Of a stretch of 61,475 nt of DNA, positions 1-61,475 are shown piece by piece. Under the pieces are notes generated by a model that was not told the DNA's origin, ran no database searches, and was given only the letters and a program-made list of their open reading frames with translations. This DNA comes from Chitinophaga filiformis (GTDB taxonomy: Bacteria; Bacteroidota; Bacteroidia; Chitinophagales; Chitinophagaceae): NCBI RefSeq assembly GCF_900102545.1, contig NZ_FNBN01000001.1, positions 1 to 61,475 on the forward strand, in the 5' to 3' direction. A program made the translations under genes and the position numbers. Within the stretch, counting starts at the first letter, position 1. The number at the start of each line of letters is the position of its first letter.

Positions 1-3
1 CTA

Positions 4-123
4 TTATGATGCATGATTACAGATAATAACCTCATTGCCGCTGCTTTAATTGCCGTAAGATCACGGCTGCTGTTATGATGCAGGATAACAGATAATAACC
101 TCATTGCCGCTGCTTTAATTGCC
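4..123. repeat. Two-copy direct repeat spanning the 3' end of the barrel-protein gene
   Basis: A 51-bp segment at 4-54 recurs at 73-123 with two mismatches (period 69). The second copy carries the last seven codons and the TGA stop of the minus-strand gene that ends at 101; the first copy is an untranslated duplicate of that gene end lying just past it. It looks like a recent local duplication. The repeat may continue to the left of the window. Confidence 0.85.
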
Positions 124-919
124 ATACGATCGCCGTTGCCGGCGTGAAACCTAATTGCGGATGATAACTGGCAGAGAGCTGTATATACAATTGCCGTAAT
201 GTAATACCGACAGCGGCACTATTCAATTGCGGATTGGTAGACATACCTAACTGCAGCGACAATTGCTTTATAATACGATACTCGCACATCACTTTGGCAA
301 GTGTTGTTTCATCTGTCTCCTGTGTGACTGCTACACTTAACAGAAAGGTGGGCGCTACTTCATACCCAAGGCCGGCGCTGTATATGGCAGGTACCTTGCT
401 TTTACCCAGGCTTTGAGAACTGCCAGCGGTGGGATTAAACACGTGCAATCCCATATGCAGTTGTGGTGTAAGATGCATGAGGCATCCCAGCTCAAAAACA
501 ACAGTAGCCGCTGTTGTATACTGTGGAATGACTTCTGACAGATAATCTGCCTGCATGCCTATACTGAACCGGTCGCCCAGGGTTCTGCCATAAGACAGGC
601 CTATCGCCTGCCGTTTGTAATCAGTATATCCGGATTGCTGTAAATGCAAGCCAAATCCGCCATGCCTGACAGGTACTGCCACTGCGGCAGCATGTGTGCT
701 GATAGCTTTTAACAGGAAACGCCGCTCCGTACTGACACCCGCCGTCACAACAGGTATATAGGCCAGTGCTGCCTGGTTCTGTAAGGCAGTGAGTAACTGA
801 TGGAAATTCCGGCTGTAAGTACCGGCAAAGGGCTGTTTATCGACAGACAGCCATACAAGTTGCGCGCAGATAACTGCCGTGCACATTGTGCAGACAGTGG
901 TCGCAATGATCTTTTTCAT
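101..919 (-). CDS. Small outer-membrane beta-barrel protein, PorV/PorQ-like
   Basis: A 272-residue protein with an N-terminal signal peptide (about residues 1-19: two lysines, a hydrophobic Thr/Cys/Ala/Val core, then CAQ). The rest alternates short amphipathic strands with Gly and aromatic residues, as expected of an outer-membrane barrel. The pattern near residues 48-90 (NQAALAY, then HGGFGL) resembles the PorV/PorQ/UPF0164 group, but no decisive motif is visible, so the family call is an inference. Start is ATG at 919. It lies downstream of the deoxynucleoside kinase gene, with a hairpin terminator between them, so it is probably transcribed separately. Its 3' end is duplicated just downstream. 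Confidence 0.7.
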   Translation of the reverse strand: MKKIIATTVCTMCTAVICAQLVWLSVDKQPFAGTYSRNFHQLLTALQNQAALAYIPVVTAGVSTERRFLLKAISTHAAAVAVPVRHGGFGLHLQQSGYTDYKRQAIGLSYGRTLGDRFSIGMQADYLSEVIPQYTTAATVVFELGCLMHLTPQLHMGLHVFNPTAGSSQSLGKSKVPAIYSAGLGYEVAPTFLLSVAVTQETDETTLAKVMCEYRIIKQLSLQLGMSTNPQLNSAAVGITLRQLYIQLSASYHPQLGFTPATAIVWQLKQRQ

Positions 920-989
920 TTGCTTCGAATCTTGGATTAGTTAGTCTTTCAGGGGGATTGTTACGTGGTGTGGGTCAACGTGTTAACAA

Positions 990-1019
990 ACAAAAATCTC
1001 CTCACATGGTGAGGAGACA
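990..1019 (-). terminator. Rho-independent terminator after the deoxynucleoside kinase gene
   Basis: A perfect 9-bp stem (tctcctcac / gtgaggaga) with an ATG loop at 997-1017. On the minus strand it is followed by ATTTTTGTTTGTT. It lies about 45 bp past the kinase stop and upstream of the barrel-protein gene. Confidence 0.75.
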
Positions 1020-1064
1020 ATATTAGGAAATTAATCTTTATTAAAAAAAACTATATCATAATGA

Positions 1065-1700
1065 TCAGAACAGACCATATAACTGGGAGTCTATTTTCGA
1101 TATGATCTCTCCCAGATCTTCTTCGCTTTCCGGGAATTTATTCTTGTCAATATCGATGATCAGCAGCGGTCCTTCCGAATATTTTTCTATCCAGTTATTA
1201 TAATATTCGTTGAGTCTTTTCAGATAATCCAGGCGGATATTTTCTTCGTATTCCCTTCCTCTTTTCTGGATCTGTGCTACCAGTGTAGGCACAGATGCAC
1301 GCAGATAGATGAGCAGGTCCGGAGGTTTCACCATCGACTTCAGCGTTTCGAAGAAGTTGAAATAGTTATCGAAATCACGTTTAGTCATCAGTCCCATTTC
1401 GTACAGGTTGGGCGCAAAGATGTGTGCATCTTCGTAGATGGTACGATCCTGGATCACGATTTCATTGCCGTTCTGTATGTCGAGTAACTGCTTCAAACGA
1501 CCGTGCAGAAAGTATACCTGCAGGTTGAACGACCAGCGTGGCATATCTTCATAAAAATCATTGAGGTAGGGATTATGCTCAACATCTTCAAACTGTGCTA
1601 CCCATTTATAGTGTTTCGACAGCAGCTCAGTCAGTGTGGTTTTTCCGGCGCCAATGTTCCCGGCTATAGCGATGTGCTTGATTTTGCTTTGTTTTGCCAT
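1065..1700 (-). CDS. Deoxynucleoside kinase (dNK family)
   Basis: A 211-residue cytoplasmic kinase that phosphorylates deoxynucleosides (deoxyadenosine/deoxyguanosine type) in the purine salvage route to dNTPs. Visible motifs are the P-loop GNIGAGKTTL near residues 12-21, the DRTIYEDAHIF segment that holds the catalytic Asp-Arg of the family, and the Arg-rich LID region KRGREYEENIRLDY near 145-160. The length is normal for bacterial dNKs. ATG at 1700 is chosen over an in-frame GTG 18 nt upstream because the family begins just before the first beta strand. Substrate preference cannot be read from the sequence. Confidence 0.92.
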   Translation of the reverse strand: MAKQSKIKHIAIAGNIGAGKTTLTELLSKHYKWVAQFEDVEHNPYLNDFYEDMPRWSFNLQVYFLHGRLKQLLDIQNGNEIVIQDRTIYEDAHIFAPNLYEMGLMTKRDFDNYFNFFETLKSMVKPPDLLIYLRASVPTLVAQIQKRGREYEENIRLDYLKRLNEYYNNWIEKYSEGPLLIIDIDKNKFPESEEDLGEIISKIDSQLYGLF

Positions 1701-1842
1701 GATAGTATCAGGGGTCACTAATCATTCAATTCGCAGCCAGCTGATGGCAGCAAGTTATTAGTTGACTAACCTAAAATTTACAATTTATTTGGTTATCAAC
1801 TGAAAAAACTTGCTACCACTGCCACTGCGATATAACGAGTGA

Positions 1843-2847
1843 TTAATAGTAGTGAATTCCAATGAGTTTCCTCGCTTGTTGCAAAGTTTGTGCCGCACTT
1901 TCCCTGGCTTTCTCTGCACCTTCTTTCATGATACGGTTCAGGTAGGCGGGGTCGTTCTGTAAAGCGAGCGCTTTCTCTCTGATGGGGGCGATAAAGTTCA
2001 CCATATCATCTCCCAACTGCTTTTTCATATCTCCGTAACGGATAGTCTGATTATCGTAGGTGTCGCGGAAATGCTTGATCACATCCGGCGTACTTACCTG
2101 TTCCATCAGCAGGAAGAGATTAGTAACAGCGTCTGACATTGGTGCACCTGGTTCGGCAGGGCCACTATCTGATTTTGCCTTCTTCAGTTTATTACGAATC
2201 AGGTCATCTGTATCAGCGAGGTACAGGGTGGCCATCTGGTTTTCGCTCTTGCTCATTTTTCCAGTGCCATCCAGACTTGGTATTTTTATCAGGTCATCTC
2301 CGAAGTTGAATGCAACTGGTTCCGGGAACAATTCGCCATAGCGCTTGTTGAAGCGTTGCGCATAATTACGGGCCATTTCCAGGTGTTGCTCCTGGTCTTT
2401 ACCAACCGGTACTTTTACAGCACGATGAATGAGTATATCTGCGCTCATCAGTACAGGATAAGTTAACAGACCGGCGTTCACATTTTCCGGCTGCAGGCGT
2501 ACTTTATCTTTGAAGGTAGGTACCTTTTCAAGTTCCCCCTTGTAAGCCATCATGTTGAGTAACAGGTATAATTCTGCAATCTCAGGAACGTCGCTCTGTA
2601 CATACAGGGCCACTTTTTCTGGGTCCAGGCCGGACGCGATATTTTCTGCCAGCACGCGGAAAACATTGGCGCGCAGGTCTTTAGGATCGGGATGGGTGGT
2701 CAGGGAATGCCAGTCAGCTACAAAGAAATAACAGTTAAATGTTTCCTGCATCCTGATGTAGTTGCGGATAGCGCCAAAATAATTGCCTAAGTGTAAATAC
2801 CCGGTAGAGCGGATACCGCTCACCACTATTTCTTTTGATGTAGCCAT
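1843..2847 (-). CDS. trpS: Tryptophanyl-tRNA synthetase
   Basis: Class Ic aminoacyl-tRNA synthetase that charges tRNA-Trp. The 334-residue protein has the HIGH-type signature as HLGN near residue 19 and the KMSKS loop as GTGKMSKSENQ near residue 195, plus the dimer-type Rossmann core; the length matches bacterial TrpS. ATG at 2847 (MATSKE) is preferred to an in-frame ATG ten codons upstream because the catalytic beta strand starts right after it. The gene is divergent from gatC, with about 107 bp between them. A near-consensus TTATTTTG box lies at 2864-2857, nine nt upstream of the chosen start, and would support it. Confidence 0.97.
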   Translation of the reverse strand: MATSKEIVVSGIRSTGYLHLGNYFGAIRNYIRMQETFNCYFFVADWHSLTTHPDPKDLRANVFRVLAENIASGLDPEKVALYVQSDVPEIAELYLLLNMMAYKGELEKVPTFKDKVRLQPENVNAGLLTYPVLMSADILIHRAVKVPVGKDQEQHLEMARNYAQRFNKRYGELFPEPVAFNFGDDLIKIPSLDGTGKMSKSENQMATLYLADTDDLIRNKLKKAKSDSGPAEPGAPMSDAVTNLFLLMEQVSTPDVIKHFRDTYDNQTIRYGDMKKQLGDDMVNFIAPIREKALALQNDPAYLNRIMKEGAEKARESAAQTLQQARKLIGIHYY

Positions 2848-2954
2848 AATGGGGTGCAAAATAAGGAATTTGCCCATTATGGACTATCGACTATTTAAGG
2901 TAACTTTAACGCGGACATGTCCAATATTTATTATTTTTTCATTTAATTTGATTT

Positions 2955-3245
2955 ATGGAAGTGAATGAGATGCTGGTACAACAACTGGCAGACCTGGCAA
3001 GGCTCGAATTCAGCGAACAGGAGAAAAAGGAGATCCAGGGAGATCTTCAGCGGATGATCACCTTTGTGGAGAAACTGAATGAGCTGGACACCACTCACGT
3101 GAAACCATTATTACACCTGACGGCAGACAGAAACGTGCTAAGAGAAGATACTGTAGTTCCTTCCATAACCCGGGAAGAAGGCTTAAAGAACGCCCCTGCT
3201 GCCAACGACCAATATTTCCAGGTACCGAAAGTTATCAAGAAATAG
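2955..3245 (+). CDS. gatC: Asp/Glu-tRNA amidotransferase subunit C
   Basis: A 96-residue GatC, the small belt subunit of the GatCAB amidotransferase, which converts misacylated Glu-tRNA-Gln and Asp-tRNA-Asn to Gln- and Asn-tRNA. The family pattern is clear: LADLARLEFSEQE at the N-terminus, a central FVEKLNELDTTHVKPL, then LREDTV and a C-terminal FQVPKVI. gatA and gatB are not adjacent, which is common in Bacteroidota. It begins a run of three same-strand genes, with the ABC ATPase 25 bp downstream. Confidence 0.95.
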   Translation: MEVNEMLVQQLADLARLEFSEQEKKEIQGDLQRMITFVEKLNELDTTHVKPLLHLTADRNVLREDTVVPSITREEGLKNAPAANDQYFQVPKVIKK

Positions 3246-3270
3246 ATCAACCTTGTAATGCTATAAATCT

Positions 3271-3996
3271 ATGCGCCCACATTCCGTCATCCATTTGGAA
3301 CATATCCGTAAAAGCTACTTCATTGGTAAAAATGAACTGCCAGTACTGAAAGGTATAGACCTGGACATTTTTAAGAATGAGTATGTAGCACTGATGGGGC
3401 CTTCCGGCTCCGGCAAATCCACGCTCATGAATATGCTGGGCTGTCTTGACACGCCTACCAGCGGCAGATATATCCTGAGTGGCCATGATGTGAGTAAAAT
3501 GGAAGATGATGACCTGGCAAGGGTGCGTAATAAAGAAATCGGGTTCGTATTCCAGCAGTTTAACCTGATGCCGCGACTCAGCGCACTGGAAAACGTGGCC
3601 GTTCCCCTGATCTATGCCGGTATTTCCAAGAAGGAGCGGGAGGACAAGGCCCGGGCCATGTTGGAAAAAGTGGGTCTGGGACAACGTTACAAGCATAAAC
3701 CCAATGAACTTTCCGGAGGTCAGTGTCAGCGCGTAGCTATCGCCCGCGCCCTGGTCAATGATCCTTCCCTGATACTGGCGGATGAACCTACCGGTAACCT
3801 CGACACCAAAACCTCCATCGAAATCATGGAGATATTCGGCACCATTCACGCCTCCGGCAATACGGTGGTACTCGTCACCCACGAGGAGGATATCGCCGCC
3901 CACGCCCGCCGCGTAGTGCGCCTGCGTGACGGCCTGATAGAATCTGACAGGCAGAACGAAGAACTGCTCGCTCACGCCGTAAAATCCAATCAGTAA
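3271..3996 (+). CDS. ABC transporter ATP-binding protein, MacB/LolD type
   Basis: A 241-residue nucleotide-binding subunit of the MacB/LolD/FtsE subfamily. It has Walker [10 protein letters not shown] near residue 48, the Q-loop [10 protein letters not shown], signature [15 protein letters not shown] near residue 149, Walker [13 protein letters not shown], and the H-loop VLVTHEED. No permease or periplasmic partner lies nearby, so the exported substrate is unknown; MacB-type permeases are often encoded elsewhere. It is probably co-transcribed with gatC upstream and the adenosyltransferase 12 bp downstream. The Cys in the signature (QCQR instead of the usual QQQR) is a small deviation. Confidence 0.93.
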
Positions 3997-4008
3997 ACAG
4001 CATCACTG

Positions 4009-4572
4009 ATGTCATTTAAGATCTACACCAAAACAGGCGATCAGGGCAAAACAGCGCTGATCGGAGGTACCAAAGTGCCTAAAAGTAACCTTCGCATAGA
4101 CGCCTACGGTACCGTAGACGAGCTTAATTCCTATATAGGCCTGGTAAGCGACTACCTGTCTGCCTACGGCGACACAGTAGCCCTGCTGCGGGAAATACAG
4201 GACCGTCTCTTCACGATCGGTTCCTCCCTGGCATGCGACCCTGACAAGGACACCAAAATGCGTATTCCTGACCTGCAGGCCGCCGATATTACGTTGCTGG
4301 AAAATAGTATCGATAAAATGAATGAAGTGCTGCCGGAAATGAAGTCGTTCATTATTCCCGGCGGCCATGTGGCAGTATCTACCTGCCATATTGCCCGCTG
4401 CGTATGCAGGAGGGCAGAGCGCCTTTGTGTGGGACTGCAGGAGCAGCAGCAGTTCATTGAACCACTGGTGCTGCAGTATATGAACCGGCTGAGCGATTAT
4501 TTGTTTGTATTAGCCAGGTGGATAGGGTATCAGCTGAAGGTGGAGGAGATACCCTGGAAGGCGAGGATGTGA
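4009..4572 (+). CDS. Cob(I)yrinic acid a,c-diamide adenosyltransferase, PduO type
   Basis: A 187-residue ATP:corrinoid adenosyltransferase of the PduO/MMAB family, which transfers the adenosyl group from ATP to cob(I)alamin to make the B12 coenzyme. The N-terminal ATP-binding segment KIYTKTGDQGKTALIGG, the DELNSYIGL helix and the C-terminal ARCVCRRAERLC helix with its Arg/Glu pair are all diagnostic. No B12 biosynthesis genes are nearby, so it more likely serves cofactor salvage for B12-dependent enzymes elsewhere. Start ATG lies 12 bp after the ABC ATPase stop, which suggests one operon. A hairpin repeat array follows it. Confidence 0.94.
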   Translation: MSFKIYTKTGDQGKTALIGGTKVPKSNLRIDAYGTVDELNSYIGLVSDYLSAYGDTVALLREIQDRLFTIGSSLACDPDKDTKMRIPDLQAADITLLENSIDKMNEVLPEMKSFIIPGGHVAVSTCHIARCVCRRAERLCVGLQEQQQFIEPLVLQYMNRLSDYLFVLARWIGYQLKVEEIPWKARM

Positions 4573-4623
4573 GATCGGGTTCCTGGGTTGTGATAGGATT
4601 ATAAACACGGCGTCAGGCATCCA

Positions 4624-4842
4624 GGGGGTTATTACCCGCATTTTCCCGGGGTTGTCACCCCGCGCATTTTTCCCGGGGTTGTCACCCCGCGCATTTTTCC
4701 CGGGGTTGTCACCCAACGCATTTTTCCCGGGTTGTCACCCCACGCATTTTCCCGGGGTTGTCACCCCGCGCATTTTTCCCGGGGTTGTCACCCCGCGCTA
4801 CAAACACTTGGACTCCTCTGGAGTCCTATTATGTTTTGTTAA
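4624..4842. repeat. Tandem hairpin array ending in a two-hairpin module
   Basis: About seven head-to-tail copies of a 26-27 bp unit (cccggggttgtcaccccg plus cgcattttt) fill 4624-4799. Each copy contains a 6-bp stem, cggggt/accccg, with a TGTC loop. The last copy runs into gctacaaacac, then a second hairpin (ggactcc-tct-ggagtcc, 4810-4826), then an AT-rich tail, tattatgttttgttaa. The same module order recurs at 28.6 kb and, inverted, at the window end. The region 4573-4962 holds no gene; open frames across the array are repeat artefacts. Confidence 0.9.
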
Positions 4843-4962
4843 TGACAGTTGATATAAAGTATACTTTTACCATGCCTTTGCTATGCCGTTACCTTGGACT
4901 TGATATGCTTCAGACATGCTTTATACCAGACGCATACCAGACGCATAGTTGGACTTAAAGAG

Positions 4963-5625
4963 TTACACCAGCTCCCCTACTATCCCCCCATCCTTCATTA
5001 CCAATTGCCTGTCGCTCATAGGAGCAAGCTCTTCGTTGTGGGTAACAATGATAAAGGTCTGCTGGAACTTGTCCCGCAGTTCAATGAACAATTGATGCAG
5101 TTCCCGGGCATTTTTGGAGTCCAGGTTGCCCGTAGGTTCATCGGCCATGACAATATCCGGCTGGTTGATCAGGGCCCTGGCTACCGCTACGCGTTGCTGT
5201 TCCCCTCCCGATAACTGGTTTGGCTTGTGTTCCAATCTGTTGGAAAGGCCCAGGGTTTCCAGCAGGAAAGCTGCCCTTTCTTTTACCTTCGCCTTACGGG
5301 CATTTGCAATATACCCGGGGATACAAACGTTTTCTAATGCAGTGAACTCCGGTAAAAGGTGGTGAAACTGAAAGATGAAACCCATATGTTTGTTCCTGAA
5401 ATCAGCCAATGCGTTCCCTTTCAGAAGTCCCAGGTTTACGTCATTCAACCAGATTTCCCCGGAACTGGGGGTGTCCAGCGTACCGAGTATATGCAAAAGA
5501 GTACTCTTGCCCGCACCGGAAGACCCTACGATAGTTACGATCTCTCCTTTGGATACGGAAATACTTACACCTTTCAGGACGTGTAAGTTGGAATAATTTT
5601 TGGTAAGATTGCGTGCGGTTAGCAT
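4963..5625 (-). CDS. lolD: Lipoprotein-release-type ABC ATPase (LolD-like)
   Basis: A 220-residue ABC ATP-binding subunit closest to LolD, which powers release of lipoproteins from the inner membrane through a LolC/E-type permease. Walker A is GSSGAGKST near residue 38, followed by FIFQFHHLLPEFTALENV, which is typical of LolD, then signature LSGGEQQRVAVARAL, Walker [11 protein letters not shown], and the H-loop IIVTHNEEL. ATG at 5625 is chosen over a TTG two codons upstream. No permease gene is adjacent, so partner assignment rests on subfamily likeness. The gene is divergent from the DUF2795 gene. Confidence 0.88.
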   Translation of the reverse strand: MLTARNLTKNYSNLHVLKGVSISVSKGEIVTIVGSSGAGKSTLLHILGTLDTPSSGEIWLNDVNLGLLKGNALADFRNKHMGFIFQFHHLLPEFTALENVCIPGYIANARKAKVKERAAFLLETLGLSNRLEHKPNQLSGGEQQRVAVARALINQPDIVMADEPTGNLDSKNARELHQLFIELRDKFQQTFIIVTHNEELAPMSDRQLVMKDGGIVGELV

Positions 5626-5663
5626 ACTCAAAGAAAAGTAATTAACCTTTAAAATAGTAATAG

Positions 5664-5693
5664 TTGTTTATTTCAAATTAAATAATACTTTTG
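5664..5693 (+). promoter_or_regulatory. Bacteroidota sigma-ABfr promoter for the DUF2795 gene
   Basis: A TTG at 5664-5666 lies 19 bp before TACTTTTG at 5686-5693. This fits the Bacteroidota consensus (-33 TTTG, -7 TAnnTTTG). The ATG follows 31 nt downstream, so a short leader is expected. Confidence 0.7.
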
Positions 5694-5724
5694 CGAAAAT
5701 TCAGAAAGTAAAAATTTCGATAAC

Positions 5725-5946
5725 ATGTACTGGACCTTAGAATTAGCTTCATACCTGGAGGATGCTCCATGGCCAGCTACGAAAGACGAATTAATAGATT
5801 ACGCCATCCGCTCCGGTGCACCGATTGAAGTGATTGAGAATCTGCAGGAACTGGAAGACGAGGGGGAAATTTATGAGGGAATAGAAGATATTTGGTCTGA
5901 TTACCCGTCGCAAGACGACTTTTTCTTCAACGAGGATGAGTATTAG
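5725..5946 (+). CDS. DUF2795 small acidic protein
   Basis: A 73-residue, strongly acidic protein, recognised as the DUF2795 family, which is very conserved and almost always this size in Bacteroidota. The N-terminal two-thirds (YWTLELASYLEDAPWPATKD, then a helix with IDYAIRSGAP and VIENLQELEDEGE) is predicted to be helical; the C-terminus is Asp/Glu/Phe-rich and probably flexible. No catalytic motif, signal peptide or membrane segment is visible, and no function is known to me. It has its own promoter and is followed by a strong terminator, so it is a single-gene transcription unit. Confidence 0.9.
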   Translation: MYWTLELASYLEDAPWPATKDELIDYAIRSGAPIEVIENLQELEDEGEIYEGIEDIWSDYPSQDDFFFNEDEY

Positions 5947-6001
5947 ACGGATTATTTTCCATTATTGTTGCCTCAGCAATTCGCCTATGCTTAAAAAGTT
6001 T

Positions 6002-6037
6002 AGCCGTTCCTTTTCTTAGGAGGAACGGCTTTTTTTA
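6002..6037 (+). terminator. Rho-independent terminator after the DUF2795 gene
   Basis: A 9-bp stem (agccgttcc 6002-6010 / ggaacggct 6022-6030) is followed directly by a run of T to 6037. It lies about 55 bp past the stop codon. Confidence 0.9.
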
Positions 6038-6139
6038 TACCCTGATCAAAAACCTTATACCTGGTCAGTAATAAGCACATGGAGTGAAATGGAATTGTAT
6101 GCCCCAAAGGATTGTCTTTCCGGATCAGGTTGCAAACCT

Positions 6140-6295
6140 GGGAGATAGCCACCAGGCATATAGTTTAACCATCCCTAAAAAGAAAGAAGTTTACGTACCT
6201 CACGCCTCTCATAGCATCTAAATGATTTTACCTTAACATTAAGTGATTCAGCAGCCGCATTGGTAGCGAGTCAGATAATCTTTCAGCAGCGTTCG
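6140..6295 (-). pseudogene. Remnant of an ISL3-family transposase (C-terminal end)
   Basis: Read on the minus strand with frame shifts, this stretch gives TLLKDYLTR (about 6292-6266), then, one frame over, ATNAAAESLNVKVKSFR (about 6267-6217), and further on FLGMVKLYAWW. This matches the hallmark end of ISL3-family (IS204/IS1096/IS1165) transposases, which read roughly NxSTNAAAESFNxKIKxFR, then FFLFRLxKLYA. At least two frameshifts and a stop separate the pieces, so the gene is dead. No terminal inverted repeats or N-terminal part could be identified. The remainder of the 580-bp gene-free stretch (6040-6570) probably includes more scarred element sequence. Confidence 0.7.
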
Positions 6296-6571
6296 GATAG
6301 CTTACTATCGGCTTACCATCGGCCTGGAATCGGCTTATCATCAGAGCGCTAAAATGGCATCAAGAGGCTATTTTAAGGACATCTATATATCGGTGGGATA
6401 TTGAGGTGACCTCTAAATACTATTTTGATCCCCGGTTGCATACCTATTTGTAAGCTAGTCGCACTAAGACTGCAAGCTTTTGCATTGATAACCTCAAAAC
6501 CATTTTATGGCTATCGTCAAAGACAATATTCTCATGCAGCTACCATTCTGTTTTGACAGGTTATAAATACA

Positions 6572-6607
6572 AAAGCCGTGAAAAAGGATCATCCCTTTCA
6601 CGGCTTT
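6572..6607 (-). terminator. Terminator after fabI
   Basis: A long stem, aaagccgtgaaa with tttcacggcttt, has a purine-rich loop. It lies about 25 bp past the fabI stop, reading on the minus strand. The ends of the stem supply the T-run. Confidence 0.75.
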
Positions 6608-6629
6608 CAAATTATGTTACTACGACGTA

Positions 6630-7442
6630 TTACTTTTCCATCTGCTCAATTACCTCTGCGGATACACCGGTAAATGAGAAACCACCATCATGGAACAGGT
6701 TCTGCATGGTCACCATTTTGGTCAGGTCAGAGAACATTGCCACGCAGTAATCAGCACACTGTTGTGCACTGGCGTTACCCAGCGGGCTCATTTTCTCTGC
6801 ATAGCTCATGAAGCCATCGAAGCCTTTCACACCGCTACCTGCAGTTGTTTTGGTAGGAGACTGGGAGATTGTGTTCACACGTACTTTCTTCTTGAAACCA
6901 TAGTGGTAACCGAAGCTGCGTGCTACTGATTCCAGCATAGATTTAGCATCCGCCATTTCGCTATAGTCAGGGAACACTCTCTGAGCAGCGATGTAGGTCA
7001 GCGCTACTACGGAAGCCCATTCATTCAAAGCATCCAGCTGGTATGCAGTCTGCAGCACGCGGTGCAGGGACATAGCTGAAATATCGAATGTTTTATGAGA
7101 GAAGTCATAATCCAGGTCGGTGTAAGATTTGCCTTTACGCATATTGATACTCATACCCACAGAATGCAGTACGAAATCTATTTTGCCGCCAAAATGCTCC
7201 ATGGATTTAGTGAAAAGGCTTTTCAGATCATCCATATTGGTAACATCAGCGGGTATAACAGGAGCCTTACACAACTCAGCCAGTTTGTTGATCTCTCCCA
7301 TGCGTAATGCGATAGGAGCATTTGTCAGCACAATTTCGGCGCCTTCTTCCACACAGCGTAATGCTGTGCTCCAAGCCATAGACTTCTCGTCCAACGCACC
7401 AAATATGATACCTTTTTTTCCTTTTAATAAGTTATGAGCCAT
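6630..7442 (-). CDS. fabI: Enoyl-[acyl-carrier-protein] reductase (NADH), FabI
   Basis: A 270-residue short-chain dehydrogenase that carries out the last reduction step of type II fatty acid elongation in the cytoplasm. FabI-specific marks are the GALDEKSMAW nucleotide-binding segment (in place of a classic TGxxxGxG), LHSVGM, and the catalytic Tyr-x6-Lys as YSEMADAK near residue 160, with the nearby Tyr of ALTYIAAQR. The C-terminal HDGGFSFTGVS is typical. ATG at 7442 is chosen over a TTG three codons upstream. A TATTTTTG box (7472-7465) sits 22 nt upstream of the start. Confidence 0.96.
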   Translation of the reverse strand: MAHNLLKGKKGIIFGALDEKSMAWSTALRCVEEGAEIVLTNAPIALRMGEINKLAELCKAPVIPADVTNMDDLKSLFTKSMEHFGGKIDFVLHSVGMSINMRKGKSYTDLDYDFSHKTFDISAMSLHRVLQTAYQLDALNEWASVVALTYIAAQRVFPDYSEMADAKSMLESVARSFGYHYGFKKKVRVNTISQSPTKTTAGSGVKGFDGFMSYAEKMSPLGNASAQQCADYCVAMFSDLTKMVTMQNLFHDGGFSFTGVSAEVIEQMEK

Positions 7443-7523
7443 TGGGTTCAAAAATTAATTTCGGCAAAAATAGCTGTTATAGTTGAAAAAAAAAGATTAA
7501 TTGAAAAGCGGCCAATTGATTAG

Positions 7524-9176
7524 CTATTTCACCAGCTCCCTTGCGTTTTCCAGCGCTGCTGCCGTGGGCTTCTCCCCGCTCAGCATCTGGGCTATTTTAT
7601 TAATGCGTTCCTCCCTTGTCAGCAGCCTCACGTTGGTGGTTATTTTACCATCACGGGCATCCTTAAACACAAAATAGTGGTGGTCTGCCTTACCCGCGAT
7701 CTGCGGCTGGTGGGTGATACAGATGATCTGGTGGCCTTTCGCCATATCTTCCATGATGAAGCTGACCTGACGGGCCGCTTCTCCGGAGATACCGGTATCA
7801 ATTTCATCGAATATCAGTGTTGGCAGGGCTACAGACTGGGCTACCAGCGACTTGATACACAACATCAGCCGGCTCAGCTCACCGCCGGAAGCCACCTTCC
7901 TGATAGGGGCAAACTGTCCGCTTTTATTGGCGTCGAAGAGGAATTCGATAGTATCCTGCCCGTAGGGATTCAGCCCTCCCTGCGCAATGGAGGCTTTCAG
8001 GCGGGCATTGGGCATACCTACCTGTGCCAGCAGGGCGTTCACTTTTTCTTCAAAAGGGGCGGCGGCGCTCACACGTGCAGCCGTAATCGTATCGGCCTGT
8101 TGCTGCAGGTCTGCCCGCAATACTTCCAGTTCGGTTTCCAGGGCTGCCAGCTTTTCATCCAGGTTCAGTGCACCTTCCACTTTGCTGCTCAGCTGTTCCT
8201 GGATCTGCAGGAGTTCTGCTGTTGTCTGCACACCATGCTTTTTCAGCAGTTTATAGCCTGTTGACAGTCTTTCATTCACCAGTTCTATACGAGCACCGTC
8301 AAACTGCACCTGGTCGTTCATATGGCCTATTTCTGACGAAATATCCTGTAGTTCCAGGTAGGCAGACTGTAATCTTTCAGCTACCGCCGGAGCGTCTTTA
8401 TGGAAAGCAGCCAGGGCCTGTACAGAAGACTGTATCTGTCTTAGCTGCTGGAGGATAGGCTGTTCATCTTCATTCAGCTGGAAATATACACGGCTCAGTG
8501 TGTTGCGGATCTCTTCGGCATGGCTTAACACTTTCAGTTCTGCATCCAGTTCCTCGATCTCGTTTGCTGCAAATGTGGCATCTGCCAGTTCATCCAGCAG
8601 GAATTTATTATAGTCCAGTTCCTTATTGGCGCTGTCCCGCTGATCTTTCAGTTGTTTCAGCTGGCGCTGCACCTGGGAATAGCGTTGGAACTGCTGCTGG
8701 TATTGCTGCATCATAGCTGGCTGGTTCACCAGTGCATCCAGTACTTCCCGCTGGAAATCGGATTTCTCCAGTTCCAGTGTATCGAACTGCTGATGCAGGT
8801 CCACCAGGTACTGGCTTAACTCTGTCAGCTGGTTCAGATTAACAGGCGTATCATTGACAAATGCACGCGACTTTCCGGCCGAACTGATCTCCCGGCGGAT
8901 GAGTAGCTGATCTTCTTCCATATCCAGCTCATACTGTTGGAAGAAGGCTGCCACCTGCGATTTTTTTACTTTAAAGGCACCCTCTATCACACATTTTGCT
9001 TCTTTGTCAAGCAGCATTCCCGGGTCTGCCCGTTCTCCCAATATTAATGACAACGCACCCAGCACGATCGACTTACCGGCACCTGTTTCCCCTGTAATTA
9101 CATTCAGGTTGCCGGAGAAATCCACCTCCAGGTGATCAATGATCGCGTAATTCTTGATAGTTAGTTTCTGTAGCAT
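7524..9176 (-). CDS. recN: DNA repair protein RecN
   Basis: A 550-residue SMC-like ATPase used in recombinational repair of double-strand breaks. Walker A GETGAGKS lies near residue 31, a long coiled-coil region follows (about residues 155-370, rich in Gln/Leu/Glu), and the C-terminal head has the signature ASGGELSRLMLCIK and Walker B TLIFDEIDTGISGEAA, then ICITHQPQIA. ATG at 9176 (MLQKLTIKNY) is the usual RecN start; the open frame extends upstream to a GTG but that part is not family-like. It lies about 80 bp past the TPR-protein gene on the same strand. Confidence 0.96.
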   Translation of the reverse strand: MLQKLTIKNYAIIDHLEVDFSGNLNVITGETGAGKSIVLGALSLILGERADPGMLLDKEAKCVIEGAFKVKKSQVAAFFQQYELDMEEDQLLIRREISSAGKSRAFVNDTPVNLNQLTELSQYLVDLHQQFDTLELEKSDFQREVLDALVNQPAMMQQYQQQFQRYSQVQRQLKQLKDQRDSANKELDYNKFLLDELADATFAANEIEELDAELKVLSHAEEIRNTLSRVYFQLNEDEQPILQQLRQIQSSVQALAAFHKDAPAVAERLQSAYLELQDISSEIGHMNDQVQFDGARIELVNERLSTGYKLLKKHGVQTTAELLQIQEQLSSKVEGALNLDEKLAALETELEVLRADLQQQADTITAARVSAAAPFEEKVNALLAQVGMPNARLKASIAQGGLNPYGQDTIEFLFDANKSGQFAPIRKVASGGELSRLMLCIKSLVAQSVALPTLIFDEIDTGISGEAARQVSFIMEDMAKGHQIICITHQPQIAGKADHHYFVFKDARDGKITTNVRLLTREERINKIAQMLSGEKPTAAALENARELVK

Positions 9177-9264
9177 AAGGAGTATTGGAAATACGAATAT
9201 ATCACATTGGATTATACCGCAAATTAATACACATATTACGAACTGTATTTGCGTAGTGACAGGC

Positions 9265-10752
9265 TCAACCACCATTTAATCGCTGTAAACCTGCTTTTGC
9301 CCGCTGATCGAGTGAATTTTTATAGTCATGGCCTTTCATATCCAGGCATGCCTGGTAGCATTGCTGCGCTTTGGCCTTATCATTTCTTTTCTCATAGATA
9401 TATCCCATCTGCAGAGAAGCCCTGGCGGCGAAGTATTCCGGGCGGTTGGTGCCTGTCCGTACTGTTGCCTCGTACATGATGATGGCATTATCGTCCTGGC
9501 CCATTTCATCATAAATGCGGCCCAGACGGTAAGCATATTCCAGCTTTTCTTCCATTGTTCCAAAATCTGCGGCCTTCTTCGTTTGCAACAGTTTCAGTGC
9601 ATCAGAGAAATAACCTCCGTCGCTCAGCAGGCGGGCTTTGAGCAACAAGGTATTTGGCCATTTACCGCTTTTGGCGTCTTTTAAGGCCTGCTTGTCTGCA
9701 TCGGTTTCCGTATTTCCCCGGGTGAGGATCATGTTGCGGTACTTGTTGGCCGCCTCCATATTGCCATGCAGGTAATAATACCAGCTAAGGCGCTGCAAGC
9801 CTTCCTTGAGATAGAACTTACCTTTAAAGCGGTCGATGAATTTCAGCAGATAGACATTCGCATCTTCATCCTGCCGGCACAGTTTCAATTGTCCCAGCAG
9901 GTAGTATACGTATGGAATCTCTTCAAACTGCGCACTGTCATTCCGCTCTGTCAGTACTTTAATACCTAGTGCAGCCTTCTGGTTGTTCATGGCGATATTG
10001 GCCACCATCAGGGCAAAAAGGTAGTTATTTTTGGTATCCAGCTTATATTTCTGGATAAATGTCCATACATCTTCCGGTTTGTTCTCTATGAATAATTTCA
10101 GATAACAGTAATAGTAGCAGGCTTCTTCCCTGAATAACCTGGCCACTTCCGTATTGCTGTCTATCACCTGCTGCACCTGCTGCATACCCTCACGGATACT
10201 TCCTTTCATACCAAGCGTATTGGAAATCCAGCGGAACCCTTCGGGGATAGTACCAAACACTGTCTGCATGGAACCGGCCAGCATATTATTAGGCAGGAAC
10301 TGAGGAAATTTTTTCTGATTGTCTTTTAACAGGATATAGGCTTTACGGACGTCCCAGACGGCATCCCAGCGTTCACTGAACTTCAGGCGGATCATACCCC
10401 ACTGGAAACGGATAGCTGCCTGTGTGTAGAGATAATAGGGTGAGTTGGCGGGACCTTCTTCCATGCGGGCCAGCCGTTCGGCCCTGAGTGGCTTTCTCTG
10501 CGCATACAATGTTGCGTCTTCGTTAAAGAAGAGGAGAAAGAAATCAACATAGTTCTCCAGGAAATACGGGATGAGGTTATCTGGTTGTGCCTTTTTTTCT
10601 TCTTCCAACAGGGCTGTTCCGGCGTCGAGGCGCAACTGCATGATGGCGTCATAGGCTTGCTGACAACGGATATTGAAGTCGAAAACCTTTTGCCGTGCTG
10701 ATAGCGAAAACGAAATACTTAAAATGAATGCCAGCAGGATTGTTGTGCGCAT
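9265..10752 (-). CDS. Secreted tetratricopeptide-repeat protein
   Basis: A 495-residue protein with a signal peptide (residues 1-19, ending SLSA-RQ). The rest is helical with TPR-like motifs, clearest near residues 415-490 (YRLGRIYDEMGQDDNAIIMYE and MGYIYEKRNDKAKAQQCYQ). No enzyme motif is seen. TPR proteins of this kind usually scaffold complexes in the periplasm, but the partner is unknown. A TATATTTG box (10764-10757) ends only four nt before the ATG, so the mRNA may be leaderless. recN follows on the same strand. Confidence 0.82.
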   Translation of the reverse strand: MRTTILLAFILSISFSLSARQKVFDFNIRCQQAYDAIMQLRLDAGTALLEEEKKAQPDNLIPYFLENYVDFFLLFFNEDATLYAQRKPLRAERLARMEEGPANSPYYLYTQAAIRFQWGMIRLKFSERWDAVWDVRKAYILLKDNQKKFPQFLPNNMLAGSMQTVFGTIPEGFRWISNTLGMKGSIREGMQQVQQVIDSNTEVARLFREEACYYYCYLKLFIENKPEDVWTFIQKYKLDTKNNYLFALMVANIAMNNQKAALGIKVLTERNDSAQFEEIPYVYYLLGQLKLCRQDEDANVYLLKFIDRFKGKFYLKEGLQRLSWYYYLHGNMEAANKYRNMILTRGNTETDADKQALKDAKSGKWPNTLLLKARLLSDGGYFSDALKLLQTKKAADFGTMEEKLEYAYRLGRIYDEMGQDDNAIIMYEATVRTGTNRPEYFAARASLQMGYIYEKRNDKAKAQQCYQACLDMKGHDYKNSLDQRAKAGLQRLNGG

Positions 10753-10756
10753 GAAA

Positions 10757-10764
10757 CAAATATA
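10757..10764 (-). promoter_or_regulatory. TAnnTTTG box directly before the TPR gene start
   Basis: TATATTTG on the minus strand (10764-10757) lies four nt from the ATG at 10752. No clear -33 TTTG is seen 19-21 bp upstream, so this rests on the -7 box alone. Confidence 0.45.
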
Positions 10765-10833
10765 TCTGATTGTTAACTCCGGGCCTATCTACCAAATTCC
10801 AAACCAAATTTACATTTCCTTACGGCCTGAATG

Positions 10834-10865
10834 TAAAAGTCCCGGCATAAAAGCCGGGACTTTCC
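10834..10865 (-). terminator. Terminator after the zinc-ribbon gene
   Basis: Perfect stem aaagtcccggc / gccgggacttt with a six-nt loop, about 35 bp past the minus-strand stop at 10898. The flanks are only mildly T-rich, so termination strength is uncertain. Confidence 0.7.
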
Positions 10866-10897
10866 TATTACTATCTTAAATGAGGTATATCGCGCTA

Positions 10898-11650
10898 TTA
10901 GATAGTCACGGTTGCGTCCAGGTCATTATCAACCAGGATACGGCCACAATGCTCGCAAACGATGATTTTCTTACGCTGACGGATCTCAGCCTGACGTTGA
11001 GGAGGAATAGCATTGAAACAGCCACCACAGGAATCGCGGGAGATGGTTACCACAGCCAGACCATTACGGTAGTTGGTGCGGATCTTCTCATAAGCAGCCA
11101 GTAAGCGGGCTTCTACTTTGGTGCGGGCTTCATCGCTCTGTTTGCGGAAAGCTTTCTCTTCTTTCTCAGTTTCAGCGATGATCTTTTCCAGTTCACCTTT
11201 CTTGTGCTTCAGGTTAGATTCTTTATCAGCAATCAGTTTCTTGGCACTATCCAGGTTACGGCTCTTATCCTTTACCTCTTCGTTCGCGTCTTTAATATGC
11301 TTTTCAGCCAGTTTGATCTCCAGCGACTGCATTTCGATCTCTTTGGTGATAGCTTCAAACTCACGGTTATTCTTAACGTTATCCTGCTGCTTCTCGTATT
11401 TCTTCATCAGGGCCTCTGACTCTTTAATTGCCGCCTTTTTGTTGGCAATAAAGTCCTGGATGCCACGGATTTCGTCCTCTACATGAGACAGACGGGTGTT
11501 CAGCCCTTCAATCTCATCTTCCAGATCCTTTACTTCCATTGGCAACTCTCCCTTCAACACCTGGATCTCATCCAGTCTGGAGTCCATCTTCTGTAGCCTA
11601 AGCACAGACGCCAATTTTTCTTCTACGGAGTATTCTTTTACAGTAGCCAT
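10898..11650 (-). CDS. C4-type zinc-ribbon coiled-coil protein (DUF164/CdsZ-like)
   Basis: A 250-residue protein made of a long N-terminal coiled coil (about residues 10-195, Glu/Lys/Leu-rich heptads) and a C-terminal zinc ribbon with two Cys pairs, CGGC and CEHC, separated by about 22 residues. This is the zf-RING_7 / CT398 family arrangement. Its molecular role is not settled; a nucleic-acid or secretion-chaperone role has been proposed for relatives. The Nif3-family gene ends eight bp upstream, so both are almost surely on one transcript. These two families are often neighbours in other phyla too. Confidence 0.9.
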   Translation of the reverse strand: MATVKEYSVEEKLASVLRLQKMDSRLDEIQVLKGELPMEVKDLEDEIEGLNTRLSHVEDEIRGIQDFIANKKAAIKESEALMKKYEKQQDNVKNNREFEAITKEIEMQSLEIKLAEKHIKDANEEVKDKSRNLDSAKKLIADKESNLKHKKGELEKIIAETEKEEKAFRKQSDEARTKVEARLLAAYEKIRTNYRNGLAVVTISRDSCGGCFNAIPPQRQAEIRQRKKIIVCEHCGRILVDNDLDATVTI

Positions 11651-11658
11651 GTATGTTT

Positions 11659-12753
11659 TTATAAGTAATTTACCGGATTTGTACGAATTGTAGATTTAAG
11701 AGGCGCAAAATTAGGGAATTTTTCGGTCAATATATGATAAAATAATTCAACCGTAAACTGCTCACTCTCGAAATGTCCTACATCCGCTATAACTATCTGA
11801 TTTTCAGCATCAAAAAATTCATGGTATTTAAAATCAGCCGAAATATAGGCATCTGCCCCTGCAGATATTGCCTTTTTCAGCAGGAAACTACCCGCTCCCC
11901 CGCAAAGAGCCACTTTTTTAACAGGCTTTCCCCTGAGCGGCGTATATCTCACACATCCTGTATCGAACTGCTGTTTCACCCAGCGCAGGAAGGTATCCTC
12001 ATCCATCGGCTCTTTCAGGTATCCCACCAGTCCTGAACCCACTTCTGCATATGCATTCTCCAGTTTCACCACATCGTAAGCCACTTCTTCGTACGGATGA
12101 TTATCCTGCAATGCCCTGATCACATATTGTTCCAAATATACGGGAAATATCACCTCTACCTTTGTTTCCGCCTCATGATGGCGCTCTCCGACCTTGCCCA
12201 CATAGGGATTGGTGCCTTCTCCTCCTTTGAAAGTACCTGTTCCATCCACACTATAGCTACATTCACTGTAAGCGCCAATATGTCCGGCGCCGGCTGCAAA
12301 GAGGGCAGTACGCACCTTTTCTGCATCTGCCTGTGGCACAAATGTATAGAGCTTACGTAACAGCTCTCTTTTGGGCGACAGTATACTACAGTTCTGCAAG
12401 GCCAGTTTCCGGGCCATCATGTCACAGACGCCGTTCCTTACATTATCCAGGTTGGTATGCGCTGCATAAACAGCTATATCATTCTTGATAGCCTTGATAG
12501 CTACGCGTTCTACATAGTTATTACCATTGATCTTTTTCAATCCGCCGAAAACAATAGGATGATGGGCCACTACCAGGTTACACTTTCTGGCAATAGCCTC
12601 CTCAATTACGGCTTCGGTGGCATCCAGCGTCAATAATACGCCGCTTACCTCCCAGTCCGGGTTGCCAAAGAGCAGTCCGGCATTGTCGTAACTTTCCTGG
12701 TATTGTAAAGGCGCAAAGGCCGCAATGGCATTGGTAATGTCCCTGATCTTCAT
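11659..12753 (-). CDS. Nif3-like dinuclear metal-centre protein (YqfO/DUF34)
   Basis: A 364-residue protein of the Nif3/YbgI family, which forms toroidal hexamers with two metal ions per subunit. Metal-ligand motifs are VVAHHPIVFGG near residue 66, AAHTNLDN near residue 98, and GHFESEQFTVEL near residue 328. The longer form with a PII-like inserted domain is present (about residues 130-230, LYTFVPQADAEKVRTAL onward), as in Bacillus YqfO. The biochemical role is unresolved; GTP cyclohydrolase and hydrolase activities have been suggested for relatives. It is divergent from the M32 carboxypeptidase gene, 42 bp away. Confidence 0.94.
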   Translation of the reverse strand: MKIRDITNAIAAFAPLQYQESYDNAGLLFGNPDWEVSGVLLTLDATEAVIEEAIARKCNLVVAHHPIVFGGLKKINGNNYVERVAIKAIKNDIAVYAAHTNLDNVRNGVCDMMARKLALQNCSILSPKRELLRKLYTFVPQADAEKVRTALFAAGAGHIGAYSECSYSVDGTGTFKGGEGTNPYVGKVGERHHEAETKVEVIFPVYLEQYVIRALQDNHPYEEVAYDVVKLENAYAEVGSGLVGYLKEPMDEDTFLRWVKQQFDTGCVRYTPLRGKPVKKVALCGGAGSFLLKKAISAGADAYISADFKYHEFFDAENQIVIADVGHFESEQFTVELFYHILTEKFPNFAPLKSTIRTNPVNYL

Positions 12754-12754
12754 A

Positions 12755-12780
12755 TTGCCGGTAATTTACCCCTACTTTTG
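12755..12780 (+). promoter_or_regulatory. Promoter for the M32 carboxypeptidase gene
   Basis: TACTTTTG at 12773-12780 lies 15 nt before the ATG at 12796. A TTG at 12755-12757 is a possible -33 element, though the spacing (15 bp) is shorter than usual. Confidence 0.5.
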
Positions 12781-12795
12781 CACAAAATCAAAAGC

Positions 12796-14310
12796 ATGGC
12801 ACAGACCTCATCTACAATAACCCACTACGAAGCCTATAAAGAAAAGATGCAACAGGTTGCAGATATACGGCATGCAATGGCTGTACTTGGCTGGGACCAG
12901 GAAACCTATCTGCCACAGAAGGGAGCTGCATTCCGCGGACAACAGATCACTACTCTCAGTACGCTTGCCCATGAACTGTTCACCGCCCCCCAGTTGGGCG
13001 CGCTCTTGGAAACGCTCAACAACGAAAAAGCAGCCCTCGACCCTGTAGCGGCAAAGAATATTACTCTATCACTGGAAGATTACGAGAAGAATAAGAAGTA
13101 CCCTGCCAGCTTTGTGGCTGAACTATCGAAGACTACCAACGAATGTTATCATGCCTGGATCAATGCCAGGAAGGAGGGCAACTACGATCTCTTTGAACCG
13201 GTGCTGAACAGAATGGTAGCATTGAAAAGGAAGGAAGCAGACATCCTTGGCTATGAGGGCCATCCTTATAATGCCCTGCTGAACGAATATGAAAAAGGGT
13301 CTACCACTGTCATGCTCGATAAGATATTCAGCGATGTCAAAACAGCGTTGACTCCCCTGCTGCGTAGCATTGAACAGCGCCCGCAGGTGAAGAAGGATTT
13401 CCTGCACCTGCATTATGACCGCAACCGTCAATGGGAGTTCGGTATTCAGTTGCTGAAAGCCATGGGCTATGATATGAATGCAGGTCGGCAGGATGTGTCG
13501 GAACATCCGTTTACCACCAGTTTCAATCCTCAGGACGTGAGGGTCACCACCCGTATCGATGAAAATGATTTCGGGAATATGACCTGGAGTTGTATTCACG
13601 AGGGAGGTCACGCATTGTATGAGCAGGGACTTGATATAACTGCTTACGGCCTGCCTTCCGGTGAGGCAGCCAGTCTGGGTATTCATGAGTCACAGTCCAG
13701 GTTATGGGAGAACAATGTAGGCCGCAGCCTGGTATTCTGGCAGCATCATTATCCACAGTTACAGCAAATATTCCCTGATAACCTGGGTAATGTAAGCCTG
13801 CAGGACTTCTATAAAGCTATCAACCTGGTACAGCCATCCCTTATCCGTACGGAGGCAGATGAACTGACCTATCATTTCCATGTGATGGTGAGATACGAAA
13901 TTGAGAAAGGATTACTGGATGGTACTTATCAGACAAAAGACCTCCGTGAAATATGGAATTCCTACTATAAGGAGTTCCTGCATGTTACCGTACCTAACGA
14001 TACGCAGGGTGTTTTACAGGATATCCACTGGTCGCATGGCAGCTTTGGTTATTTCCCTACCTATTCCCTTGGTAGCTTCTACGCAGCCCAGTTCTTTGCA
14101 ACTGCGCAACAGCAGATTCCCGGATTGACAGAGCAGATCGCGGAAGGCAGGTACGAAGATCTGCTGACCTGGTTACGCCAGCAGATCCATCGCCACGGTC
14201 GTTATTATACTTCCAATGAATTGTGTGAGAAAATAACCGGTCAGCCGCTGGATTTCAAATACTTCCTGGAGTATGCCACTCAAAAGTTTGGTGATATCTA
14301 CGGCTTATAA
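12796..14310 (+). CDS. Carboxypeptidase M32 (thermostable carboxypeptidase 1)
   Basis: A 504-residue zinc metallocarboxypeptidase of family M32 that trims C-terminal residues from peptides in the cytoplasm. The active-site HEXXH is HEGGH near residue 268, within WSCIHEGGHALYEQG. Other family landmarks are LGWDQETYLP near residue 35, ESQSRLWEN, and IRTEADELTYHFHVMVRYEIEK, which holds the third ligand region. The length is typical. ATG at 12796 is chosen over an in-frame TTG six codons upstream that overlaps the promoter box. The stop overlaps the convergent rhodanese gene in a shared TTATAA. Confidence 0.96.
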   Translation: MAQTSSTITHYEAYKEKMQQVADIRHAMAVLGWDQETYLPQKGAAFRGQQITTLSTLAHELFTAPQLGALLETLNNEKAALDPVAAKNITLSLEDYEKNKKYPASFVAELSKTTNECYHAWINARKEGNYDLFEPVLNRMVALKRKEADILGYEGHPYNALLNEYEKGSTTVMLDKIFSDVKTALTPLLRSIEQRPQVKKDFLHLHYDRNRQWEFGIQLLKAMGYDMNAGRQDVSEHPFTTSFNPQDVRVTTRIDENDFGNMTWSCIHEGGHALYEQGLDITAYGLPSGEAASLGIHESQSRLWENNVGRSLVFWQHHYPQLQQIFPDNLGNVSLQDFYKAINLVQPSLIRTEADELTYHFHVMVRYEIEKGLLDGTYQTKDLREIWNSYYKEFLHVTVPNDTQGVLQDIHWSHGSFGYFPTYSLGSFYAAQFFATAQQQIPGLTEQIAEGRYEDLLTWLRQQIHRHGRYYTSNELCEKITGQPLDFKYFLEYATQKFGDIYGL

Positions 14311-14973
14311 CTTATCAGATACACCTTGTTTACGCCACACTTCTCTGCCATCTCTGTAAAGAATAAAAGTTGGCAGGGAAGTGGCGTTTACAGCCTGCAT
14401 TACCTCGCGGTCACGTCCTCCGTCCACCTTCAACAGGCGTACTTTTTTATTTTCTTTCAGATATGCCTGTATAACAGGTTCCATCTTCCGGCAGGGTGGG
14501 CACCATTCCGCTCCTACATCCACCAGCACATCCCCGGATGCGACTGCCATGTGAAAAGTATCTACGCTCATCTGTTGCACGTCAGCCACACCTTCTACAG
14601 GTAGTCCAGCCTGCTTCCAGGCATTGATACCGCCTTTAAGCTCAATCACTTCTCTGAAACCATTCTCCCGTAGCCATTTTGCTGCGGCCGTACTCCTTCC
14701 GCCGCTCAAACAATATATGTATATAGCCTGCTCTTTGTCAAGATATTGCACTCTCTCTATGAATTCCCCTTTTTTCGTGTAATCGGCTTGTAAAGCATTG
14801 TGCAGATGACCGGTATTAAACTCCCCGGCCGTCCGTACATCAAAGACCTGGGCATCCTTTTTCTGTATAGATTGCTGAAATACAGATACATCTACCTGCT
14901 GCGCGCTGGCACCACTCACTACTGAAATAAGTAAACCTAAAAGTGCCACGTATGTATAACATTTATAAATCAT
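14305..14973 (-). CDS. Exported rhodanese-thioredoxin fusion protein
   Basis: A 222-residue protein with a signal peptide (about residues 1-24, ending ASA-QQ), a rhodanese domain (about 28-115) and a thioredoxin domain (about 120-222). The rhodanese active-site Cys is in IYCLSGGRST, and the thioredoxin redox pair is WCPPC near residue 158. A periplasmic role in sulfur transfer or disulfide reduction is inferred; the substrate is unknown. The C-terminal thioredoxin half is slightly short. It converges with the M32 gene, and the two stop codons share the palindrome TTATAA at 14305-14310, leaving no room for a terminator between them. Confidence 0.92.
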   Translation of the reverse strand: MIYKCYTYVALLGLLISVVSGASAQQVDVSVFQQSIQKKDAQVFDVRTAGEFNTGHLHNALQADYTKKGEFIERVQYLDKEQAIYIYCLSGGRSTAAAKWLRENGFREVIELKGGINAWKQAGLPVEGVADVQQMSVDTFHMAVASGDVLVDVGAEWCPPCRKMEPVIQAYLKENKKVRLLKVDGGRDREVMQAVNATSLPTFILYRDGREVWRKQGVSDKL

Positions 14974-15197
14974 ATTTTTGCTATATATTGTTGAGCTTGT
15001 GCTTCCGTAAATTGTTCGTTAGTACTGCACAGTAATAACTTTTGTGTGATTTTGGGACAGCCCCTGAACTGTTTGTGCAAAGTTTACGTTTTAATCTTTA
15101 GGATCAGTATTTTTTTAATATTATTCATTTTTATTATTTTTTACACTCTATTTTTCACCCTGAGCTGGCGTCGACAGACAACAGCCATATCCGGAAA

Positions 15198-18100
15198 ATG
15201 AAACACCAATACCTACGCCAATTTACGCACTTCTGGTATGCATTGTCATGCTTCGTAGTGTTTTTTCTGCTTTCTGGTGCCAAGGCACACGCACAGAACA
15301 CTGTAGCATTTACCGCCGACAACTGGAGTGGTTGCGGTGCAGTGTTCGTACAATTTTTAAATCAGTCAAGCCCCGTAGGTACTGCCTCGTGGGACTTTGG
15401 GGACGGAGGCGCCACATCCTCGTTATGGAATCCGACACGTTCATTCAATCGCCCTGGTAATTTCACTGTAACGCTTACGGTAACGTTTCCAAATGGGCAG
15501 GTAAGTTCCACGCAGCATGTTGTGAATGTTTACAATAAGCCAACAGTAGCTTTCTCTACGTCTTCCCTGGCAGGCTGTACTCCGCTGAATGTAACATTCA
15601 CTGACCAGTCAACTGCCGGAGATGGAAGTATCTCCAGTATTAACTGGGACTTTGGGGATGGTAACGGAGCTACCGGTTCCATTGCCACCCACTCGTACGA
15701 TAAAGGAGGCAGCATTACGGCCACCTCTATTGTTACTAACAGTTTCGGATGTACAAGCAGTGGTTCACAAACAATGCAGATAAATGCTACCCCGCAGGTA
15801 TCGTTTACCAGCAATAACCAGGGCGGATGTCGTGCACCGACAACTGTCAATTTCACCAATACCACCACGCTGAATACCGTGGGTGCTCCCCCGGCTATGA
15901 CCTATCTCTGGGATTTCGGAGATGGAGCTACCAGTGCGAGCCAGCATCCAAGCCATGACTATACTTCTACAGGTAAATTCACAGTAAAGCTGACCGCTAC
16001 CACCGCGGATGGTTGTTCACAGACTTCTACTAAAACGGACTATATCGTGGTAAATACTGCCGTGGCAGATTTTACCATCCAGACAGATGCCTGTAGCGGC
16101 AACGATGTGACCTTTACCAATACTACGCTGCCAGCTCCGGTGTCTTCTACCTGGACATTCTCAGATGGCTCGGTAATAACCACAAAAGATGCGGTAAAGA
16201 ATTTCGCAACCGCAGGTCCTTATTCCGTTACGCTGAAATCCATCTCTGCGGATGGTTGTGAAGCGATCGTTACACGGAATTTTACTATTTCCGCACCTCC
16301 GACCATCAATTTCACCATGTCGCCAACAGCAGCATGTCTGGTGCCGGTAAATGTACAAATGACCACAACCGGCTCCGGTGGCAGCACGTTTGCATGGGAC
16401 TTTGCTGATGGCACCTCCAGTACCTTACAGAACCCGCTGCACACTTTTACCGCAGAGGGCACCTATAACGTAAAAGTAGTGGCTATCAGTGCGATAGGTT
16501 GTAAGGATTCTGCTGTCAACTCTATTACCATCCAGAAGCCAACGCTTGCTATCACCGGAACCGCCAGAGGTTGTGCGCCGCTGACTGCAACATTTGGCAC
16601 TACCATCGTAAGCGCTGATCCGGTTGTTTCATATGCCTGGGATTTCGGAGACGGCAGTGTTTCTAACCAGCCTACTCCGACACATGTATACACCAATCAG
16701 AACCGGTATACTGTCATCCTGACCATTACGACCCGGACAGGCTGTACACAGACGGCTACTTACGATGTAAGAGTCGGCAATCCTATCAATGTTGACTTTA
16801 CAGTTGATCAAAATGTCGGCTGTCAGCCACAAATATTCCGCTTTACCGATCTCTCCACCCCTGCTATCGGTGGCTTAACATACCAATGGACGTTTGAGGA
16901 GAACGGTAGTGCTCCAGGTACTTCCGGAACAAGAAATCCTACATATGTCTTCAATACACTCGGCATGCACGACGTGACACTGACCGTTACCAATAATGGT
17001 TGTTCGCGGAGCCTGACCAAAACCGATTATATTGAAACATTAGCACCTATAGCCGACTTTGCGATAGGCGCAGTTGATTGTGCGAACCCTTTCACAAGGG
17101 TATTCACTGACGAAACCAACTGGGGAACCGGCCCTGTAGGCACCTATTCATGGGACTTTGGCGACGGTACCACCGACAATACACCGTCTCCTACCCATAC
17201 TTATGCTGCAGATGGTACTTACACTGTAGTGCTGAGTGTATCCAACGGTACCTGTACTTCCACTTTCTCTGCTGTAGTAAGGGTCATCACTGCAAAACCG
17301 GTGATCTACGCTACTCCAAACGTAGTTTGTCTGGGTACTTCAACTACTCTCAGTGTAGATCCTTTCCCTCCTGGTACTATTACTTCCTTCAGATGGAATT
17401 TCGGTGATGGAAGAACAGGTGGCGGTAGCAGCAGACCAGTAGTTACTTACAGAAATACAGGTACTTATAATGTTGTCTATACAGCTAACGACGTGAACGG
17501 TTGTCCACACGTATCTGACCCGCTGAGAGTAGATGTTAACGGTTCCACTGCCAGCTTCGTTGTAGATCCACGCCAGTGTAAAGACCAGCCGGTTAGTTTC
17601 ACTGACCAGTCTACCACCCGTGCCGGCAATACCATCGTTTCATGGACTTTCGATTTTGGTGATGGCTCAGCTCCGGTAGCTTATACCACTCAGCCGATAA
17701 ACATCACTCATATATTCACTGTGGCCCAGGACTACCCGGTAACGCTGACAGTGAGAGATAACACAGGTTGTGAAGACACTTCTGTCCAGACTGTGACAAT
17801 CCCTGAAATAAGCGCCAACTTTAGTGCGAAAAGCAACATTGCGTGTCTGAATGTACCGTTCCAGTTTGACAACTCTTCTGTAACTGAGCCACTGACCTAT
17901 GCATGGACATTCGGAGATGGCGGCACCAGTACAGATAGAGATCCGGCGCACATTTATACCGCACAGGGAACATTTACAGTAACGCTGACCGTAACAAGTG
18001 CTACGGGTTGTACCGCTGACACAACTGCCACTAATTTCCTGAAAGTACCTAATCCGATCGCTGACTTTACCTTCCCGAATGTAGCGGGAGATATCTGTCC

Positions 18101-20069
18101 TCCTGTGAAAGTACAGTTCACTAACCAGTCTACTGATTATGTGAAAACTTCGTGGGATTTCGGAGATGGCAGTGCATCAGACGAAGACAATCCTTTACAT
18201 AACTATATCAGACCCGGCACCTTCCCTGTTACCTTAACCGTTTACTCAGAAGGTGGTTGTGCAAGCCCTGTTGCCGGACCTAAAGACATCACGATCGCTG
18301 GTCCTGACGGTAGCTTCACTGTAACGCCTGAAACGGGCTGCTGGCCGCTAACAGCTAGTATGACAGCGGTATCGGCCACTGCACAGCGATTCATCTGGGA
18401 CTTTGGAGACGGTTATTCCGTACGTACCACCACTCCTGCTTCTCCATCCTATACTTATCAGAAAGAAGGGATATACTACCCGGTAGTATTGCTGGAAGAT
18501 GCACGTGGTTGTACAGTACCTGCATCAGGCAGTCCGAAAATAACTGTAGACAGGATCACTGCTGCTTTCGGCGCTGATATCACCCAGGCTTGTGACGGAG
18601 GAACAGTGAAATTCACCGATTCTACCAAGGGTGTTTCTATTGACGATGGCATGATGGCTACTTATGTATGGGACTTCGGAATAAGCGGCCGTACAGATGA
18701 TGTAGCGACCGGTCCTAATCCAACTTTCATTTATGATGCTCCTGGTATTTACACGGTAAAAATGACCGCCACCAGCTATTATGGCTGTGTAAAAGATACC
18801 AGCATGCAGATAGAAATAGAAGCGAAACCTGTAGCTCAGATAACACCAATTACACCGGTCTGCGTCGGGACGGCGGTACAGCTGGTAGGAACAGACACCA
18901 GGAACCTGCCGGGTACGACGTGGAACTGGACTACCAATAATCAGCAGTATAATGTTCAGACACCTCCGGCTATCACTTATTCACAGGCAGGTATTTATCC
19001 TGCACAACTGATCATCACCTCTGCCAGTGGCCTCTGTAGTGATACTGCTACTGAGAATGTGCAGATAGATAATTATCCGACCCTGTCGCCAACACCGGTT
19101 GCTGCCAGCATTTGCCGCGGCCAGTCTGTTACGCTGCAGACAAACACACAGGCGGGTGTGGATATTACCTGGACTGACTATAACATTTCTGATATCAAGA
19201 GTGCTTCTCCTGTTGTTACACCTGATATAGACACTACCTATCACGTAGTTGTTGCAAACACCACCGGTTGTAGCGCGGAAGCAGATGTAAAAGTAACTGT
19301 ATCACAGCCGTTCACTGTACAGGTAAATAGTGGGGATATCTGTCCCGGAGGCGCCGTACAGTTACAGGCACAGGGTGCAATTACTTATAAATGGATCCCT
19401 GCTACAGGTCTGAGCAATGCAAATATTGCCAACCCGATGGCTACTCCGGATACAACTACTACCTACCAGCTTATTGGATATGGCAATGACAATTGCTTTA
19501 CTGATACTGTATCGTCTACCATTACCGTACATCCGGCCCCTGTTGTGAATGCAGGCGCGGATATGGAGGTTCCGACAGGTACAGTCGTACAGTTGCCGGT
19601 AACAGGCAGCAGCGATATTACACAGATAGAATGGTGGCCGGCCAGCTCCCTGAATTGTGTGGATTGCCTTACACCAATAGCAACACCGAGAGAAAATACC
19701 ACCTATCATGTAAAAGTGACTAACGCGTATGGTTGTACCACTATTGATGATGTTACCATCACACTGGTATGTTCATCAGGTGCTATATTCCTGCCGAACA
19801 CATTCTCACCGAATGCTGACGGCGCGAACGACATTTTCTATATCAGAGGTAAGGGTGTAAAATCAGCCAAATCTTTCAGGATATATAACCGTTGGGGACA
19901 GCAGGTATTTGAAAGGACCAACTTTAATGTGGAGGATCCGGCATATGGATGGGATGGTCGTGTGAATGGCCAGCCAGTGGATCCGGACGTGTTTATTTAC
20001 GTGGCAGAACTGGTTTGCGACTCAAACGAAACTTTCACCCTTAAAGGAAACGTAATGCTGGTAAGGTAA
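15198..20069 (+). CDS. Giant PKD-repeat surface protein with type B T9SS sorting domain
   Basis: A 1623-residue exported protein. Residues 1-33 are a signal peptide ending AHA-Q. About 14 PKD domains follow, each marked by W-[DN/T]-FGDG variants such as SWDFGDGG, YLWDFGDGA and FRWNFGDGR; most repeats also carry a GC near the start and another near the middle. Near residues 1285-1500 there are further Ig-like repeats (ICRGQSVTLQ, ICPGGAVQLQ). The last ~90 residues (FLPNTFSPNADGANDIFYI, then YNRWGQQVF, WDG, and KGNVMLVR) are the gliding-motility-associated C-terminal domain that directs T9SS export. A PorP/SprF gene follows immediately. A role in adhesion or gliding is inferred. Confidence 0.95.
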   Translation: MKHQYLRQFTHFWYALSCFVVFFLLSGAKAHAQNTVAFTADNWSGCGAVFVQFLNQSSPVGTASWDFGDGGATSSLWNPTRSFNRPGNFTVTLTVTFPNGQVSSTQHVVNVYNKPTVAFSTSSLAGCTPLNVTFTDQSTAGDGSISSINWDFGDGNGATGSIATHSYDKGGSITATSIVTNSFGCTSSGSQTMQINATPQVSFTSNNQGGCRAPTTVNFTNTTTLNTVGAPPAMTYLWDFGDGATSASQHPSHDYTSTGKFTVKLTATTADGCSQTSTKTDYIVVNTAVADFTIQTDACSGNDVTFTNTTLPAPVSSTWTFSDGSVITTKDAVKNFATAGPYSVTLKSISADGCEAIVTRNFTISAPPTINFTMSPTAACLVPVNVQMTTTGSGGSTFAWDFADGTSSTLQNPLHTFTAEGTYNVKVVAISAIGCKDSAVNSITIQKPTLAITGTARGCAPLTATFGTTIVSADPVVSYAWDFGDGSVSNQPTPTHVYTNQNRYTVILTITTRTGCTQTATYDVRVGNPINVDFTVDQNVGCQPQIFRFTDLSTPAIGGLTYQWTFEENGSAPGTSGTRNPTYVFNTLGMHDVTLTVTNNGCSRSLTKTDYIETLAPIADFAIGAVDCANPFTRVFTDETNWGTGPVGTYSWDFGDGTTDNTPSPTHTYAADGTYTVVLSVSNGTCTSTFSAVVRVITAKPVIYATPNVVCLGTSTTLSVDPFPPGTITSFRWNFGDGRTGGGSSRPVVTYRNTGTYNVVYTANDVNGCPHVSDPLRVDVNGSTASFVVDPRQCKDQPVSFTDQSTTRAGNTIVSWTFDFGDGSAPVAYTTQPINITHIFTVAQDYPVTLTVRDNTGCEDTSVQTVTIPEISANFSAKSNIACLNVPFQFDNSSVTEPLTYAWTFGDGGTSTDRDPAHIYTAQGTFTVTLTVTSATGCTADTTATNFLKVPNPIADFTFPNVAGDICPPVKVQFTNQSTDYVKTSWDFGDGSASDEDNPLHNYIRPGTFPVTLTVYSEGGCASPVAGPKDITIAGPDGSFTVTPETGCWPLTASMTAVSATAQRFIWDFGDGYSVRTTTPASPSYTYQKEGIYYPVVLLEDARGCTVPASGSPKITVDRITAAFGADITQACDGGTVKFTDSTKGVSIDDGMMATYVWDFGISGRTDDVATGPNPTFIYDAPGIYTVKMTATSYYGCVKDTSMQIEIEAKPVAQITPITPVCVGTAVQLVGTDTRNLPGTTWNWTTNNQQYNVQTPPAITYSQAGIYPAQLIITSASGLCSDTATENVQIDNYPTLSPTPVAASICRGQSVTLQTNTQAGVDITWTDYNISDIKSASPVVTPDIDTTYHVVVANTTGCSAEADVKVTVSQPFTVQVNSGDICPGGAVQLQAQGAITYKWIPATGLSNANIANPMATPDTTTTYQLIGYGNDNCFTDTVSSTITVHPAPVVNAGADMEVPTGTVVQLPVTGSSDITQIEWWPASSLNCVDCLTPIATPRENTTYHVKVTNAYGCTTIDDVTITLVCSSGAIFLPNTFSPNADGANDIFYIRGKGVKSAKSFRIYNRWGQQVFERTNFNVEDPAYGWDGRVNGQPVDPDVFIYVAELVCDSNETFTLKGNVMLVR

Positions 20070-20121
20070 TTTTTACCTGCCAGCATCCCATTAATACCAT
20101 ATGATATTAAAACTTGCCAGC

Positions 20122-21156
20122 ATGAGAATGAATTGTAGAAACCTGTTAGTGGCATTGTGCGTTTGTGGCACACAATCACTGGTAGCACAGGATATACACC
20201 TGTCCCAGTTTTATGAAACACCGATCTTACGTAATCCGGCGCTGATAGGCTTGTTCAACGGCGACTACCGCGTACAGGCTGTATACAGGAACCAATGGAA
20301 CAGCGTTACTATACCATACCAGACAGGCGCATTAAGCGCGGAAATGAAGTTCCCTGTAGGGAGCAGTGAGGATTTTGTGACTGCGGGCATACAGTTCACC
20401 TATGACAGGGCGGGTACTGCCCGTTTGCAGTCGGTACAGGCATTGCCAGCAGTAAACTACCACAAGTCACTGAGCCAGGATAAAAGTATGTTCCTGTCAG
20501 TAGGCTTTACAGGCGGCATTGTACAGCGACAGTTCGATGCTACCAAGCTGACTTTCAACAACCAGTATACCGGTGGACAGTTTGATCCTACGGCGCCTAC
20601 CGGTGAAGAAGGCAGACTGGCGCTGCGCGGATACTCTTACCTGGATGCAGGCGCGGGTATCAGCTTTAACAGTACACTGGGTGCAGATGAGCAGGTGACC
20701 TATTATATAGGTGCGGCCCTATTCCACTTTAACCGTCCAAAGCTTTCCTTCTACAAGGATGCTACCATTGCCCTGGATCCCAAGTTCACCTTTAATGCGG
20801 GGATCACCTTCCCGCTGGAGGAAAGACTGAAATTCATCGCCCAGTACAATGAGATCCATATGGGCGCCTACTCAGAATACCTGGGTGGAGCTTTGCTGGG
20901 TTACAGCCTGTATGACGACGGACTGGAAAGTACAAGAGCATTTTATTTCGGTGCCTATATGCGTTATAAGGATGCCATCATCCCATCTTTCCGTCTGGAT
21001 ATGGACAAGTATGAGATCGGCGTGACCTATGATGCGAATATCTCGAAGCTGAAAACTGCCAGTCACAGCATGGGCGGTTTTGAAATATCGCTGGTATTCA
21101 AAGGATTCCGGAGCAGAAACAGTACGCTGGAAAGTGTCCGCTGTCCCAACTTCTGA
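20122..21156 (+). CDS. PorP/SprF family outer-membrane protein
   Basis: A 344-residue outer-membrane protein of the PorP/SprF family, which attaches to cargo bearing type B T9SS C-terminal domains. The signature start AQDIHLSQFYETPILRNPAL follows the signal peptide (residues 1-23), then YRVQAVYRNQWNSVT; the end shows repeated amphipathic strands and a short charged tail. It lies 52 bp after the giant PKD gene, so they should be co-transcribed and form a substrate/partner pair. ATG at 20122 puts the signal peptide at the very N-terminus; an in-frame ATG at 20101 is the alternative. Confidence 0.94.
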   Translation: MRMNCRNLLVALCVCGTQSLVAQDIHLSQFYETPILRNPALIGLFNGDYRVQAVYRNQWNSVTIPYQTGALSAEMKFPVGSSEDFVTAGIQFTYDRAGTARLQSVQALPAVNYHKSLSQDKSMFLSVGFTGGIVQRQFDATKLTFNNQYTGGQFDPTAPTGEEGRLALRGYSYLDAGAGISFNSTLGADEQVTYYIGAALFHFNRPKLSFYKDATIALDPKFTFNAGITFPLEERLKFIAQYNEIHMGAYSEYLGGALLGYSLYDDGLESTRAFYFGAYMRYKDAIIPSFRLDMDKYEIGVTYDANISKLKTASHSMGGFEISLVFKGFRSRNSTLESVRCPNF

Positions 21157-21213
21157 TTGTTGCACCAATTGTTATCTTTACACCTGACTTTAATCACGTA
21201 AACAGATAAACAG

Positions 21214-21684
21214 ATGAACATAACAGTTGGTGCCAAAGCTCCTGCCTTTTCGCTGGTAAGTACAGACAAGCAGACAGTTTCCCTGGAGGATTTTAAAGGA
21301 CAGAACCTGGTCATTCTATTTTTTCCGATGGCCTTTACCAGTGTCTGCACAGCAGAACTTTGCAGTATAAGAGATAATATTGCGCTCTATAATGGTCTGA
21401 ATACGGCGGTAGTAGGAATATCTGTGGACTCGCCTTTCACACTGAACAAGTTTAAGGCTGACCAGAACCTGAATTTCACCCTGCTGTCGGACTTTAATAA
21501 AGAAGCTTCACCGGCTTACGGGGCTTTTTACGAGACATTTAACCTGGGTCTGAAGGGTGTTTCTAAAAGAGCAGCCTTTGTGGTGGATAAAGAGGGCGTC
21601 ATCAGATATGCGCAGGTGTTAGAATCTGCCGGCGATCTGCCTGATTTTGAAGGAGTTAAGAATGCGCTCAGCAGTCTGCAATAA
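21214..21684 (+). CDS. Peroxiredoxin (AhpC/TSA family)
   Basis: A 156-residue thiol peroxidase. The peroxidatic Cys is in FTSVCTAELC near residue 45 with a second Cys four residues later, which resembles AhpE and atypical peroxiredoxins. The fold elements VGAKAPAFSL, ILFFPMAFT, VVGISVDSPFT and FVVDKEGVIRYAQ are in the usual order. It should reduce hydroperoxides in the cytoplasm; there is no signal peptide. Whether the second Cys resolves the sulfenate is not settled by sequence. A terminator follows, so it is a single-gene unit or the end of the upstream operon (57 bp gap). Confidence 0.93.
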   Translation: MNITVGAKAPAFSLVSTDKQTVSLEDFKGQNLVILFFPMAFTSVCTAELCSIRDNIALYNGLNTAVVGISVDSPFTLNKFKADQNLNFTLLSDFNKEASPAYGAFYETFNLGLKGVSKRAAFVVDKEGVIRYAQVLESAGDLPDFEGVKNALSSLQ

Positions 21685-21719
21685 AAGTTATCCGAAAGCG
21701 TTAAATTTTTTAAAAAAGT

Positions 21720-21760
21720 AATGGCGGGCCTTCCTTTTTGGCTCGCCATTTGTTATTTTT
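21720..21760 (+). terminator. Terminator after the peroxiredoxin gene
   Basis: An 11-bp stem with one G-U pair (aatggcgggcc 21720-21730 / ggctcgccatt 21740-21750) is followed by TGTTATTTTT. Confidence 0.8.
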
Positions 21761-21821
21761 ACATAGGTGATATTGTGAAATAAATCGACTGATATTTGAA
21801 AAAATCTTTATCTTTACGGGT

Positions 21822-22172
21822 ATGTGGAAAACCTCTACGCTATTACTTACTTGCTTCCTATGCCTTGCATCCTTAACGGGATGGGCACAAAGCGCTAAAA
21901 CTTCTCCATTCTCTGATGGAGGTAGTAAGATCGTGAAGCTATATCCTAACCCGGCAACCAGCAGGATCAATTTCGAATTACAGAACAATAACGACCAGGG
22001 GTATGATCTTATTGTCTTTAACTTCCTGGGAAAAAGAATAGATCAGTTCAAAAATCTGAACACACGTACTACAGTTGAATTGGATAAATATTACAGTGGT
22101 GTATATATCTTCCAGTTAAGAGACCGTCAGGGCAACCTGGTAGAATCGGGTAAATTCAACGTAGTTAAATAA
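21822..22172 (+). CDS. Small secreted protein consisting mainly of a type A T9SS sorting domain
   Basis: A 116-residue protein. Residues 1-23 form a signal peptide ending GWA-Q. After a linker of only ~15 residues, the region from about residue 38 to the end (KLYPNPATSRINFEL, VFNFLGKRI, YYSGVYIFQLRD, and the final GKFNVVK) is a Por_Secre_tail (type A) domain that directs secretion by T9SS. There is essentially no cargo domain. It could be a truncated secreted protein, a sorting-machinery decoy or regulator, or a protein whose function resides in the domain itself. A near-consensus -7 box (TATCTTTA, 21809-21816) ends five nt before the ATG. Confidence 0.9.
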   Translation: MWKTSTLLLTCFLCLASLTGWAQSAKTSPFSDGGSKIVKLYPNPATSRINFELQNNNDQGYDLIVFNFLGKRIDQFKNLNTRTTVELDKYYSGVYIFQLRDRQGNLVESGKFNVVK

Positions 22173-22207
22173 TTCATCAGGCATTTCCTTTTAACTAGTT
22201 ATAAAAA

Positions 22208-22241
22208 GAAAGGGGCTCGTACAGAACGGGCCCCTTTTTTA
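22208..22241. terminator. Bidirectional terminator between the sorting-domain gene and rlmI
   Basis: Hairpin aaaggggc ... gcccctttttt has T-runs on the plus side and (as AAAAAGAAA) on the minus side. It sits between the stops of two convergent genes and can serve both. Confidence 0.85.
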
Positions 22242-22245
22242 TTTC

Positions 22246-22271
22246 CCCCCGGTTGTTGCCCGGGGTACAAA
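22246..22271. repeat. Diverged copy of the hairpin repeat module
   Basis: ccccgg-ttgttgc-ccgggg forms a 6-bp stem followed by tacaaa. It is a shorter relative of the cccggggttgtcaccccgggctacaaa module found at 4.7 and 28.6 kb, placed right after the rlmI stop. Confidence 0.5.
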
Positions 22272-22276
22272 ATACC

Positions 22277-23449
22277 TTATTGCACTTCTACGATGAGGAA
22301 CTTCAGATAAGTGGTATTCTCGATATTCCACAGGATCGGATGGTCCTGCGCCTGGGTCTGGAAGGTTACCTGACGCAGCTTCTTTTTAGCGTCTTTGGCG
22401 GCCATATCGATGATCTCCAGGAAGAGGGATGGCGGCACCAGGTTGGTACAGGAAGCTGTTACCAGGAAACCTCCCGGCTTCAGCAGTTTCATACCGCGCA
22501 GGTTAATCTCCTTATACCCTGTAATGGCCTTCTGGATGTTTTCGCGGCTTTTCGTGAATGCCGGCGGGTCCAGGATCACTACATCGAATTTCTTTTCTTC
22601 CCGGGTCCATTGCTTCAATACATCAAATGCATTGACTGCCTGGAACTTACATACGTCTTCCAGGTTGTTCAGGGCGGCATTCCGGCGGGCGGTATTTACC
22701 GCATGTTCGGAAATATCCAGTCCGAGTACACTTTTGGCCCCATAGTGGCCTGCATGGCAGGAGAAGGTACCGGTATAGCAGAATGCTTCCAGTACATCGG
22801 CGCCTTTCACTATATGCTGGATGGCACGACGGTTATCCTGCTGATCGAGAAAATAACCCGTTTTCTGGCCATTTTCTATATCTACATGGAACTTAAGACC
22901 ATTCTCATTGATGATCACGTTAGTGTCGAAAGGAGCGCTTAAAAAGCCCTTTTGCTGGGATAATCCTTCCAGTTCACGTACGGGTACGTCATTTCGCTCA
23001 TAGATCCCTTTAGGGGAGAAGATCCTGTTCAGGGCATCCACAATGGCGCTTTTCCAGCGGTCCATTCCCAATGCCAGCGTCTGCAATACAAAATGGTCGT
23101 TGAACTTGTCGATGACCAGGGCTGGCATCTCGTCTGCCTCTCCGAAAACCAGGCGGCAGTTTTCCACATATCCCAGCTGCTGGCGGTATTTCCACGCTTT
23201 CAGCAGGCGGCGGTAAAAGAATTCAGCATCAATCTGCTCATCCTTATCGCGCGTAAGCAAACGCACCAGGATCTGGGATTGGGGATTGATATATCCCCTG
23301 CCGATGAAAAAGCCCTGATGTGTAAATACGTCTACCGTATCGCCAGCGGTCACCGGTCCGTCAATTGTCCCCACTTCGTTCCCAAATATCCATGGATGGC
23401 CCTGCAGCACACGGTTCTGTATCTTTTTCTTTAAAAAAACTTTGGTCAT
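22277..23449 (-). CDS. rlmI: 23S rRNA m5C methyltransferase RlmI-type (PUA + SAM methyltransferase)
   Basis: A 390-residue class I rRNA methyltransferase of the RlmI family, expected to methylate a cytosine in 23S rRNA. Order: PUA-like N-terminal domain (residues ~1-75, HPWIFGNEV), RlmI EEHEH-type linker, then the Rossmann methyltransferase with VLEAFCYTGTFSCHAG, LGLDISEHAV, VILDPPAFTKSR and TASCTN near the C-terminus, which holds the catalytic Cys region. ATG at 23449 is preferred over an upstream in-frame TTG. A TACCTTTG box (23476-23469) lies 19 nt before it. It is divergent from grpE. Confidence 0.93.
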   Translation of the reverse strand: MTKVFLKKKIQNRVLQGHPWIFGNEVGTIDGPVTAGDTVDVFTHQGFFIGRGYINPQSQILVRLLTRDKDEQIDAEFFYRRLLKAWKYRQQLGYVENCRLVFGEADEMPALVIDKFNDHFVLQTLALGMDRWKSAIVDALNRIFSPKGIYERNDVPVRELEGLSQQKGFLSAPFDTNVIINENGLKFHVDIENGQKTGYFLDQQDNRRAIQHIVKGADVLEAFCYTGTFSCHAGHYGAKSVLGLDISEHAVNTARRNAALNNLEDVCKFQAVNAFDVLKQWTREEKKFDVVILDPPAFTKSRENIQKAITGYKEINLRGMKLLKPGGFLVTASCTNLVPPSLFLEIIDMAAKDAKKKLRQVTFQTQAQDHPILWNIENTTYLKFLIVEVQ

Positions 23450-23564
23450 TGCAATTTTTTCCAGGCTGCAAAGGTAAGGCAATTACAGATTAGGAGGTGG
23501 TAATTTAGGGTGGGTACGTGAGGCCCCTTCTCTTCTCTGTGTCAATTTGTCTTCTCTTTCTATC

Positions 23565-23594
23565 TTGGCAAGTTAATTGTCTGATGTACCTTTG
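23565..23594 (+). promoter_or_regulatory. Promoter for grpE-dnaJ
   Basis: TTG at 23565-23567 and TACCTTTG at 23587-23594 are separated by 19 bp, matching the Bacteroidota consensus. The grpE ATG lies 38 nt downstream. No HrcA CIRCE operator is evident around it. Confidence 0.7.
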
Positions 23595-23632
23595 CAGACA
23601 ATATTACTTCATAAAAAGAAAACGTAAAAGAT

Positions 23633-24190
23633 ATGCAGACAAACGGACAGGACACCGAAAATGGTAAAGGCATGCCGGATATTAATGCTGATGAGAACAT
23701 GAGCGGCACCACACACCTCAACGATGCCTTGGCGGATGAAAGCGAACTGGATAAGAAACAACAGGAGCTCAACGAAATAAGGGATAAATACCTTCGCCTG
23801 GTTGCGGAATTTGATAACTTCAAGAAGCGCACCGCTAAGGAACGAATCGAACTGATGCAGACGGCCAACAAGGAAGTGATCATTTCTTTGCTGGATGTGC
23901 TGGATGATAGCGAACGTGCAAGTAAACAGATAGAAAACGCTACCGACATTAATGCCGTAAAAGATGGTGTTGCGCTGGTTTTCAATAAATTAAAGTCGAC
24001 CCTGCAAGCCAAGGGCCTTAAACCTATGGAGAGTTTGCACACCGAATTTAATCCTGATCTACACGATGCCATCACTGAGATTCCCGCACCCTCAGAAGAA
24101 CTGAAAGGAAAGGTAATTGACGATATGCAGAAAGGGTACTACCTGAATGACAAATTGATACGTCATGCCAAGGTAATAGTAGGGAAATAA
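23633..24190 (+). CDS. grpE: Nucleotide exchange factor GrpE
   Basis: A 185-residue cochaperone that releases ADP from DnaK. The acidic, low-complexity N-terminus (residues 1-45) leads into a long helix, ELNEIRDKYLRLVAEFDNFKK, which is the family hallmark, then RTAKERIELMQTANKEVI, and the C-terminal beta domain with FNPDLHDAI and GYYLNDKLIRHAKVIVG. Size is typical. dnaJ follows after a 64-bp gap, so this is a grpE-dnaJ operon; dnaK is not in the window. Confidence 0.97.
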   Translation: MQTNGQDTENGKGMPDINADENMSGTTHLNDALADESELDKKQQELNEIRDKYLRLVAEFDNFKKRTAKERIELMQTANKEVIISLLDVLDDSERASKQIENATDINAVKDGVALVFNKLKSTLQAKGLKPMESLHTEFNPDLHDAITEIPAPSEELKGKVIDDMQKGYYLNDKLIRHAKVIVGK

Positions 24191-24224
24191 GTGACGTTCT
24201 GACAGAAATGCTTTCATTAACCAT

Positions 24225-24241
24225 GCCGGCAAATTGCCGGC
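24225..24241 (+). other. Perfect hairpin between grpE and dnaJ
   Basis: gccggcaa-a-ttgccggc is an 8-bp perfect stem with a one-nt centre, lying 14 nt upstream of the dnaJ ATG. No T-run follows, so it is not a canonical terminator; it might protect or attenuate the message between the two genes. Confidence 0.6.
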
Positions 24242-24254
24242 CTTAGTGTGATAT

Positions 24255-25418
24255 ATGTCTACCAAAAGAGATTACTACGAAATACTGGGTATTGCCAAGT
24301 CTGCCTCCCAGGATGAAATCAAAAAAGCTTACCGTAAGGTAGCTATGCAGTACCATCCTGACAGAAACCCCGACAATAAAGAAGCAGAGGAGAAATTCAA
24401 GGAGGCGGCAGAAGCCTATGAAGTGTTGAGTGATACCGATAAACGGGCCCAGTATGACCGTTTCGGACATGCCGGTCTGGGCGGCGGCCGTGGTGGCTTC
24501 AACGGAGGCGGTATGAACATGGATGATATCTTCTCCAACTTCGGAGACATCTTCGGAGATGATATCTTCGGCAGCTTCTTTGGCGGCAACCGCGGAGGCG
24601 GTGGTGGCGGAAGACGCGGCAGAGGGACCCGTGGTTCCAACCTGCGCATCAAGATCCGTCTGACCTATGAAGAGATCGCGAAAGGCGCTAATAAAAAGAT
24701 CAAGGTTAAAAAATATGTTCCCTGTCACCACTGTAGTGGCCTGGGAGCCAAAGATAAAAATGCATTCCAGACCTGCGGTACCTGTGGTGGTTCCGGTCAG
24801 GTAAGGAAAGTGACCCAGACCTTCCTGGGCCAGATGCAGACAGTGACTACCTGTCCTACCTGTCACGGTGAAGGACAGACCATTACCAGCAAATGCGGCC
24901 ACTGTAAAGGTGAAGGACGCGTTTATGGCGAGGAAATGGTAAGCATCGACATCCCTGCAGGTGTACAGGAAGGTATGCAACTGAGCATGAGCGGAAAGGG
25001 TAATGCCGGCGAAAGAGGCGGCGCTCCCGGTGACCTGCTCATACTCATCGAGGAAGAACCACATCCGGAACTGCAACGCGATGGCCTGAATGTAGCGTAT
25101 GACCTCTACATCTCCTTCCCTGACGCCGTATTCGGCACCTCTGTGGAAGTACCTACCATCGACGGTAAAGCGAAGATCAAAATACCAGCAGGCACCCAGA
25201 GTGGAAAGATCTTCCGCCTGAAAGGCAAAGGATTCCCTTCCGTAAACTCTTACGAGAAAGGCGATCAGCTGATACACGTGAATGTATGGACGCCACAGCA
25301 GGTAAGCAGTGAAGAAAAGGCATTTCTGGAGAAGATCCAGTCTTCTGAGAACTTTAAACCGAACCCGGAGAAGTCTGAAAAAGGCTTCTTTGAAAAGGTG
25401 AGGGATATATTTAGCTAA
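24255..25418 (+). CDS. dnaJ: Molecular chaperone DnaJ
   Basis: A 387-residue Hsp40 that stimulates DnaK ATPase and delivers substrates. J domain at residues ~5-70 with the HPD triad in QYHPDRNPD; Gly/Phe/Arg-rich linker (~75-135); zinc domain with four CxxCxGxG repeats ([32 protein letters not shown]) near 155-225; C-terminal substrate domain ending in a charged tail. Complete and typical. It is translated from the grpE operon, and a strong terminator follows. Confidence 0.98.
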
Positions 25419-25481
25419 ATGCTGTCATTTCATCATGGCAGTATAGCAGTATTAACACAGCACGTACTCAGACTTTTAATA

Positions 25482-25522
25482 TGAAGAGGTTATATCAAAT
25501 TGGTATAACCTCTTTTTATTTT
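25482..25522 (+). terminator. Terminator after dnaJ
   Basis: Stem agaggttata (25484-25493) / tataacctct (25504-25513), then TTTTTATTTT. Confidence 0.88.
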
Positions 25523-25546
25523 ATTGCGCTAAATAGCTTCGGTTTC

Positions 25547-25633
25547 AGTATGGGATGGCGGTCGGCGCCTCTCCTGTCTGGAATGCTATCGGGCGTTGTC
25601 AAGCGAATAGGGGATTGAATATGGATTGGACAG
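25547..25633. repeat. Copy B of a dispersed intergenic repeat
   Basis: This 87-bp stretch is clearly related, on the opposite strand, to 33411-33322. Shared blocks are agtatggg, gcggtcggcgcctctc, tcaagcg and attgg-cag. In copy B the element lies between the dnaJ terminator and the RlmK-type gene; it creates an open frame upstream of that gene that is not conserved with the enzyme family. Confidence 0.65.
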
Positions 25634-25695
25634 CACCGGTCTTGTCCTTCTTACTTTGTCTTTCTTACTTTTATATTTTTTACTTTTACAGGCTA

Positions 25696-26643
25696 ATGTT
25701 CGATCCATCCAAACTTCAGATGCTGGAAAACCGCCTGGTAAAGGTGTTCAAACACCTGCGCAAGACTGCGCGCCGGCAAAATATTACCTGCTATAGGGTG
25801 TATGATGATGATATTCCGGAGTTTCCCTTCAGTATAGAATTGTATGAAGACCACATTTATGTGGCGGAATACCAGCGCCAGCACGGTATGGAGGAAGAAG
25901 AACATGAAAACTGGCTGGATAGCTGCCTGGAAGTGATCTCCAAAGTGCTGGAAGTACCCCTGGAAAAGATCTTCGTAAAACAACGCCAGCGTAAGGCCAG
26001 CAGGCAGGATCAGTATGAGAAGCTGTCTTTTGAAAGCCATGAAATGACCGTACACGAAGCAGGCCTTTCCTTTAAAGTAAACCTGTCTGACTACCTGGAT
26101 ACCGGCCTATTCCTCGATCACCGTATTACCAGGGGCATGGTCAGAGAGTTATCTGCCGGCAAAAAAGTACTGAACCTCTTCTGTTATACCGGTTCCTTCT
26201 CCGTATATGCTGCGGCTGGCGGCGCCATCCAGGTTACTTCTGTGGATCTTTCCAAGACCTATCTGGCATGGGCAGAAGAAAATATGCGGCTAAACGGTTT
26301 TGATGTGGCCAAACATCGCTTTGTACACGCCGATGTATTACAATACCTGGATACCCTTGCTGAAGGCGAATTTGACCTGGTAGTACTCGATCCGCCCACC
26401 TTTTCGAACAGTAAACGGATGAAGGATTTCCTGGACATTCAGCGCGACCATGTCTCCATCCTTAATAAAGTGTTAAGGGCCATCAAACCGGGTGGTGTGA
26501 TCTACTTCAGTAACAATTACCGTCGTTTTGTGCTGGAGAGCGACCGTATACTAGCCTCCGAAATAAAGGATATTACGGCGCAGACCATGCCGTTTGACTT
26601 TCAGCAGAAGCTGATCAGGAAGTGTTATAAGATCACGCGATAA
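25696..26643 (+). CDS. RlmK-type 23S rRNA methyltransferase (stand-alone)
   Basis: A 315-residue SAM-dependent methyltransferase matching the C-terminal (RlmK) half of E. coli RlmKL, which makes m7G2069 in 23S rRNA. Landmarks are NRLVKVFKHLRK, ITCYRVYDDDIPEFPF, YEKLSFES, NLSDYLDTGLFLDHR, LNLFCYTGSFSVYAA, DLVVLDPPTFSNSKRM and IYFSNNYRRF. The RlmL half is absent here, so the two activities would be encoded separately. ATG at 25696 is chosen (alternative 25720); the open frame runs upstream to 25555 but that part lies in a dispersed repeat. Confidence 0.85.
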   Translation: MFDPSKLQMLENRLVKVFKHLRKTARRQNITCYRVYDDDIPEFPFSIELYEDHIYVAEYQRQHGMEEEEHENWLDSCLEVISKVLEVPLEKIFVKQRQRKASRQDQYEKLSFESHEMTVHEAGLSFKVNLSDYLDTGLFLDHRITRGMVRELSAGKKVLNLFCYTGSFSVYAAAGGAIQVTSVDLSKTYLAWAEENMRLNGFDVAKHRFVHADVLQYLDTLAEGEFDLVVLDPPTFSNSKRMKDFLDIQRDHVSILNKVLRAIKPGGVIYFSNNYRRFVLESDRILASEIKDITAQTMPFDFQQKLIRKCYKITR

Positions 26644-26690
26644 ATGGCGGTAATAGCGGTAAATGGCGGTAAATAGCGATAAGGAGGGGT
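26641..26690. repeat. Short imperfect tandem repeat at the end of the rlmK-type gene
   Basis: Four to five imperfect copies of a 9-10 bp unit (ggtaaatggc / ggtaatagc) overlap the stop codon and fill the gap between two convergent genes. No hairpin is formed. Confidence 0.6.
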
Positions 26691-26704
26691 AAGGACTTTA
26701 AGGT

Positions 26705-28474
26705 TTAATCTTCTATTTTCTTCGATTTCTTCAGTTCTCTCAGTAAGACGATAAATTCCTTGCGGTAGCCGCCGGGATCATCGTCCAGCGACCGCTTTGC
26801 GATGTCCAGCACCATATTGCAGGAACCATCTCCTTTATAGGCGGATTTTCTTAGCAACATCCCCATCAGGGCCACTGCACTGGCAAATCGGAAGTCGCCG
26901 GAGGCTGCCCTGAACTCAGTCAGTTCACCCGGCACTTTATAATGCAGGAATCTCATGGTGGTGTCAATCGCTTCCCGGTACCCCAACTGAATAGTAGCCA
27001 GGGAACTATCCGCTTCCCTGTTTCCATTTTGTGGAACGATCTCATACATGGCTACGGCACAATGCCCTGACCCGATGATCCCACCGGAGATCTTATCGGT
27101 TGCCGAATCTTCATCATTTATCACTTTGTTTTCATAGCCTATCAACCTGTAAGACTTCACTGTGCGCGGGTTAAAGAGCACATCAGCCTGCACGTCTTTT
27201 GCCACGGTAAACAGGGTGCTCCCAAACTCTTTTGCGAAGATTTTATTGGCTTCTTCCAGGTTATCGATATAGGCAAAATTGCCATTCCCTTTACTGGACA
27301 AAGTCTCTAATTTGGAATCCTTGTAGTTTTTCATCCCAAAACCCAGGCAGGTAAGCAATACGCCGGTCTCCTTTTTACCGAGTATCAGCTGCTCCATGTC
27401 GTAATCGCTGGTCTGGCCGACGTTAAAATCGCCGTCGGTGGCCATGATGACCCGGTTATTCCCGTCTTTGATGAAATTCTCTTCTGCTATTTTATAAGCC
27501 AGCTTAATGGCCGCTTCCCCGGCTGTTGCCCCTCCGGCACTGAGGTTGTCTATTGCATTCAGGATCTTCGCTTTCTGATCGCCGGGAGTACTGGGCAGGA
27601 TAATACCCGGCGCACCGGCATAAGCAACGATGGCTACATGGTCATTACTACGCAGGTTATTGACCAGGATACGGAAGGCGGCCTGTAACAAGGGTAGCTT
27701 ATTGGGCAGAGACATAGACCCGGATACATCTATCAGGAAAACGAGGTTACTGGGAGGCAGGCTATCCAGGTTGACGGCTTTACCCCGGACGGCGATCTGT
27801 AATAAGCGGTGGTCAGTCGCCCAGGGGCAGGTGGCATAACTGCTGTAAATCGCCAATGTCTGTCCGGGAGGTGGTAATGGATAATGATAATGGAAGTAGT
27901 TCATCATCTCCTCTATGCGTACTGCATTGACGGGGATCTTTTCTTTTAGCTTTACGAAACGCCGGATGTTGCTGTAGGCCGCTCTGTCTACATCTACGGC
28001 GAACATAGAAGCGTTCTTTATATCCGTTTCGATAAACTTATTCTCGTAGAGCGTCCCATAGGTCTCATCAAAGAAGGCGCGGGTACCCATAGCAGAATTG
28101 CCGTAATTGGGATTGGAACCATTGGAAGAACGTTCCCGGGCGATGGCTTTGGCCTTTTTTGCCACATCATCCTGGATCTCTTCCCTGCTGTTCAGCTGAA
28201 CAAGCATACGGCTATAGGCTCCCGCAGACAAACGTTTCGGGAAGTATTTGTGATGTTCAAATAAAAGTGTCGCGTCCTGAGAGGGCACCGCAATGCGAAA
28301 AAGTCCGTACTGGTTCGTAATAACCCTGGCGGTATCATTGTTTACTGTGACGATCACTCCCTGCAGCGGACTGTGAGAGATGCTGTCTTCGACTGCCCCT
28401 GAAATCCATATCTTCTGAGCTCTCCCAGGTACAAGGATAATTAAGCTGGCAAGCAGCATAAGGAGCCTTTGCAT
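26705..28474 (-). CDS. Exported von Willebrand factor A protein (YfbK family)
   Basis: A 589-residue protein with a signal peptide (residues 1-19, ending GRA-Q), a carboxypeptidase-regulatory-like beta domain (about 22-95), a Ser/Asn-rich linker, the YfbK N-terminal region (about 130-225, FIETDIKNASMFAVDVDRAAYSN), a VWA domain (about 245-420) with an intact MIDAS motif DVSGSMS plus TDGDFNVG, and a C-terminal DUF3520-type domain. VWA domains bind protein ligands through the metal site. The ligand is unknown. The gene stands alone, convergent with the RlmK-type gene. Confidence 0.9.
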   Translation of the reverse strand: MQRLLMLLASLIILVPGRAQKIWISGAVEDSISHSPLQGVIVTVNNDTARVITNQYGLFRIAVPSQDATLLFEHHKYFPKRLSAGAYSRMLVQLNSREEIQDDVAKKAKAIARERSSNGSNPNYGNSAMGTRAFFDETYGTLYENKFIETDIKNASMFAVDVDRAAYSNIRRFVKLKEKIPVNAVRIEEMMNYFHYHYPLPPPGQTLAIYSSYATCPWATDHRLLQIAVRGKAVNLDSLPPSNLVFLIDVSGSMSLPNKLPLLQAAFRILVNNLRSNDHVAIVAYAGAPGIILPSTPGDQKAKILNAIDNLSAGGATAGEAAIKLAYKIAEENFIKDGNNRVIMATDGDFNVGQTSDYDMEQLILGKKETGVLLTCLGFGMKNYKDSKLETLSSKGNGNFAYIDNLEEANKIFAKEFGSTLFTVAKDVQADVLFNPRTVKSYRLIGYENKVINDEDSATDKISGGIIGSGHCAVAMYEIVPQNGNREADSSLATIQLGYREAIDTTMRFLHYKVPGELTEFRAASGDFRFASAVALMGMLLRKSAYKGDGSCNMVLDIAKRSLDDDPGGYRKEFIVLLRELKKSKKIED

Positions 28475-28587
28475 CAGTTTTGCATCAGTTATACATAAAT
28501 ATAATAAAAACGGAAAAAGGAAGATAGGAATTGTGAATATGATTGGGGATTGGGGCGTGGGGACTGGGGGTGAGAATCATCCATTTC

Positions 28588-28730
28588 CCCGGGGTTTGTC
28601 ACCCCGGGCTACAAACACAAGGCTCCTAAAGGAACCTATTGACGTTTGTTGGAAACAGAGATTGGAGCCTTCCGGGGGAATCCGCTCCGCCAGGAGCGGC
28701 GTGTTTGTAGCGCGGGGTGATAACCCCGGG
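28588..28730. repeat. Inverted pair of hairpin-linker-hairpin modules
   Basis: Forward module at 28588-28655: cggggt(ttgtc)accccg hairpin, gctacaaacac linker, a second small hairpin (ggctcc/ggaacc, one mismatch), and an AT-rich tail. A reversed module lies at 28680-28730: hairpin ccgctcc/ggagcgg, the linker as gtgtttgtag, then cggggtgataaccccg. The two copies face each other. They occupy the gene-free stretch 28475-28831 together with the hairpins at 28741-28811. Confidence 0.85.
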
Positions 28731-28740
28731 TCATAAATAA

Positions 28741-28811
28741 TGCCCCATTAAATCGCGTATGATTATATGGGGCAATATCCCCCGGGGTTCACGCAACCAC
28801 GTGAACCCCGG
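28741..28811. other. Two strong hairpins downstream of hpt
   Basis: tgcccca/tggggca (28741-28774) and a perfect 12-bp stem ccggggttcacg/cgtgaaccccgg with a six-nt loop (28782-28811). They lie 20 bp past the hpt stop on its strand, but have no T-run, so they are either mRNA-end structures or further repeat-family pieces. The loop of the first hairpin contains gcgtatgattat, which resembles a segment of the 61-kb tandem repeat. Confidence 0.7.
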
Positions 28812-28831
28812 TCCGTATAATTACATCTAAA

Positions 28832-29368
28832 TTATTCCAACAGTTTATAGATCTCCGGCAGGTTTCGTCCCAATCCATCATAATCCAATCCATAACCCAG
28901 CAGGAATTTATTAGGCACTGAGAAACCCAGGTAATCAATCTTAATAGGATACTGCATTGCTTCCGGTTTAGTGAGCAGCGCAGCGATCATCAGTTTTTTA
29001 GGCTGCTGATGCTCCAACTGTGGCAGGAACTGGCTGAGGGTTTTACCGGTATCCACGATGTCTTCCAGGATAACCACGGTACGGCCGTACAGGTCTTCAT
29101 CCAGACCAATTGCCTGCACTACGTTACCGGTGGATTTCATCCCTTTGTAAGAGGCCAGTTTAATGAAAGATATTTCTGCCTCAATGGTAAGGTATTTGAA
29201 AATATCTGCGGCAAACATAAAGGAGCCATTCAGGATGGCGATGAACAAAGGCTTTTCTCCTTTCAGATCATTATTGAGCGCTGCAGCCAATTCTTTTATG
29301 CGCTCCTGTAGCTTGTCAGCATTGATGTATGGCTCAAACTTTTTATCGTGTACCTGTATGACAGACAT
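28832..29368 (-). CDS. hpt: Hypoxanthine phosphoribosyltransferase
   Basis: A 178-residue purine salvage enzyme that makes IMP/GMP from hypoxanthine/guanine and PRPP. The PRPP-binding loop is VVILEDIVDTGKTL near residue 100; the N-terminal FIAILNGSFMFAADI and the C-terminal YLGFSVPNKFLLGYGLDYDGLGRNLP are standard. Length matches the family. It lies downstream of the LysM protein gene on the same strand, 19 bp past its stop region, so the two are probably co-transcribed. Confidence 0.96.
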   Translation of the reverse strand: MSVIQVHDKKFEPYINADKLQERIKELAAALNNDLKGEKPLFIAILNGSFMFAADIFKYLTIEAEISFIKLASYKGMKSTGNVVQAIGLDEDLYGRTVVILEDIVDTGKTLSQFLPQLEHQQPKKLMIAALLTKPEAMQYPIKIDYLGFSVPNKFLLGYGLDYDGLGRNLPEIYKLLE

Positions 29369-29387
29369 GTGATTCCGATTTATGTGA

Positions 29388-31154
29388 TTAGATTTTACCG
29401 ACCAAAAGCCGTTGTCCTATTTTGATATCAAAATTTTCCAGATGATTCCATTGCTGCAGCTGTTCTACTGTTACGTTGTAGCGTTTCGCAATACCATACA
29501 GCGTTTCTTTCGTCTGTACTTCGTGATATAATGAATTGCCTTCTCTTATAGGTCCGCCTTTCCCGGCTGCTGGTTGAGACGGTGCCTCTGCAGGTTGCGC
29601 AGGAGATGTTGTTACTACCGGTTCAGCAGGTTCCTCTGATGCAGGCGTTGGTTGCGCCGGTGTTGCAGGTTGTGTACCTGATGGCTGCGTGGTAGCTGGT
29701 GCAGGTTTGGAAGAAGACACAGGCTGCGAAGACGCTGGCGCTGGTTGTGCCGGTGCTGCAGGTTGTGTACCTGATGGCTGCGTAGTAGCCGGCGGTCTGG
29801 AAGAATATACAGGCTGCGAAGACGCTGGCGCTGATTGTGCCGGTGCTGCAGGTTGTGTACCTGGTGTAGTAGCTGGTGGTTTGGAAGAAGATGCGGGCTG
29901 TGTGGCAGCAGGCTTCGAAGCTGCAGGTGTATTCTGTGCTGCGCCACCGCCTGTAGTCTTCACTTCTCCCAGCTTCTTCAGATCATCCATCATACCTGGA
30001 GGCAGATTACTCTGCTGGGCAGGCGTATTGTTCTGCTGTTGCTGTGCCGCGTTCTGCTGCGCTATTTCCTGTTGCCTTTCCATTTCTTCTCTGACGTCTT
30101 CCACGATCTGCCCCGGATGAAGATCACCTTCTGTAGGATCTTCTGCCGGCGGATTTTTTGCCAGACGAGGTGTTTTGTTCGCATAACCGGCCAGTGCCAG
30201 CCGCTCTCCTACTTCAGGTTCCTGGCCTTCTTTCATTTTATTACGGCGGCGTAACCAGCGAAGCTGGATACCTTCCGATTGTGCAATGTCATACATGGTT
30301 TCACCAGCAGCTACTGTGTGGTAGTCGTTCTTTCCTGACTTGCCTTTCTTCTGCAGGAAGATAAAGGTTGCTTCTGGTAAAGGATCATCATTCGGCAGGT
30401 CATTGTAGTGAACGAGGTTTCGTAGTTTGATATCCCGCTGATCGGCTATCTGTATCAGTGAGGTGCCGGCAGGTACCAGTATTACCTTACGGTCATTGAT
30501 CTGGAATACGCCTTTAGGTGCATTGGCTTTGCTAATACCGGATGATTTACTGCCACCAACAGGTGCTTTGGATGGTTTGGATGCCGCCACTTCATCACCT
30601 GTCTTAGCATTGCCTGTTCCTGCTTTGGCCACGCCCTCTCCTTCCAGCGTATACTGCTGCAGGTTGTAATCTTCAATGAGCTTGATCAACTGTTGCGGAT
30701 AGGTATTGCTGGTAGCATACCCGGCCTGTTTCAGGCCATAGGCCCATGATTTATAGTCTTCTTCCTGTAGCTGGAAGAGGAAAGCATAGCGGGGATTATT
30801 CCGCAGAAAGTCTGAATGATCCCTGTAGGAATCGGCTGCGGAAGGATATTTGCGGAAACATTCCTGGCGGGCGTCATCGTCATACCTGACACTTTCGCCG
30901 GTCCAGTTGTTCTTACATTTTATGCCGAAATGGTTGTTGGAGTTTTGCACCAGCCAGCTGCCACCCGACTGCGTTTCCAGGATACCCTGCGCCAGCTTGA
31001 TGGAAGCTGGTACGCCACTACGCTGCATTTCAGCAATGGCGATATCCTTGTACTTTGCAATATACTGCTGGGTAATCAGCACTTGCTGTGCCTTCAGCAT
31101 GGGCATGCAGCCAAACAGAAAGCTACACACTAAAACATATCTCCTTAGTTGCAT
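29388..31154 (-). CDS. LysM-containing cell-wall glucosaminidase
   Basis: A 588-residue exported protein. Signal peptide at residues 1-22 (ending LKA-Q). A glucosaminidase domain (about 25-165) shows SIKLAQGILETQSG with the catalytic Glu, then NNHFGIKC and the SYRDHSDFLRNNPRYAFLF end. LysM motifs follow near 220-265, 275-320 and at the C-terminus (LYHEVQTKETLYGIAKRYN). Between about 380 and 535 lies a Pro/Ala/Gln/Ser/Thr-rich linker with three imperfect ~31-residue repeats. It should cut or remodel peptidoglycan; the linker may span the periplasm. hpt follows. Confidence 0.92.
   Translation of the reverse strand: MQLRRYVLVCSFLFGCMPMLKAQQVLITQQYIAKYKDIAIAEMQRSGVPASIKLAQGILETQSGGSWLVQNSNNHFGIKCKNNWTGESVRYDDDARQECFRKYPSAADSYRDHSDFLRNNPRYAFLFQLQEEDYKSWAYGLKQAGYATSNTYPQQLIKLIEDYNLQQYTLEGEGVAKAGTGNAKTGDEVAASKPSKAPVGGSKSSGISKANAPKGVFQINDRKVILVPAGTSLIQIADQRDIKLRNLVHYNDLPNDDPLPEATFIFLQKKGKSGKNDYHTVAAGETMYDIAQSEGIQLRWLRRRNKMKEGQEPEVGERLALAGYANKTPRLAKNPPAEDPTEGDLHPGQIVEDVREEMERQQEIAQQNAAQQQQNNTPAQQSNLPPGMMDDLKKLGEVKTTGGGAAQNTPAASKPAATQPASSSKPPATTPGTQPAAPAQSAPASSQPVYSSRPPATTQPSGTQPAAPAQPAPASSQPVSSSKPAPATTQPSGTQPATPAQPTPASEEPAEPVVTTSPAQPAEAPSQPAAGKGGPIREGNSLYHEVQTKETLYGIAKRYNVTVEQLQQWNHLENFDIKIGQRLLVGKI
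29640..29935. repeat. Coding repeat encoding the Pro/Ala/Ser/Thr-rich linker
   Basis: Three imperfect ~93-bp copies inside the LysM gene encode variants of GTQPAAPAQPAPASSQPV plus SSKPPATTQPS. Such in-frame repeats change length easily by slippage or recombination. Confidence 0.85.
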
Positions 31155-31192
31155 GTACGGTGAATTTAATGGGTATGGTTCTCGTAAGCGGA

Positions 31193-31837
31193 TCAGCTGA
31201 TCTTTCTGATGATCATCAGGCCGTCCCTGAGCGTCAGCAATAACTGTTCCGCTCTTCCGTCAGCTGCTACCTTTTCGCAGAAGCTGATCATTGCTTTGGC
31301 ATTGTTACTTTGTCTTGATGGTTCTAATAGCGTCTCTCCATGAAAGAGTACATTGTCCGCCAGTATATATCCTCCCGGGCGTATCTTCTCCCAGACCAGA
31401 TCGTAGTAGTGCTCATAGCCTGTTTTATCTGCATCGATAAATACCAGGTCAAATACTTCATCCAGCTGTGTTATAATATCTGCTGCCTTACCAATATGCA
31501 TTTTTATCTTTCCGGATAGTCCTGCTTCTGCGAAATAACGCTGGCACATCTCTTCTCTTTCCTCATTGATGTCGATGGTGTGTAATACACCTCCTTCCTT
31601 TAATCCCTGTGCCAGGCAGATAGCCGAATAGCCGGTATACGTCCCGATCTCCAGCACCTTAGTTGGTTGTAGCATATAGCTCACCAGGCTCAGGAACTGT
31701 CCCTGCAACTGGCCGCTTAGCATATGCGGCTGCTCGACCTTCAGATATGTTTCCCGGTGTAACCGCTTCAACACATCTGTTTCAGGACTAGTATACTTTT
31801 CTGCAAACGCTTCTACAGCAGCAGGAATTATATCCAT
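31193..31837 (-). CDS. SAM-dependent O-methyltransferase (CCoAOMT-like)
   Basis: A 214-residue class I methyltransferase of O-methyltransferase family 3. SAM-binding motif VLEIGTYTGYSAICLAQGL lies near residue 60; the metal-linked acidic segment LVFIDADKTGYEHYYD near residue 130 and ILADNVLFHGE near residue 152 are typical of the caffeoyl-CoA type. Substrate is unknown. ATG at 31837 is chosen over an in-frame TTG six codons upstream; a TATTTTTG box (31860-31853) sits 15 nt before it. The LysM gene begins 38 bp downstream of its stop. Confidence 0.92.
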   Translation of the reverse strand: MDIIPAAVEAFAEKYTSPETDVLKRLHRETYLKVEQPHMLSGQLQGQFLSLVSYMLQPTKVLEIGTYTGYSAICLAQGLKEGGVLHTIDINEEREEMCQRYFAEAGLSGKIKMHIGKAADIITQLDEVFDLVFIDADKTGYEHYYDLVWEKIRPGGYILADNVLFHGETLLEPSRQSNNAKAMISFCEKVAADGRAEQLLLTLRDGLMIIRKIS

Positions 31838-31872
31838 GTTGTACAATTTTTGCAAAAATATGGCAATAAATC

Positions 31873-32571
31873 CTAGAAGTTGGGACGCAACTTATTCGTT
31901 GTGTAGAATACCCTGAAGTATTCCACCACTTCATCGGCTGTATCAAACAGCTTTAACAGGCCCAGGTCTTCCGGAGAAATATTGCTTTCCTTTTCCATCA
32001 TGGTGCTGCTGATCCACTCCAGCAGCCCGCTCCAGTATTCCCTGCCTACCAGTACCATCGGGGTTTCCGTCATTTTCTTGGTCTGGATAAGGGTGGCTAC
32101 TTCAAAGAATTCGTCCATGGTACCGAAGCCTCCGGGCATCATGACAAAGCCCTGGGAATACTTAGTGAACATTACTTTACGCACAAAGAAGTAGTCGAAG
32201 TGCATGTTCTTGTCATGGTCGATATATGGATTAGGGTTCTGCTCATGTGGCAGAGAGATGTTCACACCTACTGATTTCCCTTTCACTTCCTGCGCGCCTC
32301 TGTTGGCTGCTTCCATTACCCCCGGACCGCCTCCGGTGATGATGCCGAAGCCTTCATCGGCCAGGCGTTTTGCAATATCGTGTGCTAATTCATAATACCT
32401 GCTTCCGGGTTTGGTGCGTGCAGAACCGAATATAGAGATACAGGGGCCCATTTTTGCGAGAGATTCAAAGCCATCCACGAACTCGGCCATGATCTTGAAA
32501 ATCTGCCAGCTGGAATGGGCTTTTGTTTCTGTCCAGTCTCTCTCCTTCAAATGCATTAAACGATCGTTCAT
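31873..32571 (-). CDS. LOG family protein (nucleotide 5'-monophosphate phosphoribohydrolase-like)
   Basis: A 232-residue Rossmann-fold protein of the LOG/TIGR00730 family. The key motif PGGFGTMDEFFE near residue 135 and the upstream GGGPGVMEAANRGAQ near 80 identify it. Relatives cut cytokinin riboside monophosphates or purine nucleotide monophosphates to the base and ribose 5-phosphate; some are PpnN-like. Here the substrate is not known. The N-terminal ~45 residues are an additional helical extension common in Bacteroidota copies. A 917-bp gene-free region lies upstream. Confidence 0.93.
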   Translation of the reverse strand: MNDRLMHLKERDWTETKAHSSWQIFKIMAEFVDGFESLAKMGPCISIFGSARTKPGSRYYELAHDIAKRLADEGFGIITGGGPGVMEAANRGAQEVKGKSVGVNISLPHEQNPNPYIDHDKNMHFDYFFVRKVMFTKYSQGFVMMPGGFGTMDEFFEVATLIQTKKMTETPMVLVGREYWSGLLEWISSTMMEKESNISPEDLGLLKLFDTADEVVEYFRVFYTTNKLRPNF

Positions 32572-33144
32572 TACTGAGAGTTGTTTGTTCTATAATTGGC
32601 TAAAATACTGAAAAAGTGCCGTGAATACGACAGCGAATATAATGCAGGACATTTTAAAGGGCAGATCAGTTCCCCCTCATATGGATTGAGCGTATGCGGA
32701 GGGCGGCAACTGCAGAAACATTGCTGAAGCTGATAATACGAGCGTTTTTAAAAAGAAGCAGGTAACTTGAAAGAAACCCGCTTAACATTTAACACGTTAT
32801 GAACATGTAGTTGCCGTTGTTTGACATACCACATAATTTTTATCCATAGCTGGCCATAACGTATAACGTTCAATGCTTTTTTCTTCCAGGTTAGTAGTGT
32901 TGTAATAATTGCAGCCTGTATGTACAGGCATGTGAACAGTACAGTGTTTTCATATAACGTGGTTTAGTTTTCACTTTTGACCTTGAGGGTGGTCAATTTT
33001 TACTTAAAATACAGATAATCTTTGTTAATTCCTAACATGATAAAAACAATTGGCAACTAACAATTAATGCAGTCGGGTTACACGGAAAAACACACTGTAT
33101 AAATACGCAGACATCAGGGAAGCTTGTCGCAATACGCCATCCCA
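32572..33144. other. Gene-free AT-rich stretch
   Basis: No credible open frame or RNA gene is seen in this part of the 917-bp gap. It contains short palindromes (for example around 32860-32885) and a small hairpin ttgacc/ggtcaa near 32980 followed by T-rich sequence, which could be the degraded end of an insertion sequence, but nothing is certain. Confidence 0.5.
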
Positions 33145-33229
33145 CATCCTATATCCTGCATCCTATATCCTGTATCCTATATCCTGCATCCTGTATCTAT
33201 CCTGTATCTATCCTGTATCCCATATCCTG
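33145..33229. repeat. Tandem repeat of atcctatatcctgt-type units
   Basis: About three copies of a 14-bp unit (atcctatatcctgc/t) followed by 11-bp units (atcctgtatct) form 85 bp of low-complexity sequence. This is a simple repeat of unknown role. Confidence 0.9.
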
Positions 33230-33259
33230 ATAGTGTCCTGCCACCCATAGGAGACAGCT

Positions 33260-33428
33260 AAGTAGCAGACGGTTAAAGATGGAGCCAGCGGGCCTTCGGC
33301 TCTTTGGGCATACGATTGATACTGCCCAATAGATATTCCAAAGCCCATACGCTTGATAAAATCCTAACAGCGATCAGATCCCCAGAGAGGCGCCGACCGC
33401 AGGCCCATACTTTAACCGCACGCTACTT
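33260..33428. repeat. 169-bp element bounded by 19-bp inverted repeats, containing repeat copy A
   Basis: Outer arms 33260-33278 and 33410-33428 are complementary at 16 of 19 positions (aagtagcNNNcggttaaag). Inside are smaller hairpins: gagcc/ggctc near 33283-33302 and gggca/tgccc near 33306-33326. The span 33411-33322 on the minus strand is homologous to 25547-25633. The size and bounding repeats resemble either a MITE or a structured RNA. Confidence 0.6.
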
Positions 33429-33432
33429 GCGG

Positions 33433-33472
33433 TAAAAAAAAAGGGATCGGGCATTAAATACCCGATCCCTTT
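33433..33472 (-). terminator. Terminator after the barrel-protein gene at 33.5 kb
   Basis: Perfect stem aaagggatcggg (33440-33451) / cccgatcccttt (33461-33472), followed on the minus strand by a run of nine T. Confidence 0.92.
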
Positions 33473-33488
33473 ATCAAGTAGTTTTTTC

Positions 33489-34073
33489 CTAAAATCCAAG
33501 GCTGGCGCCCACACGCAGTATCAGACCATTCTGGTAAGGCGATCTGCTATCCTGCAATACATCATATAAAGCCATAATGCTAAAGGCAGCACGCTCACCG
33601 ACAGGCTGTGTATAACCACCCCCCATCAGCAGGCTGGCTACGCCATAGTTCTCCTTGACAACCGTTTTTGGATCAGTATCGTAGTAGGTGCTTTTCAGAT
33701 TGACGTAGTTGTATTCCGGCTGGATATGAATAAAGAGGAAATCCAGCGGATATACACGGCCCCATACACCGCCACCAAAGATACTATACTGGTTGCGCTG
33801 GCCGGTATTGCCATAGTAGTCACGGAAACGCTCGGATCCGTATTGGGCATTAATAGCCAGACCGGCTGCAAATAACTGGGAAATACGGTAACCTACCAGC
33901 GGGGATATGTTGATATTGGTATAATCTCCAAATGCGAGGCCCAGGGAACCTCCAATAATGAGGCGGGAACCATCAAATTTTTTCTTGTGGCTAGTTGTAT
34001 CTGTTTTGTAATACTGTGCATGTACCAGTTGTACAGCTGTCAGCAGTAAAAAACACAACAATAAACGTTTCAT
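33489..34073 (-). CDS. Small outer-membrane beta-barrel protein
   Basis: A 194-residue exported protein. Signal peptide at residues 1-19 (LLTAVQLVHA-Q), a short Lys/Thr/His linker, then an eight-strand-like barrel pattern beginning LIIGGSLGLAFGDYTNINISPLVGY and ending in GLILRVGASLGF, whose final Phe is the usual outer-membrane insertion signal. It looks like the OMP_b-brl family; function unknown. Likely transcribed with the GlcD-like oxidase gene upstream (27 bp), ending at the terminator near 33.45 kb. Confidence 0.85.
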   Translation of the reverse strand: MKRLLLCFLLLTAVQLVHAQYYKTDTTSHKKKFDGSRLIIGGSLGLAFGDYTNINISPLVGYRISQLFAAGLAINAQYGSERFRDYYGNTGQRNQYSIFGGGVWGRVYPLDFLFIHIQPEYNYVNLKSTYYDTDPKTVVKENYGVASLLMGGGYTQPVGERAAFSIMALYDVLQDSRSPYQNGLILRVGASLGF

Positions 34074-34100
34074 ATTACTGTCCTTTTAAATGGTTTATCA

Positions 34101-35507
34101 TCAATCAAAAATCTTCCCCCTGTTCAGTATATTGGATGGATCGAACACCTGCTTGATCTGCCGCATCAGCTGCATAGAAGTGTTGTCAAATATCACATCC
34201 ATATAACTTTTCTGTACCAGGCCTATGCCATGTTCTCCGCTGATGGTACCTCCGAGCTGTTTTACCAGCAGGAAGATCTCGCGGATACCTTCTTTCAGTG
34301 TTCCGTTCCACTGCTCTTCGGTCAACTCTCCCCGGATGATATTCACATGCAGGTTGCCATCGCCGGCATGTCCGTAACACACGGAATGGAAACCATATTT
34401 ACTTCCTATCTCTTTTACACCTTTCAGCAATACCGGCAGTTCTGCCCTTGGTACCACTGTATCTTCCTCTTTGTAAACAGAATTGGCTTTTACGGCTTCT
34501 GCCACCCGGCGGCGTAATTTCCAGAGTTCTTCTTTCTGCTGATGATCTTCTGCAAAGAGGATCTCTCCACAGTCGAATTCAGTTACTACTCCGGCAATTC
34601 CCTCCATTTCCTGCATCAGCACCTCCTGATAATTTCCGTCTACTTCTATCAGCAGGTGGGCTTGCACATCATCTTCTATTTTGACAGTGCTGCTGTCTAC
34701 ATACTTACTCACCCAATCCAGTGCATCCCTTTCCATAAATTCCATGGCGGAAGGTGTGAACCCCGCACGGAAGATAGCGCTTACCGCTGCACAGGCATTT
34801 TCAGCCGACCGGAAAGGCACCAGCATCAGCAGGTTGAATTTAGGTAAGGGGATCAGGCGGAGTACAATTTTGGTAACAATACCCAGTGTGCCCTCACTAC
34901 CCACTACCAACTGTGTCAGGTTGTAGCCGGTGGCGTTTTTCAGCACATTAGCCCCTGTCCAGATCACATCCCCCGAGGGAAGCACCATTTCCAGGTTCAG
35001 CACGTAGTCTTTCACCACTCCATATTTAACAGCTTTAGGCCCTCCGGAGTTCTCTGCAATATTTCCCCCGATAAAGCAGGAGCCTCTGCTGCTGGGGTCG
35101 GGGGGATAGAATAAACCTTTTTCTTTTACGGCATCCTGCAATACTTCAGTGATCACACCGGGTTCTGTAGTCACCTGCAGGTTTCTTTCGTCCAGGTCCA
35201 GGATCCGGTTAAACCGTTCCATGGAGATCAGCACACCACCCCATTGTGGCAATGCGCCGCCGCTCAGTCCTGTACCACCGCCACGGGGAGTGACAGGCAG
35301 GCCTTCCTGCTGGCACAGACGCATGATGCGGCTCAGTTGTTCTGTAGTATCCGGTTTCAACACCACCTCAGGGAGATAGTGCAAATCTTCTGTTTCATCA
35401 TGTGCATAGTTGTCCAGGCTTTCTGAATCAACTATCACATACGCTGCCCCTACTATCTCACGAAAAGCTTCGAGATGGCGGGTATTTACTTTCGCGAAAT
35501 CGATCAT
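34101..35507 (-). CDS. FAD-linked oxidase, glycolate oxidase GlcD-like
   Basis: A 468-residue flavoprotein of the GlcD/D-lactate dehydrogenase group. The PP-loop PRGGGTGLSGGALP (near residue 75) and SRGSCFIGGNIAENSGG bind FAD; the C-terminal FAD-oxidase domain ends with GGTISGEHGIGLVQK and DPSNILNRGK. It oxidises a 2-hydroxy acid; no GlcE/GlcF or LldEFG partners are adjacent, so the substrate (glycolate or D-lactate) is open. A TATTTTTG box (35519-35512) ends four nt before the ATG, hinting at a leaderless message. Confidence 0.92.
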   Translation of the reverse strand: MIDFAKVNTRHLEAFREIVGAAYVIVDSESLDNYAHDETEDLHYLPEVVLKPDTTEQLSRIMRLCQQEGLPVTPRGGGTGLSGGALPQWGGVLISMERFNRILDLDERNLQVTTEPGVITEVLQDAVKEKGLFYPPDPSSRGSCFIGGNIAENSGGPKAVKYGVVKDYVLNLEMVLPSGDVIWTGANVLKNATGYNLTQLVVGSEGTLGIVTKIVLRLIPLPKFNLLMLVPFRSAENACAAVSAIFRAGFTPSAMEFMERDALDWVSKYVDSSTVKIEDDVQAHLLIEVDGNYQEVLMQEMEGIAGVVTEFDCGEILFAEDHQQKEELWKLRRRVAEAVKANSVYKEEDTVVPRAELPVLLKGVKEIGSKYGFHSVCYGHAGDGNLHVNIIRGELTEEQWNGTLKEGIREIFLLVKQLGGTISGEHGIGLVQKSYMDVIFDNTSMQLMRQIKQVFDPSNILNRGKIFD

Positions 35508-35511
35508 GCAA

Positions 35512-35519
35512 CAAAAATA
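35512..35519 (-). promoter_or_regulatory. TAnnTTTG box directly before the GlcD-like gene
   Basis: TATTTTTG on the minus strand with four nt to the ATG at 35507. No obvious -33 element is seen. Confidence 0.45.
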
Positions 35520-35534
35520 GGAAAAAGCATCCTG

Positions 35535-36557
35535 TTAAAAAGAAGGACAGATAACTGACCTCTTGGCGCCAGAAAAACTACGGTTGGGATACAATCCGGT
35601 ATAAACAATACCAATCTCATAAGCACCACGACGATTATTGAACTGGGCCAGTGATGATGTGGTTACGTCGTAACTGAACATAATCTTTACCCTGTTCAGC
35701 TGATATCCCACCAGGAATACCGCCGCATCATTCAGACGGTAATAAGCGCCGCCATACAATTGCGTGCCTCCGTCGCCGGAAAGGTTATAAGCAAGGTTAC
35801 CACCAAACACTGTTTCTGTTGCTCCGGCCTGCCTTGCATAGTAGGCAGAGGGATTCACGATCACTTTATCACTCAGCTTCACACTACTGTTCAGGAAAGC
35901 GATGTACCGGCGTGCGATCACATTATCTCCCTCGAAAAATGTTTCCCTCGGTGTATTGATATGTTGTGCTGATACGCCAACATTGATATAAACATTGTCT
36001 GTCGGGAAATAAGCATAGTTCATTCCCACCTGCATATCAAAGTAAGAGATCTTCGTCTGGCTGAAAGGCTCTGCTGTGGGCACCTGTGCGTCAAAGAACT
36101 TTCCATTCCACTGGTCGCCGAAAGTCAGTTTCGTTACATCTACCCTTTTACTGGCAGATCCTACATTGAAGCCGAGCGACAAGAGGCTGCTCTGTCCCAG
36201 CAGCTGGTGATAGGCGATAGACCCGTATACTTTGGTGGAGGTCAGGTTACCACTGCCTGCCACATCCCTTAATACTACACCGCCTACACCTAACCAACCA
36301 TATTCAAGCCTGTCGCGGAATAACTGAAAATCTCCAAAGGCTGACATGGTCTTATAGGGAACGGGAATGCTGGCCCACTGATTACGGTAATTGATGCCGA
36401 TACGGTAATTACCATCCGGAATGAAGCCTGTATTAGCAGGATTTGTAAGGAGCGGTGAATTGAAGTATTGCGAGAAATGCATATCCTGTGCATTTCCCTC
36501 GAATGCTGCGGTTAACAACATTATACAACCTGCGATGTGTTTAAAAATCTGCTTCAT
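35535..36557 (-). CDS. PorP/SprF family outer-membrane protein (second copy)
   Basis: A 340-residue PorP/SprF paralogue. Signal peptide 1-23, then the family start AQDMHFSQYFNSPLLTNPAN and YRIGINYRNQWASIPVPYK. Barrel-like strands follow, and the final segment, near RGAYEIGIVYTG and ending CPSF, matches the other copy's CPNF end. It starts four bp after the stop of the PKD/SBBP protein gene, so it must be translated from the same message and likely binds that protein's C-terminal domain. Confidence 0.95.
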   Translation of the reverse strand: MKQIFKHIAGCIMLLTAAFEGNAQDMHFSQYFNSPLLTNPANTGFIPDGNYRIGINYRNQWASIPVPYKTMSAFGDFQLFRDRLEYGWLGVGGVVLRDVAGSGNLTSTKVYGSIAYHQLLGQSSLLSLGFNVGSASKRVDVTKLTFGDQWNGKFFDAQVPTAEPFSQTKISYFDMQVGMNYAYFPTDNVYINVGVSAQHINTPRETFFEGDNVIARRYIAFLNSSVKLSDKVIVNPSAYYARQAGATETVFGGNLAYNLSGDGGTQLYGGAYYRLNDAAVFLVGYQLNRVKIMFSYDVTTSSLAQFNNRRGAYEIGIVYTGLYPNRSFSGAKRSVICPSF

Positions 36558-36561
36558 ATCA

Positions 36562-39500
36562 TCATCTTAACAAGGTTACGCTTCCATTCCTGGTAGCAGT
36601 GGTACCGTCACTAAATTGTACGTTGATCACATATGCATAGGCGTCCATTGGTTGTAATGCACCTTTAAAACCTCCATCCCATCCTATTGTCGGACTATTC
36701 GATTCAAACACCATCTGGCCCCAGCGATTATAGATCTTCATATTAAACTTGTCAATACCAAACCCTTTTACCAGGAATACATCATTTACTCCATCTCTGT
36801 TCGGAGAGAACGCGGATGGGATATCAAACAGCGGTATTACGATAGCACTCACCTGCTTGTGGGCTGTATCCGTACAACCCGCGCTGTTTGTGGATATTAG
36901 GTATACATCGAATACGCCTGTCTTATTGTACTGGTGCGACGGGTTAGGTTGCGAAGAAGCATCGCCGTCTCCAAATTCCCACAGGAAAGTTACTGCATCC
37001 GGAGAGGATTGGTTAGTAAAAGTGATAGGCGTATTTTCCACCGGTTTAGTCGGTGTAAAAGTAAAGTCGGCTGTTGGCGGCGGGAACACGTTGATCGTCA
37101 TGGTGGTATCATCTGTTTTGTTACAGGTGTTATTATCCACCACATGCAATGATACCGGAAAACTGCCCGCATTCGGATATACGTGAACGGGATTTACTTC
37201 AGTAGAAGTAGTACCATCGCCAAAGTCCCACGTAAATGATTCACCGCCCATGGTTGTATTCACAAACTCAATAGTAGCAGGCACACAGGTGCTGTCGGGC
37301 GCTGTGAAGGAAGCCCTTACATTCTGCGCTACACGCAATGGTACAGTGTCTGTATGCGGTGCATTACAATAATTCGTGTCAATCAATGTCAATGTTGCGT
37401 TATATACACCTTCTGCTGCATAGCGGTGTGTGTATGGGAAATCATTCGGCCCTACGATTACAGGAGCGGTATTGTCACCGAAATTCAATTCAAAAGAAGT
37501 ATCAGTAAAAGGTCTCGGCGGTGTCGGCGCTGTGAAATTAAACTGGTAATTCAAATCTTCACATGGTGGTAGACGCTGTGCTGTCATATCAAAGTCAGCC
37601 CTGTCGGTACGGATACGCAGGTCCAGTATAGCAGTGTCACAACCATTACAGCTGGCGGGATCACATTTGACGAGGGTCACCCTGTAGTTGCCGGGATTAT
37701 TGTAAGTATGCTGAATGGTGTCTTTACCGGTTACAGGTGCAGAACCATCTCCAAAGTTCCATGTCCAGGTCTGTGCCGGTATACGTGTGGTATCGACAAA
37801 AGTAATCGTGGCCGGTACACAGTAATTCGTTCTTCTTTCCAGCGTTTTGATACCTGCCTTTACACCATCCAGGTTGAAGGCGATCTTCAATGCACCCAGG
37901 TTACAGTTAGGAGGAGCAGTTGTTGCATATGCGCCTGGCGTAGTCGGATAACGCGGCCTGACATCCGGATTTCTGCTGGTTGGACACCAGGCACAGATAC
38001 CCTGGTAGATCACACCATTACGATCGAAACGGCTGGTACCACCATCCACGTGTTCATAAGTACCATTGCCGCCAAAGTAACTCCCATATAGTATGTCTGT
38101 AGCATCGCGCTGTAATACAAAGAAATAGAAATCCTGACTATCCATCGTACGCTGTAAAGGATTCTTCAGCGGTAAACCTGATGTATTGGAATTGGGATAA
38201 TGCAGTTCAACGTCAATACCGCCGCCCCATCCGGATACGTACACGTTTTCGCAACGGTCTACGAGGAAAGCCACCGGTGATATACTCGGCGTGGAAGCAC
38301 CTTTACCAAATGTGGTGGAGTATACAAATGCAGACAGATCCGGCTGCAGTTTAGAGATAAATTGTTTTGAGTTGTCATTGTAGAAAGAGCCCGTATTAGG
38401 CGCCTGCTGCGTAGGCCAGGTTCCTTCGGTAGTACCCATGATGTATACAAACCCTTTGGAGTCCAGCTGGATACCGTATACCTGGTCGGCTGCCACTGTG
38501 TTGGCACCCATATAAGTACTCTGTAAGATGGATGTACCATCTGCACTGATATGCGCAATGAAACCATCGCATATCCCCCCTCTGTAAGCGCCATAGATAG
38601 GGTTTCCCCTGATGGGGAAGTTGTTACTGGCGGTACCGCCGGCAACATATAATGTACCGCCGTTCAATGCCAGCACATACGCTGCATCTTCCTTGCTGCC
38701 ACCAATAAAGCTGGCCCACAACAGGCTGGAACAGTTCTGATCTATTTTCAGTACCACACCATCCTGCGCGCCTCCGAAGCCTGTCTGAAATGCGCCGGAT
38801 GTTACAGGAAACTTATCTGAACGGGTACAGCTGGCTACGTAGATGTTGCCGGTATTATCTATCACTACTTCACTGCGGGCATCATCGCCGTAGTTACGCA
38901 GCAGCACGGAAGCGCCCAGTGTTCTGTCTTCACGGATATTAACACCGTCATCGCCAGGACTGGCCACAATGAGAGTTCCTATGATAGCAGAACCTGTAGC
39001 ATTGAGTTTGGTGACCGCAATATCCCATCCACCACGGTTACCCACCACTACCGGCTGACCGTTGTTGGAAGCGGCACCGGGGAAGTTGCCGGAAGTAGTT
39101 CTTCCTGAGATCACCAGGTTACCGGCAGGATCTACAAAGAGACTATGTGGTTGTTCCTTGCCACCGCCACCCAGGTAGGTAGCATAGACCAGGTTACGGC
39201 CATTCGGAGAAAACTTACTGATACCAATATCAAAACCACCTTCAGCATAAGTATTTTGCACTACGCCTGGTGTAACAGGATATCCTACATTAAATACGAT
39301 ACCACCGCCATAAAAGGCGCCTGCATTATCGTAGGTAGCGGTGAAACCCCAGTTATCTGCCTGGGAACCAGATACTGTAGAAAAGATATAAGAAGGATCG
39401 ATGATCAGCGGATAGTTGTTGTCGTACTTACCGGATATCTTAAACTTCAACTTTAATCCATTTAGCACATAAGACACTTTTACGGATACACGCTGATTGT

Positions 39501-40260
39501 CAATGTACTGATAGGCAAAAGGCATCTGCTCTGTAACAGTACCCACTGAAGTGGTGATGAGCAGTTGTTCTTTTTTGATCTCCAGTTTGTCCACGCCGGT
39601 ATATTGCAGTTGTACCTGGGAAGGATCAGCGCCTGGTTGTACGATAAGATCATACTTCAGCACACCTGCTTCTGAATACACCTGCATGTCGATGCCATTG
39701 TATAGTGCCTTGTAATTAACCAGCTGATAAGATTTCACACCGGATGCCCATTTCTTCGGGTCATTACCGATGAAGTAGTTGGCATAACTCTCAGACGCTT
39801 TTTCAGGAACAATTTCCGGATTTCCTGCATTCAGAAAAGTCACTTCATATGCATGTCCTTTTACCGCGGGGATGGGCAGCGGGCCGCTGGCATCACCATC
39901 CACCTTTCCGGCAACTGCATTTGCAGCACCGGCTTTTGCGTTGGCAGCATAGCTGGGATCAGGCACCCATATAACGGAGTCTGTACCACCATGTACATGG
40001 CCATGTATTCTTTCTGCCAGTTCCTGGCGTTGTTTCATGTCCTGCAGGAGGAATGTAAAACCTGTGCGTTTCAGAAAGGCAGCACCTCCACCCATGTCAG
40101 TTTTATAAAGGAAATCGCCGTTCCACTGTCCTTTGTTCTCAGTAAACTGCAGAGGGGTATTGTTATAGATTTCCTGTACCTGTACCTGCGCACTGGCAGT
40201 TACGCCTGTAAAAAGCGAAAGAAGGAAAGCTAAACAGCCTATAGGGAAAGTAAAATTCAA
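36562..40260 (-). CDS. SBBP- and PKD-repeat surface protein with type B T9SS sorting domain
   Basis: A 1232-residue exported protein. Signal peptide at residues 1-25 (TASA-Q). An N-terminal DUF7948-type domain (FTENKGQWNGDFLYKTD, YNGIDMQVY) is followed by SBBP beta-propeller repeats (about 300-760, for example YATYLGGGGKEQ), then about four PKD domains (WTWNFGDGS, FELNFGDNT, FTWDFGDGT, FLWEFGDGD), and the gliding-motility-associated C-terminal domain (SAFSPNRDGVNDVFLV, YNRWGQMVFE, NGSVTLLR). The only start that keeps the signal peptide intact is a TTG at 40260; no in-frame ATG lies between it and the upstream stop. It pairs with the PorP/SprF gene downstream. Confidence 0.93.
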   Translation of the reverse strand: MNFTFPIGCLAFLLSLFTGVTASAQVQVQEIYNNTPLQFTENKGQWNGDFLYKTDMGGGAAFLKRTGFTFLLQDMKQRQELAERIHGHVHGGTDSVIWVPDPSYAANAKAGAANAVAGKVDGDASGPLPIPAVKGHAYEVTFLNAGNPEIVPEKASESYANYFIGNDPKKWASGVKSYQLVNYKALYNGIDMQVYSEAGVLKYDLIVQPGADPSQVQLQYTGVDKLEIKKEQLLITTSVGTVTEQMPFAYQYIDNQRVSVKVSYVLNGLKLKFKISGKYDNNYPLIIDPSYIFSTVSGSQADNWGFTATYDNAGAFYGGGIVFNVGYPVTPGVVQNTYAEGGFDIGISKFSPNGRNLVYATYLGGGGKEQPHSLFVDPAGNLVISGRTTSGNFPGAASNNGQPVVVGNRGGWDIAVTKLNATGSAIIGTLIVASPGDDGVNIREDRTLGASVLLRNYGDDARSEVVIDNTGNIYVASCTRSDKFPVTSGAFQTGFGGAQDGVVLKIDQNCSSLLWASFIGGSKEDAAYVLALNGGTLYVAGGTASNNFPIRGNPIYGAYRGGICDGFIAHISADGTSILQSTYMGANTVAADQVYGIQLDSKGFVYIMGTTEGTWPTQQAPNTGSFYNDNSKQFISKLQPDLSAFVYSTTFGKGASTPSISPVAFLVDRCENVYVSGWGGGIDVELHYPNSNTSGLPLKNPLQRTMDSQDFYFFVLQRDATDILYGSYFGGNGTYEHVDGGTSRFDRNGVIYQGICAWCPTSRNPDVRPRYPTTPGAYATTAPPNCNLGALKIAFNLDGVKAGIKTLERRTNYCVPATITFVDTTRIPAQTWTWNFGDGSAPVTGKDTIQHTYNNPGNYRVTLVKCDPASCNGCDTAILDLRIRTDRADFDMTAQRLPPCEDLNYQFNFTAPTPPRPFTDTSFELNFGDNTAPVIVGPNDFPYTHRYAAEGVYNATLTLIDTNYCNAPHTDTVPLRVAQNVRASFTAPDSTCVPATIEFVNTTMGGESFTWDFGDGTTSTEVNPVHVYPNAGSFPVSLHVVDNNTCNKTDDTTMTINVFPPPTADFTFTPTKPVENTPITFTNQSSPDAVTFLWEFGDGDASSQPNPSHQYNKTGVFDVYLISTNSAGCTDTAHKQVSAIVIPLFDIPSAFSPNRDGVNDVFLVKGFGIDKFNMKIYNRWGQMVFESNSPTIGWDGGFKGALQPMDAYAYVINVQFSDGTTATRNGSVTLLR

Positions 40261-40486
40261 CGGAGTAGATTTAAAATGTTTATTCCTAGATCTTTATCAC
40301 TTATATAATACGTAATAACGCAGACAGCGGTACATTTGTTACCGCAAGAACAGCGCCAATTCAATTAGTAGTATCATCCCAAAACGCCGGCGGTTATAAT
40401 ATAGATGGCGGAAAAGGGCCGGAGTTTAAAATAAGTCAATATACCAGCTTGCCGGGGCGCATTTAGATAATAAACGTAAAAGTGGC

Positions 40487-42598
40487 TCAGGAAATTTTAC
40501 TCCACTGAGATTTTCCTTGCTGTGCGGCCAGAAACCGCTGTAAGGATTGATTCTCAGGCGTTGACAAGTCAGGGTCTTCCTGCAGTATTTTCTCTGCACT
40601 GGCGCGGGCGGCTTCAAGTATCGGTCTGTCTTCCACAATATCAGCCAGTTTCAGGTCAAGTAAACCACTCTGGCGGGTACCTTCAATATCGCCCGGTCCT
40701 CTCAATTCCATATCTTTTTCAGATATCACGAAACCATCATTTGTCTGTACCATTACCTGGATACGTTCTTTTGAATCTGCGCCTACTTTGTTGCCCGTCA
40801 TGAGAATACAGAACGACTGTTCTGCTCCTCTTCCTACGCGTCCGCGTAGCTGGTGCAACTGGGAAAGGCCAAATCGTTCCGTGCTTTCAATAACCATCAC
40901 GGAGGCATTGGGTACATTCACCCCTACCTCTATCACGGTGGTAGCTACCATGATCTGCGTATCGCCTTTTACAAAACGCTGCATGTTGGTATCCTTCATT
41001 TCTACCGGCTGGCGGCCGTGCACCATACTGATATAGTATTGCGGCTCCGGGAAAAACGCTTTCACTTCTTCATATCCCTTCATCAGGTTCTCATAATCCA
41101 GCGTTTCTGAATCTTCAATTAACGGATATACGATGTATGCCTGCCGGCCTTTACGGATCTCATCTTTGATGAAGTCCATGACCTGGGGCCGCTGGAACTC
41201 CGTACGGTGTACCGTCGTAATGGGTTTACGACCTGGCGGCAGTTCGTCAATTACTGACACATCCAGGTCGCCGTATACGGTCATTGCCAGTGTACGGGGA
41301 ATGGGAGTAGCCGTCATGACAAGTATATGCGGTGGTATGACGTTTTTCTCCCACAGGCGGGCACGCTGTGCCACCCCAAAACGGTGTTGTTCGTCAACAA
41401 TGGCCATTCCGAGATTCTTAAACACCACCTGGTTTTCCAGCAGGGCGTGGGTACCGATCAGCAGGTGGATCTCCCCTTCTTCCACTTCTTTCAGGATCTG
41501 TTTACGGGCTTTCCCTTTCACATTCCCGGTGAGCAGGGCCACCTTCACCGGCATATTTTCCAGCAAGCCGGCAATGCTTTTATAGTGTTGCTGGGACAGG
41601 ATCTCGGTAGGCGCCATCAGGCAGGCCTGAAAACCGTTATCTACTGCCAGCAGCATGGTTAGCAGGGCTACCATTGTTTTCCCGCTGCCCACATCTCCCT
41701 GTATGAGGCGATTCATCTGCCTGCCAGTAGTGGTATCCTGACGGATCTCTTTCAGTACACGTTTCTGTGCTCCTGTCAGAGAGAAAGGCAGGTGATGATT
41801 GTAAAAGGTATTAAATGCGTCGCCTACAGTATTGAAGACAAAACCATGCGACAACTGCTGCCTTTTGATCTTCAGCCGGCAGATCCTGATCTGGGCCAGG
41901 AATAACTCTTCAAATTTCAGCCTGCGGCGGGCCTGATTGGCATCGTCCTCTCCGGCCGGCAGGTGAATCTTAAAATAGGCTTTTGCCCTGTCCATCAGCC
42001 GGTATTGCTGCAGGATGGAGGAAGGGATATTTTCCGGTATTTCCCCGGGGGATAATTGTTCCAGCAAGGCCTTTGTGAGCTTGCCGATCGCTTTGGCCGT
42101 CAGCCCCCGGGCTTTCAGTTTTTCGGTAGTATAATACACCGGTTCGAGAAATGGTTTCCCGCTGGCTATCTCTTCTGTCAGCAGGTCCATTTCCGGATGG
42201 GACATCTGCAGGTAACCATTGAATACGGAGATCTTTCCGAACACCAGGTACGACACATTCTGCTGCAGCGACTTTTCCATCCATTGCCAGCCCTGGAACC
42301 AAACCAGGGAGATCTCCCCGGTTTCATCCCGCAGATTGGCCACCAGTCTTTTCGCACGCTTATCTCCTATCACTTCCATACGGGTGATCTTTCCGCGGAT
42401 CTGTACGTAATCCATCTGCATATGCAGACTGATGATCTTTTCCACTTTTGTGCGGTCCACATAACGGAAAGGATAATAATACAGCAGGTCTCTGAAGGTG
42501 TGGACGCCTATTTCCTTGCGCAGTAGTTCTCCCCGCTGGGGACCTACCCCCTTCAGATACTCTATCGGATTGGATAATATGGCGTTCTTAAAATCCAT
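40487..42598 (-). CDS. recG: ATP-dependent DNA helicase RecG
   Basis: A 703-residue helicase that regresses stalled forks and processes branched DNA. The N-terminal wedge/OB domain (about 55-160) is followed by helicase motifs: I QGDVGSGKTMVA near residue 305, Ia MAPTEIL, II as DEQH (VDEQHRFGV), III TATPIPRTLAM, then VI QLRGRVGRG and the C-terminal TRP-type region FVISEKDMELRGPGDIEGTRQSG. Complete; length typical. It stands between intergenic gaps on both sides. Confidence 0.97.
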   Translation of the reverse strand: MDFKNAILSNPIEYLKGVGPQRGELLRKEIGVHTFRDLLYYYPFRYVDRTKVEKIISLHMQMDYVQIRGKITRMEVIGDKRAKRLVANLRDETGEISLVWFQGWQWMEKSLQQNVSYLVFGKISVFNGYLQMSHPEMDLLTEEIASGKPFLEPVYYTTEKLKARGLTAKAIGKLTKALLEQLSPGEIPENIPSSILQQYRLMDRAKAYFKIHLPAGEDDANQARRRLKFEELFLAQIRICRLKIKRQQLSHGFVFNTVGDAFNTFYNHHLPFSLTGAQKRVLKEIRQDTTTGRQMNRLIQGDVGSGKTMVALLTMLLAVDNGFQACLMAPTEILSQQHYKSIAGLLENMPVKVALLTGNVKGKARKQILKEVEEGEIHLLIGTHALLENQVVFKNLGMAIVDEQHRFGVAQRARLWEKNVIPPHILVMTATPIPRTLAMTVYGDLDVSVIDELPPGRKPITTVHRTEFQRPQVMDFIKDEIRKGRQAYIVYPLIEDSETLDYENLMKGYEEVKAFFPEPQYYISMVHGRQPVEMKDTNMQRFVKGDTQIMVATTVIEVGVNVPNASVMVIESTERFGLSQLHQLRGRVGRGAEQSFCILMTGNKVGADSKERIQVMVQTNDGFVISEKDMELRGPGDIEGTRQSGLLDLKLADIVEDRPILEAARASAEKILQEDPDLSTPENQSLQRFLAAQQGKSQWSKIS

Positions 42599-42697
42599 AG
42601 ACTACATTCCTCAGGCGAATGAAGATCCCCGGCCTGTGGATATGCTAATTTTGTTTTTTTAAAGGTCTGGCTTTCTCAATAAGCAGGATACAAAAAT

Positions 42698-42730
42698 AAA
42701 AGGTAAACAGCATACACTGTTTACCTTTTG
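42698..42730 (-). terminator. Terminator after citrate synthase
   Basis: Stem aaaaggtaaacag / ctgtttacctttt with a six-nt loop; on the minus strand it is followed by ATTTTTG. Confidence 0.85.
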
Positions 42731-42751
42731 AAATATTATTACAGGTGGTGA

Positions 42752-44071
42752 TTATTCAGCTTCCACCTTACCTTCTACGAATTGTTTCATCCATTCTGTA
42801 GTAACGGATTTCGGTCTTTCCAGAGAGAAACCAAGTGCACGGTCCCAGCAGAGGGAAGCCAGTACACCCAATGCACGGGATACGCCGAACAATACGGTAT
42901 AGAATTCATATTCCACCAGGCCATAATGTACCAGCAGTGCACCGGAATGTGCATCTACGTTAGGCCATGGGTTCTTGATCTTACCGAGGCTTTCCAGGAT
43001 CGGTGGCACGGTTTCATACACCAGCCATACGATACGTACCAGCTCATCGTCAGACAGGTGTTTCTTTGCAAACTCCATCTGTGCAGTGAAGCGCGGGTCT
43101 GTTTTACGCAGTACCGCGTGACCGTAACCTGGTACTACCTTACCATCGCTCAGCGTCTTACGTACGTAATCTTCGATCTGCTGTTTGGTTGGCATACCAC
43201 CACCCAGTTCTTCGCGCATATCGAGGATCCACTTGATCACTTCCTGGTTAGCCAGACCATGCAGCGGACCAGCCAGACCGTTCATACCTGCTGCAAATGA
43301 CAGGTAAGCATCGCTCAATGCAGAACCTACCAGGTGGGTAGTATGTGCACTTACGTTACCACCTTCGTGGTCAGCGTGAATGGTCATGTAGAGGCGCATC
43401 AGTTCTTTGAAGCCTTCATCTTCATAACCCAGCATGTGAGCAAAGTTACCAGCCCAGTCCAGCAAACCGTTCGGCTGTATGTGGTTGTTGTTTTTATATT
43501 TACGACGGTAGATATAAGCGGCAATACGTGGCAGACGCGCGATGAGGTCCATAGCATCATCGTACATCACGCTCCAGTAATCTTTTTTGTTCATGCCTTC
43601 TGCATAGGCTTTCGCAAAAGCAGATTCTGTCTGCATAGCCATTACACCTACGGTGAACATGGTCATCGGGTGAGTAGATACCGGCAGGGCATCAATAGCA
43701 GCAAAAACGTGGTTAGGCACATGAGAGCGGCGTGCCCACTGGTTAGAAAGGTGCTGTACGTCAGCTTCTGCTGGCAGTTCTCCTATCAACATCAGGTAAA
43801 ATAATCCTTCCGGCAAAGGCTCAGCGCCACCTTTAACTTTCGGCATTTTCTCCCTCAGTTCCGGAATGGAATATCCACGGAAACGGATCCCTTCGTTAGC
43901 ATCCAGCAATGATGTTTCTGTCACCAAACCAGTTATGCCACGCATCCCCTGGTATACCTGTGCCAATGTAACATCCTCTATCTTCTTATTGCCATGGTTC
44001 TTCACGAGGTCCTTCACTTCCGCATTGAGCTCATCGGCCTTTACCTTGAATTTTTCTTTTATATACCCCAT
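42752..44071 (-). CDS. gltA: Citrate synthase, eukaryotic (mitochondrial) type
   Basis: A 439-residue citrate synthase that condenses acetyl-CoA and oxaloacetate at the entry of the TCA cycle. The catalytic residues are visible: His in GPLHGLANQEV near residue 267, His in VPGYGHAVLRKTDPRF near 310, and Asp in NVDAHSGALL near 365. The surrounding sequence (MRGITGLVTETSLLDANEGIRFRGYSIPE, PMTMFTVGVMAMQTES, HTTHLVGSALSDAY) resembles mitochondrial type I enzymes rather than the hexameric NADH-inhibited type II of proteobacteria. ATG at 44071 (MGYIKEK) is chosen over a TTG ten codons upstream. A TACTTTTG box (44126-44119) lies 47 nt upstream. Confidence 0.96.
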   Translation of the reverse strand: MGYIKEKFKVKADELNAEVKDLVKNHGNKKIEDVTLAQVYQGMRGITGLVTETSLLDANEGIRFRGYSIPELREKMPKVKGGAEPLPEGLFYLMLIGELPAEADVQHLSNQWARRSHVPNHVFAAIDALPVSTHPMTMFTVGVMAMQTESAFAKAYAEGMNKKDYWSVMYDDAMDLIARLPRIAAYIYRRKYKNNNHIQPNGLLDWAGNFAHMLGYEDEGFKELMRLYMTIHADHEGGNVSAHTTHLVGSALSDAYLSFAAGMNGLAGPLHGLANQEVIKWILDMREELGGGMPTKQQIEDYVRKTLSDGKVVPGYGHAVLRKTDPRFTAQMEFAKKHLSDDELVRIVWLVYETVPPILESLGKIKNPWPNVDAHSGALLVHYGLVEYEFYTVLFGVSRALGVLASLCWDRALGFSLERPKSVTTEWMKQFVEGKVEAE

Positions 44072-44269
44072 TTTAAACTGTTGATTAGGTAATGATAACA
44101 AAAAATCGGATCAATTGTCAAAAGTAATGATTTGTTGAAAAACTTAGCTGCTTACAATCATAGAATTACGGGTAGCAATAAACAACATAACTTTCAAACA
44201 ACTGATTTCCAATATACAAATAAGCAAATATTAATATAAACGGAATAAATTAAAAAAATGTGAAATTTT

Positions 44270-45349
44270 CTATTTGGGCGCCCTCAGGTACAACCAGAAA
44301 GCCAGTCCCCCAAACAGGAAGTTGGGTATCCACACTGCCAGTAAAGGGTTGAGGTCTGCTTTAATAGAAAATACCGTGGAAAACTGCAGGAAAATAATGT
44401 AGCTGGCGCTGATCACTATTCCCACAGCCAGGTGTAATCCACTTCCTCCTCTTACTTTTTTAGAAGCAATAATTCCACCAATCAGTGTCAGGATGATTAC
44501 TGCCCCGCAGGAAGCTGTACGCCTGTATTTTTCAACGTAGAATGTATTTAAACCTTCAGCCCCTCTCAGCTCCTCCCTGTCTATAAATCTGTCCAGTTCG
44601 GGAGTGGTCATGGCCTCCTGGATATTTTTCTCTTCGTACATCTCTTTGGGATTCAGTGCCAGTTTGATAGAAGTATCTGATTTTGACCACCAGTGCTCCT
44701 TCAACCCATTAATAGAACGCATGGTCACATAATCCAGTTTCCACATATTGGTGACGGAGTCCCAGGTTACCCTGTCAGACTTCATCTTGAACATGATGTT
44801 CTGTCCACGCACAGTTTCCAGCAGGAAGTTACCCCCGCTTTTATAGTTAGGGTCATAAGACCCGAAGGTGACATAGGTGAAGCTGTCCACACGGATCGTC
44901 TTATCATACATATTCTGCTGAGCCTTCTGTTTATGCACATAGGCAGCTTCGAACTTCGTCCTGATCTTATTGGCAATGGGCACGGTCCACCTGTTTCCCA
45001 GCCACAATATCGCTCCGAAAAGGAGCGCCCCTACCCAGTAAGGACGTAAAAAGCGGCGGAAGCTAACCCCACTACACAGGATGGCGATGATCTCGGTCCG
45101 GTAAGCCATCTTGGAAGTAAAGAAGATCACAGAAATGAATATGAAGAGTGGGAACAACAATGCGGCGATATGCGGTATAAAGCCGAAGTAGTAGTCTACT
45201 ACGATCGTGTAGAAAGACAGGTTGTTGCTCATGAAGTCATCTATCTTCTCCGTCACGTCTATCACTACGGAAATGATGAGCAGGATCATGAGGGAGTAAA
45301 TAAAGGTACCTATGAACTTACGCAGGATATACCAGTCTATCTTTGTCAT
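44270..45349 (-). CDS. LptF/LptG family permease
   Basis: A 359-residue integral membrane protein of the YjgP/YjgQ (LptF/LptG) family, part of the ABC system that extracts LPS from the inner membrane. The opening IDWYILRKFIGTFIYSLMILL and the following two transmembrane segments (about 10-30 and 55-75, plus one near 100) are characteristic; a periplasmic jellyroll region spans about 125-265; three C-terminal segments lie near 275-355 (VIILTLIGGIIASKK). Only one such gene is here, so which half of the pair it represents is uncertain. The gene begins 22 bp after tgt. Confidence 0.9.
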   Translation of the reverse strand: MTKIDWYILRKFIGTFIYSLMILLIISVVIDVTEKIDDFMSNNLSFYTIVVDYYFGFIPHIAALLFPLFIFISVIFFTSKMAYRTEIIAILCSGVSFRRFLRPYWVGALLFGAILWLGNRWTVPIANKIRTKFEAAYVHKQKAQQNMYDKTIRVDSFTYVTFGSYDPNYKSGGNFLLETVRGQNIMFKMKSDRVTWDSVTNMWKLDYVTMRSINGLKEHWWSKSDTSIKLALNPKEMYEEKNIQEAMTTPELDRFIDREELRGAEGLNTFYVEKYRRTASCGAVIILTLIGGIIASKKVRGGSGLHLAVGIVISASYIIFLQFSTVFSIKADLNPLLAVWIPNFLFGGLAFWLYLRAPK

Positions 45350-45371
45350 ATAACGGCAAGATAATATAAAT

Positions 45372-46502
45372 CTAAAGTCTTTGTTTCAACTGAGGCACCA
45401 TAGTATTTTTCCAGCTGGCATAGTTGCCGGCCAGGATCTGTTTCCTGGCTTCTTTCACCAGTTCCAGGTAAAACGCAATATTATGGATACTGGCCAGCTG
45501 CATTCCCAGGATCTCCCCTGCGGCAAATAAATGGCGCAGGTAGGCCTTGGTGTAGCGCTTGCTGGCAAAACAGTCGCTGTTCTCATCTATCGGAGTAAAA
45601 TCAGTCGCCCATTTCTTGTTTTTGATATTTATGACACCGTTCCAGGTGAACAGCATCCCATTACGTCCGTTACGGGTGGGCATTACACAGTCGAACATGT
45701 CCACGCCCAGGGCAATATTCTCCAGGATATTCCAGGGAGTACCTACTCCCATCAGGTAACGGGGTTTCTGTACCGGCAGGATGTCGCACACCAGTCCGCA
45801 CATTTCATACATATCCTCTTCCGGCTCTCCCACACTCAGGCCGCCGATGGCATTGCCTGCACATTCCCTCGCCGCGATCTCTGTAGCCGAGATGGTACGC
45901 AGATCTTTATAAGTACTACCCTGTACGATTGGAAATAAAGTCTGTTCATGACCATAGGCAGGTTGTGTTTCCGCCAGGCGTTTGATACAGCGGTCCAGCC
46001 AGCGGTGGGTCAGTTCCATGGACTTTTTGGCGTAGCGGTATTCTGAAGGGTAGGGCGGGCATTCATCAAAGGCCATAACGATATCGGCACCGATGGTCCG
46101 CTGGATGTCCATCACATTTTCAGGTGTGAACAGGTGGCGGGAACCGTCAATATGTGACTGGAACAGCACACCTTCTTCCTTGATCTTCCGGTTGGCGGCC
46201 AGGGAAAATACCTGGTAACCACCACTATCTGTAAGCAGGGGTCGGTCCCAGCCATTAAATTTATGTAATCCACCTGCCTGCGATAGCACGTCCATACCAG
46301 GACGGAGGTACAGGTGATAAGTATTACCCAGGATGATCTGAGCCTGCACATCTTCGCGCAACTGTTCCTGCGTCACTGCTTTTACACTGCCTACGGTGCC
46401 CACGGGCATAAAAATAGGCGTTTCAATCTTCCCATGACCGGTAGTGATCTCGCCGGCACGGGCTTTACTGTTGCTGTCTGTTGTTATCAGTTCAAAATTC
46501 AT
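45372..46502 (-). CDS. tgt: Queuine tRNA-ribosyltransferase (Tgt)
   Basis: A 376-residue enzyme that exchanges G34 for preQ1 in GUN-anticodon tRNAs. The catalytic nucleophile and base-binding motifs are present (TDSGGYQVFSLA near residue 92; MAFDECPPYPSEYRYAKKS near 143; GGLSVGEPEE; VMPTRNGRNGMLFT with the second catalytic Asp just before). The usual zinc-binding cluster (CxCxxC...H) is reduced: only SDCFAS near residue 304 remains, with one Cys, plus the later IHN His. So this enzyme may not hold structural zinc in the usual way. The LptF/G gene follows 22 bp downstream; queE is elsewhere in the window. Confidence 0.95.
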   Translation of the reverse strand: MNFELITTDSNSKARAGEITTGHGKIETPIFMPVGTVGSVKAVTQEQLREDVQAQIILGNTYHLYLRPGMDVLSQAGGLHKFNGWDRPLLTDSGGYQVFSLAANRKIKEEGVLFQSHIDGSRHLFTPENVMDIQRTIGADIVMAFDECPPYPSEYRYAKKSMELTHRWLDRCIKRLAETQPAYGHEQTLFPIVQGSTYKDLRTISATEIAARECAGNAIGGLSVGEPEEDMYEMCGLVCDILPVQKPRYLMGVGTPWNILENIALGVDMFDCVMPTRNGRNGMLFTWNGVINIKNKKWATDFTPIDENSDCFASKRYTKAYLRHLFAAGEILGMQLASIHNIAFYLELVKEARKQILAGNYASWKNTMVPQLKQRL

Positions 46503-46684
46503 CTCGGTATCTGAATGCTTGAGGGCAATTTTTTGCCATTTTCAGGGGGCAAAAATAAGGGGAATTATGCAGAAACCTTCATTTGGAGCCGGGAAAGCGG
46601 CTACCTGTCCCGGAGAACGTAACACGTTCATTCCCATTTAAAAATCTTTTTTTCCACAGGCTTATACAGATAACTAAAAACGTA

Positions 46685-46692
46685 TATATTTG
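46685..46692 (+). promoter_or_regulatory. TAnnTTTG box before the glycosyltransferase gene
   Basis: TATATTTG ends eight nt before the ATG at 46701. No clear -33 element is present. Confidence 0.45.
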
Positions 46693-46700
46693 TCGTTGCT

Positions 46701-47834
46701 ATGTTGTATAACTTGGGCTTATTAGCCTTTTACGCCTTTGCTACCGTTGCAGCCATACAGATATTGTATTACCTGTTCTTCTTTTCCCGGGTAGCTTTTT
46801 ATCGCCGTACCTTCGAAAATGATATCGATCCCGATAAGGAGTGTTCTGTTATCATCTGTGCGAAAGACGAGGAGCTCAATTTGCAGAAGAATCTGCCCTC
46901 GGTATTGTTACAACGATATCACGGCAGGAAAGAGCCGGCCTATGAGGTGATCGTGGTCAATGACAATTCTGAAGACGACACCAAGTACTACCTCCGCTCT
47001 ATCGAACCCGGATATCCTCACTACCGCCATATCGAGATCAAACAGGCCGCCAAATTCATCCCCGGAAAAAAATTCCCGCTCTCCATGGGAATCAGAAGCG
47101 CCAAACACGAACACATACTGCTGACAGATGCTGACTGTAAACCGTCCAGCACCTATTGGCTGTCGCTGATGAGCCAGGGATTTACTGATGGCAAAGAGAT
47201 CGTACTGGGTTACAGTCCTTACGAGAAGAAACCGGGCCTGCTGAACAAAGTGATCCGTTATGAAACCTATTTCAGTGCGTTGCAATACCTTTCTTTTGCC
47301 CTCAGCGGCATCACTTATATGGGTGTAGGGCGTAACCTGGCCTACAAACGTGAGCTGTTCAACCGCCATAAAGGGTTTACAGCACACCATCATATTGCCT
47401 CCGGCGATGATGACCTGTTTGTCAATGCCGCGGCCAATCGTCACAACGTAGGGGTAGTTATCAACAAGCAGGCATTCACCTATTCAGAGCCAAAGACCAG
47501 CTGGAAGAAATGGTTCCAGCAAAAGACCAGGCACATGTCTACCGGCAAGCATTACCGCTTCGGCCACAAGCTTCTGCTGGGACTGTTTTCCCTGAGTCAC
47601 TTCTTATTCTATCCTTTCTTTTTTGCCAGCATCTTCTATGAACCACTCCGCGTGTATACGCTGGCTATCCTGGGAGGAAAGCTGCTCTTACAATCCGTGA
47701 TCTCCTATATGGCCATGCGTAAGCTGGACGAGGCTGATCTTTTCAAATACAGCCTGTTCATGGATTTTTTCATGTTCATTTACTACATCATTCTCACTCC
47801 TGCCCTGCTATTCAAGTCAAAGAACAGGTGGTAG
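46701..47834 (+). CDS. Membrane-anchored family 2 glycosyltransferase
   Basis: A 377-residue protein with an N-terminal transmembrane segment (residues 3-30), a GT-A fold domain and two to three C-terminal membrane segments (about 290-370). GT2 motifs: SVIICAKDEELNLQKNLPSVL near residue 50, VVNDNSEDDTKYYL near 85, the metal-binding ILLTDADCKPSS near 140, ASGDDDLFVNAA near 233, and QQKTRHMSTG (a Q/RxxRW relative) near 275. It should transfer a sugar on the cytoplasmic face during lipid or polysaccharide synthesis; donor and acceptor are unknown. A terminator separates it from rsmG. Confidence 0.92.
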   Translation: MLYNLGLLAFYAFATVAAIQILYYLFFFSRVAFYRRTFENDIDPDKECSVIICAKDEELNLQKNLPSVLLQRYHGRKEPAYEVIVVNDNSEDDTKYYLRSIEPGYPHYRHIEIKQAAKFIPGKKFPLSMGIRSAKHEHILLTDADCKPSSTYWLSLMSQGFTDGKEIVLGYSPYEKKPGLLNKVIRYETYFSALQYLSFALSGITYMGVGRNLAYKRELFNRHKGFTAHHHIASGDDDLFVNAAANRHNVGVVINKQAFTYSEPKTSWKKWFQQKTRHMSTGKHYRFGHKLLLGLFSLSHFLFYPFFFASIFYEPLRVYTLAILGGKLLLQSVISYMAMRKLDEADLFKYSLFMDFFMFIYYIILTPALLFKSKNRW

Positions 47835-47855
47835 TCGGGGTAAAAGATATATCAG

Positions 47856-47886
47856 CGGCTGTCTCAAAAGAGGCAGCCGTTTTTTA
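47856..47886 (+). terminator. Terminator after the glycosyltransferase gene
   Basis: Stem cggctgtctc / gaggcagccg (one G-U pair) with an aaaa loop, followed by TTTTTTATT. Confidence 0.92.
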
Positions 47887-47937
47887 TTGGTGCATCCTTC
47901 GTTACATTTGCACCAATTTACAGACCATCACTACATC

Positions 47938-48561
47938 ATGGATATCGTACTTAAATACTTCTCAGACTTTACGGATACACAATTGGAGCAATTAAAGGCA
48001 TTGTCAGGTCTATACCAGGAATGGAATGAAAAGATCAATGTGATCTCCCGTAAAGATATTGATGCCCTGTACGAGAAACATGTGCTGCATTCCCTCAGTA
48101 TTGCAGCTGTTGCCGACTTCCCGGCAGGCATGCAGATACTTGACCTGGGGACAGGTGGCGGCTTCCCCGGCATTCCCCTGGCCATCTTCTTTCCGGAAGT
48201 GAAGTTCCACCTCGTGGATTCCATCGGTAAAAAGATCAAGGTGGTGCAGGGCGTTTCTGAAGCGCTGGGCCTTAAAAATGTGACCTCCGCCCACACGCGT
48301 GTGGAAGATATTAAGGACCGTAAGTTCGACATCGTGGTTTCCCGTGCGGTAGCCCCCTTAAAAGACCTGTGGCGCTGGAGTAAGCCGGTGTTGAAGAAAG
48401 CGCCTGCCCATGAGCAGCAACCAGGGCTGATCTGCCTGAAAGGTGGCGATCTGACCGAAGAAATAGCAGATAGTGGCGTGCGCCCTCGTCTGACGAATAT
48501 CTATAAACTGTTCCCGGAAGAATTTTTCCTGGAAAAGCACATTGTTGTCGTGAATAAATAA
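47938..48561 (+). CDS. rsmG: 16S rRNA (guanine-527-N7)-methyltransferase RsmG
   Basis: A 207-residue SAM methyltransferase that makes m7G527 in 16S rRNA (loss gives low-level streptomycin resistance in other bacteria). Motifs: NVISRKDIDALYEKHVLHSLSI, the SAM-binding ILDLGTGGGFPGIPLAI near residue 67, HLVDSIGKKIKVV, and VVSRAVAPLKDL. ATG at 47938 is used; the open frame extends 17 codons upstream but only from a TTG. A TACATTTG box (47903-47910) lies 27 nt before it. Confidence 0.97.
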   Translation: MDIVLKYFSDFTDTQLEQLKALSGLYQEWNEKINVISRKDIDALYEKHVLHSLSIAAVADFPAGMQILDLGTGGGFPGIPLAIFFPEVKFHLVDSIGKKIKVVQGVSEALGLKNVTSAHTRVEDIKDRKFDIVVSRAVAPLKDLWRWSKPVLKKAPAHEQQPGLICLKGGDLTEEIADSGVRPRLTNIYKLFPEEFFLEKHIVVVNK

Positions 48562-48659
48562 CTGAGAATCAACATTACTCCCAAAATACACCCGGAAATA
48601 TTATAAAAATTGTGTAAACTGTAAAATATCGATACTGGTTTTTCGTCTCCATTAGTAAG

Positions 48660-49253
48660 ATGAAAGAATTGCTCCTTAAAAAAACGCCTCTGGCTATGGC
48701 TGCAGAACAAAATGAGCGCATCCAGGAAACGGTGCGACAGGAGCGCAAGCGCTTACTTCATTTTATCCGGAAACGGGTGAATAATGTAGCTGACGCGGAA
48801 GATATATTACAAGACGTTTTTTACCAGTTTACAGAATATTCCCGCCTGGGTAGTCAGATTGACTCTATTACCGCCTGGCTGTTCACTGTAACCCGTAATA
48901 AGATCACCGACTGGTTCCGTAAGAAACGTGAATCCACCTTCAGCGAGCATACCCGTGAGCAGGATGGAGAAGAATCCCTGTTCCTTTCTGAAATGATAGC
49001 TGACCCGGGTGCGCTAAGTGATGCGCCCATGACCCGTAAAGTAATAGCCGAGTCTATTATGGAAGCTATTGATGAATTGCCCGAGGACCAGCGCATGGTG
49101 TTTCTGCAACATGAGATAGAAGGCAAATCCTTTAAGGAGATGTCTGCCGAAACAGGTATATCCGTCAATACCTTATTATCCAGAAAAAGATATGCAGTGC
49201 TGTACTTACGTGAACGGCTGGCGGAACTGTACAAAGAACTTTTAAAAGATTAA
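48660..49253 (+). CDS. ECF-type RNA polymerase sigma factor
   Basis: A 197-residue sigma-70 family factor with only region 2 (about residues 30-100; DAEDILQDVFYQFTEY and TAWLFTVTRNKITDWFRKKRE) and region 4 (about 135-190; ELPEDQRMVFLQHEIEGKSFKEM, then SVNTLLSRKRYAVLYLRERL), as in ECF factors. No FecR-type anti-sigma gene is next to it; instead a small membrane protein begins 10 bp after its stop and a third small gene overlaps that one. An alternative ATG at 48696 (MAAEQNE) is possible. Confidence 0.92.
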   Translation: MKELLLKKTPLAMAAEQNERIQETVRQERKRLLHFIRKRVNNVADAEDILQDVFYQFTEYSRLGSQIDSITAWLFTVTRNKITDWFRKKRESTFSEHTREQDGEESLFLSEMIADPGALSDAPMTRKVIAESIMEAIDELPEDQRMVFLQHEIEGKSFKEMSAETGISVNTLLSRKRYAVLYLRERLAELYKELLKD

Positions 49254-49263
49254 AACATTATAT

Positions 49264-49659
49264 ATGAAACGTCGAACTCCGAAGATTGTGCATGTGTTCA
49301 AGTTCATCGTACTTGGTGCGCTCTTCATTTGTTTCATTGGCTTCGCTGTACAATTGCTCTGGAACTGTCTGATACCAGATCTTTTCCATGGTCCGCTCAT
49401 CACCTTCTGGCAAGCCATCGGTCTGTGCTTACTTGGTAAGCTGATCTTCGGATGGCATGGTAACGGTGGTGGTCCCTGGGGTATGCGTGCCAAAAACCAA
49501 TGGCGCAGGAAAATGATGGAGAGAATGGAGAATATGTCAGAGGAAGAAAGGGAGAAACTGCGCGATAAACTACGTCGCTGTGGTATGCCCAACCGCTGGG
49601 GAAACGAAGGCTTTTACAACGAACCAAAAGATCAGCAGAAAACAGAAACGAATCTATAA
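49264..49659 (+). CDS. Small two-helix membrane protein downstream of the ECF sigma factor
   Basis: A 131-residue protein with two hydrophobic segments (about residues 12-38, FKFIVLGALFICFIGFAVQL, and 44-64, PLITFWQAIGLCLLGKLIFG), a Gly-rich turn, then a charged tail (about 75-110) with MSEEEREKLRDKLRRC. No signal peptide or enzyme motif is seen. The position directly after an ECF sigma gene suggests a membrane-bound regulator or target of that sigma factor, but it is not a recognised anti-sigma family. Its stop overlaps the next start (TAATG). Function unknown. Confidence 0.85.
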   Translation: MKRRTPKIVHVFKFIVLGALFICFIGFAVQLLWNCLIPDLFHGPLITFWQAIGLCLLGKLIFGWHGNGGGPWGMRAKNQWRRKMMERMENMSEEEREKLRDKLRRCGMPNRWGNEGFYNEPKDQQKTETNL

Positions 49660-49907
49660 TGCAAAGCTTAGCTGTAAACTACTTAACACCATTTGCTATG
49701 ATAGGTATATTCAAAACCAATATAGCTACAAAGGAAGACAGGCAAAATATACTGCAGGCTATCCGTAACAGATTTGAAGTAGGTCATTGCCATGTTGACC
49801 TGGAAGACTGTGATAAAGTGTTGCGCATTACGGAAATGAAAGTGCAGGAAGATGATGTGATAGACTTTGTGAAGAAGCAGGGGTTTTATTGTGATGTGTT
49901 GGAATAG
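49659..49907 (+). CDS. Small HMA-like (ferredoxin-fold) protein
   Basis: An 82-residue protein whose ATG overlaps the previous stop codon (TAATG), a sign of translational coupling. From about residue 14 the pattern is beta-alpha-beta-beta-alpha-beta (MIGIFKTNI, KEDRQNILQAIRNRF, HCHVDLED, KVLRITE, EDDVIDFVKKQGF, YCDVLE), like heavy-metal-associated domains, but the metal-binding CxxC after the first strand is missing (NIATKED). Three scattered Cys remain. An alternative ATG lies at 49698. Function unknown; likely linked to the sigma factor operon. Confidence 0.8.
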   Translation: MQSLAVNYLTPFAMIGIFKTNIATKEDRQNILQAIRNRFEVGHCHVDLEDCDKVLRITEMKVQEDDVIDFVKKQGFYCDVLE

Positions 49908-49944
49908 ACAAGCCGTTTTTTAGATAGATAGACTATTGTCATAG

Positions 49945-49976
49945 AAGGGCTGTTCCTGCCGGAACGGCCTTTTTTG
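49945..49976 (+). terminator. Terminator after the sigma-factor operon
   Basis: Twelve-pair stem aagggctgttcc / ggaacggccttt (G-U pairs included) with a tgcc loop, then TTTT. Confidence 0.85.
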
Positions 49977-49983
49977 TTTGGAC

Positions 49984-50022
49984 AAAAAAAACAGGCTGCC
50001 TTCTTTCAAAAGCAACCTGTTC
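49984..50022 (-). terminator. Terminator after the M1 peptidase gene
   Basis: Stem acaggctgcctt / aaagcaacctgt (two G-U-type mismatches); on the minus strand it is followed by TTTTTTTT. It abuts the opposite-strand terminator at 49945-49976. Confidence 0.8.
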
Positions 50023-50043
50023 TCAACTGAAATTATTTAGCTA

Positions 50044-51930
50044 TTATTTCTTCATCACGTTATTACTCCTATCCATGTCCGCCATTCTCTCACTTGGATC
50101 AATCTCTATCTCTGCAATCCCACTCAGCGGCATATCTACTTCCACATCATAAGTTCTGTTTGTCCATGGCCAGTAGTCATGCACTACGCGAGGTATACTG
50201 TTGTCTTCATTAGGTTTGGAACCAAACATCAGTGACATCGGTACATAATGCATTACTTTCTTACCATCTTTACCGGTGATCAGCAGATCAATTGGCATCG
50301 GCATATTATCAATACGGTGCAGTCTTACGATAGTCTTGCCATTGTTCTCAAATGCAGAGTCGATACCGTAATCAATATGTTTGGTAGAATATACAAAGTA
50401 TTGTTTGTACCAATCCAGCTGCAAACCACTTTCTTTCTCCATCACACGTACGAAGTCATTCACATTAGGATGTTTAAAACGCCATTCCCAATAGTATCTT
50501 AAAAGCCCTCTGTCACGTGCAGGAGCACCGATAATATAACCCAGCTGCTCCAGGAATACAGCGCCTTTTGAATAGGCAGACAGGCTGTAACCATAGTTGC
50601 TGTTATAATGATCGGAATGTGTGCTCAAAGGCTCTTCATAACCACTTCTTACCAGTGAAAAATAACCATTGTATGAACCTGACTGAGGAGAAGGAGATCT
50701 CAGGGAATCCAGTGTATGATATACAACATTGTTTTCTGCGAAAGTAGTGAAGCCCTCATCCATCCATGGATAGAGACTTTCATTTGTTCCCAGCATGCCC
50801 TGATACCAGGTATGCATCCATTCATGTGCAGCCAGGCCGTATAAACCTTCTATTTTACCATTACCCATGATCAGTGTAGCCATCGGATACTCCATACCGC
50901 CGTCTCCTCCCTGGATGAAGGAATAGCTCTTGTAAGGATAAGGACCATAATGCGCTTTGATATACTTATAGGCATCAGGGATCATTTTAGCTAACTGTGG
51001 CCAGGTATCTTTAGTGGTTTCATTCTCGATGTAGAAGAAGTGTGCAACGAAACCATCTACCTGCTGCGTGATATGTTTGTAGTCAGGATCAGCTGCCCAA
51101 ACGAAGTCGTGTACGTTAGGTGCTACGAAATGCCAGGTCAGTTTATCGCCTGCCGGACGCAGTACCTTGGTACCGGCCATTTCATATCCATACCCGATCT
51201 GGTTAGGATTCTGCAGATATCCGGTAGCTGCTACGACAAACTTTTTATTGATAGCGATCTTCACATCAAAGTCGCCCCATACACCATAGAATTCGCGGGC
51301 GATGTAAGGTGTAGGATGCCACCCTTCATAGTCATATTCGCACATCTTCGGATACCATTGCGCCATGGAATAATCCACACCTTCGGCATTATTCCGGCCG
51401 CTGCGACGGATCTGTACCGGCACCTGCGCTTCAAACTCCATATCAAATGTAGCAGTGGTATGAGGCAGGATAGGCCTGGCCAAAGGCACTTCGAGAATAG
51501 TACCGATGACGTTATATTCCTGGTTGACGCCATCTTTTTTCAGGGAGAGTATCTTCTGATAACCGATCTGGTCAGGTTGCAGTTTAGAAATGCGGTCGGT
51601 TACTCGGCCATCCCAGTCGCGTCTTTCATTACCATTCTTGTCTCTGAATAACACTGTTTTACCCAGTTCACGGCTACGAACATCCATCATACTGTTGGGC
51701 TGAAACGCGTTCCAGTAAAGGTGATAGAATACCTTAAAAAGTGTGTCGGGTGAGTTGTTGGTATATTGTAGTTTCTGTTTGCCGCTGAAACGGTGAGTAG
51801 CAACATCCATGTCGATGTCCATTACATATTTTACTCTCTGCTGCCAGCGGTCAGACTGTGCCTGTGTACTATGCCAGCCGGCAATGAGCAGGCATGCCAG
51901 GAGGCATTTTGTTACTCTCGGTTGCTTCAT
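50044..51930 (-). CDS. Exported M1 family metallopeptidase
   Basis: A 628-residue zinc aminopeptidase-like protein. Signal peptide 1-24 (WHSTQA-Q). An N-terminal M1 beta domain (about 30-240) precedes the catalytic domain with GGDGGMEYPM near residue 342 (the GxMEN equivalent) and HEWMH, which is followed 18 residues later by Glu in WMDEGFTTFAE, completing the HEXXH-x18-E site. The C-terminus ends in a polar tail. It should degrade peptides outside the inner membrane. It stands alone, with terminators back to back downstream. Confidence 0.94.
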   Translation of the reverse strand: MKQPRVTKCLLACLLIAGWHSTQAQSDRWQQRVKYVMDIDMDVATHRFSGKQKLQYTNNSPDTLFKVFYHLYWNAFQPNSMMDVRSRELGKTVLFRDKNGNERRDWDGRVTDRISKLQPDQIGYQKILSLKKDGVNQEYNVIGTILEVPLARPILPHTTATFDMEFEAQVPVQIRRSGRNNAEGVDYSMAQWYPKMCEYDYEGWHPTPYIAREFYGVWGDFDVKIAINKKFVVAATGYLQNPNQIGYGYEMAGTKVLRPAGDKLTWHFVAPNVHDFVWAADPDYKHITQQVDGFVAHFFYIENETTKDTWPQLAKMIPDAYKYIKAHYGPYPYKSYSFIQGGDGGMEYPMATLIMGNGKIEGLYGLAAHEWMHTWYQGMLGTNESLYPWMDEGFTTFAENNVVYHTLDSLRSPSPQSGSYNGYFSLVRSGYEEPLSTHSDHYNSNYGYSLSAYSKGAVFLEQLGYIIGAPARDRGLLRYYWEWRFKHPNVNDFVRVMEKESGLQLDWYKQYFVYSTKHIDYGIDSAFENNGKTIVRLHRIDNMPMPIDLLITGKDGKKVMHYVPMSLMFGSKPNEDNSIPRVVHDYWPWTNRTYDVEVDMPLSGIAEIEIDPSERMADMDRSNNVMKK

Positions 51931-52015
51931 CCTAAGTTCTGAATTTGCGTTAAGTTGAGTTACGTTAGCTAAGTTTATGCTGATCTAAGTTTACGTTAAA
52001 TTGAGAAGCGTGGTT

Positions 52016-52684
52016 TTATGATTTACCTTCCACAATGAGAACGATTTCTCCCTTCACCCCTTTTTCGTTGAAGTAGTCATGTACTTCCTGTAAGGTACCC
52101 CTTTTATTTTCTTCAAACATTTTAGTCAGTTCCCGGCTCACGCAGCACTGGCGGTCTGGTCCGAAATATCCGATCAGGTCGGCCAGTGTTCTCACCAGTC
52201 GCTGAGGAGATTCATAGAATACCAGTGTACGCTCGTCCGTAGCCAGTTCGGTAAACAATGTATGCCGTCCTTTTTTTAAGGGTGGAAATCCTTCAAAGGC
52301 AAAACGGTTCATCGGGATGCCGCTGTTGACCAATGCTGGTACAAAGGCAGTAGCGCCTGGCAGACATTCTACGGGCACACCGACCCTGTTGCATTCACGT
52401 ACAAGGAGGAATCCCGGATCGGAAACGCCGGGTGTACCTGCATCGGTAATGAGAGCCATGGTTTTACCAGCCTGTAGCTGCTGTACCAGGTGTTGCAGTA
52501 TTTTATGTTCGTTATGCTGATGGTAGGGAGTAATGGGCTTATTGATATTGTAGTGTTTCAATAATACCCCTGAAGTGCGGGTATCTTCCGCCAGCACCAG
52601 GTCCGCCTCTTCCAGTACTTTGACTGCGCGGTAGGTGATATCGGCCAGATTGCCTATGGGAGAAGGAACAAGATATAACTTCAT
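52016..52684 (-). CDS. rsmI: 16S rRNA (cytidine-1402-2'-O)-methyltransferase RsmI
   Basis: A 222-residue tetrapyrrole-methylase-fold enzyme that methylates the ribose of C1402 in 16S rRNA. Diagnostic motifs: YLVPSPIGNLADITYRAV at the N-terminus, AEDTRTSGVLLKHY, ITDAGTPGVSDPGFLLVRE near residue 80, and FYESPQRLVRTL near 155. The C-terminal region normally present in the longer E. coli protein is short here, which is common in Bacteroidota. A 98-bp palindrome separates it from purS. Confidence 0.94.
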   Translation of the reverse strand: MKLYLVPSPIGNLADITYRAVKVLEEADLVLAEDTRTSGVLLKHYNINKPITPYHQHNEHKILQHLVQQLQAGKTMALITDAGTPGVSDPGFLLVRECNRVGVPVECLPGATAFVPALVNSGIPMNRFAFEGFPPLKKGRHTLFTELATDERTLVFYESPQRLVRTLADLIGYFGPDRQCCVSRELTKMFEENKRGTLQEVHDYFNEKGVKGEIVLIVEGKS

Positions 52685-52685
52685 A

Positions 52686-52783
52686 CAATTGCGGATTACA
52701 AATTACGAATTACGAATGACATGCAGCGATGATCATAGATGCCAGGAGCTCATTCGTAATTCGACATTCGTAATCCGTAATTG
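52686..52783. repeat. 98-bp near-palindrome of attacgaat-type repeats
   Basis: Two 34-bp arms (52686-52719 and 52750-52783) are complementary except for about five positions; each arm is built from repeated attacgaat words. The 30-bp centre is gatgatcat-rich. It forms a large hairpin filling the rsmI-purS gap. Confidence 0.85.
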
Positions 52784-52790
52784 CTGTTTT

Positions 52791-53036
52791 TTACTGGATG
52801 CTTACTTCAAAAGATTCCATCACCTGGTTAGCCAGCAGTTTCTGACAGGCTACTTCGGCCAGTTGTTTAGCTTCTTCTTTGGTAGCAGCATCTATCTGCA
52901 AGGTAATATGTTTGCCAATCCTTACGTCGTGTACATTGTTGATGCCCAGGTTCTTTAAACCACTCATTACCGCCTTACCCTGAGGGTCCAGTAATTCTTT
53001 CAGCGGCATCACATTAATATGTGCAGTAAACGTCAT
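52791..53036 (-). CDS. purS: Phosphoribosylformylglycinamidine synthase subunit PurS
   Basis: An 81-residue PurS, the small bridging subunit of the three-part FGAM synthase (PurS-PurL-PurQ) in purine biosynthesis. The pattern AHINVMPLKELLDPQGKAVMSGLKNLGI, VRIGKHITLQID and AEVACQKLLANQVMESFEV is standard. purL and purQ are not adjacent. A TAGGTTTG box (53061-53054) lies 17 nt before the ATG, with a CAA that fits a -33 element about 19 bp further. Confidence 0.92.
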   Translation of the reverse strand: MTFTAHINVMPLKELLDPQGKAVMSGLKNLGINNVHDVRIGKHITLQIDAATKEEAKQLAEVACQKLLANQVMESFEVSIQ

Positions 53037-53083
53037 TTTTAAAAATTTTGACGCAAACCTAAGATTTAAATCGCAAAAAACAA

Positions 53084-53857
53084 CTACTTAACGGCATTAC
53101 CGGTAGAAGGTTTTGATACAAATGACAGCAGAACGTAGCACACAAAGACAAAAGGTACGGTAGCAAATTTCAGCACAGGAATACCTGCTATTGACAATGC
53201 CACCAACACCAGACGGGCCCAGTTGGGCCTCAGCTGCAGGCTTTTAAACTTCAGACTAAGCATTGGTATTTCTGCTACCATCAGGTAACATAAGAGCGCA
53301 ATGATGGTATACAGCACCCATATATTCTGCAGCCAGTGAGCCAGGTTGAACGGGTTATACAATATGATCAGCGGGAAGGAAGCTACCAGCAATCCAACTG
53401 CGGGTGTAGGAATACCGATAAAATTCTCTGACTGCCGGGTATCCAGGTTGAACTTAGCCAGCCTGTATGCGGCAAAACAGGGCACCAGCAATGCAGGTGC
53501 AAGGTTGATATAAGAAACGTCAAATACATCCGGCATACGCATATAGGCGCTGCGCAGCAGGCGGAATAACATCAGTCCCGGTACCAGCCCAAAGCTGATC
53601 ACATCTGCCAGGGAATCCAGCTCGCGGCCGAAGGGCGATTGTAATTTGAGCCACCTCGCTGCCAGTCCGTCGGTAAAATCAAACAAAGCGGCCAGCACTA
53701 CCATAGCAGACGCCCAGTAAACAGGCTCCGGGTTAGTGATAGTATACTCTACACCGTTGAACTCCGCAATGTACTGCGGAGCATGCAGGATATAAATAAC
53801 GGCGAGGGCGCCGCAAAAAAGGTTGCTGAGCGTAAGGATGTTAGGTAGTTGCTTCAT
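53084..53857 (-). CDS. pssA: CDP-diacylglycerol-serine O-phosphatidyltransferase
   Basis: A 257-residue membrane enzyme that makes phosphatidylserine from CDP-diacylglycerol and serine, the precursor of phosphatidylethanolamine. The CDP-alcohol phosphotransferase motif DGLAARWLKLQSPFGRELD followed by SLAD (near residues 64-86) matches DGx2ARx8Gx3Dx3D. The family opening LPNILTLSNLFCGALAVI is present. Six or more hydrophobic segments are expected. It lies about 47 bp upstream of purS on the same strand, so the two might be co-transcribed, although purS has its own promoter box. Confidence 0.94.
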   Translation of the reverse strand: MKQLPNILTLSNLFCGALAVIYILHAPQYIAEFNGVEYTITNPEPVYWASAMVVLAALFDFTDGLAARWLKLQSPFGRELDSLADVISFGLVPGLMLFRLLRSAYMRMPDVFDVSYINLAPALLVPCFAAYRLAKFNLDTRQSENFIGIPTPAVGLLVASFPLIILYNPFNLAHWLQNIWVLYTIIALLCYLMVAEIPMLSLKFKSLQLRPNWARLVLVALSIAGIPVLKFATVPFVFVCYVLLSFVSKPSTGNAVK

Positions 53858-53941
53858 TTGTATTCAAGCCGATCGCCTATGGGAATTGTATCCATAGACG
53901 ATCGCACATTTTTAGCATTAAATATTTAGTAAATATATACA

Positions 53942-55234
53942 CTATTTCTTCATCAACGACTCTATCTCCTCAGCAGTGATAGGAATATTCTTCATGAGAT
54001 CTACATTTCCGCCTGCTGTCAGCCAGACATTGTTCTCAATACGGATACCCATTTTTTCTTCCTCAATATAGATACCGGGTTCTATTGTCATCACGGAATT
54101 TTCCGGGATAGGCAGGAAAAAGGATGGTCCCAGGTCATGCACCCCTACTCCCAGGTGGTGAGAGATACCATGATACAGGTATCTGCGGTAAGCAGGTGCT
54201 TCCGGATCCTGGTTTTTGATGTCTTCCTCTTTCAGCAGCCCAAGCTTCACAAACTGCTTTCCGGCTTCCACACCTACCATATCATGGTATTTAGCGATGG
54301 TCAGTCCTGGCCTGAGGATGGATTTCGCATAGTTATGCAGGTGCAGGCAGGCATCATATACTTCACGCTGGCGGGCGGTGAACTTACCATTTACCGGCAC
54401 GGTACGGGTAAGGTCTGCATTGTAACCGCCATAGGCTGCCCCAAAGTCCATGAGGATCAGTTCCCCGTCCTTACATTCCTGGTTGTTGAATATATAATGG
54501 AGGATGCGGGCACGGTCGCCGCTGGCGATAATGGAACCATATGCCTCCCCGTCTGCCCTGTTGCGCAGGAATTCATGCAGGATCTCTGCATGGATCTCAT
54601 GTTCCCAAACGCCGGGACGAATAAACTGCAATAAGCGGCGGAAGGTCTTTTCGGTAATGTCGATAGCCTGCTGGATCACGTTCACCTCTTCGGCAGACTT
54701 GACAGCACGCAGTTTCTTGAATATAACGGCGGCACGCAGGTAATTATGCAGAGGGTAACGGCTGCGCAATTCATTCGCGTAGCGGTAATCCCTTACAGGT
54801 ACCAGGCTGGATTTACGGTTATTTTCGTTTGTGTTCAGGTAAATATTGGTGGCATCATGGATCCATGGCTGCAATACGGCATCCAGGGAGTCCAGCCATA
54901 CTACCGTAGAGATACCGGAAATGGCGAAAGCCTCATTTTTCCTTAAACGGTGGCCATCCCACTTCTCTTTCAGCTCGTTAGGGCGTACCAGTACCAGCAC
55001 TTCCCGGTATTTCGGGTCCGGATTGTCGGGGTACAATATAACCATCGTATCCTCCTGCTCTATACCGGTTAGCCAATACAGATCTGCATTCTGCTGGAAC
55101 TTGTGAAATGCGTCGCCATTGGTAGGCAGTTCATCATTGGAGTTGATGATCGCTATGGACTGTGGCTGCATTTCTGCAATAAAGCGCTGACGATTCTTTA
55201 TAAAGATCTGAGAGTCTAATGGTAAATTTTTCAT
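53942..55234 (-). CDS. pepP: Xaa-Pro aminopeptidase (aminopeptidase P, M24B)
   Basis: A 430-residue dimetal enzyme that removes an N-terminal residue preceding proline. An AMP_N domain (about 5-140, with LTGIEQEDTMVILYPD) precedes the pita-bread catalytic domain. Metal ligands can be followed: Asp in ILMDFGAAYGGYNADLTRTV (both Asp), His in GISHHLGVGVHDLG, Glu in MTIEPGIYIE, and Glu in MGIRIENNV. Length is typical. It stands alone; a 456-bp gene-free region lies upstream, toward pckA. Confidence 0.94.
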   Translation of the reverse strand: MKNLPLDSQIFIKNRQRFIAEMQPQSIAIINSNDELPTNGDAFHKFQQNADLYWLTGIEQEDTMVILYPDNPDPKYREVLVLVRPNELKEKWDGHRLRKNEAFAISGISTVVWLDSLDAVLQPWIHDATNIYLNTNENNRKSSLVPVRDYRYANELRSRYPLHNYLRAAVIFKKLRAVKSAEEVNVIQQAIDITEKTFRRLLQFIRPGVWEHEIHAEILHEFLRNRADGEAYGSIIASGDRARILHYIFNNQECKDGELILMDFGAAYGGYNADLTRTVPVNGKFTARQREVYDACLHLHNYAKSILRPGLTIAKYHDMVGVEAGKQFVKLGLLKEEDIKNQDPEAPAYRRYLYHGISHHLGVGVHDLGPSFFLPIPENSVMTIEPGIYIEEEKMGIRIENNVWLTAGGNVDLMKNIPITAEEIESLMKK

Positions 55235-55635
55235 ATTCTTTGTTTACGTTGGTGTATGTAAAAGCGCGTCAAACCTACTGAAATTTCACAATAAGCGCCA
55301 CCCTGTCTTTTACAGCCGGAGGCCCGCCCTGTTCCATAATATTATATGAGCGCTTGTTCCATGCTACGCAGGAGCATAAAGCGTACTTTACTATGAGCAG
55401 TGTTCAGATTTATTACGGTGGAATTCAGAAAGAGATAGAAATAAATATCGGATAACATTTACCTGGCTGTAATATAATGAAATATACCATTATACGATAT
55501 AAGAATAAGTGTATAGCAACCGCTTATTTCTTTACCGTTTCCTGCAAAACAGCCAGATCCATTTTAGATATTTATCAAACAAATATCCATTTAGCAGTTA
55601 GGATTTCTAAATTTAGACAAATCTGCAGCCTTTAA
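55235..55635. other. Gene-free region between pepP and pckA
   Basis: No supported gene is seen. A 20-codon frame with its own ATG (55393-55455) exists but has no family resemblance and no promoter box. The stretch is AT-rich near pckA and contains short inverted words around 55349-55380. The pckA promoter begins at its end. Confidence 0.5.
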
Positions 55636-55665
55636 TTTGATAATATCAAAAAAGCACTAGATTTG
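55636..55665 (+). promoter_or_regulatory. Consensus promoter for pckA
   Basis: TTTG at 55636-55639 and TAGATTTG at 55658-55665 with 18 bp between them is one of the best matches in the window to the Bacteroidota -33/-7 consensus. The ATG lies 25 nt downstream. Confidence 0.78.
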
Positions 55666-55690
55666 CTTACTACACCAAAACAATCTTACT

Positions 55691-57292
55691 ATGCAAGTCA
55701 GCAGTGTAAGGAATCCTGTTGCCGACCTATTAGAGTTAGGTATTAGGCAACCTAATCACGTTTATTATCAATTGGAGCCGGCAGAACTGATTGCACAAAC
55801 AGTAGCTGCAGGCCAGGGGGTCATCACCAGCAGCGGCGCACTTGCCGTGAATACCGGTCAATTTACAGGCCGGTCTCCCAAAGACAAATTTATTGTGAAA
55901 GATGAGCTTACGGCGGCTACCGTTAACTGGAATGATTTCAACATTCCGGTTAACCCTGCCAGCTTTGATAAGCTGTACAACAAACTCACCCGCTACTTTA
56001 CAGGCAAGGATGTATGGGTAAGAGATGGTTATGCCTGCGCCGATCCGGCTTATCGGGTGAACATCAAAGTGATCACAGAAACACCGTGGGCCAACCTGTT
56101 TGCCTATAATATGTTCCTGCGGCCTACTGAAGAGGAACTGGAAAACATGCATCCGGAATGGACCGTTATCCAGGCGCCGGGCTTCCTGGCAGATCCTGCT
56201 ACGGATGATACCCGTCAGGGCAATTTCGCCATGATCAGCTTCACCAGGAAGACGGTTATTATCGGTGGCTCAGCCTATACCGGCGAGATCAAGAAAGGCA
56301 TTTTCTCTATCCTCAATTATATACTCCCCCATGAACATGGTGTATTGAGCATGCATTGCTCCGCCAACCAGGGAGAACAGGGAGATACCGCTATTTTCTT
56401 CGGATTGAGCGGTACCGGCAAAACCACTCTCAGTGCAGATCCTGACCGTAAGCTGATCGGCGACGATGAACATGGCTGGTCTGAGCACAACGTCTTCAAT
56501 TTTGAAGGTGGTTGTTATGCCAAGTGTATAGACCTCAGTGAAGAAAAGGAACCGCAGATATTCCATGCTATCCGTGAAGGTGCGCTGCTGGAGAATGTGA
56601 TCTGTTATACCGGCACTAATGATGTGAACTATGCGGATAAATGCATCACGGAAAATACCCGTGTATCCTACCCGCTGCATTACATCGATAATGCCCTGAT
56701 ACCATCCATAGGCAATATTCCGGAAAATATCTTCCTCCTGACATGTGATGCCTATGGCGTATTGCCGCCTATCTCCAGGTTGACGCCGGAGCAGGCCATG
56801 TATCAGTTCATCTCCGGTTATACCGCCCGGGTGGCGGGAACAGAAGCAGGTATTACCGAACCTACAACTACTTTCAGTACCTGTTTTGGCGCACCTTTCC
56901 TTCCTCTGCATCCGGTTAAATATGCAGCTATGCTGGGAGAGAAATTACGCCGTTACCAGGCGAAAGTATGGCTGGTGAATACCGGCTGGACCGGAGGAGC
57001 ATACGGCACCGGGCAGCGTATCAAGCTATCTTATACCCGCGCCATGGTAGCTGCCGCCCTGAAAGGACAACTGGACAAGCTGGCATATAAGGATCATCCT
57101 GTGTTCGGCTTCTCTATTCCTGAATCATGTCCGGGCGTACCGTCAGAACTGCTGGACCCAAGCAATACCTGGGCCGATAAGGAAGCATACGACAAGCAGG
57201 CTATTGCACTGGGACACAAGTTTGTACACAACTTTGAAAAATATGCCGATCAGGCAACACCGGAAATTTTATCTGCATCTCCAAGAATTTAG
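55691..57292 (+). CDS. pckA: Phosphoenolpyruvate carboxykinase (ATP)
   Basis: A 533-residue enzyme that interconverts oxaloacetate and phosphoenolpyruvate; in many Bacteroidota it also fixes CO2 in the anaplerotic direction. The ATP-type P-loop FGLSGTGKTTLSAD near residue 240 is followed by the PEPCK-specific DDEHGWS and FNFEGGCYAKCIDL. Further motifs: NTGQFTGRSPKDKFIV, KKGIFSILNYILP, and RIKLSYTRAM near residue 440. Complete. It has its own promoter and lies 165 bp before folD. Confidence 0.97.
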   Translation: MQVSSVRNPVADLLELGIRQPNHVYYQLEPAELIAQTVAAGQGVITSSGALAVNTGQFTGRSPKDKFIVKDELTAATVNWNDFNIPVNPASFDKLYNKLTRYFTGKDVWVRDGYACADPAYRVNIKVITETPWANLFAYNMFLRPTEEELENMHPEWTVIQAPGFLADPATDDTRQGNFAMISFTRKTVIIGGSAYTGEIKKGIFSILNYILPHEHGVLSMHCSANQGEQGDTAIFFGLSGTGKTTLSADPDRKLIGDDEHGWSEHNVFNFEGGCYAKCIDLSEEKEPQIFHAIREGALLENVICYTGTNDVNYADKCITENTRVSYPLHYIDNALIPSIGNIPENIFLLTCDAYGVLPPISRLTPEQAMYQFISGYTARVAGTEAGITEPTTTFSTCFGAPFLPLHPVKYAAMLGEKLRRYQAKVWLVNTGWTGGAYGTGQRIKLSYTRAMVAAALKGQLDKLAYKDHPVFGFSIPESCPGVPSELLDPSNTWADKEAYDKQAIALGHKFVHNFEKYADQATPEILSASPRI

Positions 57293-57420
57293 CTATATTG
57301 GCATTCTCACTCCGCCTTTAAAATTTCCACTACTTATTACAAGTTCATTGATACAGGCTTTGCCTGTCGCGAAACAAGTAACCTATTCATTATTTGCATG
57401 ATTAATGACAGGGAACTTGT

Positions 57421-57453
57421 TTTGCGGAACTTGAAAGGAAAATCCTACCTTTG
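57421..57453 (+). promoter_or_regulatory. Promoter for folD with almost no leader
   Basis: TTTG at 57421-57424 and TACCTTTG at 57446-57453 (21-bp spacing). The ATG at 57457 follows only three nt after the -7 box, so the transcript would begin at or next to the start codon. Confidence 0.65.
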
Positions 57454-57456
57454 CGC

Positions 57457-58344
57457 ATGCAAATTTTAGACGGTAAACTTGTTTCAGCGGCTGTTAAAGC
57501 CCAATTGGCAGATAAGGTAACTGAATTGAAAGCGTTGGGCGAAAAAGTCCCCCACCTGGCAGCCATCCTGGTTGGCAACAATCCAGCCAGTGAAACTTAT
57601 GTGGCATCTAAGGTGAAATCCTGCGCCGAGATCGGTTTTCACTCCACTCTTTTACGCTTCGATGCGAAAATCTCTGAAAAGCATTTACTGGACAATATCA
57701 CATTGCTGAATGAAAATGCAGATATTGACGGTATACTCGTACAACTTCCTCTTCCCAAACATATCAACGAAGAACTGGTGATCAACACCATCGATCCCAG
57801 CAAGGATGTAGATGGTTTCCATCCCATGAACGTCGGTAAAATGGTGGCAGGACTGCCTACTTATATTCCCGCAACTCCTTACGGCATTATGCTGATGCTG
57901 GAACACTATAACATCCCTACCAAAGGGAAACATGCAGTAGTGATCGGTCGCAGCCACATCGTAGGTACGCCTATGAGCATCCTGCTGAGCCGTAACGCCA
58001 ATCCGGGTAATTGCACCGTAACGCTCACACACTCACAGACAGCCAACCTGAAAGAGATCTGTCTTCAGGCCGACATCATTGTGGCAGCCATCGGCCGCCC
58101 GAACTTTGTGACCGCAGATATGGTGAAAGAAGGCGCTGTAGTGATCGACGTAGGTATCAACCGTATCGAGGATGCTACCAAAAAGAGCGGTTTCAGACTG
58201 GTGGGCGATGTAGATTACAACGCCGTAGCACCTAAAACCAGCTTTATTACTCCGGTACCGGGTGGTGTAGGTCCTATGACCATTGCAGCATTGCTGAAAA
58301 ATACGTACCACGCCTCTCTGGGTCAGAAAGTAAACATGAACTAA
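57457..58344 (+). CDS. folD: Bifunctional methylenetetrahydrofolate dehydrogenase/cyclohydrolase
   Basis: A 295-residue enzyme that oxidises 5,10-methylene-THF and hydrolyses the product to 10-formyl-THF, supplying one-carbon units. Family marks: LVGNNPASETYVASKVKSC with the catalytic Lys-region (Y/K), ILVQLPLPKHI, PSKDVDGFHPMNVGKM, the NAD(P) motif VIGRSHIVGTPMSILL, and PGGVGPMTIAALLKNT. ATG at 57457 is used; an upstream in-frame TTG overlaps the promoter. The start is nearly coincident with the predicted transcription start, suggesting a leaderless mRNA. Confidence 0.97.
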   Translation: MQILDGKLVSAAVKAQLADKVTELKALGEKVPHLAAILVGNNPASETYVASKVKSCAEIGFHSTLLRFDAKISEKHLLDNITLLNENADIDGILVQLPLPKHINEELVINTIDPSKDVDGFHPMNVGKMVAGLPTYIPATPYGIMLMLEHYNIPTKGKHAVVIGRSHIVGTPMSILLSRNANPGNCTVTLTHSQTANLKEICLQADIIVAAIGRPNFVTADMVKEGAVVIDVGINRIEDATKKSGFRLVGDVDYNAVAPKTSFITPVPGGVGPMTIAALLKNTYHASLGQKVNMN

Positions 58345-58360
58345 CAAAATATCCTGTAAA

Positions 58361-58406
58361 ACGCTTAACACTTTGTACGCCCAACGGCATATAAAGCGTT
58401 AAGCGT
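58361..58406. other. Inverted repeat between folD and queE
   Basis: Arms acgcttaacactttgt (58361-58376) and ataaagcgttaagcgt (58391-58406) pair at 14 of 16 positions. No T-run follows, so it is a hairpin of unclear role, possibly a weak terminator of folD. Confidence 0.65.
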
Positions 58407-58453
58407 TCTGCATTTCCGGGGAACCGATCCGTCAGGGTATCTCCCCATTTACG

Positions 58454-58461
58454 TACCTTTG
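58454..58461 (+). promoter_or_regulatory. TAnnTTTG box directly before queE
   Basis: TACCTTTG ends four nt before the queE ATG at 58466, the same close placement as for folD. No TTTG is seen at the -33 distance. Confidence 0.5.
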
Positions 58462-58465
58462 CAAA

Positions 58466-59095
58466 ATGTCAACAACAACAGCCGATATCGCAACATCTCT
58501 TCAGCTTCCTGTAATGGAACGTTTCTACACCCTGCAGGGTGAAGGCAACTACCAGGGCCAGGCCGCGTATTTCATACGCCTGGGCGGATGCGACGTAGGC
58601 TGTCACTGGTGCGACGTAAAAGACAGCTGGGACGCTTCCCGTCATCCGCTGATCGCTATCAGTGAACTGGTACAGGATGCAGCCGTACATCCCGGCCGTA
58701 TTGCCGTGATCACCGGCGGAGAACCCCTTATGCACAACCTGGATGCGCTGACAGACGCGCTGCACAAAGAAGGTTTCCGCACCCATATGGAAACCTCCGG
58801 CTCCTCCCCTTTAAGCGGGCACTGGGACTGGATTACCCTCTCTCCCAAGAAGTTCAAAGCCCCTCTCCCTGAGATCTGTGGAGTAGCCCATGAACTGAAA
58901 GTAGTAATATTCAACAAAACCGATTTTGCCTGGGCGGAAAAATATGCTGCGCTGGCAGGCTCTCACTGCAAGCTCTACCTGCAACCGGAATGGGACCGTG
59001 CGGCAGAGATCACTCCTCTCATCATCTACTACATCAAGGAAAATCCTCAATGGCAGCTTTCCCTGCAGGTGCATAAGTACATCAATGTGCCTTAA
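58466..59095 (+). CDS. queE: 7-carboxy-7-deazaguanine synthase QueE
   Basis: A 209-residue radical SAM enzyme that converts 6-carboxytetrahydropterin to 7-carboxy-7-deazaguanine, the first committed purine-like intermediate of queuosine synthesis. The radical SAM cluster motif is GGCDVGCHWCDVK (CxxxCxxC) near residue 45, followed by GGEP (VITGGEPLMHN) near residue 88. The N-terminal ERFYTLQGEGNYQGQ is typical. It is followed 78 bp later by the PorE-like gene. Tgt, which acts later in the pathway, is also in this window but far away. Confidence 0.96.
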   Translation: MSTTTADIATSLQLPVMERFYTLQGEGNYQGQAAYFIRLGGCDVGCHWCDVKDSWDASRHPLIAISELVQDAAVHPGRIAVITGGEPLMHNLDALTDALHKEGFRTHMETSGSSPLSGHWDWITLSPKKFKAPLPEICGVAHELKVVIFNKTDFAWAEKYAALAGSHCKLYLQPEWDRAAEITPLIIYYIKENPQWQLSLQVHKYINVP

Positions 59096-59173
59096 ACCGG
59101 CTGCCCTACATCATATTAAGGCCTTACATTTGTGCTTTTTTTCATATATTGGCGGCCTAGCCAATCTAAAGTT

Positions 59174-61069
59174 ATGAGAAGAATCTTCCTATTGACGAGC
59201 AGTTGCTTCCTGTTATGCCTGGAACTAAGCGCCCAGGTCATAACATATGAGAACGCGAAGAAAAAAGCCCAGAAAACTTTTGATGACGCCCAGATGGCAA
59301 TAAGGGAATACCGTATGACGGATGCCGTTGATCTGCTGAAAGACTGTGTAAGACAGGAACCTGGATTTACAGACGCTTACGGACAGATGGTCATCACGTA
59401 TGCGGAGATGAAACAATACAAAGACGCCATCACCAACTACGAAACGCTGAAAAGGCTTGATAGTCCTTCCACCAGGCCTGCTATGCTGGCTTATTCCAAA
59501 GCACTGGCAGGCGAAGGAAGATTCAGTGAAGCACTGGCCACTGTTACCCAATACGTCCAGACCAACAAAACAAAAAATGCAAGAGCAGAAGCGCTCCTGA
59601 AAGCATATACCTTCGCTGCCAGGGCAGCTTCCAAACCGGTTCCTTTCAAACCACATAATATGGGCGACAGCATCAATACCAAGGATCCGGAATATTTCCC
59701 GTCCCTGACCATTGATGGCAAAACACTCGTTTTCACCCGTCGTGTGAACAGCAAGAATGAAGACTTCTATGTTTCTGAAAAGGACGACAGTCTTGGCTGG
59801 ATGCCGGCCTATGGCTTCGGGTCGCCGGTAAACACCGCCAATAACGAAGGCGCACAGAATATCTCCCAGGATGGAAATATGCTGGTGTTCACCGGTTGCG
59901 ACTTCCCCGGAGGAAGAGGTAGCTGTGACCTCTACTACACTGTCAGAACAGAAGAAGGACTGTGGGTAGAACCTATGAACATGGGCTCTCCTATCAATAC
60001 CCGCGACTGGGAATCACAACCAAGCCTTTCTGCCGACAGGCAAACACTGTACTTTGCCCGTGAAACTGCGGATGCAGGTTCCGAGATCTTCATGAGCAAA
60101 TTACAGCCTAACGGTAAATGGGGATTTCCGGAGCGACTGGATTCGAACATCAACACACCTGGTCGTGAAGCCACTCCTTTCATACATCCCGATAATCAGA
60201 CGCTGTATTTCGCATCCAACGGTCATGAGGGCTTTGGCGATATGGATATCTACTTCTCCCGCCGTCAGCCTGACGGCAGCTGGGGCCCGGCAGTTAATCT
60301 TGGTTACCCGATCAACACCGTGGATGAAGACGCCAGCCTCGTAGTAGCAGCCGACGGTAAAACTGCTTATTTCGCATCAGACAGATCGGATAGCCGTGGA
60401 CAACTGGACATCTATAGTTTTGAGCTGTACCCGGAAGCCCGTGCGCAGAGAACACTCTTTGTAAGAGGTTACGTGTATGATGCCAAGACTAAACGCCGTC
60501 TCGTAGGTAATGTAGAACTGACTGACCTGGAAACAGGAAAGACAGCTGCTGTAGTGCGTACAGACAGAATAGGCAACTACACGATACCATTGCCCACCGG
60601 TAAAGACTACGCCTTTAACGTAAACCGTAAAGGTTACCTGTTCTACTCTGATAATTTCTCCCTGAAAAATAAAACAGAAGATTCCATGTTCGTGAGAGAT
60701 ATTCCTCTCGTTCCACTGGATACAAGCGCTGTAATGGTGTTGTATAACATCTTCTTTGATACCAGACAATTCAACCTCAAACCAGGTTCTGAAATTGAGC
60801 TGAACAGACTCGTAGGATTGATGCAGGAAAATCAAACCCTGATTGTCGAGATCAGCGGGCACACTGATAATGTCGGTAATGACCAGGATAATATGATCCT
60901 GTCTGAACGCCGTGCGCAGGCAGTTGTGAAATACCTGGTAAGTAAGGGTATCCCAGCTGAGAGATTGCAGGCGAAAGGTTATGGAGAAACAATGCCTGTA
61001 GCAGATAATAATACGCTCGGGGGAAGGGCCGCAAATAGAAGAACGGAATTCAAGATATTGAAGCTGTAG
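59174..61069 (+). CDS. PorE-like OmpA family protein (TPR, PD40 propeller, CRD, OmpA)
   Basis: A 631-residue exported protein. Signal peptide 1-20 (ELSA-Q). Domain order: TPR-like helices (about 25-150, with FTDAYGQMVITYAEMKQYKDA), PD40/WD40-like beta-propeller repeats (about 170-415; YFPSLTIDGKTLVFTRR, QPSLSADRQTLYFAR, TLYFASNGHEGFGDMDIYFS), a carboxypeptidase-regulatory-like beta domain (about 425-510), and a C-terminal OmpA peptidoglycan-binding domain (about 525-631; VEISGHTDNVGN, RRAQAVVKYL). This order equals PorE of the T9SS, which ties the outer-membrane complex to the wall. It lacks an obvious lipobox, unlike PorE of Porphyromonas. A TACATTTG box (59125-59132) lies 41 nt upstream. 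Confidence 0.88.
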   Translation: MRRIFLLTSSCFLLCLELSAQVITYENAKKKAQKTFDDAQMAIREYRMTDAVDLLKDCVRQEPGFTDAYGQMVITYAEMKQYKDAITNYETLKRLDSPSTRPAMLAYSKALAGEGRFSEALATVTQYVQTNKTKNARAEALLKAYTFAARAASKPVPFKPHNMGDSINTKDPEYFPSLTIDGKTLVFTRRVNSKNEDFYVSEKDDSLGWMPAYGFGSPVNTANNEGAQNISQDGNMLVFTGCDFPGGRGSCDLYYTVRTEEGLWVEPMNMGSPINTRDWESQPSLSADRQTLYFARETADAGSEIFMSKLQPNGKWGFPERLDSNINTPGREATPFIHPDNQTLYFASNGHEGFGDMDIYFSRRQPDGSWGPAVNLGYPINTVDEDASLVVAADGKTAYFASDRSDSRGQLDIYSFELYPEARAQRTLFVRGYVYDAKTKRRLVGNVELTDLETGKTAAVVRTDRIGNYTIPLPTGKDYAFNVNRKGYLFYSDNFSLKNKTEDSMFVRDIPLVPLDTSAVMVLYNIFFDTRQFNLKPGSEIELNRLVGLMQENQTLIVEISGHTDNVGNDQDNMILSERRAQAVVKYLVSKGIPAERLQAKGYGETMPVADNNTLGGRAANRRTEFKILKL

Positions 61070-61091
61070 CGACAGCATAAATGCGAACTAA

Positions 61092-61141
61092 AAAATCAGG
61101 AATAATGCAGCGAATAGCTTGTGTTATTCCTGATTTTTTTT
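61092..61141 (+). terminator. Terminator after the PorE-like gene
   Basis: Stem aaaaatcaggaataa / ttattcctgattttt with a long loop, ending in a T-run to 61141. Confidence 0.85.
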
Positions 61142-61190
61142 GAGGGTAATTGTATTCAACAAAATGTAATCAACTTCACGCGACCTGTGT

Positions 61191-61475
61191 TGTAGCTGCC
61201 CACAGGCATATGATTATCAGGACGACAAACCATGGAATCCGTGTTATAACAAAACATCAATCGGCTCCGTCAGGTGCCGTGTGTTTGTAGTTGTCCGCGG
61301 GCATATGATTATTGACGACAAACCATGGAATCCGTGTTATAACAAAACATAAATCGGCTCCGTCAGGTGCCGTATGTTCAACTGCCCACAAGCGTATGAT
61401 TTTCAGGACGACAATCCTGGAATCCGTGTTATAACAAAACATCAATCGGCTCCGTCAGGTGCCGTGTGTTTGTAG
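61191..61475. repeat. Three tandem copies of a ~95-bp unit related to the hairpin module
   Basis: Copies start at 61191, 61286 and about 61379, with a fourth beginning at the window end (tgtag). Each contains gcatatgatt, catggaatccgtgttata, aaaacat, then cggctccgtcaggtgccg and gtgtttgtag. Read in reverse, the last parts equal the ctacaaacac linker, the second hairpin and the tail (gttttgttata) of the module at 4.8 kb. The array likely continues past the window. Confidence 0.88.

Follow-up and report, generated by a model that had tools for sequence, protein, structure and literature searches.

The closest described counterparts of the repeats reported here for Chitinophaga filiformis are the REP, REPIN and BIME sequences of the GTAG super-family with their RAYT transposases, which share with them high-copy palindromes, a GTAG left unpaired at the base of a GC hairpin, a single HUH gene placed between inverted copies, and inverted dimers. 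For the REP/RAYT systems, species or strains that have lost the gene have been reported, and the same survey names Proteobacteria, Cyanobacteria, Chloroflexi and PVC as carriers of GTAG repeats, with Bacteroidetes not among the groups listed (PMC3733652). The C. filiformis repeats differ from REPs in that GTAG is preceded by another hairpin and the linker GTGTTT, and the transposase described here, TnpA, differs from RAYTs by reading Y...Q..HH rather than the class 2 Y...NP and by missing the cut-off of the REP model.

TnpA shares with the IS200/IS605 family and its short derivatives the Y1_Tnp core and fold as well as hairpins close to the ends, whereas the one gene copy found, syntenic in two relatives, and its inverted two-hairpin ends are unlike that family. 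It also resembles the TnpA_Y1 subclass 1.2 enzymes in the Y---Q--HH signature, the WQ motif, a length of about 150 residues, low copy number and occurrence in Bacteroidetes. In Quentin et al. (2018, PMC6006769), this subclass has a ‘no’ under REP in the table and is generally without typical terminal IS200 structures; contrary to this reported absence, REP-like repeats and inverted hairpin-tag ends are seen here. A literature search by sequence words, in which subscription journals are thinly covered, gave no related paper by title among the matches listed.

Module architecture in the window

The window, which is the whole stretch of 61,475 nt that was analysed, contains three full modules, one divergent array and one tandem array of the first hairpin. 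On the + strand the module reads hairpin 1, tag CTACAAACAC, hairpin 2 and a tail with gttttgtta, and on the reverse strand it reads hairpin 2, GTGTTTGTAG, hairpin 1, so that in C. filiformis the unpaired GTAG lies at the hairpin foot with GTGTTTGTAG directly preceding hairpin 1. The features are as follows.

4625..4779, + strand: tandem array of hairpin 1, unit CGGGGTTGTCACCCCG; six units ahead of the full module, the first degenerate, at a spacing of 26-27 bases
4776..4842, + strand: full module; hairpin 1 at 4780-4795, tag CTACAAACAC at 4798-4807, hairpin 2 at 4810-4826, gttttgtta in the tail at 4833-4841
22244..22290, + strand: GC hairpin weakly like hairpin 1; tag absent, family membership unsupported
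28587..28649, + strand: full module; hairpin 1 at 28590-28606, tag at 28609-28618, hairpin 2 at 28620-28637 (AGGCTCC/GGAACCT, one unpaired position), then the tail
28670..28732, - strand: full module; hairpin 2 (CCGCTCC/GGAGCGG) at 28682-28699, tag GTGTTTGTAG at 28701-28710, hairpin 1 at 28713-28728
61190..61475, - strand: array of divergent units at a spacing of 91-95 bases; hairpin 2 kept (e.g. 61262-61279)

A sequence-only reading of this DNA had placed the ordered module at four loci. Its two modules facing each other at 28588-28730 were found on opposite strands as an inverted pair in which the second hairpins face each other, and its 4624-4842 locus holds one full module at 4776-4842, the rest being the array of hairpin 1 alone. 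The supposed partial copy at 22246-22271 was not confirmed; it is a GC hairpin without the tag that a covariance model scores at 9.9 bits (E 0.56). The reversed copies proposed at 61191-61475 are indeed repeats; they are divergent, with a hairpin 1 that differs from the GC-rich cggggt/accccg stem, an exact GTGTTTGTAG tag in two of three units and a good covariance match at 61250-61312 only (42.5 bits), two more units matching partially. The training set of this model includes the three full modules of the window, so their E-values follow by construction. The model retained only 8 pairs because the loop length of hairpin 1 shifts the alignment, and for this reason pairing in stem 2 was counted by script. 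In the window alone, the tag with one mismatch allowed has six matches against a shuffle mean of 3.87, a number equalled by 18 of 100 shuffles and thus not significant; the significance of the tag comes from the genome-wide counts given below.

As the same reading had stated, the copies are intergenic, with called genes flanking all four window sites. The three supported sites have convergent neighbours at 4.6 and 61 kb and codirectional neighbours at 28.6 kb. This placement is what would be expected if the modules were ordinary bidirectional terminators or mRNA-end stabilisers, locally duplicated and selected at gene ends, with the adjacency to tnpA incidental, although a common 10-base unpaired tag is unexpected of terminators.

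The genome-wide repeat population and a Y1 transposase gene

Across the 8.6 Mb genome the count of the core word GCTACAAACAC is 139, compared with 3 for its reversed control, and that of the tag followed by the gttttgtta tail is 18 compared with none for the control, a high-copy short palindrome as in REP/REPIN systems. Stem 2 shows 19 distinct arm pairs and none of 2000 shuffles paired as well. The module alignment comprises 39 of 45 distinct contexts, which were drawn from fetched loci rather than all 139 places; five contexts of head-to-tail first hairpins and a single match within a coding frame are omitted from it. The sequence-only reading had held that the stems pair despite base changes, and had named the lack of both further copies and compensatory changes as what would speak against the family; both were seen.

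Among the first 30 of the 139 places, 13 lie within frames of 98-327 aa, a number of these frames being merely the repeat array translated; the remaining places comprise 6 convergent, 5 codirectional and 1 divergent setting and 5 that lack a neighbour to one side. Among neighbouring tags at 100 of the 139 places, 33 of 34 pairs are head-to-tail and not inverted, an arrangement that speaks against the transposase reading given below and also suits locally duplicated terminators. The C. filiformis repeats are mostly half elements, either lone or in head-to-tail arrays, and for this reason tandem duplication may have contributed more than transposition to their recent spread.

The compensatory changes in stem 2 would also be consistent with a structured RNA family, a small RNA or riboregulator that has spread in the manner of a gene-end element, and of four copies tested, three gave better folds than their shuffles (z -3.6, -3.2 and -2.5, the fourth -0.4; DNA parameters). 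However, compensatory change is equally expected of a hairpin in DNA that an HUH enzyme reads, an Rfam search of the window gave no match at the gathering score, and the modules occur in both orientations, including the facing pair at 28.6 kb. The inverted ends that flank tnpA and the short elements of strain YR573, both described below, likewise have the architecture of a DNA element, and we regard an RNA family as highly improbable.

One Y1 transposase gene was found genome-wide, some 480 kb away from the window on its contig. This gene, tnpA, sits between inverted, outward-facing modules, one per side, with 153 bases separating it from either tag, which is the single tyrosine transposase gene with inverted flanking copies typical of REP/RAYT systems. 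TnpA has the HUH-Y1 catalytic core and fold (Y1_Tnp) and the motifs DHLH, WQ and YVLNQEDHH, and it scores above the threshold of the NCBIfam IS200 model (77.6 bits against 55) and below that of REP_Tyr_transpos (35 bits against 80). The option of a transposase elsewhere, raised in the sequence-only reading, is thus supported, but this is not a classical RAYT, as the class 2 Y...NP motif is absent and the REP model score is below its cut-off. By its Y---Q--HH signature and WQ, TnpA fits TnpA_Y1 subclass 1.2, an assignment made from the motifs as given in PMC6006769, whose table has DH[IV]H where TnpA has DHLH. The multiple near-identical mobile copies of IS200/IS605 elements were not seen; one copy was found, and its chromosomal place is kept in two relatives (three genomes altogether).

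The modules are dispersed two-hairpin, GTAG-tagged DNA repeats, inverted copies of which flank the only IS200-like HUH gene found, and we consider it likely that they are its non-autonomous passengers. Judged from sequence, they are best read as REP/REPIN-like repeats that a subclass 1.2 HUH enzyme probably moves. TnpA would bind the module hairpins when the DNA is single-stranded and cleave it at the tag, and copies would arise via single-stranded DNA at replication forks, by analogy with IS200/IS605 and REP systems. The intergenic GC hairpins may serve secondarily as transcription terminators.

Relatives of tnpA, short elements and orphan repeats

The motif Y...Q..[HR]H is matched by 78 of 80 tnpA relatives examined. 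An outward hairpin plus tag lies beside the gene in 41 of these 80 (67 sites versus about 1.4 expected) and was not seen at the other 39; a looser count of GTTT[ACG]TAG that does not require the hairpin gives an outward tag at 47 of 80 loci, with 84 outward versus 36 opposite sites. Such an excess over background is not what incidental adjacency predicts. Together with the module copies that flank the Y1 gene, these ends suggest that, of the two options in the sequence-only reading, REP-like elements are to be preferred over structured RNAs.

Chitinophaga sp. YR573 carries 13 short elements, most of about 155 bp, whose hairpins, tag and their order match the flanks of its transposase gene, with the tag about 22 bases from the inner hairpin. 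They reproduce the tnpA ends minus the gene, as expected of REPINs or MITEs. One YR573 element is absent from genome G469, and at one such site the G469 gap holds a plain terminator-like hairpin, as a terminator origin would allow. Against that origin stands, in addition, the patchy copy number in the genus, where pattern matches number at least 13 in 6 of 60 genomes and at most 5 in the other 54, and we therefore think it unlikely that the modules are simply terminators.

Comparisons of empty sites for YR573 elements against G469 and others, and at the tnpA site in G469 and G052, showed presence and absence with no clean boundary because the flanks also differ; at the sites compared, neither the exact boundary of an insertion nor a duplicated target was recovered. 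The same holds for the 28.6 kb window pair, which is common to G010, lacks an intact tag in G026 and has a much shorter gap in G028, the last two again giving presence or absence without a clean boundary. Element L201 of YR573 is present in diverged form at the corresponding site of G469, and therefore not every element is recent.

These shared sites, the one tnpA found, fixed in place in three genomes, and the lack of a Y1_Tnp match (E<=0.001) in four of the six repeat-rich genomes (G010, G013, G026 and G028, drafts) would also suit relics of an older element, with tnpA domesticated and no longer moving them and the present picture due to decay and recombination. Some spread looks recent, however, given identical 46-base modules on different contigs of the C. 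filiformis genome (C9:1069819 and C11:705621) and the YR573 element missing from G469, and a purely relic population seems to us quite unlikely. The four repeat-rich genomes without a Y1 match do count against a strict dependence of the repeats on TnpA. Together with G039, which has a 51% relative yet a single pattern match, they indicate that the repeats outlast the gene or never needed it. In a phylum sample, fewer than 7 pattern matches are seen in 97 tnpA-positive genomes (E<=1e-40), whereas G398 reaches 13 with TnpA not among the matches listed.

Implications for subclass 1.2 enzymes

On balance we lean, by a little, towards a broader proposal, namely that subclass 1.2 HUH enzymes are the transposases of phylum-wide two-hairpin, TGTTTRTAG-tagged elements. 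These would constitute a REP/REPIN system that evolved on the IS200 side of the family, apart from RAYTs, and that in Bacteroidota includes short derivatives able to move as well as orphan populations of repeats. If true, this would give a function to a transposase class described as without IS properties or REPs and add Bacteroidota to the groups with GTAG-type repeats. It would also suggest that IS200-type enzymes acquired repeat populations of their own more than once. Repeat-bearing genomes without a detected enzyme, beside relatives with both, would make the maintenance of REP populations testable.

Hairpin modules in the window and the genome

The sequence-only reading had described one ordered module, with an AT-rich tail containing gttttgtta, at four places in the window, all of them between genes. 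Three full modules (hairpin 1, a 10-base tag and hairpin 2) were recovered, the first with a tandem array of hairpin 1 alone upstream of it, but the array near 61 kb does not have the GC-rich hairpin 1, and the hairpin at 22246 was left out of the family because it has no tag and reaches only 9.9 bits (E 0.56) with a covariance model. Gene calls for the neighbours place all four sites between genes, as had been claimed.

4776-4842, plus strand, full module
28587-28649, plus strand, full module
28670-28732, minus strand, full module
61190-61475, array with hairpin 2 kept, two of its three units carrying the exact tag, GC-rich hairpin 1 absent
4.6 kb site, between cobalamin adenosyltransferase and ABC transporter genes, convergent
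22246 site, between Por-secretion-tail and methyltransferase genes, convergent
28.6 kb site, between VWA/YfbK-like and phosphoribosyltransferase genes, same direction
61 kb site, between an OmpA-family gene and an opposite-strand frame of 347 codons that lies just past the window, convergent

A separate hairpin, CCCCGGGGTTCACG/CGTGAACCCCGG, adjoins the phosphoribosyltransferase gene at 28779-28812 and is possibly a terminator; at its place, two other Chitinophaga genomes (G026 and G028) show a hairpin-like stretch of different bases.

The further copies anticipated by the sequence-only reading were found when the whole C. filiformis genome (G000; 8,625,518 bases, 21 contigs) was searched. Exact GCTACAAACAC occurs 139 times versus three times for the reversed pattern, at least one of the 139 being a chance match inside a coding frame, and it occurs with the gttttgtta tail 18 times versus 0 for the control. 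The proposal that the stems stay paired despite base differences holds for stem 2, where 39 aligned distinct copies contain 19 distinct arm pairs, one of which (L010) pairs poorly. Mean pairing is 6.21 of 7 positions, versus 5.16 (sd 0.16) after random reassignment of the right arms to copies, with G-T allowed and the best-pairing offset picked identically for observed and shuffled arms. Since 0 of 2000 shuffles came up to the observed value, stem 2 is kept while its bases change. Hairpin 1 in this genome stands immediately at GTAG, and copies are single or head-to-tail, with 33 of 34 neighbouring pairs in the same orientation (pairs within 400 bases, among 100 of the 139 places). One head-to-tail array (C9:178298-178943), with six modules spaced 126-129 bases apart, reads in part as a 188 aa open frame and is likely a source of spurious gene calls.

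Ends of tnpA genes and short derivatives

Modules also lie inverted around tnpA, the only IS200-like Y1 transposase gene found in G000. A scan of species genomes for TnpA relatives gave 201 loci, of which 80 were kept and searched within 300 bases either side of the gene for TGTT[TA]NTAG preceded by a stem of >=5. Outward hairpin and tag sites numbered 30 upstream and 37 downstream and opposite-orientation sites 26, while the remaining locus DNA gave a background of 0.0088 per 300-base strand window, or ~1.4 expected in the outward windows. At least one outward site was present at 41 of the 80 loci, so that about half of the relatives examined have the same ends, and 17 loci had sites on both sides; the nearest relatives had them at 39 of 57 loci versus 2 of 23 for the most distant. 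Downstream, 24 of 37 tags fall 46-68 bases past the protein match, and upstream, 14 of 30 fall 61-81 bases before it; the arrangement therefore has a preferred geometry. Many flanks, among the 48 of 80 loci viewed, showed two hairpins, the inner one adjoining the gene and the outer one bearing the tag. At a Bacteroidales UBA6267 locus (L101), repeated units with a tag variant and a different stem lie within 150 bases before the tnpA relative.

Chitinophaga sp. YR573 has 89 copies of GCTACAAACAC versus six reversed-control matches. Whereas copies in G000 are single or head-to-tail with hairpin 1 directly at GTAG, pairs in YR573 are mostly inverted: 14 of 16 neighbouring pairs within 400 bases run minus then plus, and 13 of those 14 are spaced 106-115 bases. 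Read inward, these 13 elements have in common an outer hairpin like GGCTCCGTTAGGAGCC, followed by GTGTTTGTAG, a stretch of ~22 bases and an inner hairpin like GACTCCGTTAGGAGTC; beyond a short centre the series is mirrored, and identity drops outside the outer hairpins. By a simple measure ten span 154-158 bases and the others 138-142. The ends of YR573 tnpA carry these hairpins and this tag too, in unchanged order and at near-equal spacing, with the gene replacing the centre. Judged by sequence, the 13 short derivatives carry the gene's own ends and look as a REPIN or MITE of the YR573 transposase should. Two other short YR573 sequences (L259:494-572 and L259:6495-6570) have matches at numerous places in G052 and G469, those of the first on both strands, and are further dispersed repeat families of the same genus.

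Distribution and comparison of sites

The distribution is patchy. Using the pattern GGAG-N5/6-TGTTTRTAG, 6 of 60 same-genus genomes had >=13 matches (G000 117, YR573 178, G026 72, G028 49, G013 42, G010 13) and the other 54 had <=5. Only G000 and YR573 among these six have the transposase, with no Y1_Tnp match at E<=0.001 in G010, G013, G026 or G028, and one genome (G039) has a 51% relative and one pattern match. Repeats can outlive, or do without, tnpA. A passage in PMC3733652 describes REPtrons as absent from some species, where deletions removed them, as happened in many E. coli strains. The genus-level tie of repeats to transposase is weak: two of three carriers (G000, YR573 and G039, leaving uncounted eight genomes with 27-41% identity matches) are repeat-rich versus 4 of 57 others (Fisher p 0.024, optimistic like the p-values that follow because thresholds were chosen after the counts were seen and genomes are related). 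Among 395 genomes sampled from the phylum, with <=9 TnpA candidates scored per genome, ten had >=7 matches (G000 included), and TnpA at E<=1e-40 was present in 9 of these 10 versus 97 of 385 others (p 4e-5), or in 8 of 9 with G000 removed (p 1.5e-4). The proportions were 8 of 10 versus 81 of 385 at E<=1e-50, and 15 of 17 versus 91 of 378 with the cut at >=4 matches (p 1e-7).

We followed the 28.6 kb gap in six relatives. G010 has a facing pair whose stems differ in bases and are still paired. The gap is shorter in G026, which keeps a remnant at most and lacks an intact tag, and much shorter in G028; G007, G041 and G048 have no module at that place. One YR573 element between two genes is missing from G469, where a plain terminator-like hairpin stands instead, and another (L201) is present at the equivalent G469 site with many differences. 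The position of the tnpA locus is shared by G000, Chitinophaga ginsengisoli (L055) and L056, with flanks 83-90% identical: like RAYT genes, tnpA is inherited at a fixed position. These comparisons of the 28.6 kb gap, YR573 elements and tnpA locus yielded no clean insertion boundary. At the place of YR573 tnpA (L259:5342-6486), G469 has a different sequence (L291), part of which matches a short YR573 stretch downstream of tnpA at 75%.

Relation to REP systems

The modules are probably non-autonomous repeats of REP/REPIN-like type that belong to a subclass 1.2 HUH transposase. TnpA would recognise and cut the modules, which would move through single-stranded DNA and may act as terminators. Three of the four tested features of RAYT systems are found here, whereas the transposase class differs. 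The module system would thus work like a REP system, outside the RAYT family.
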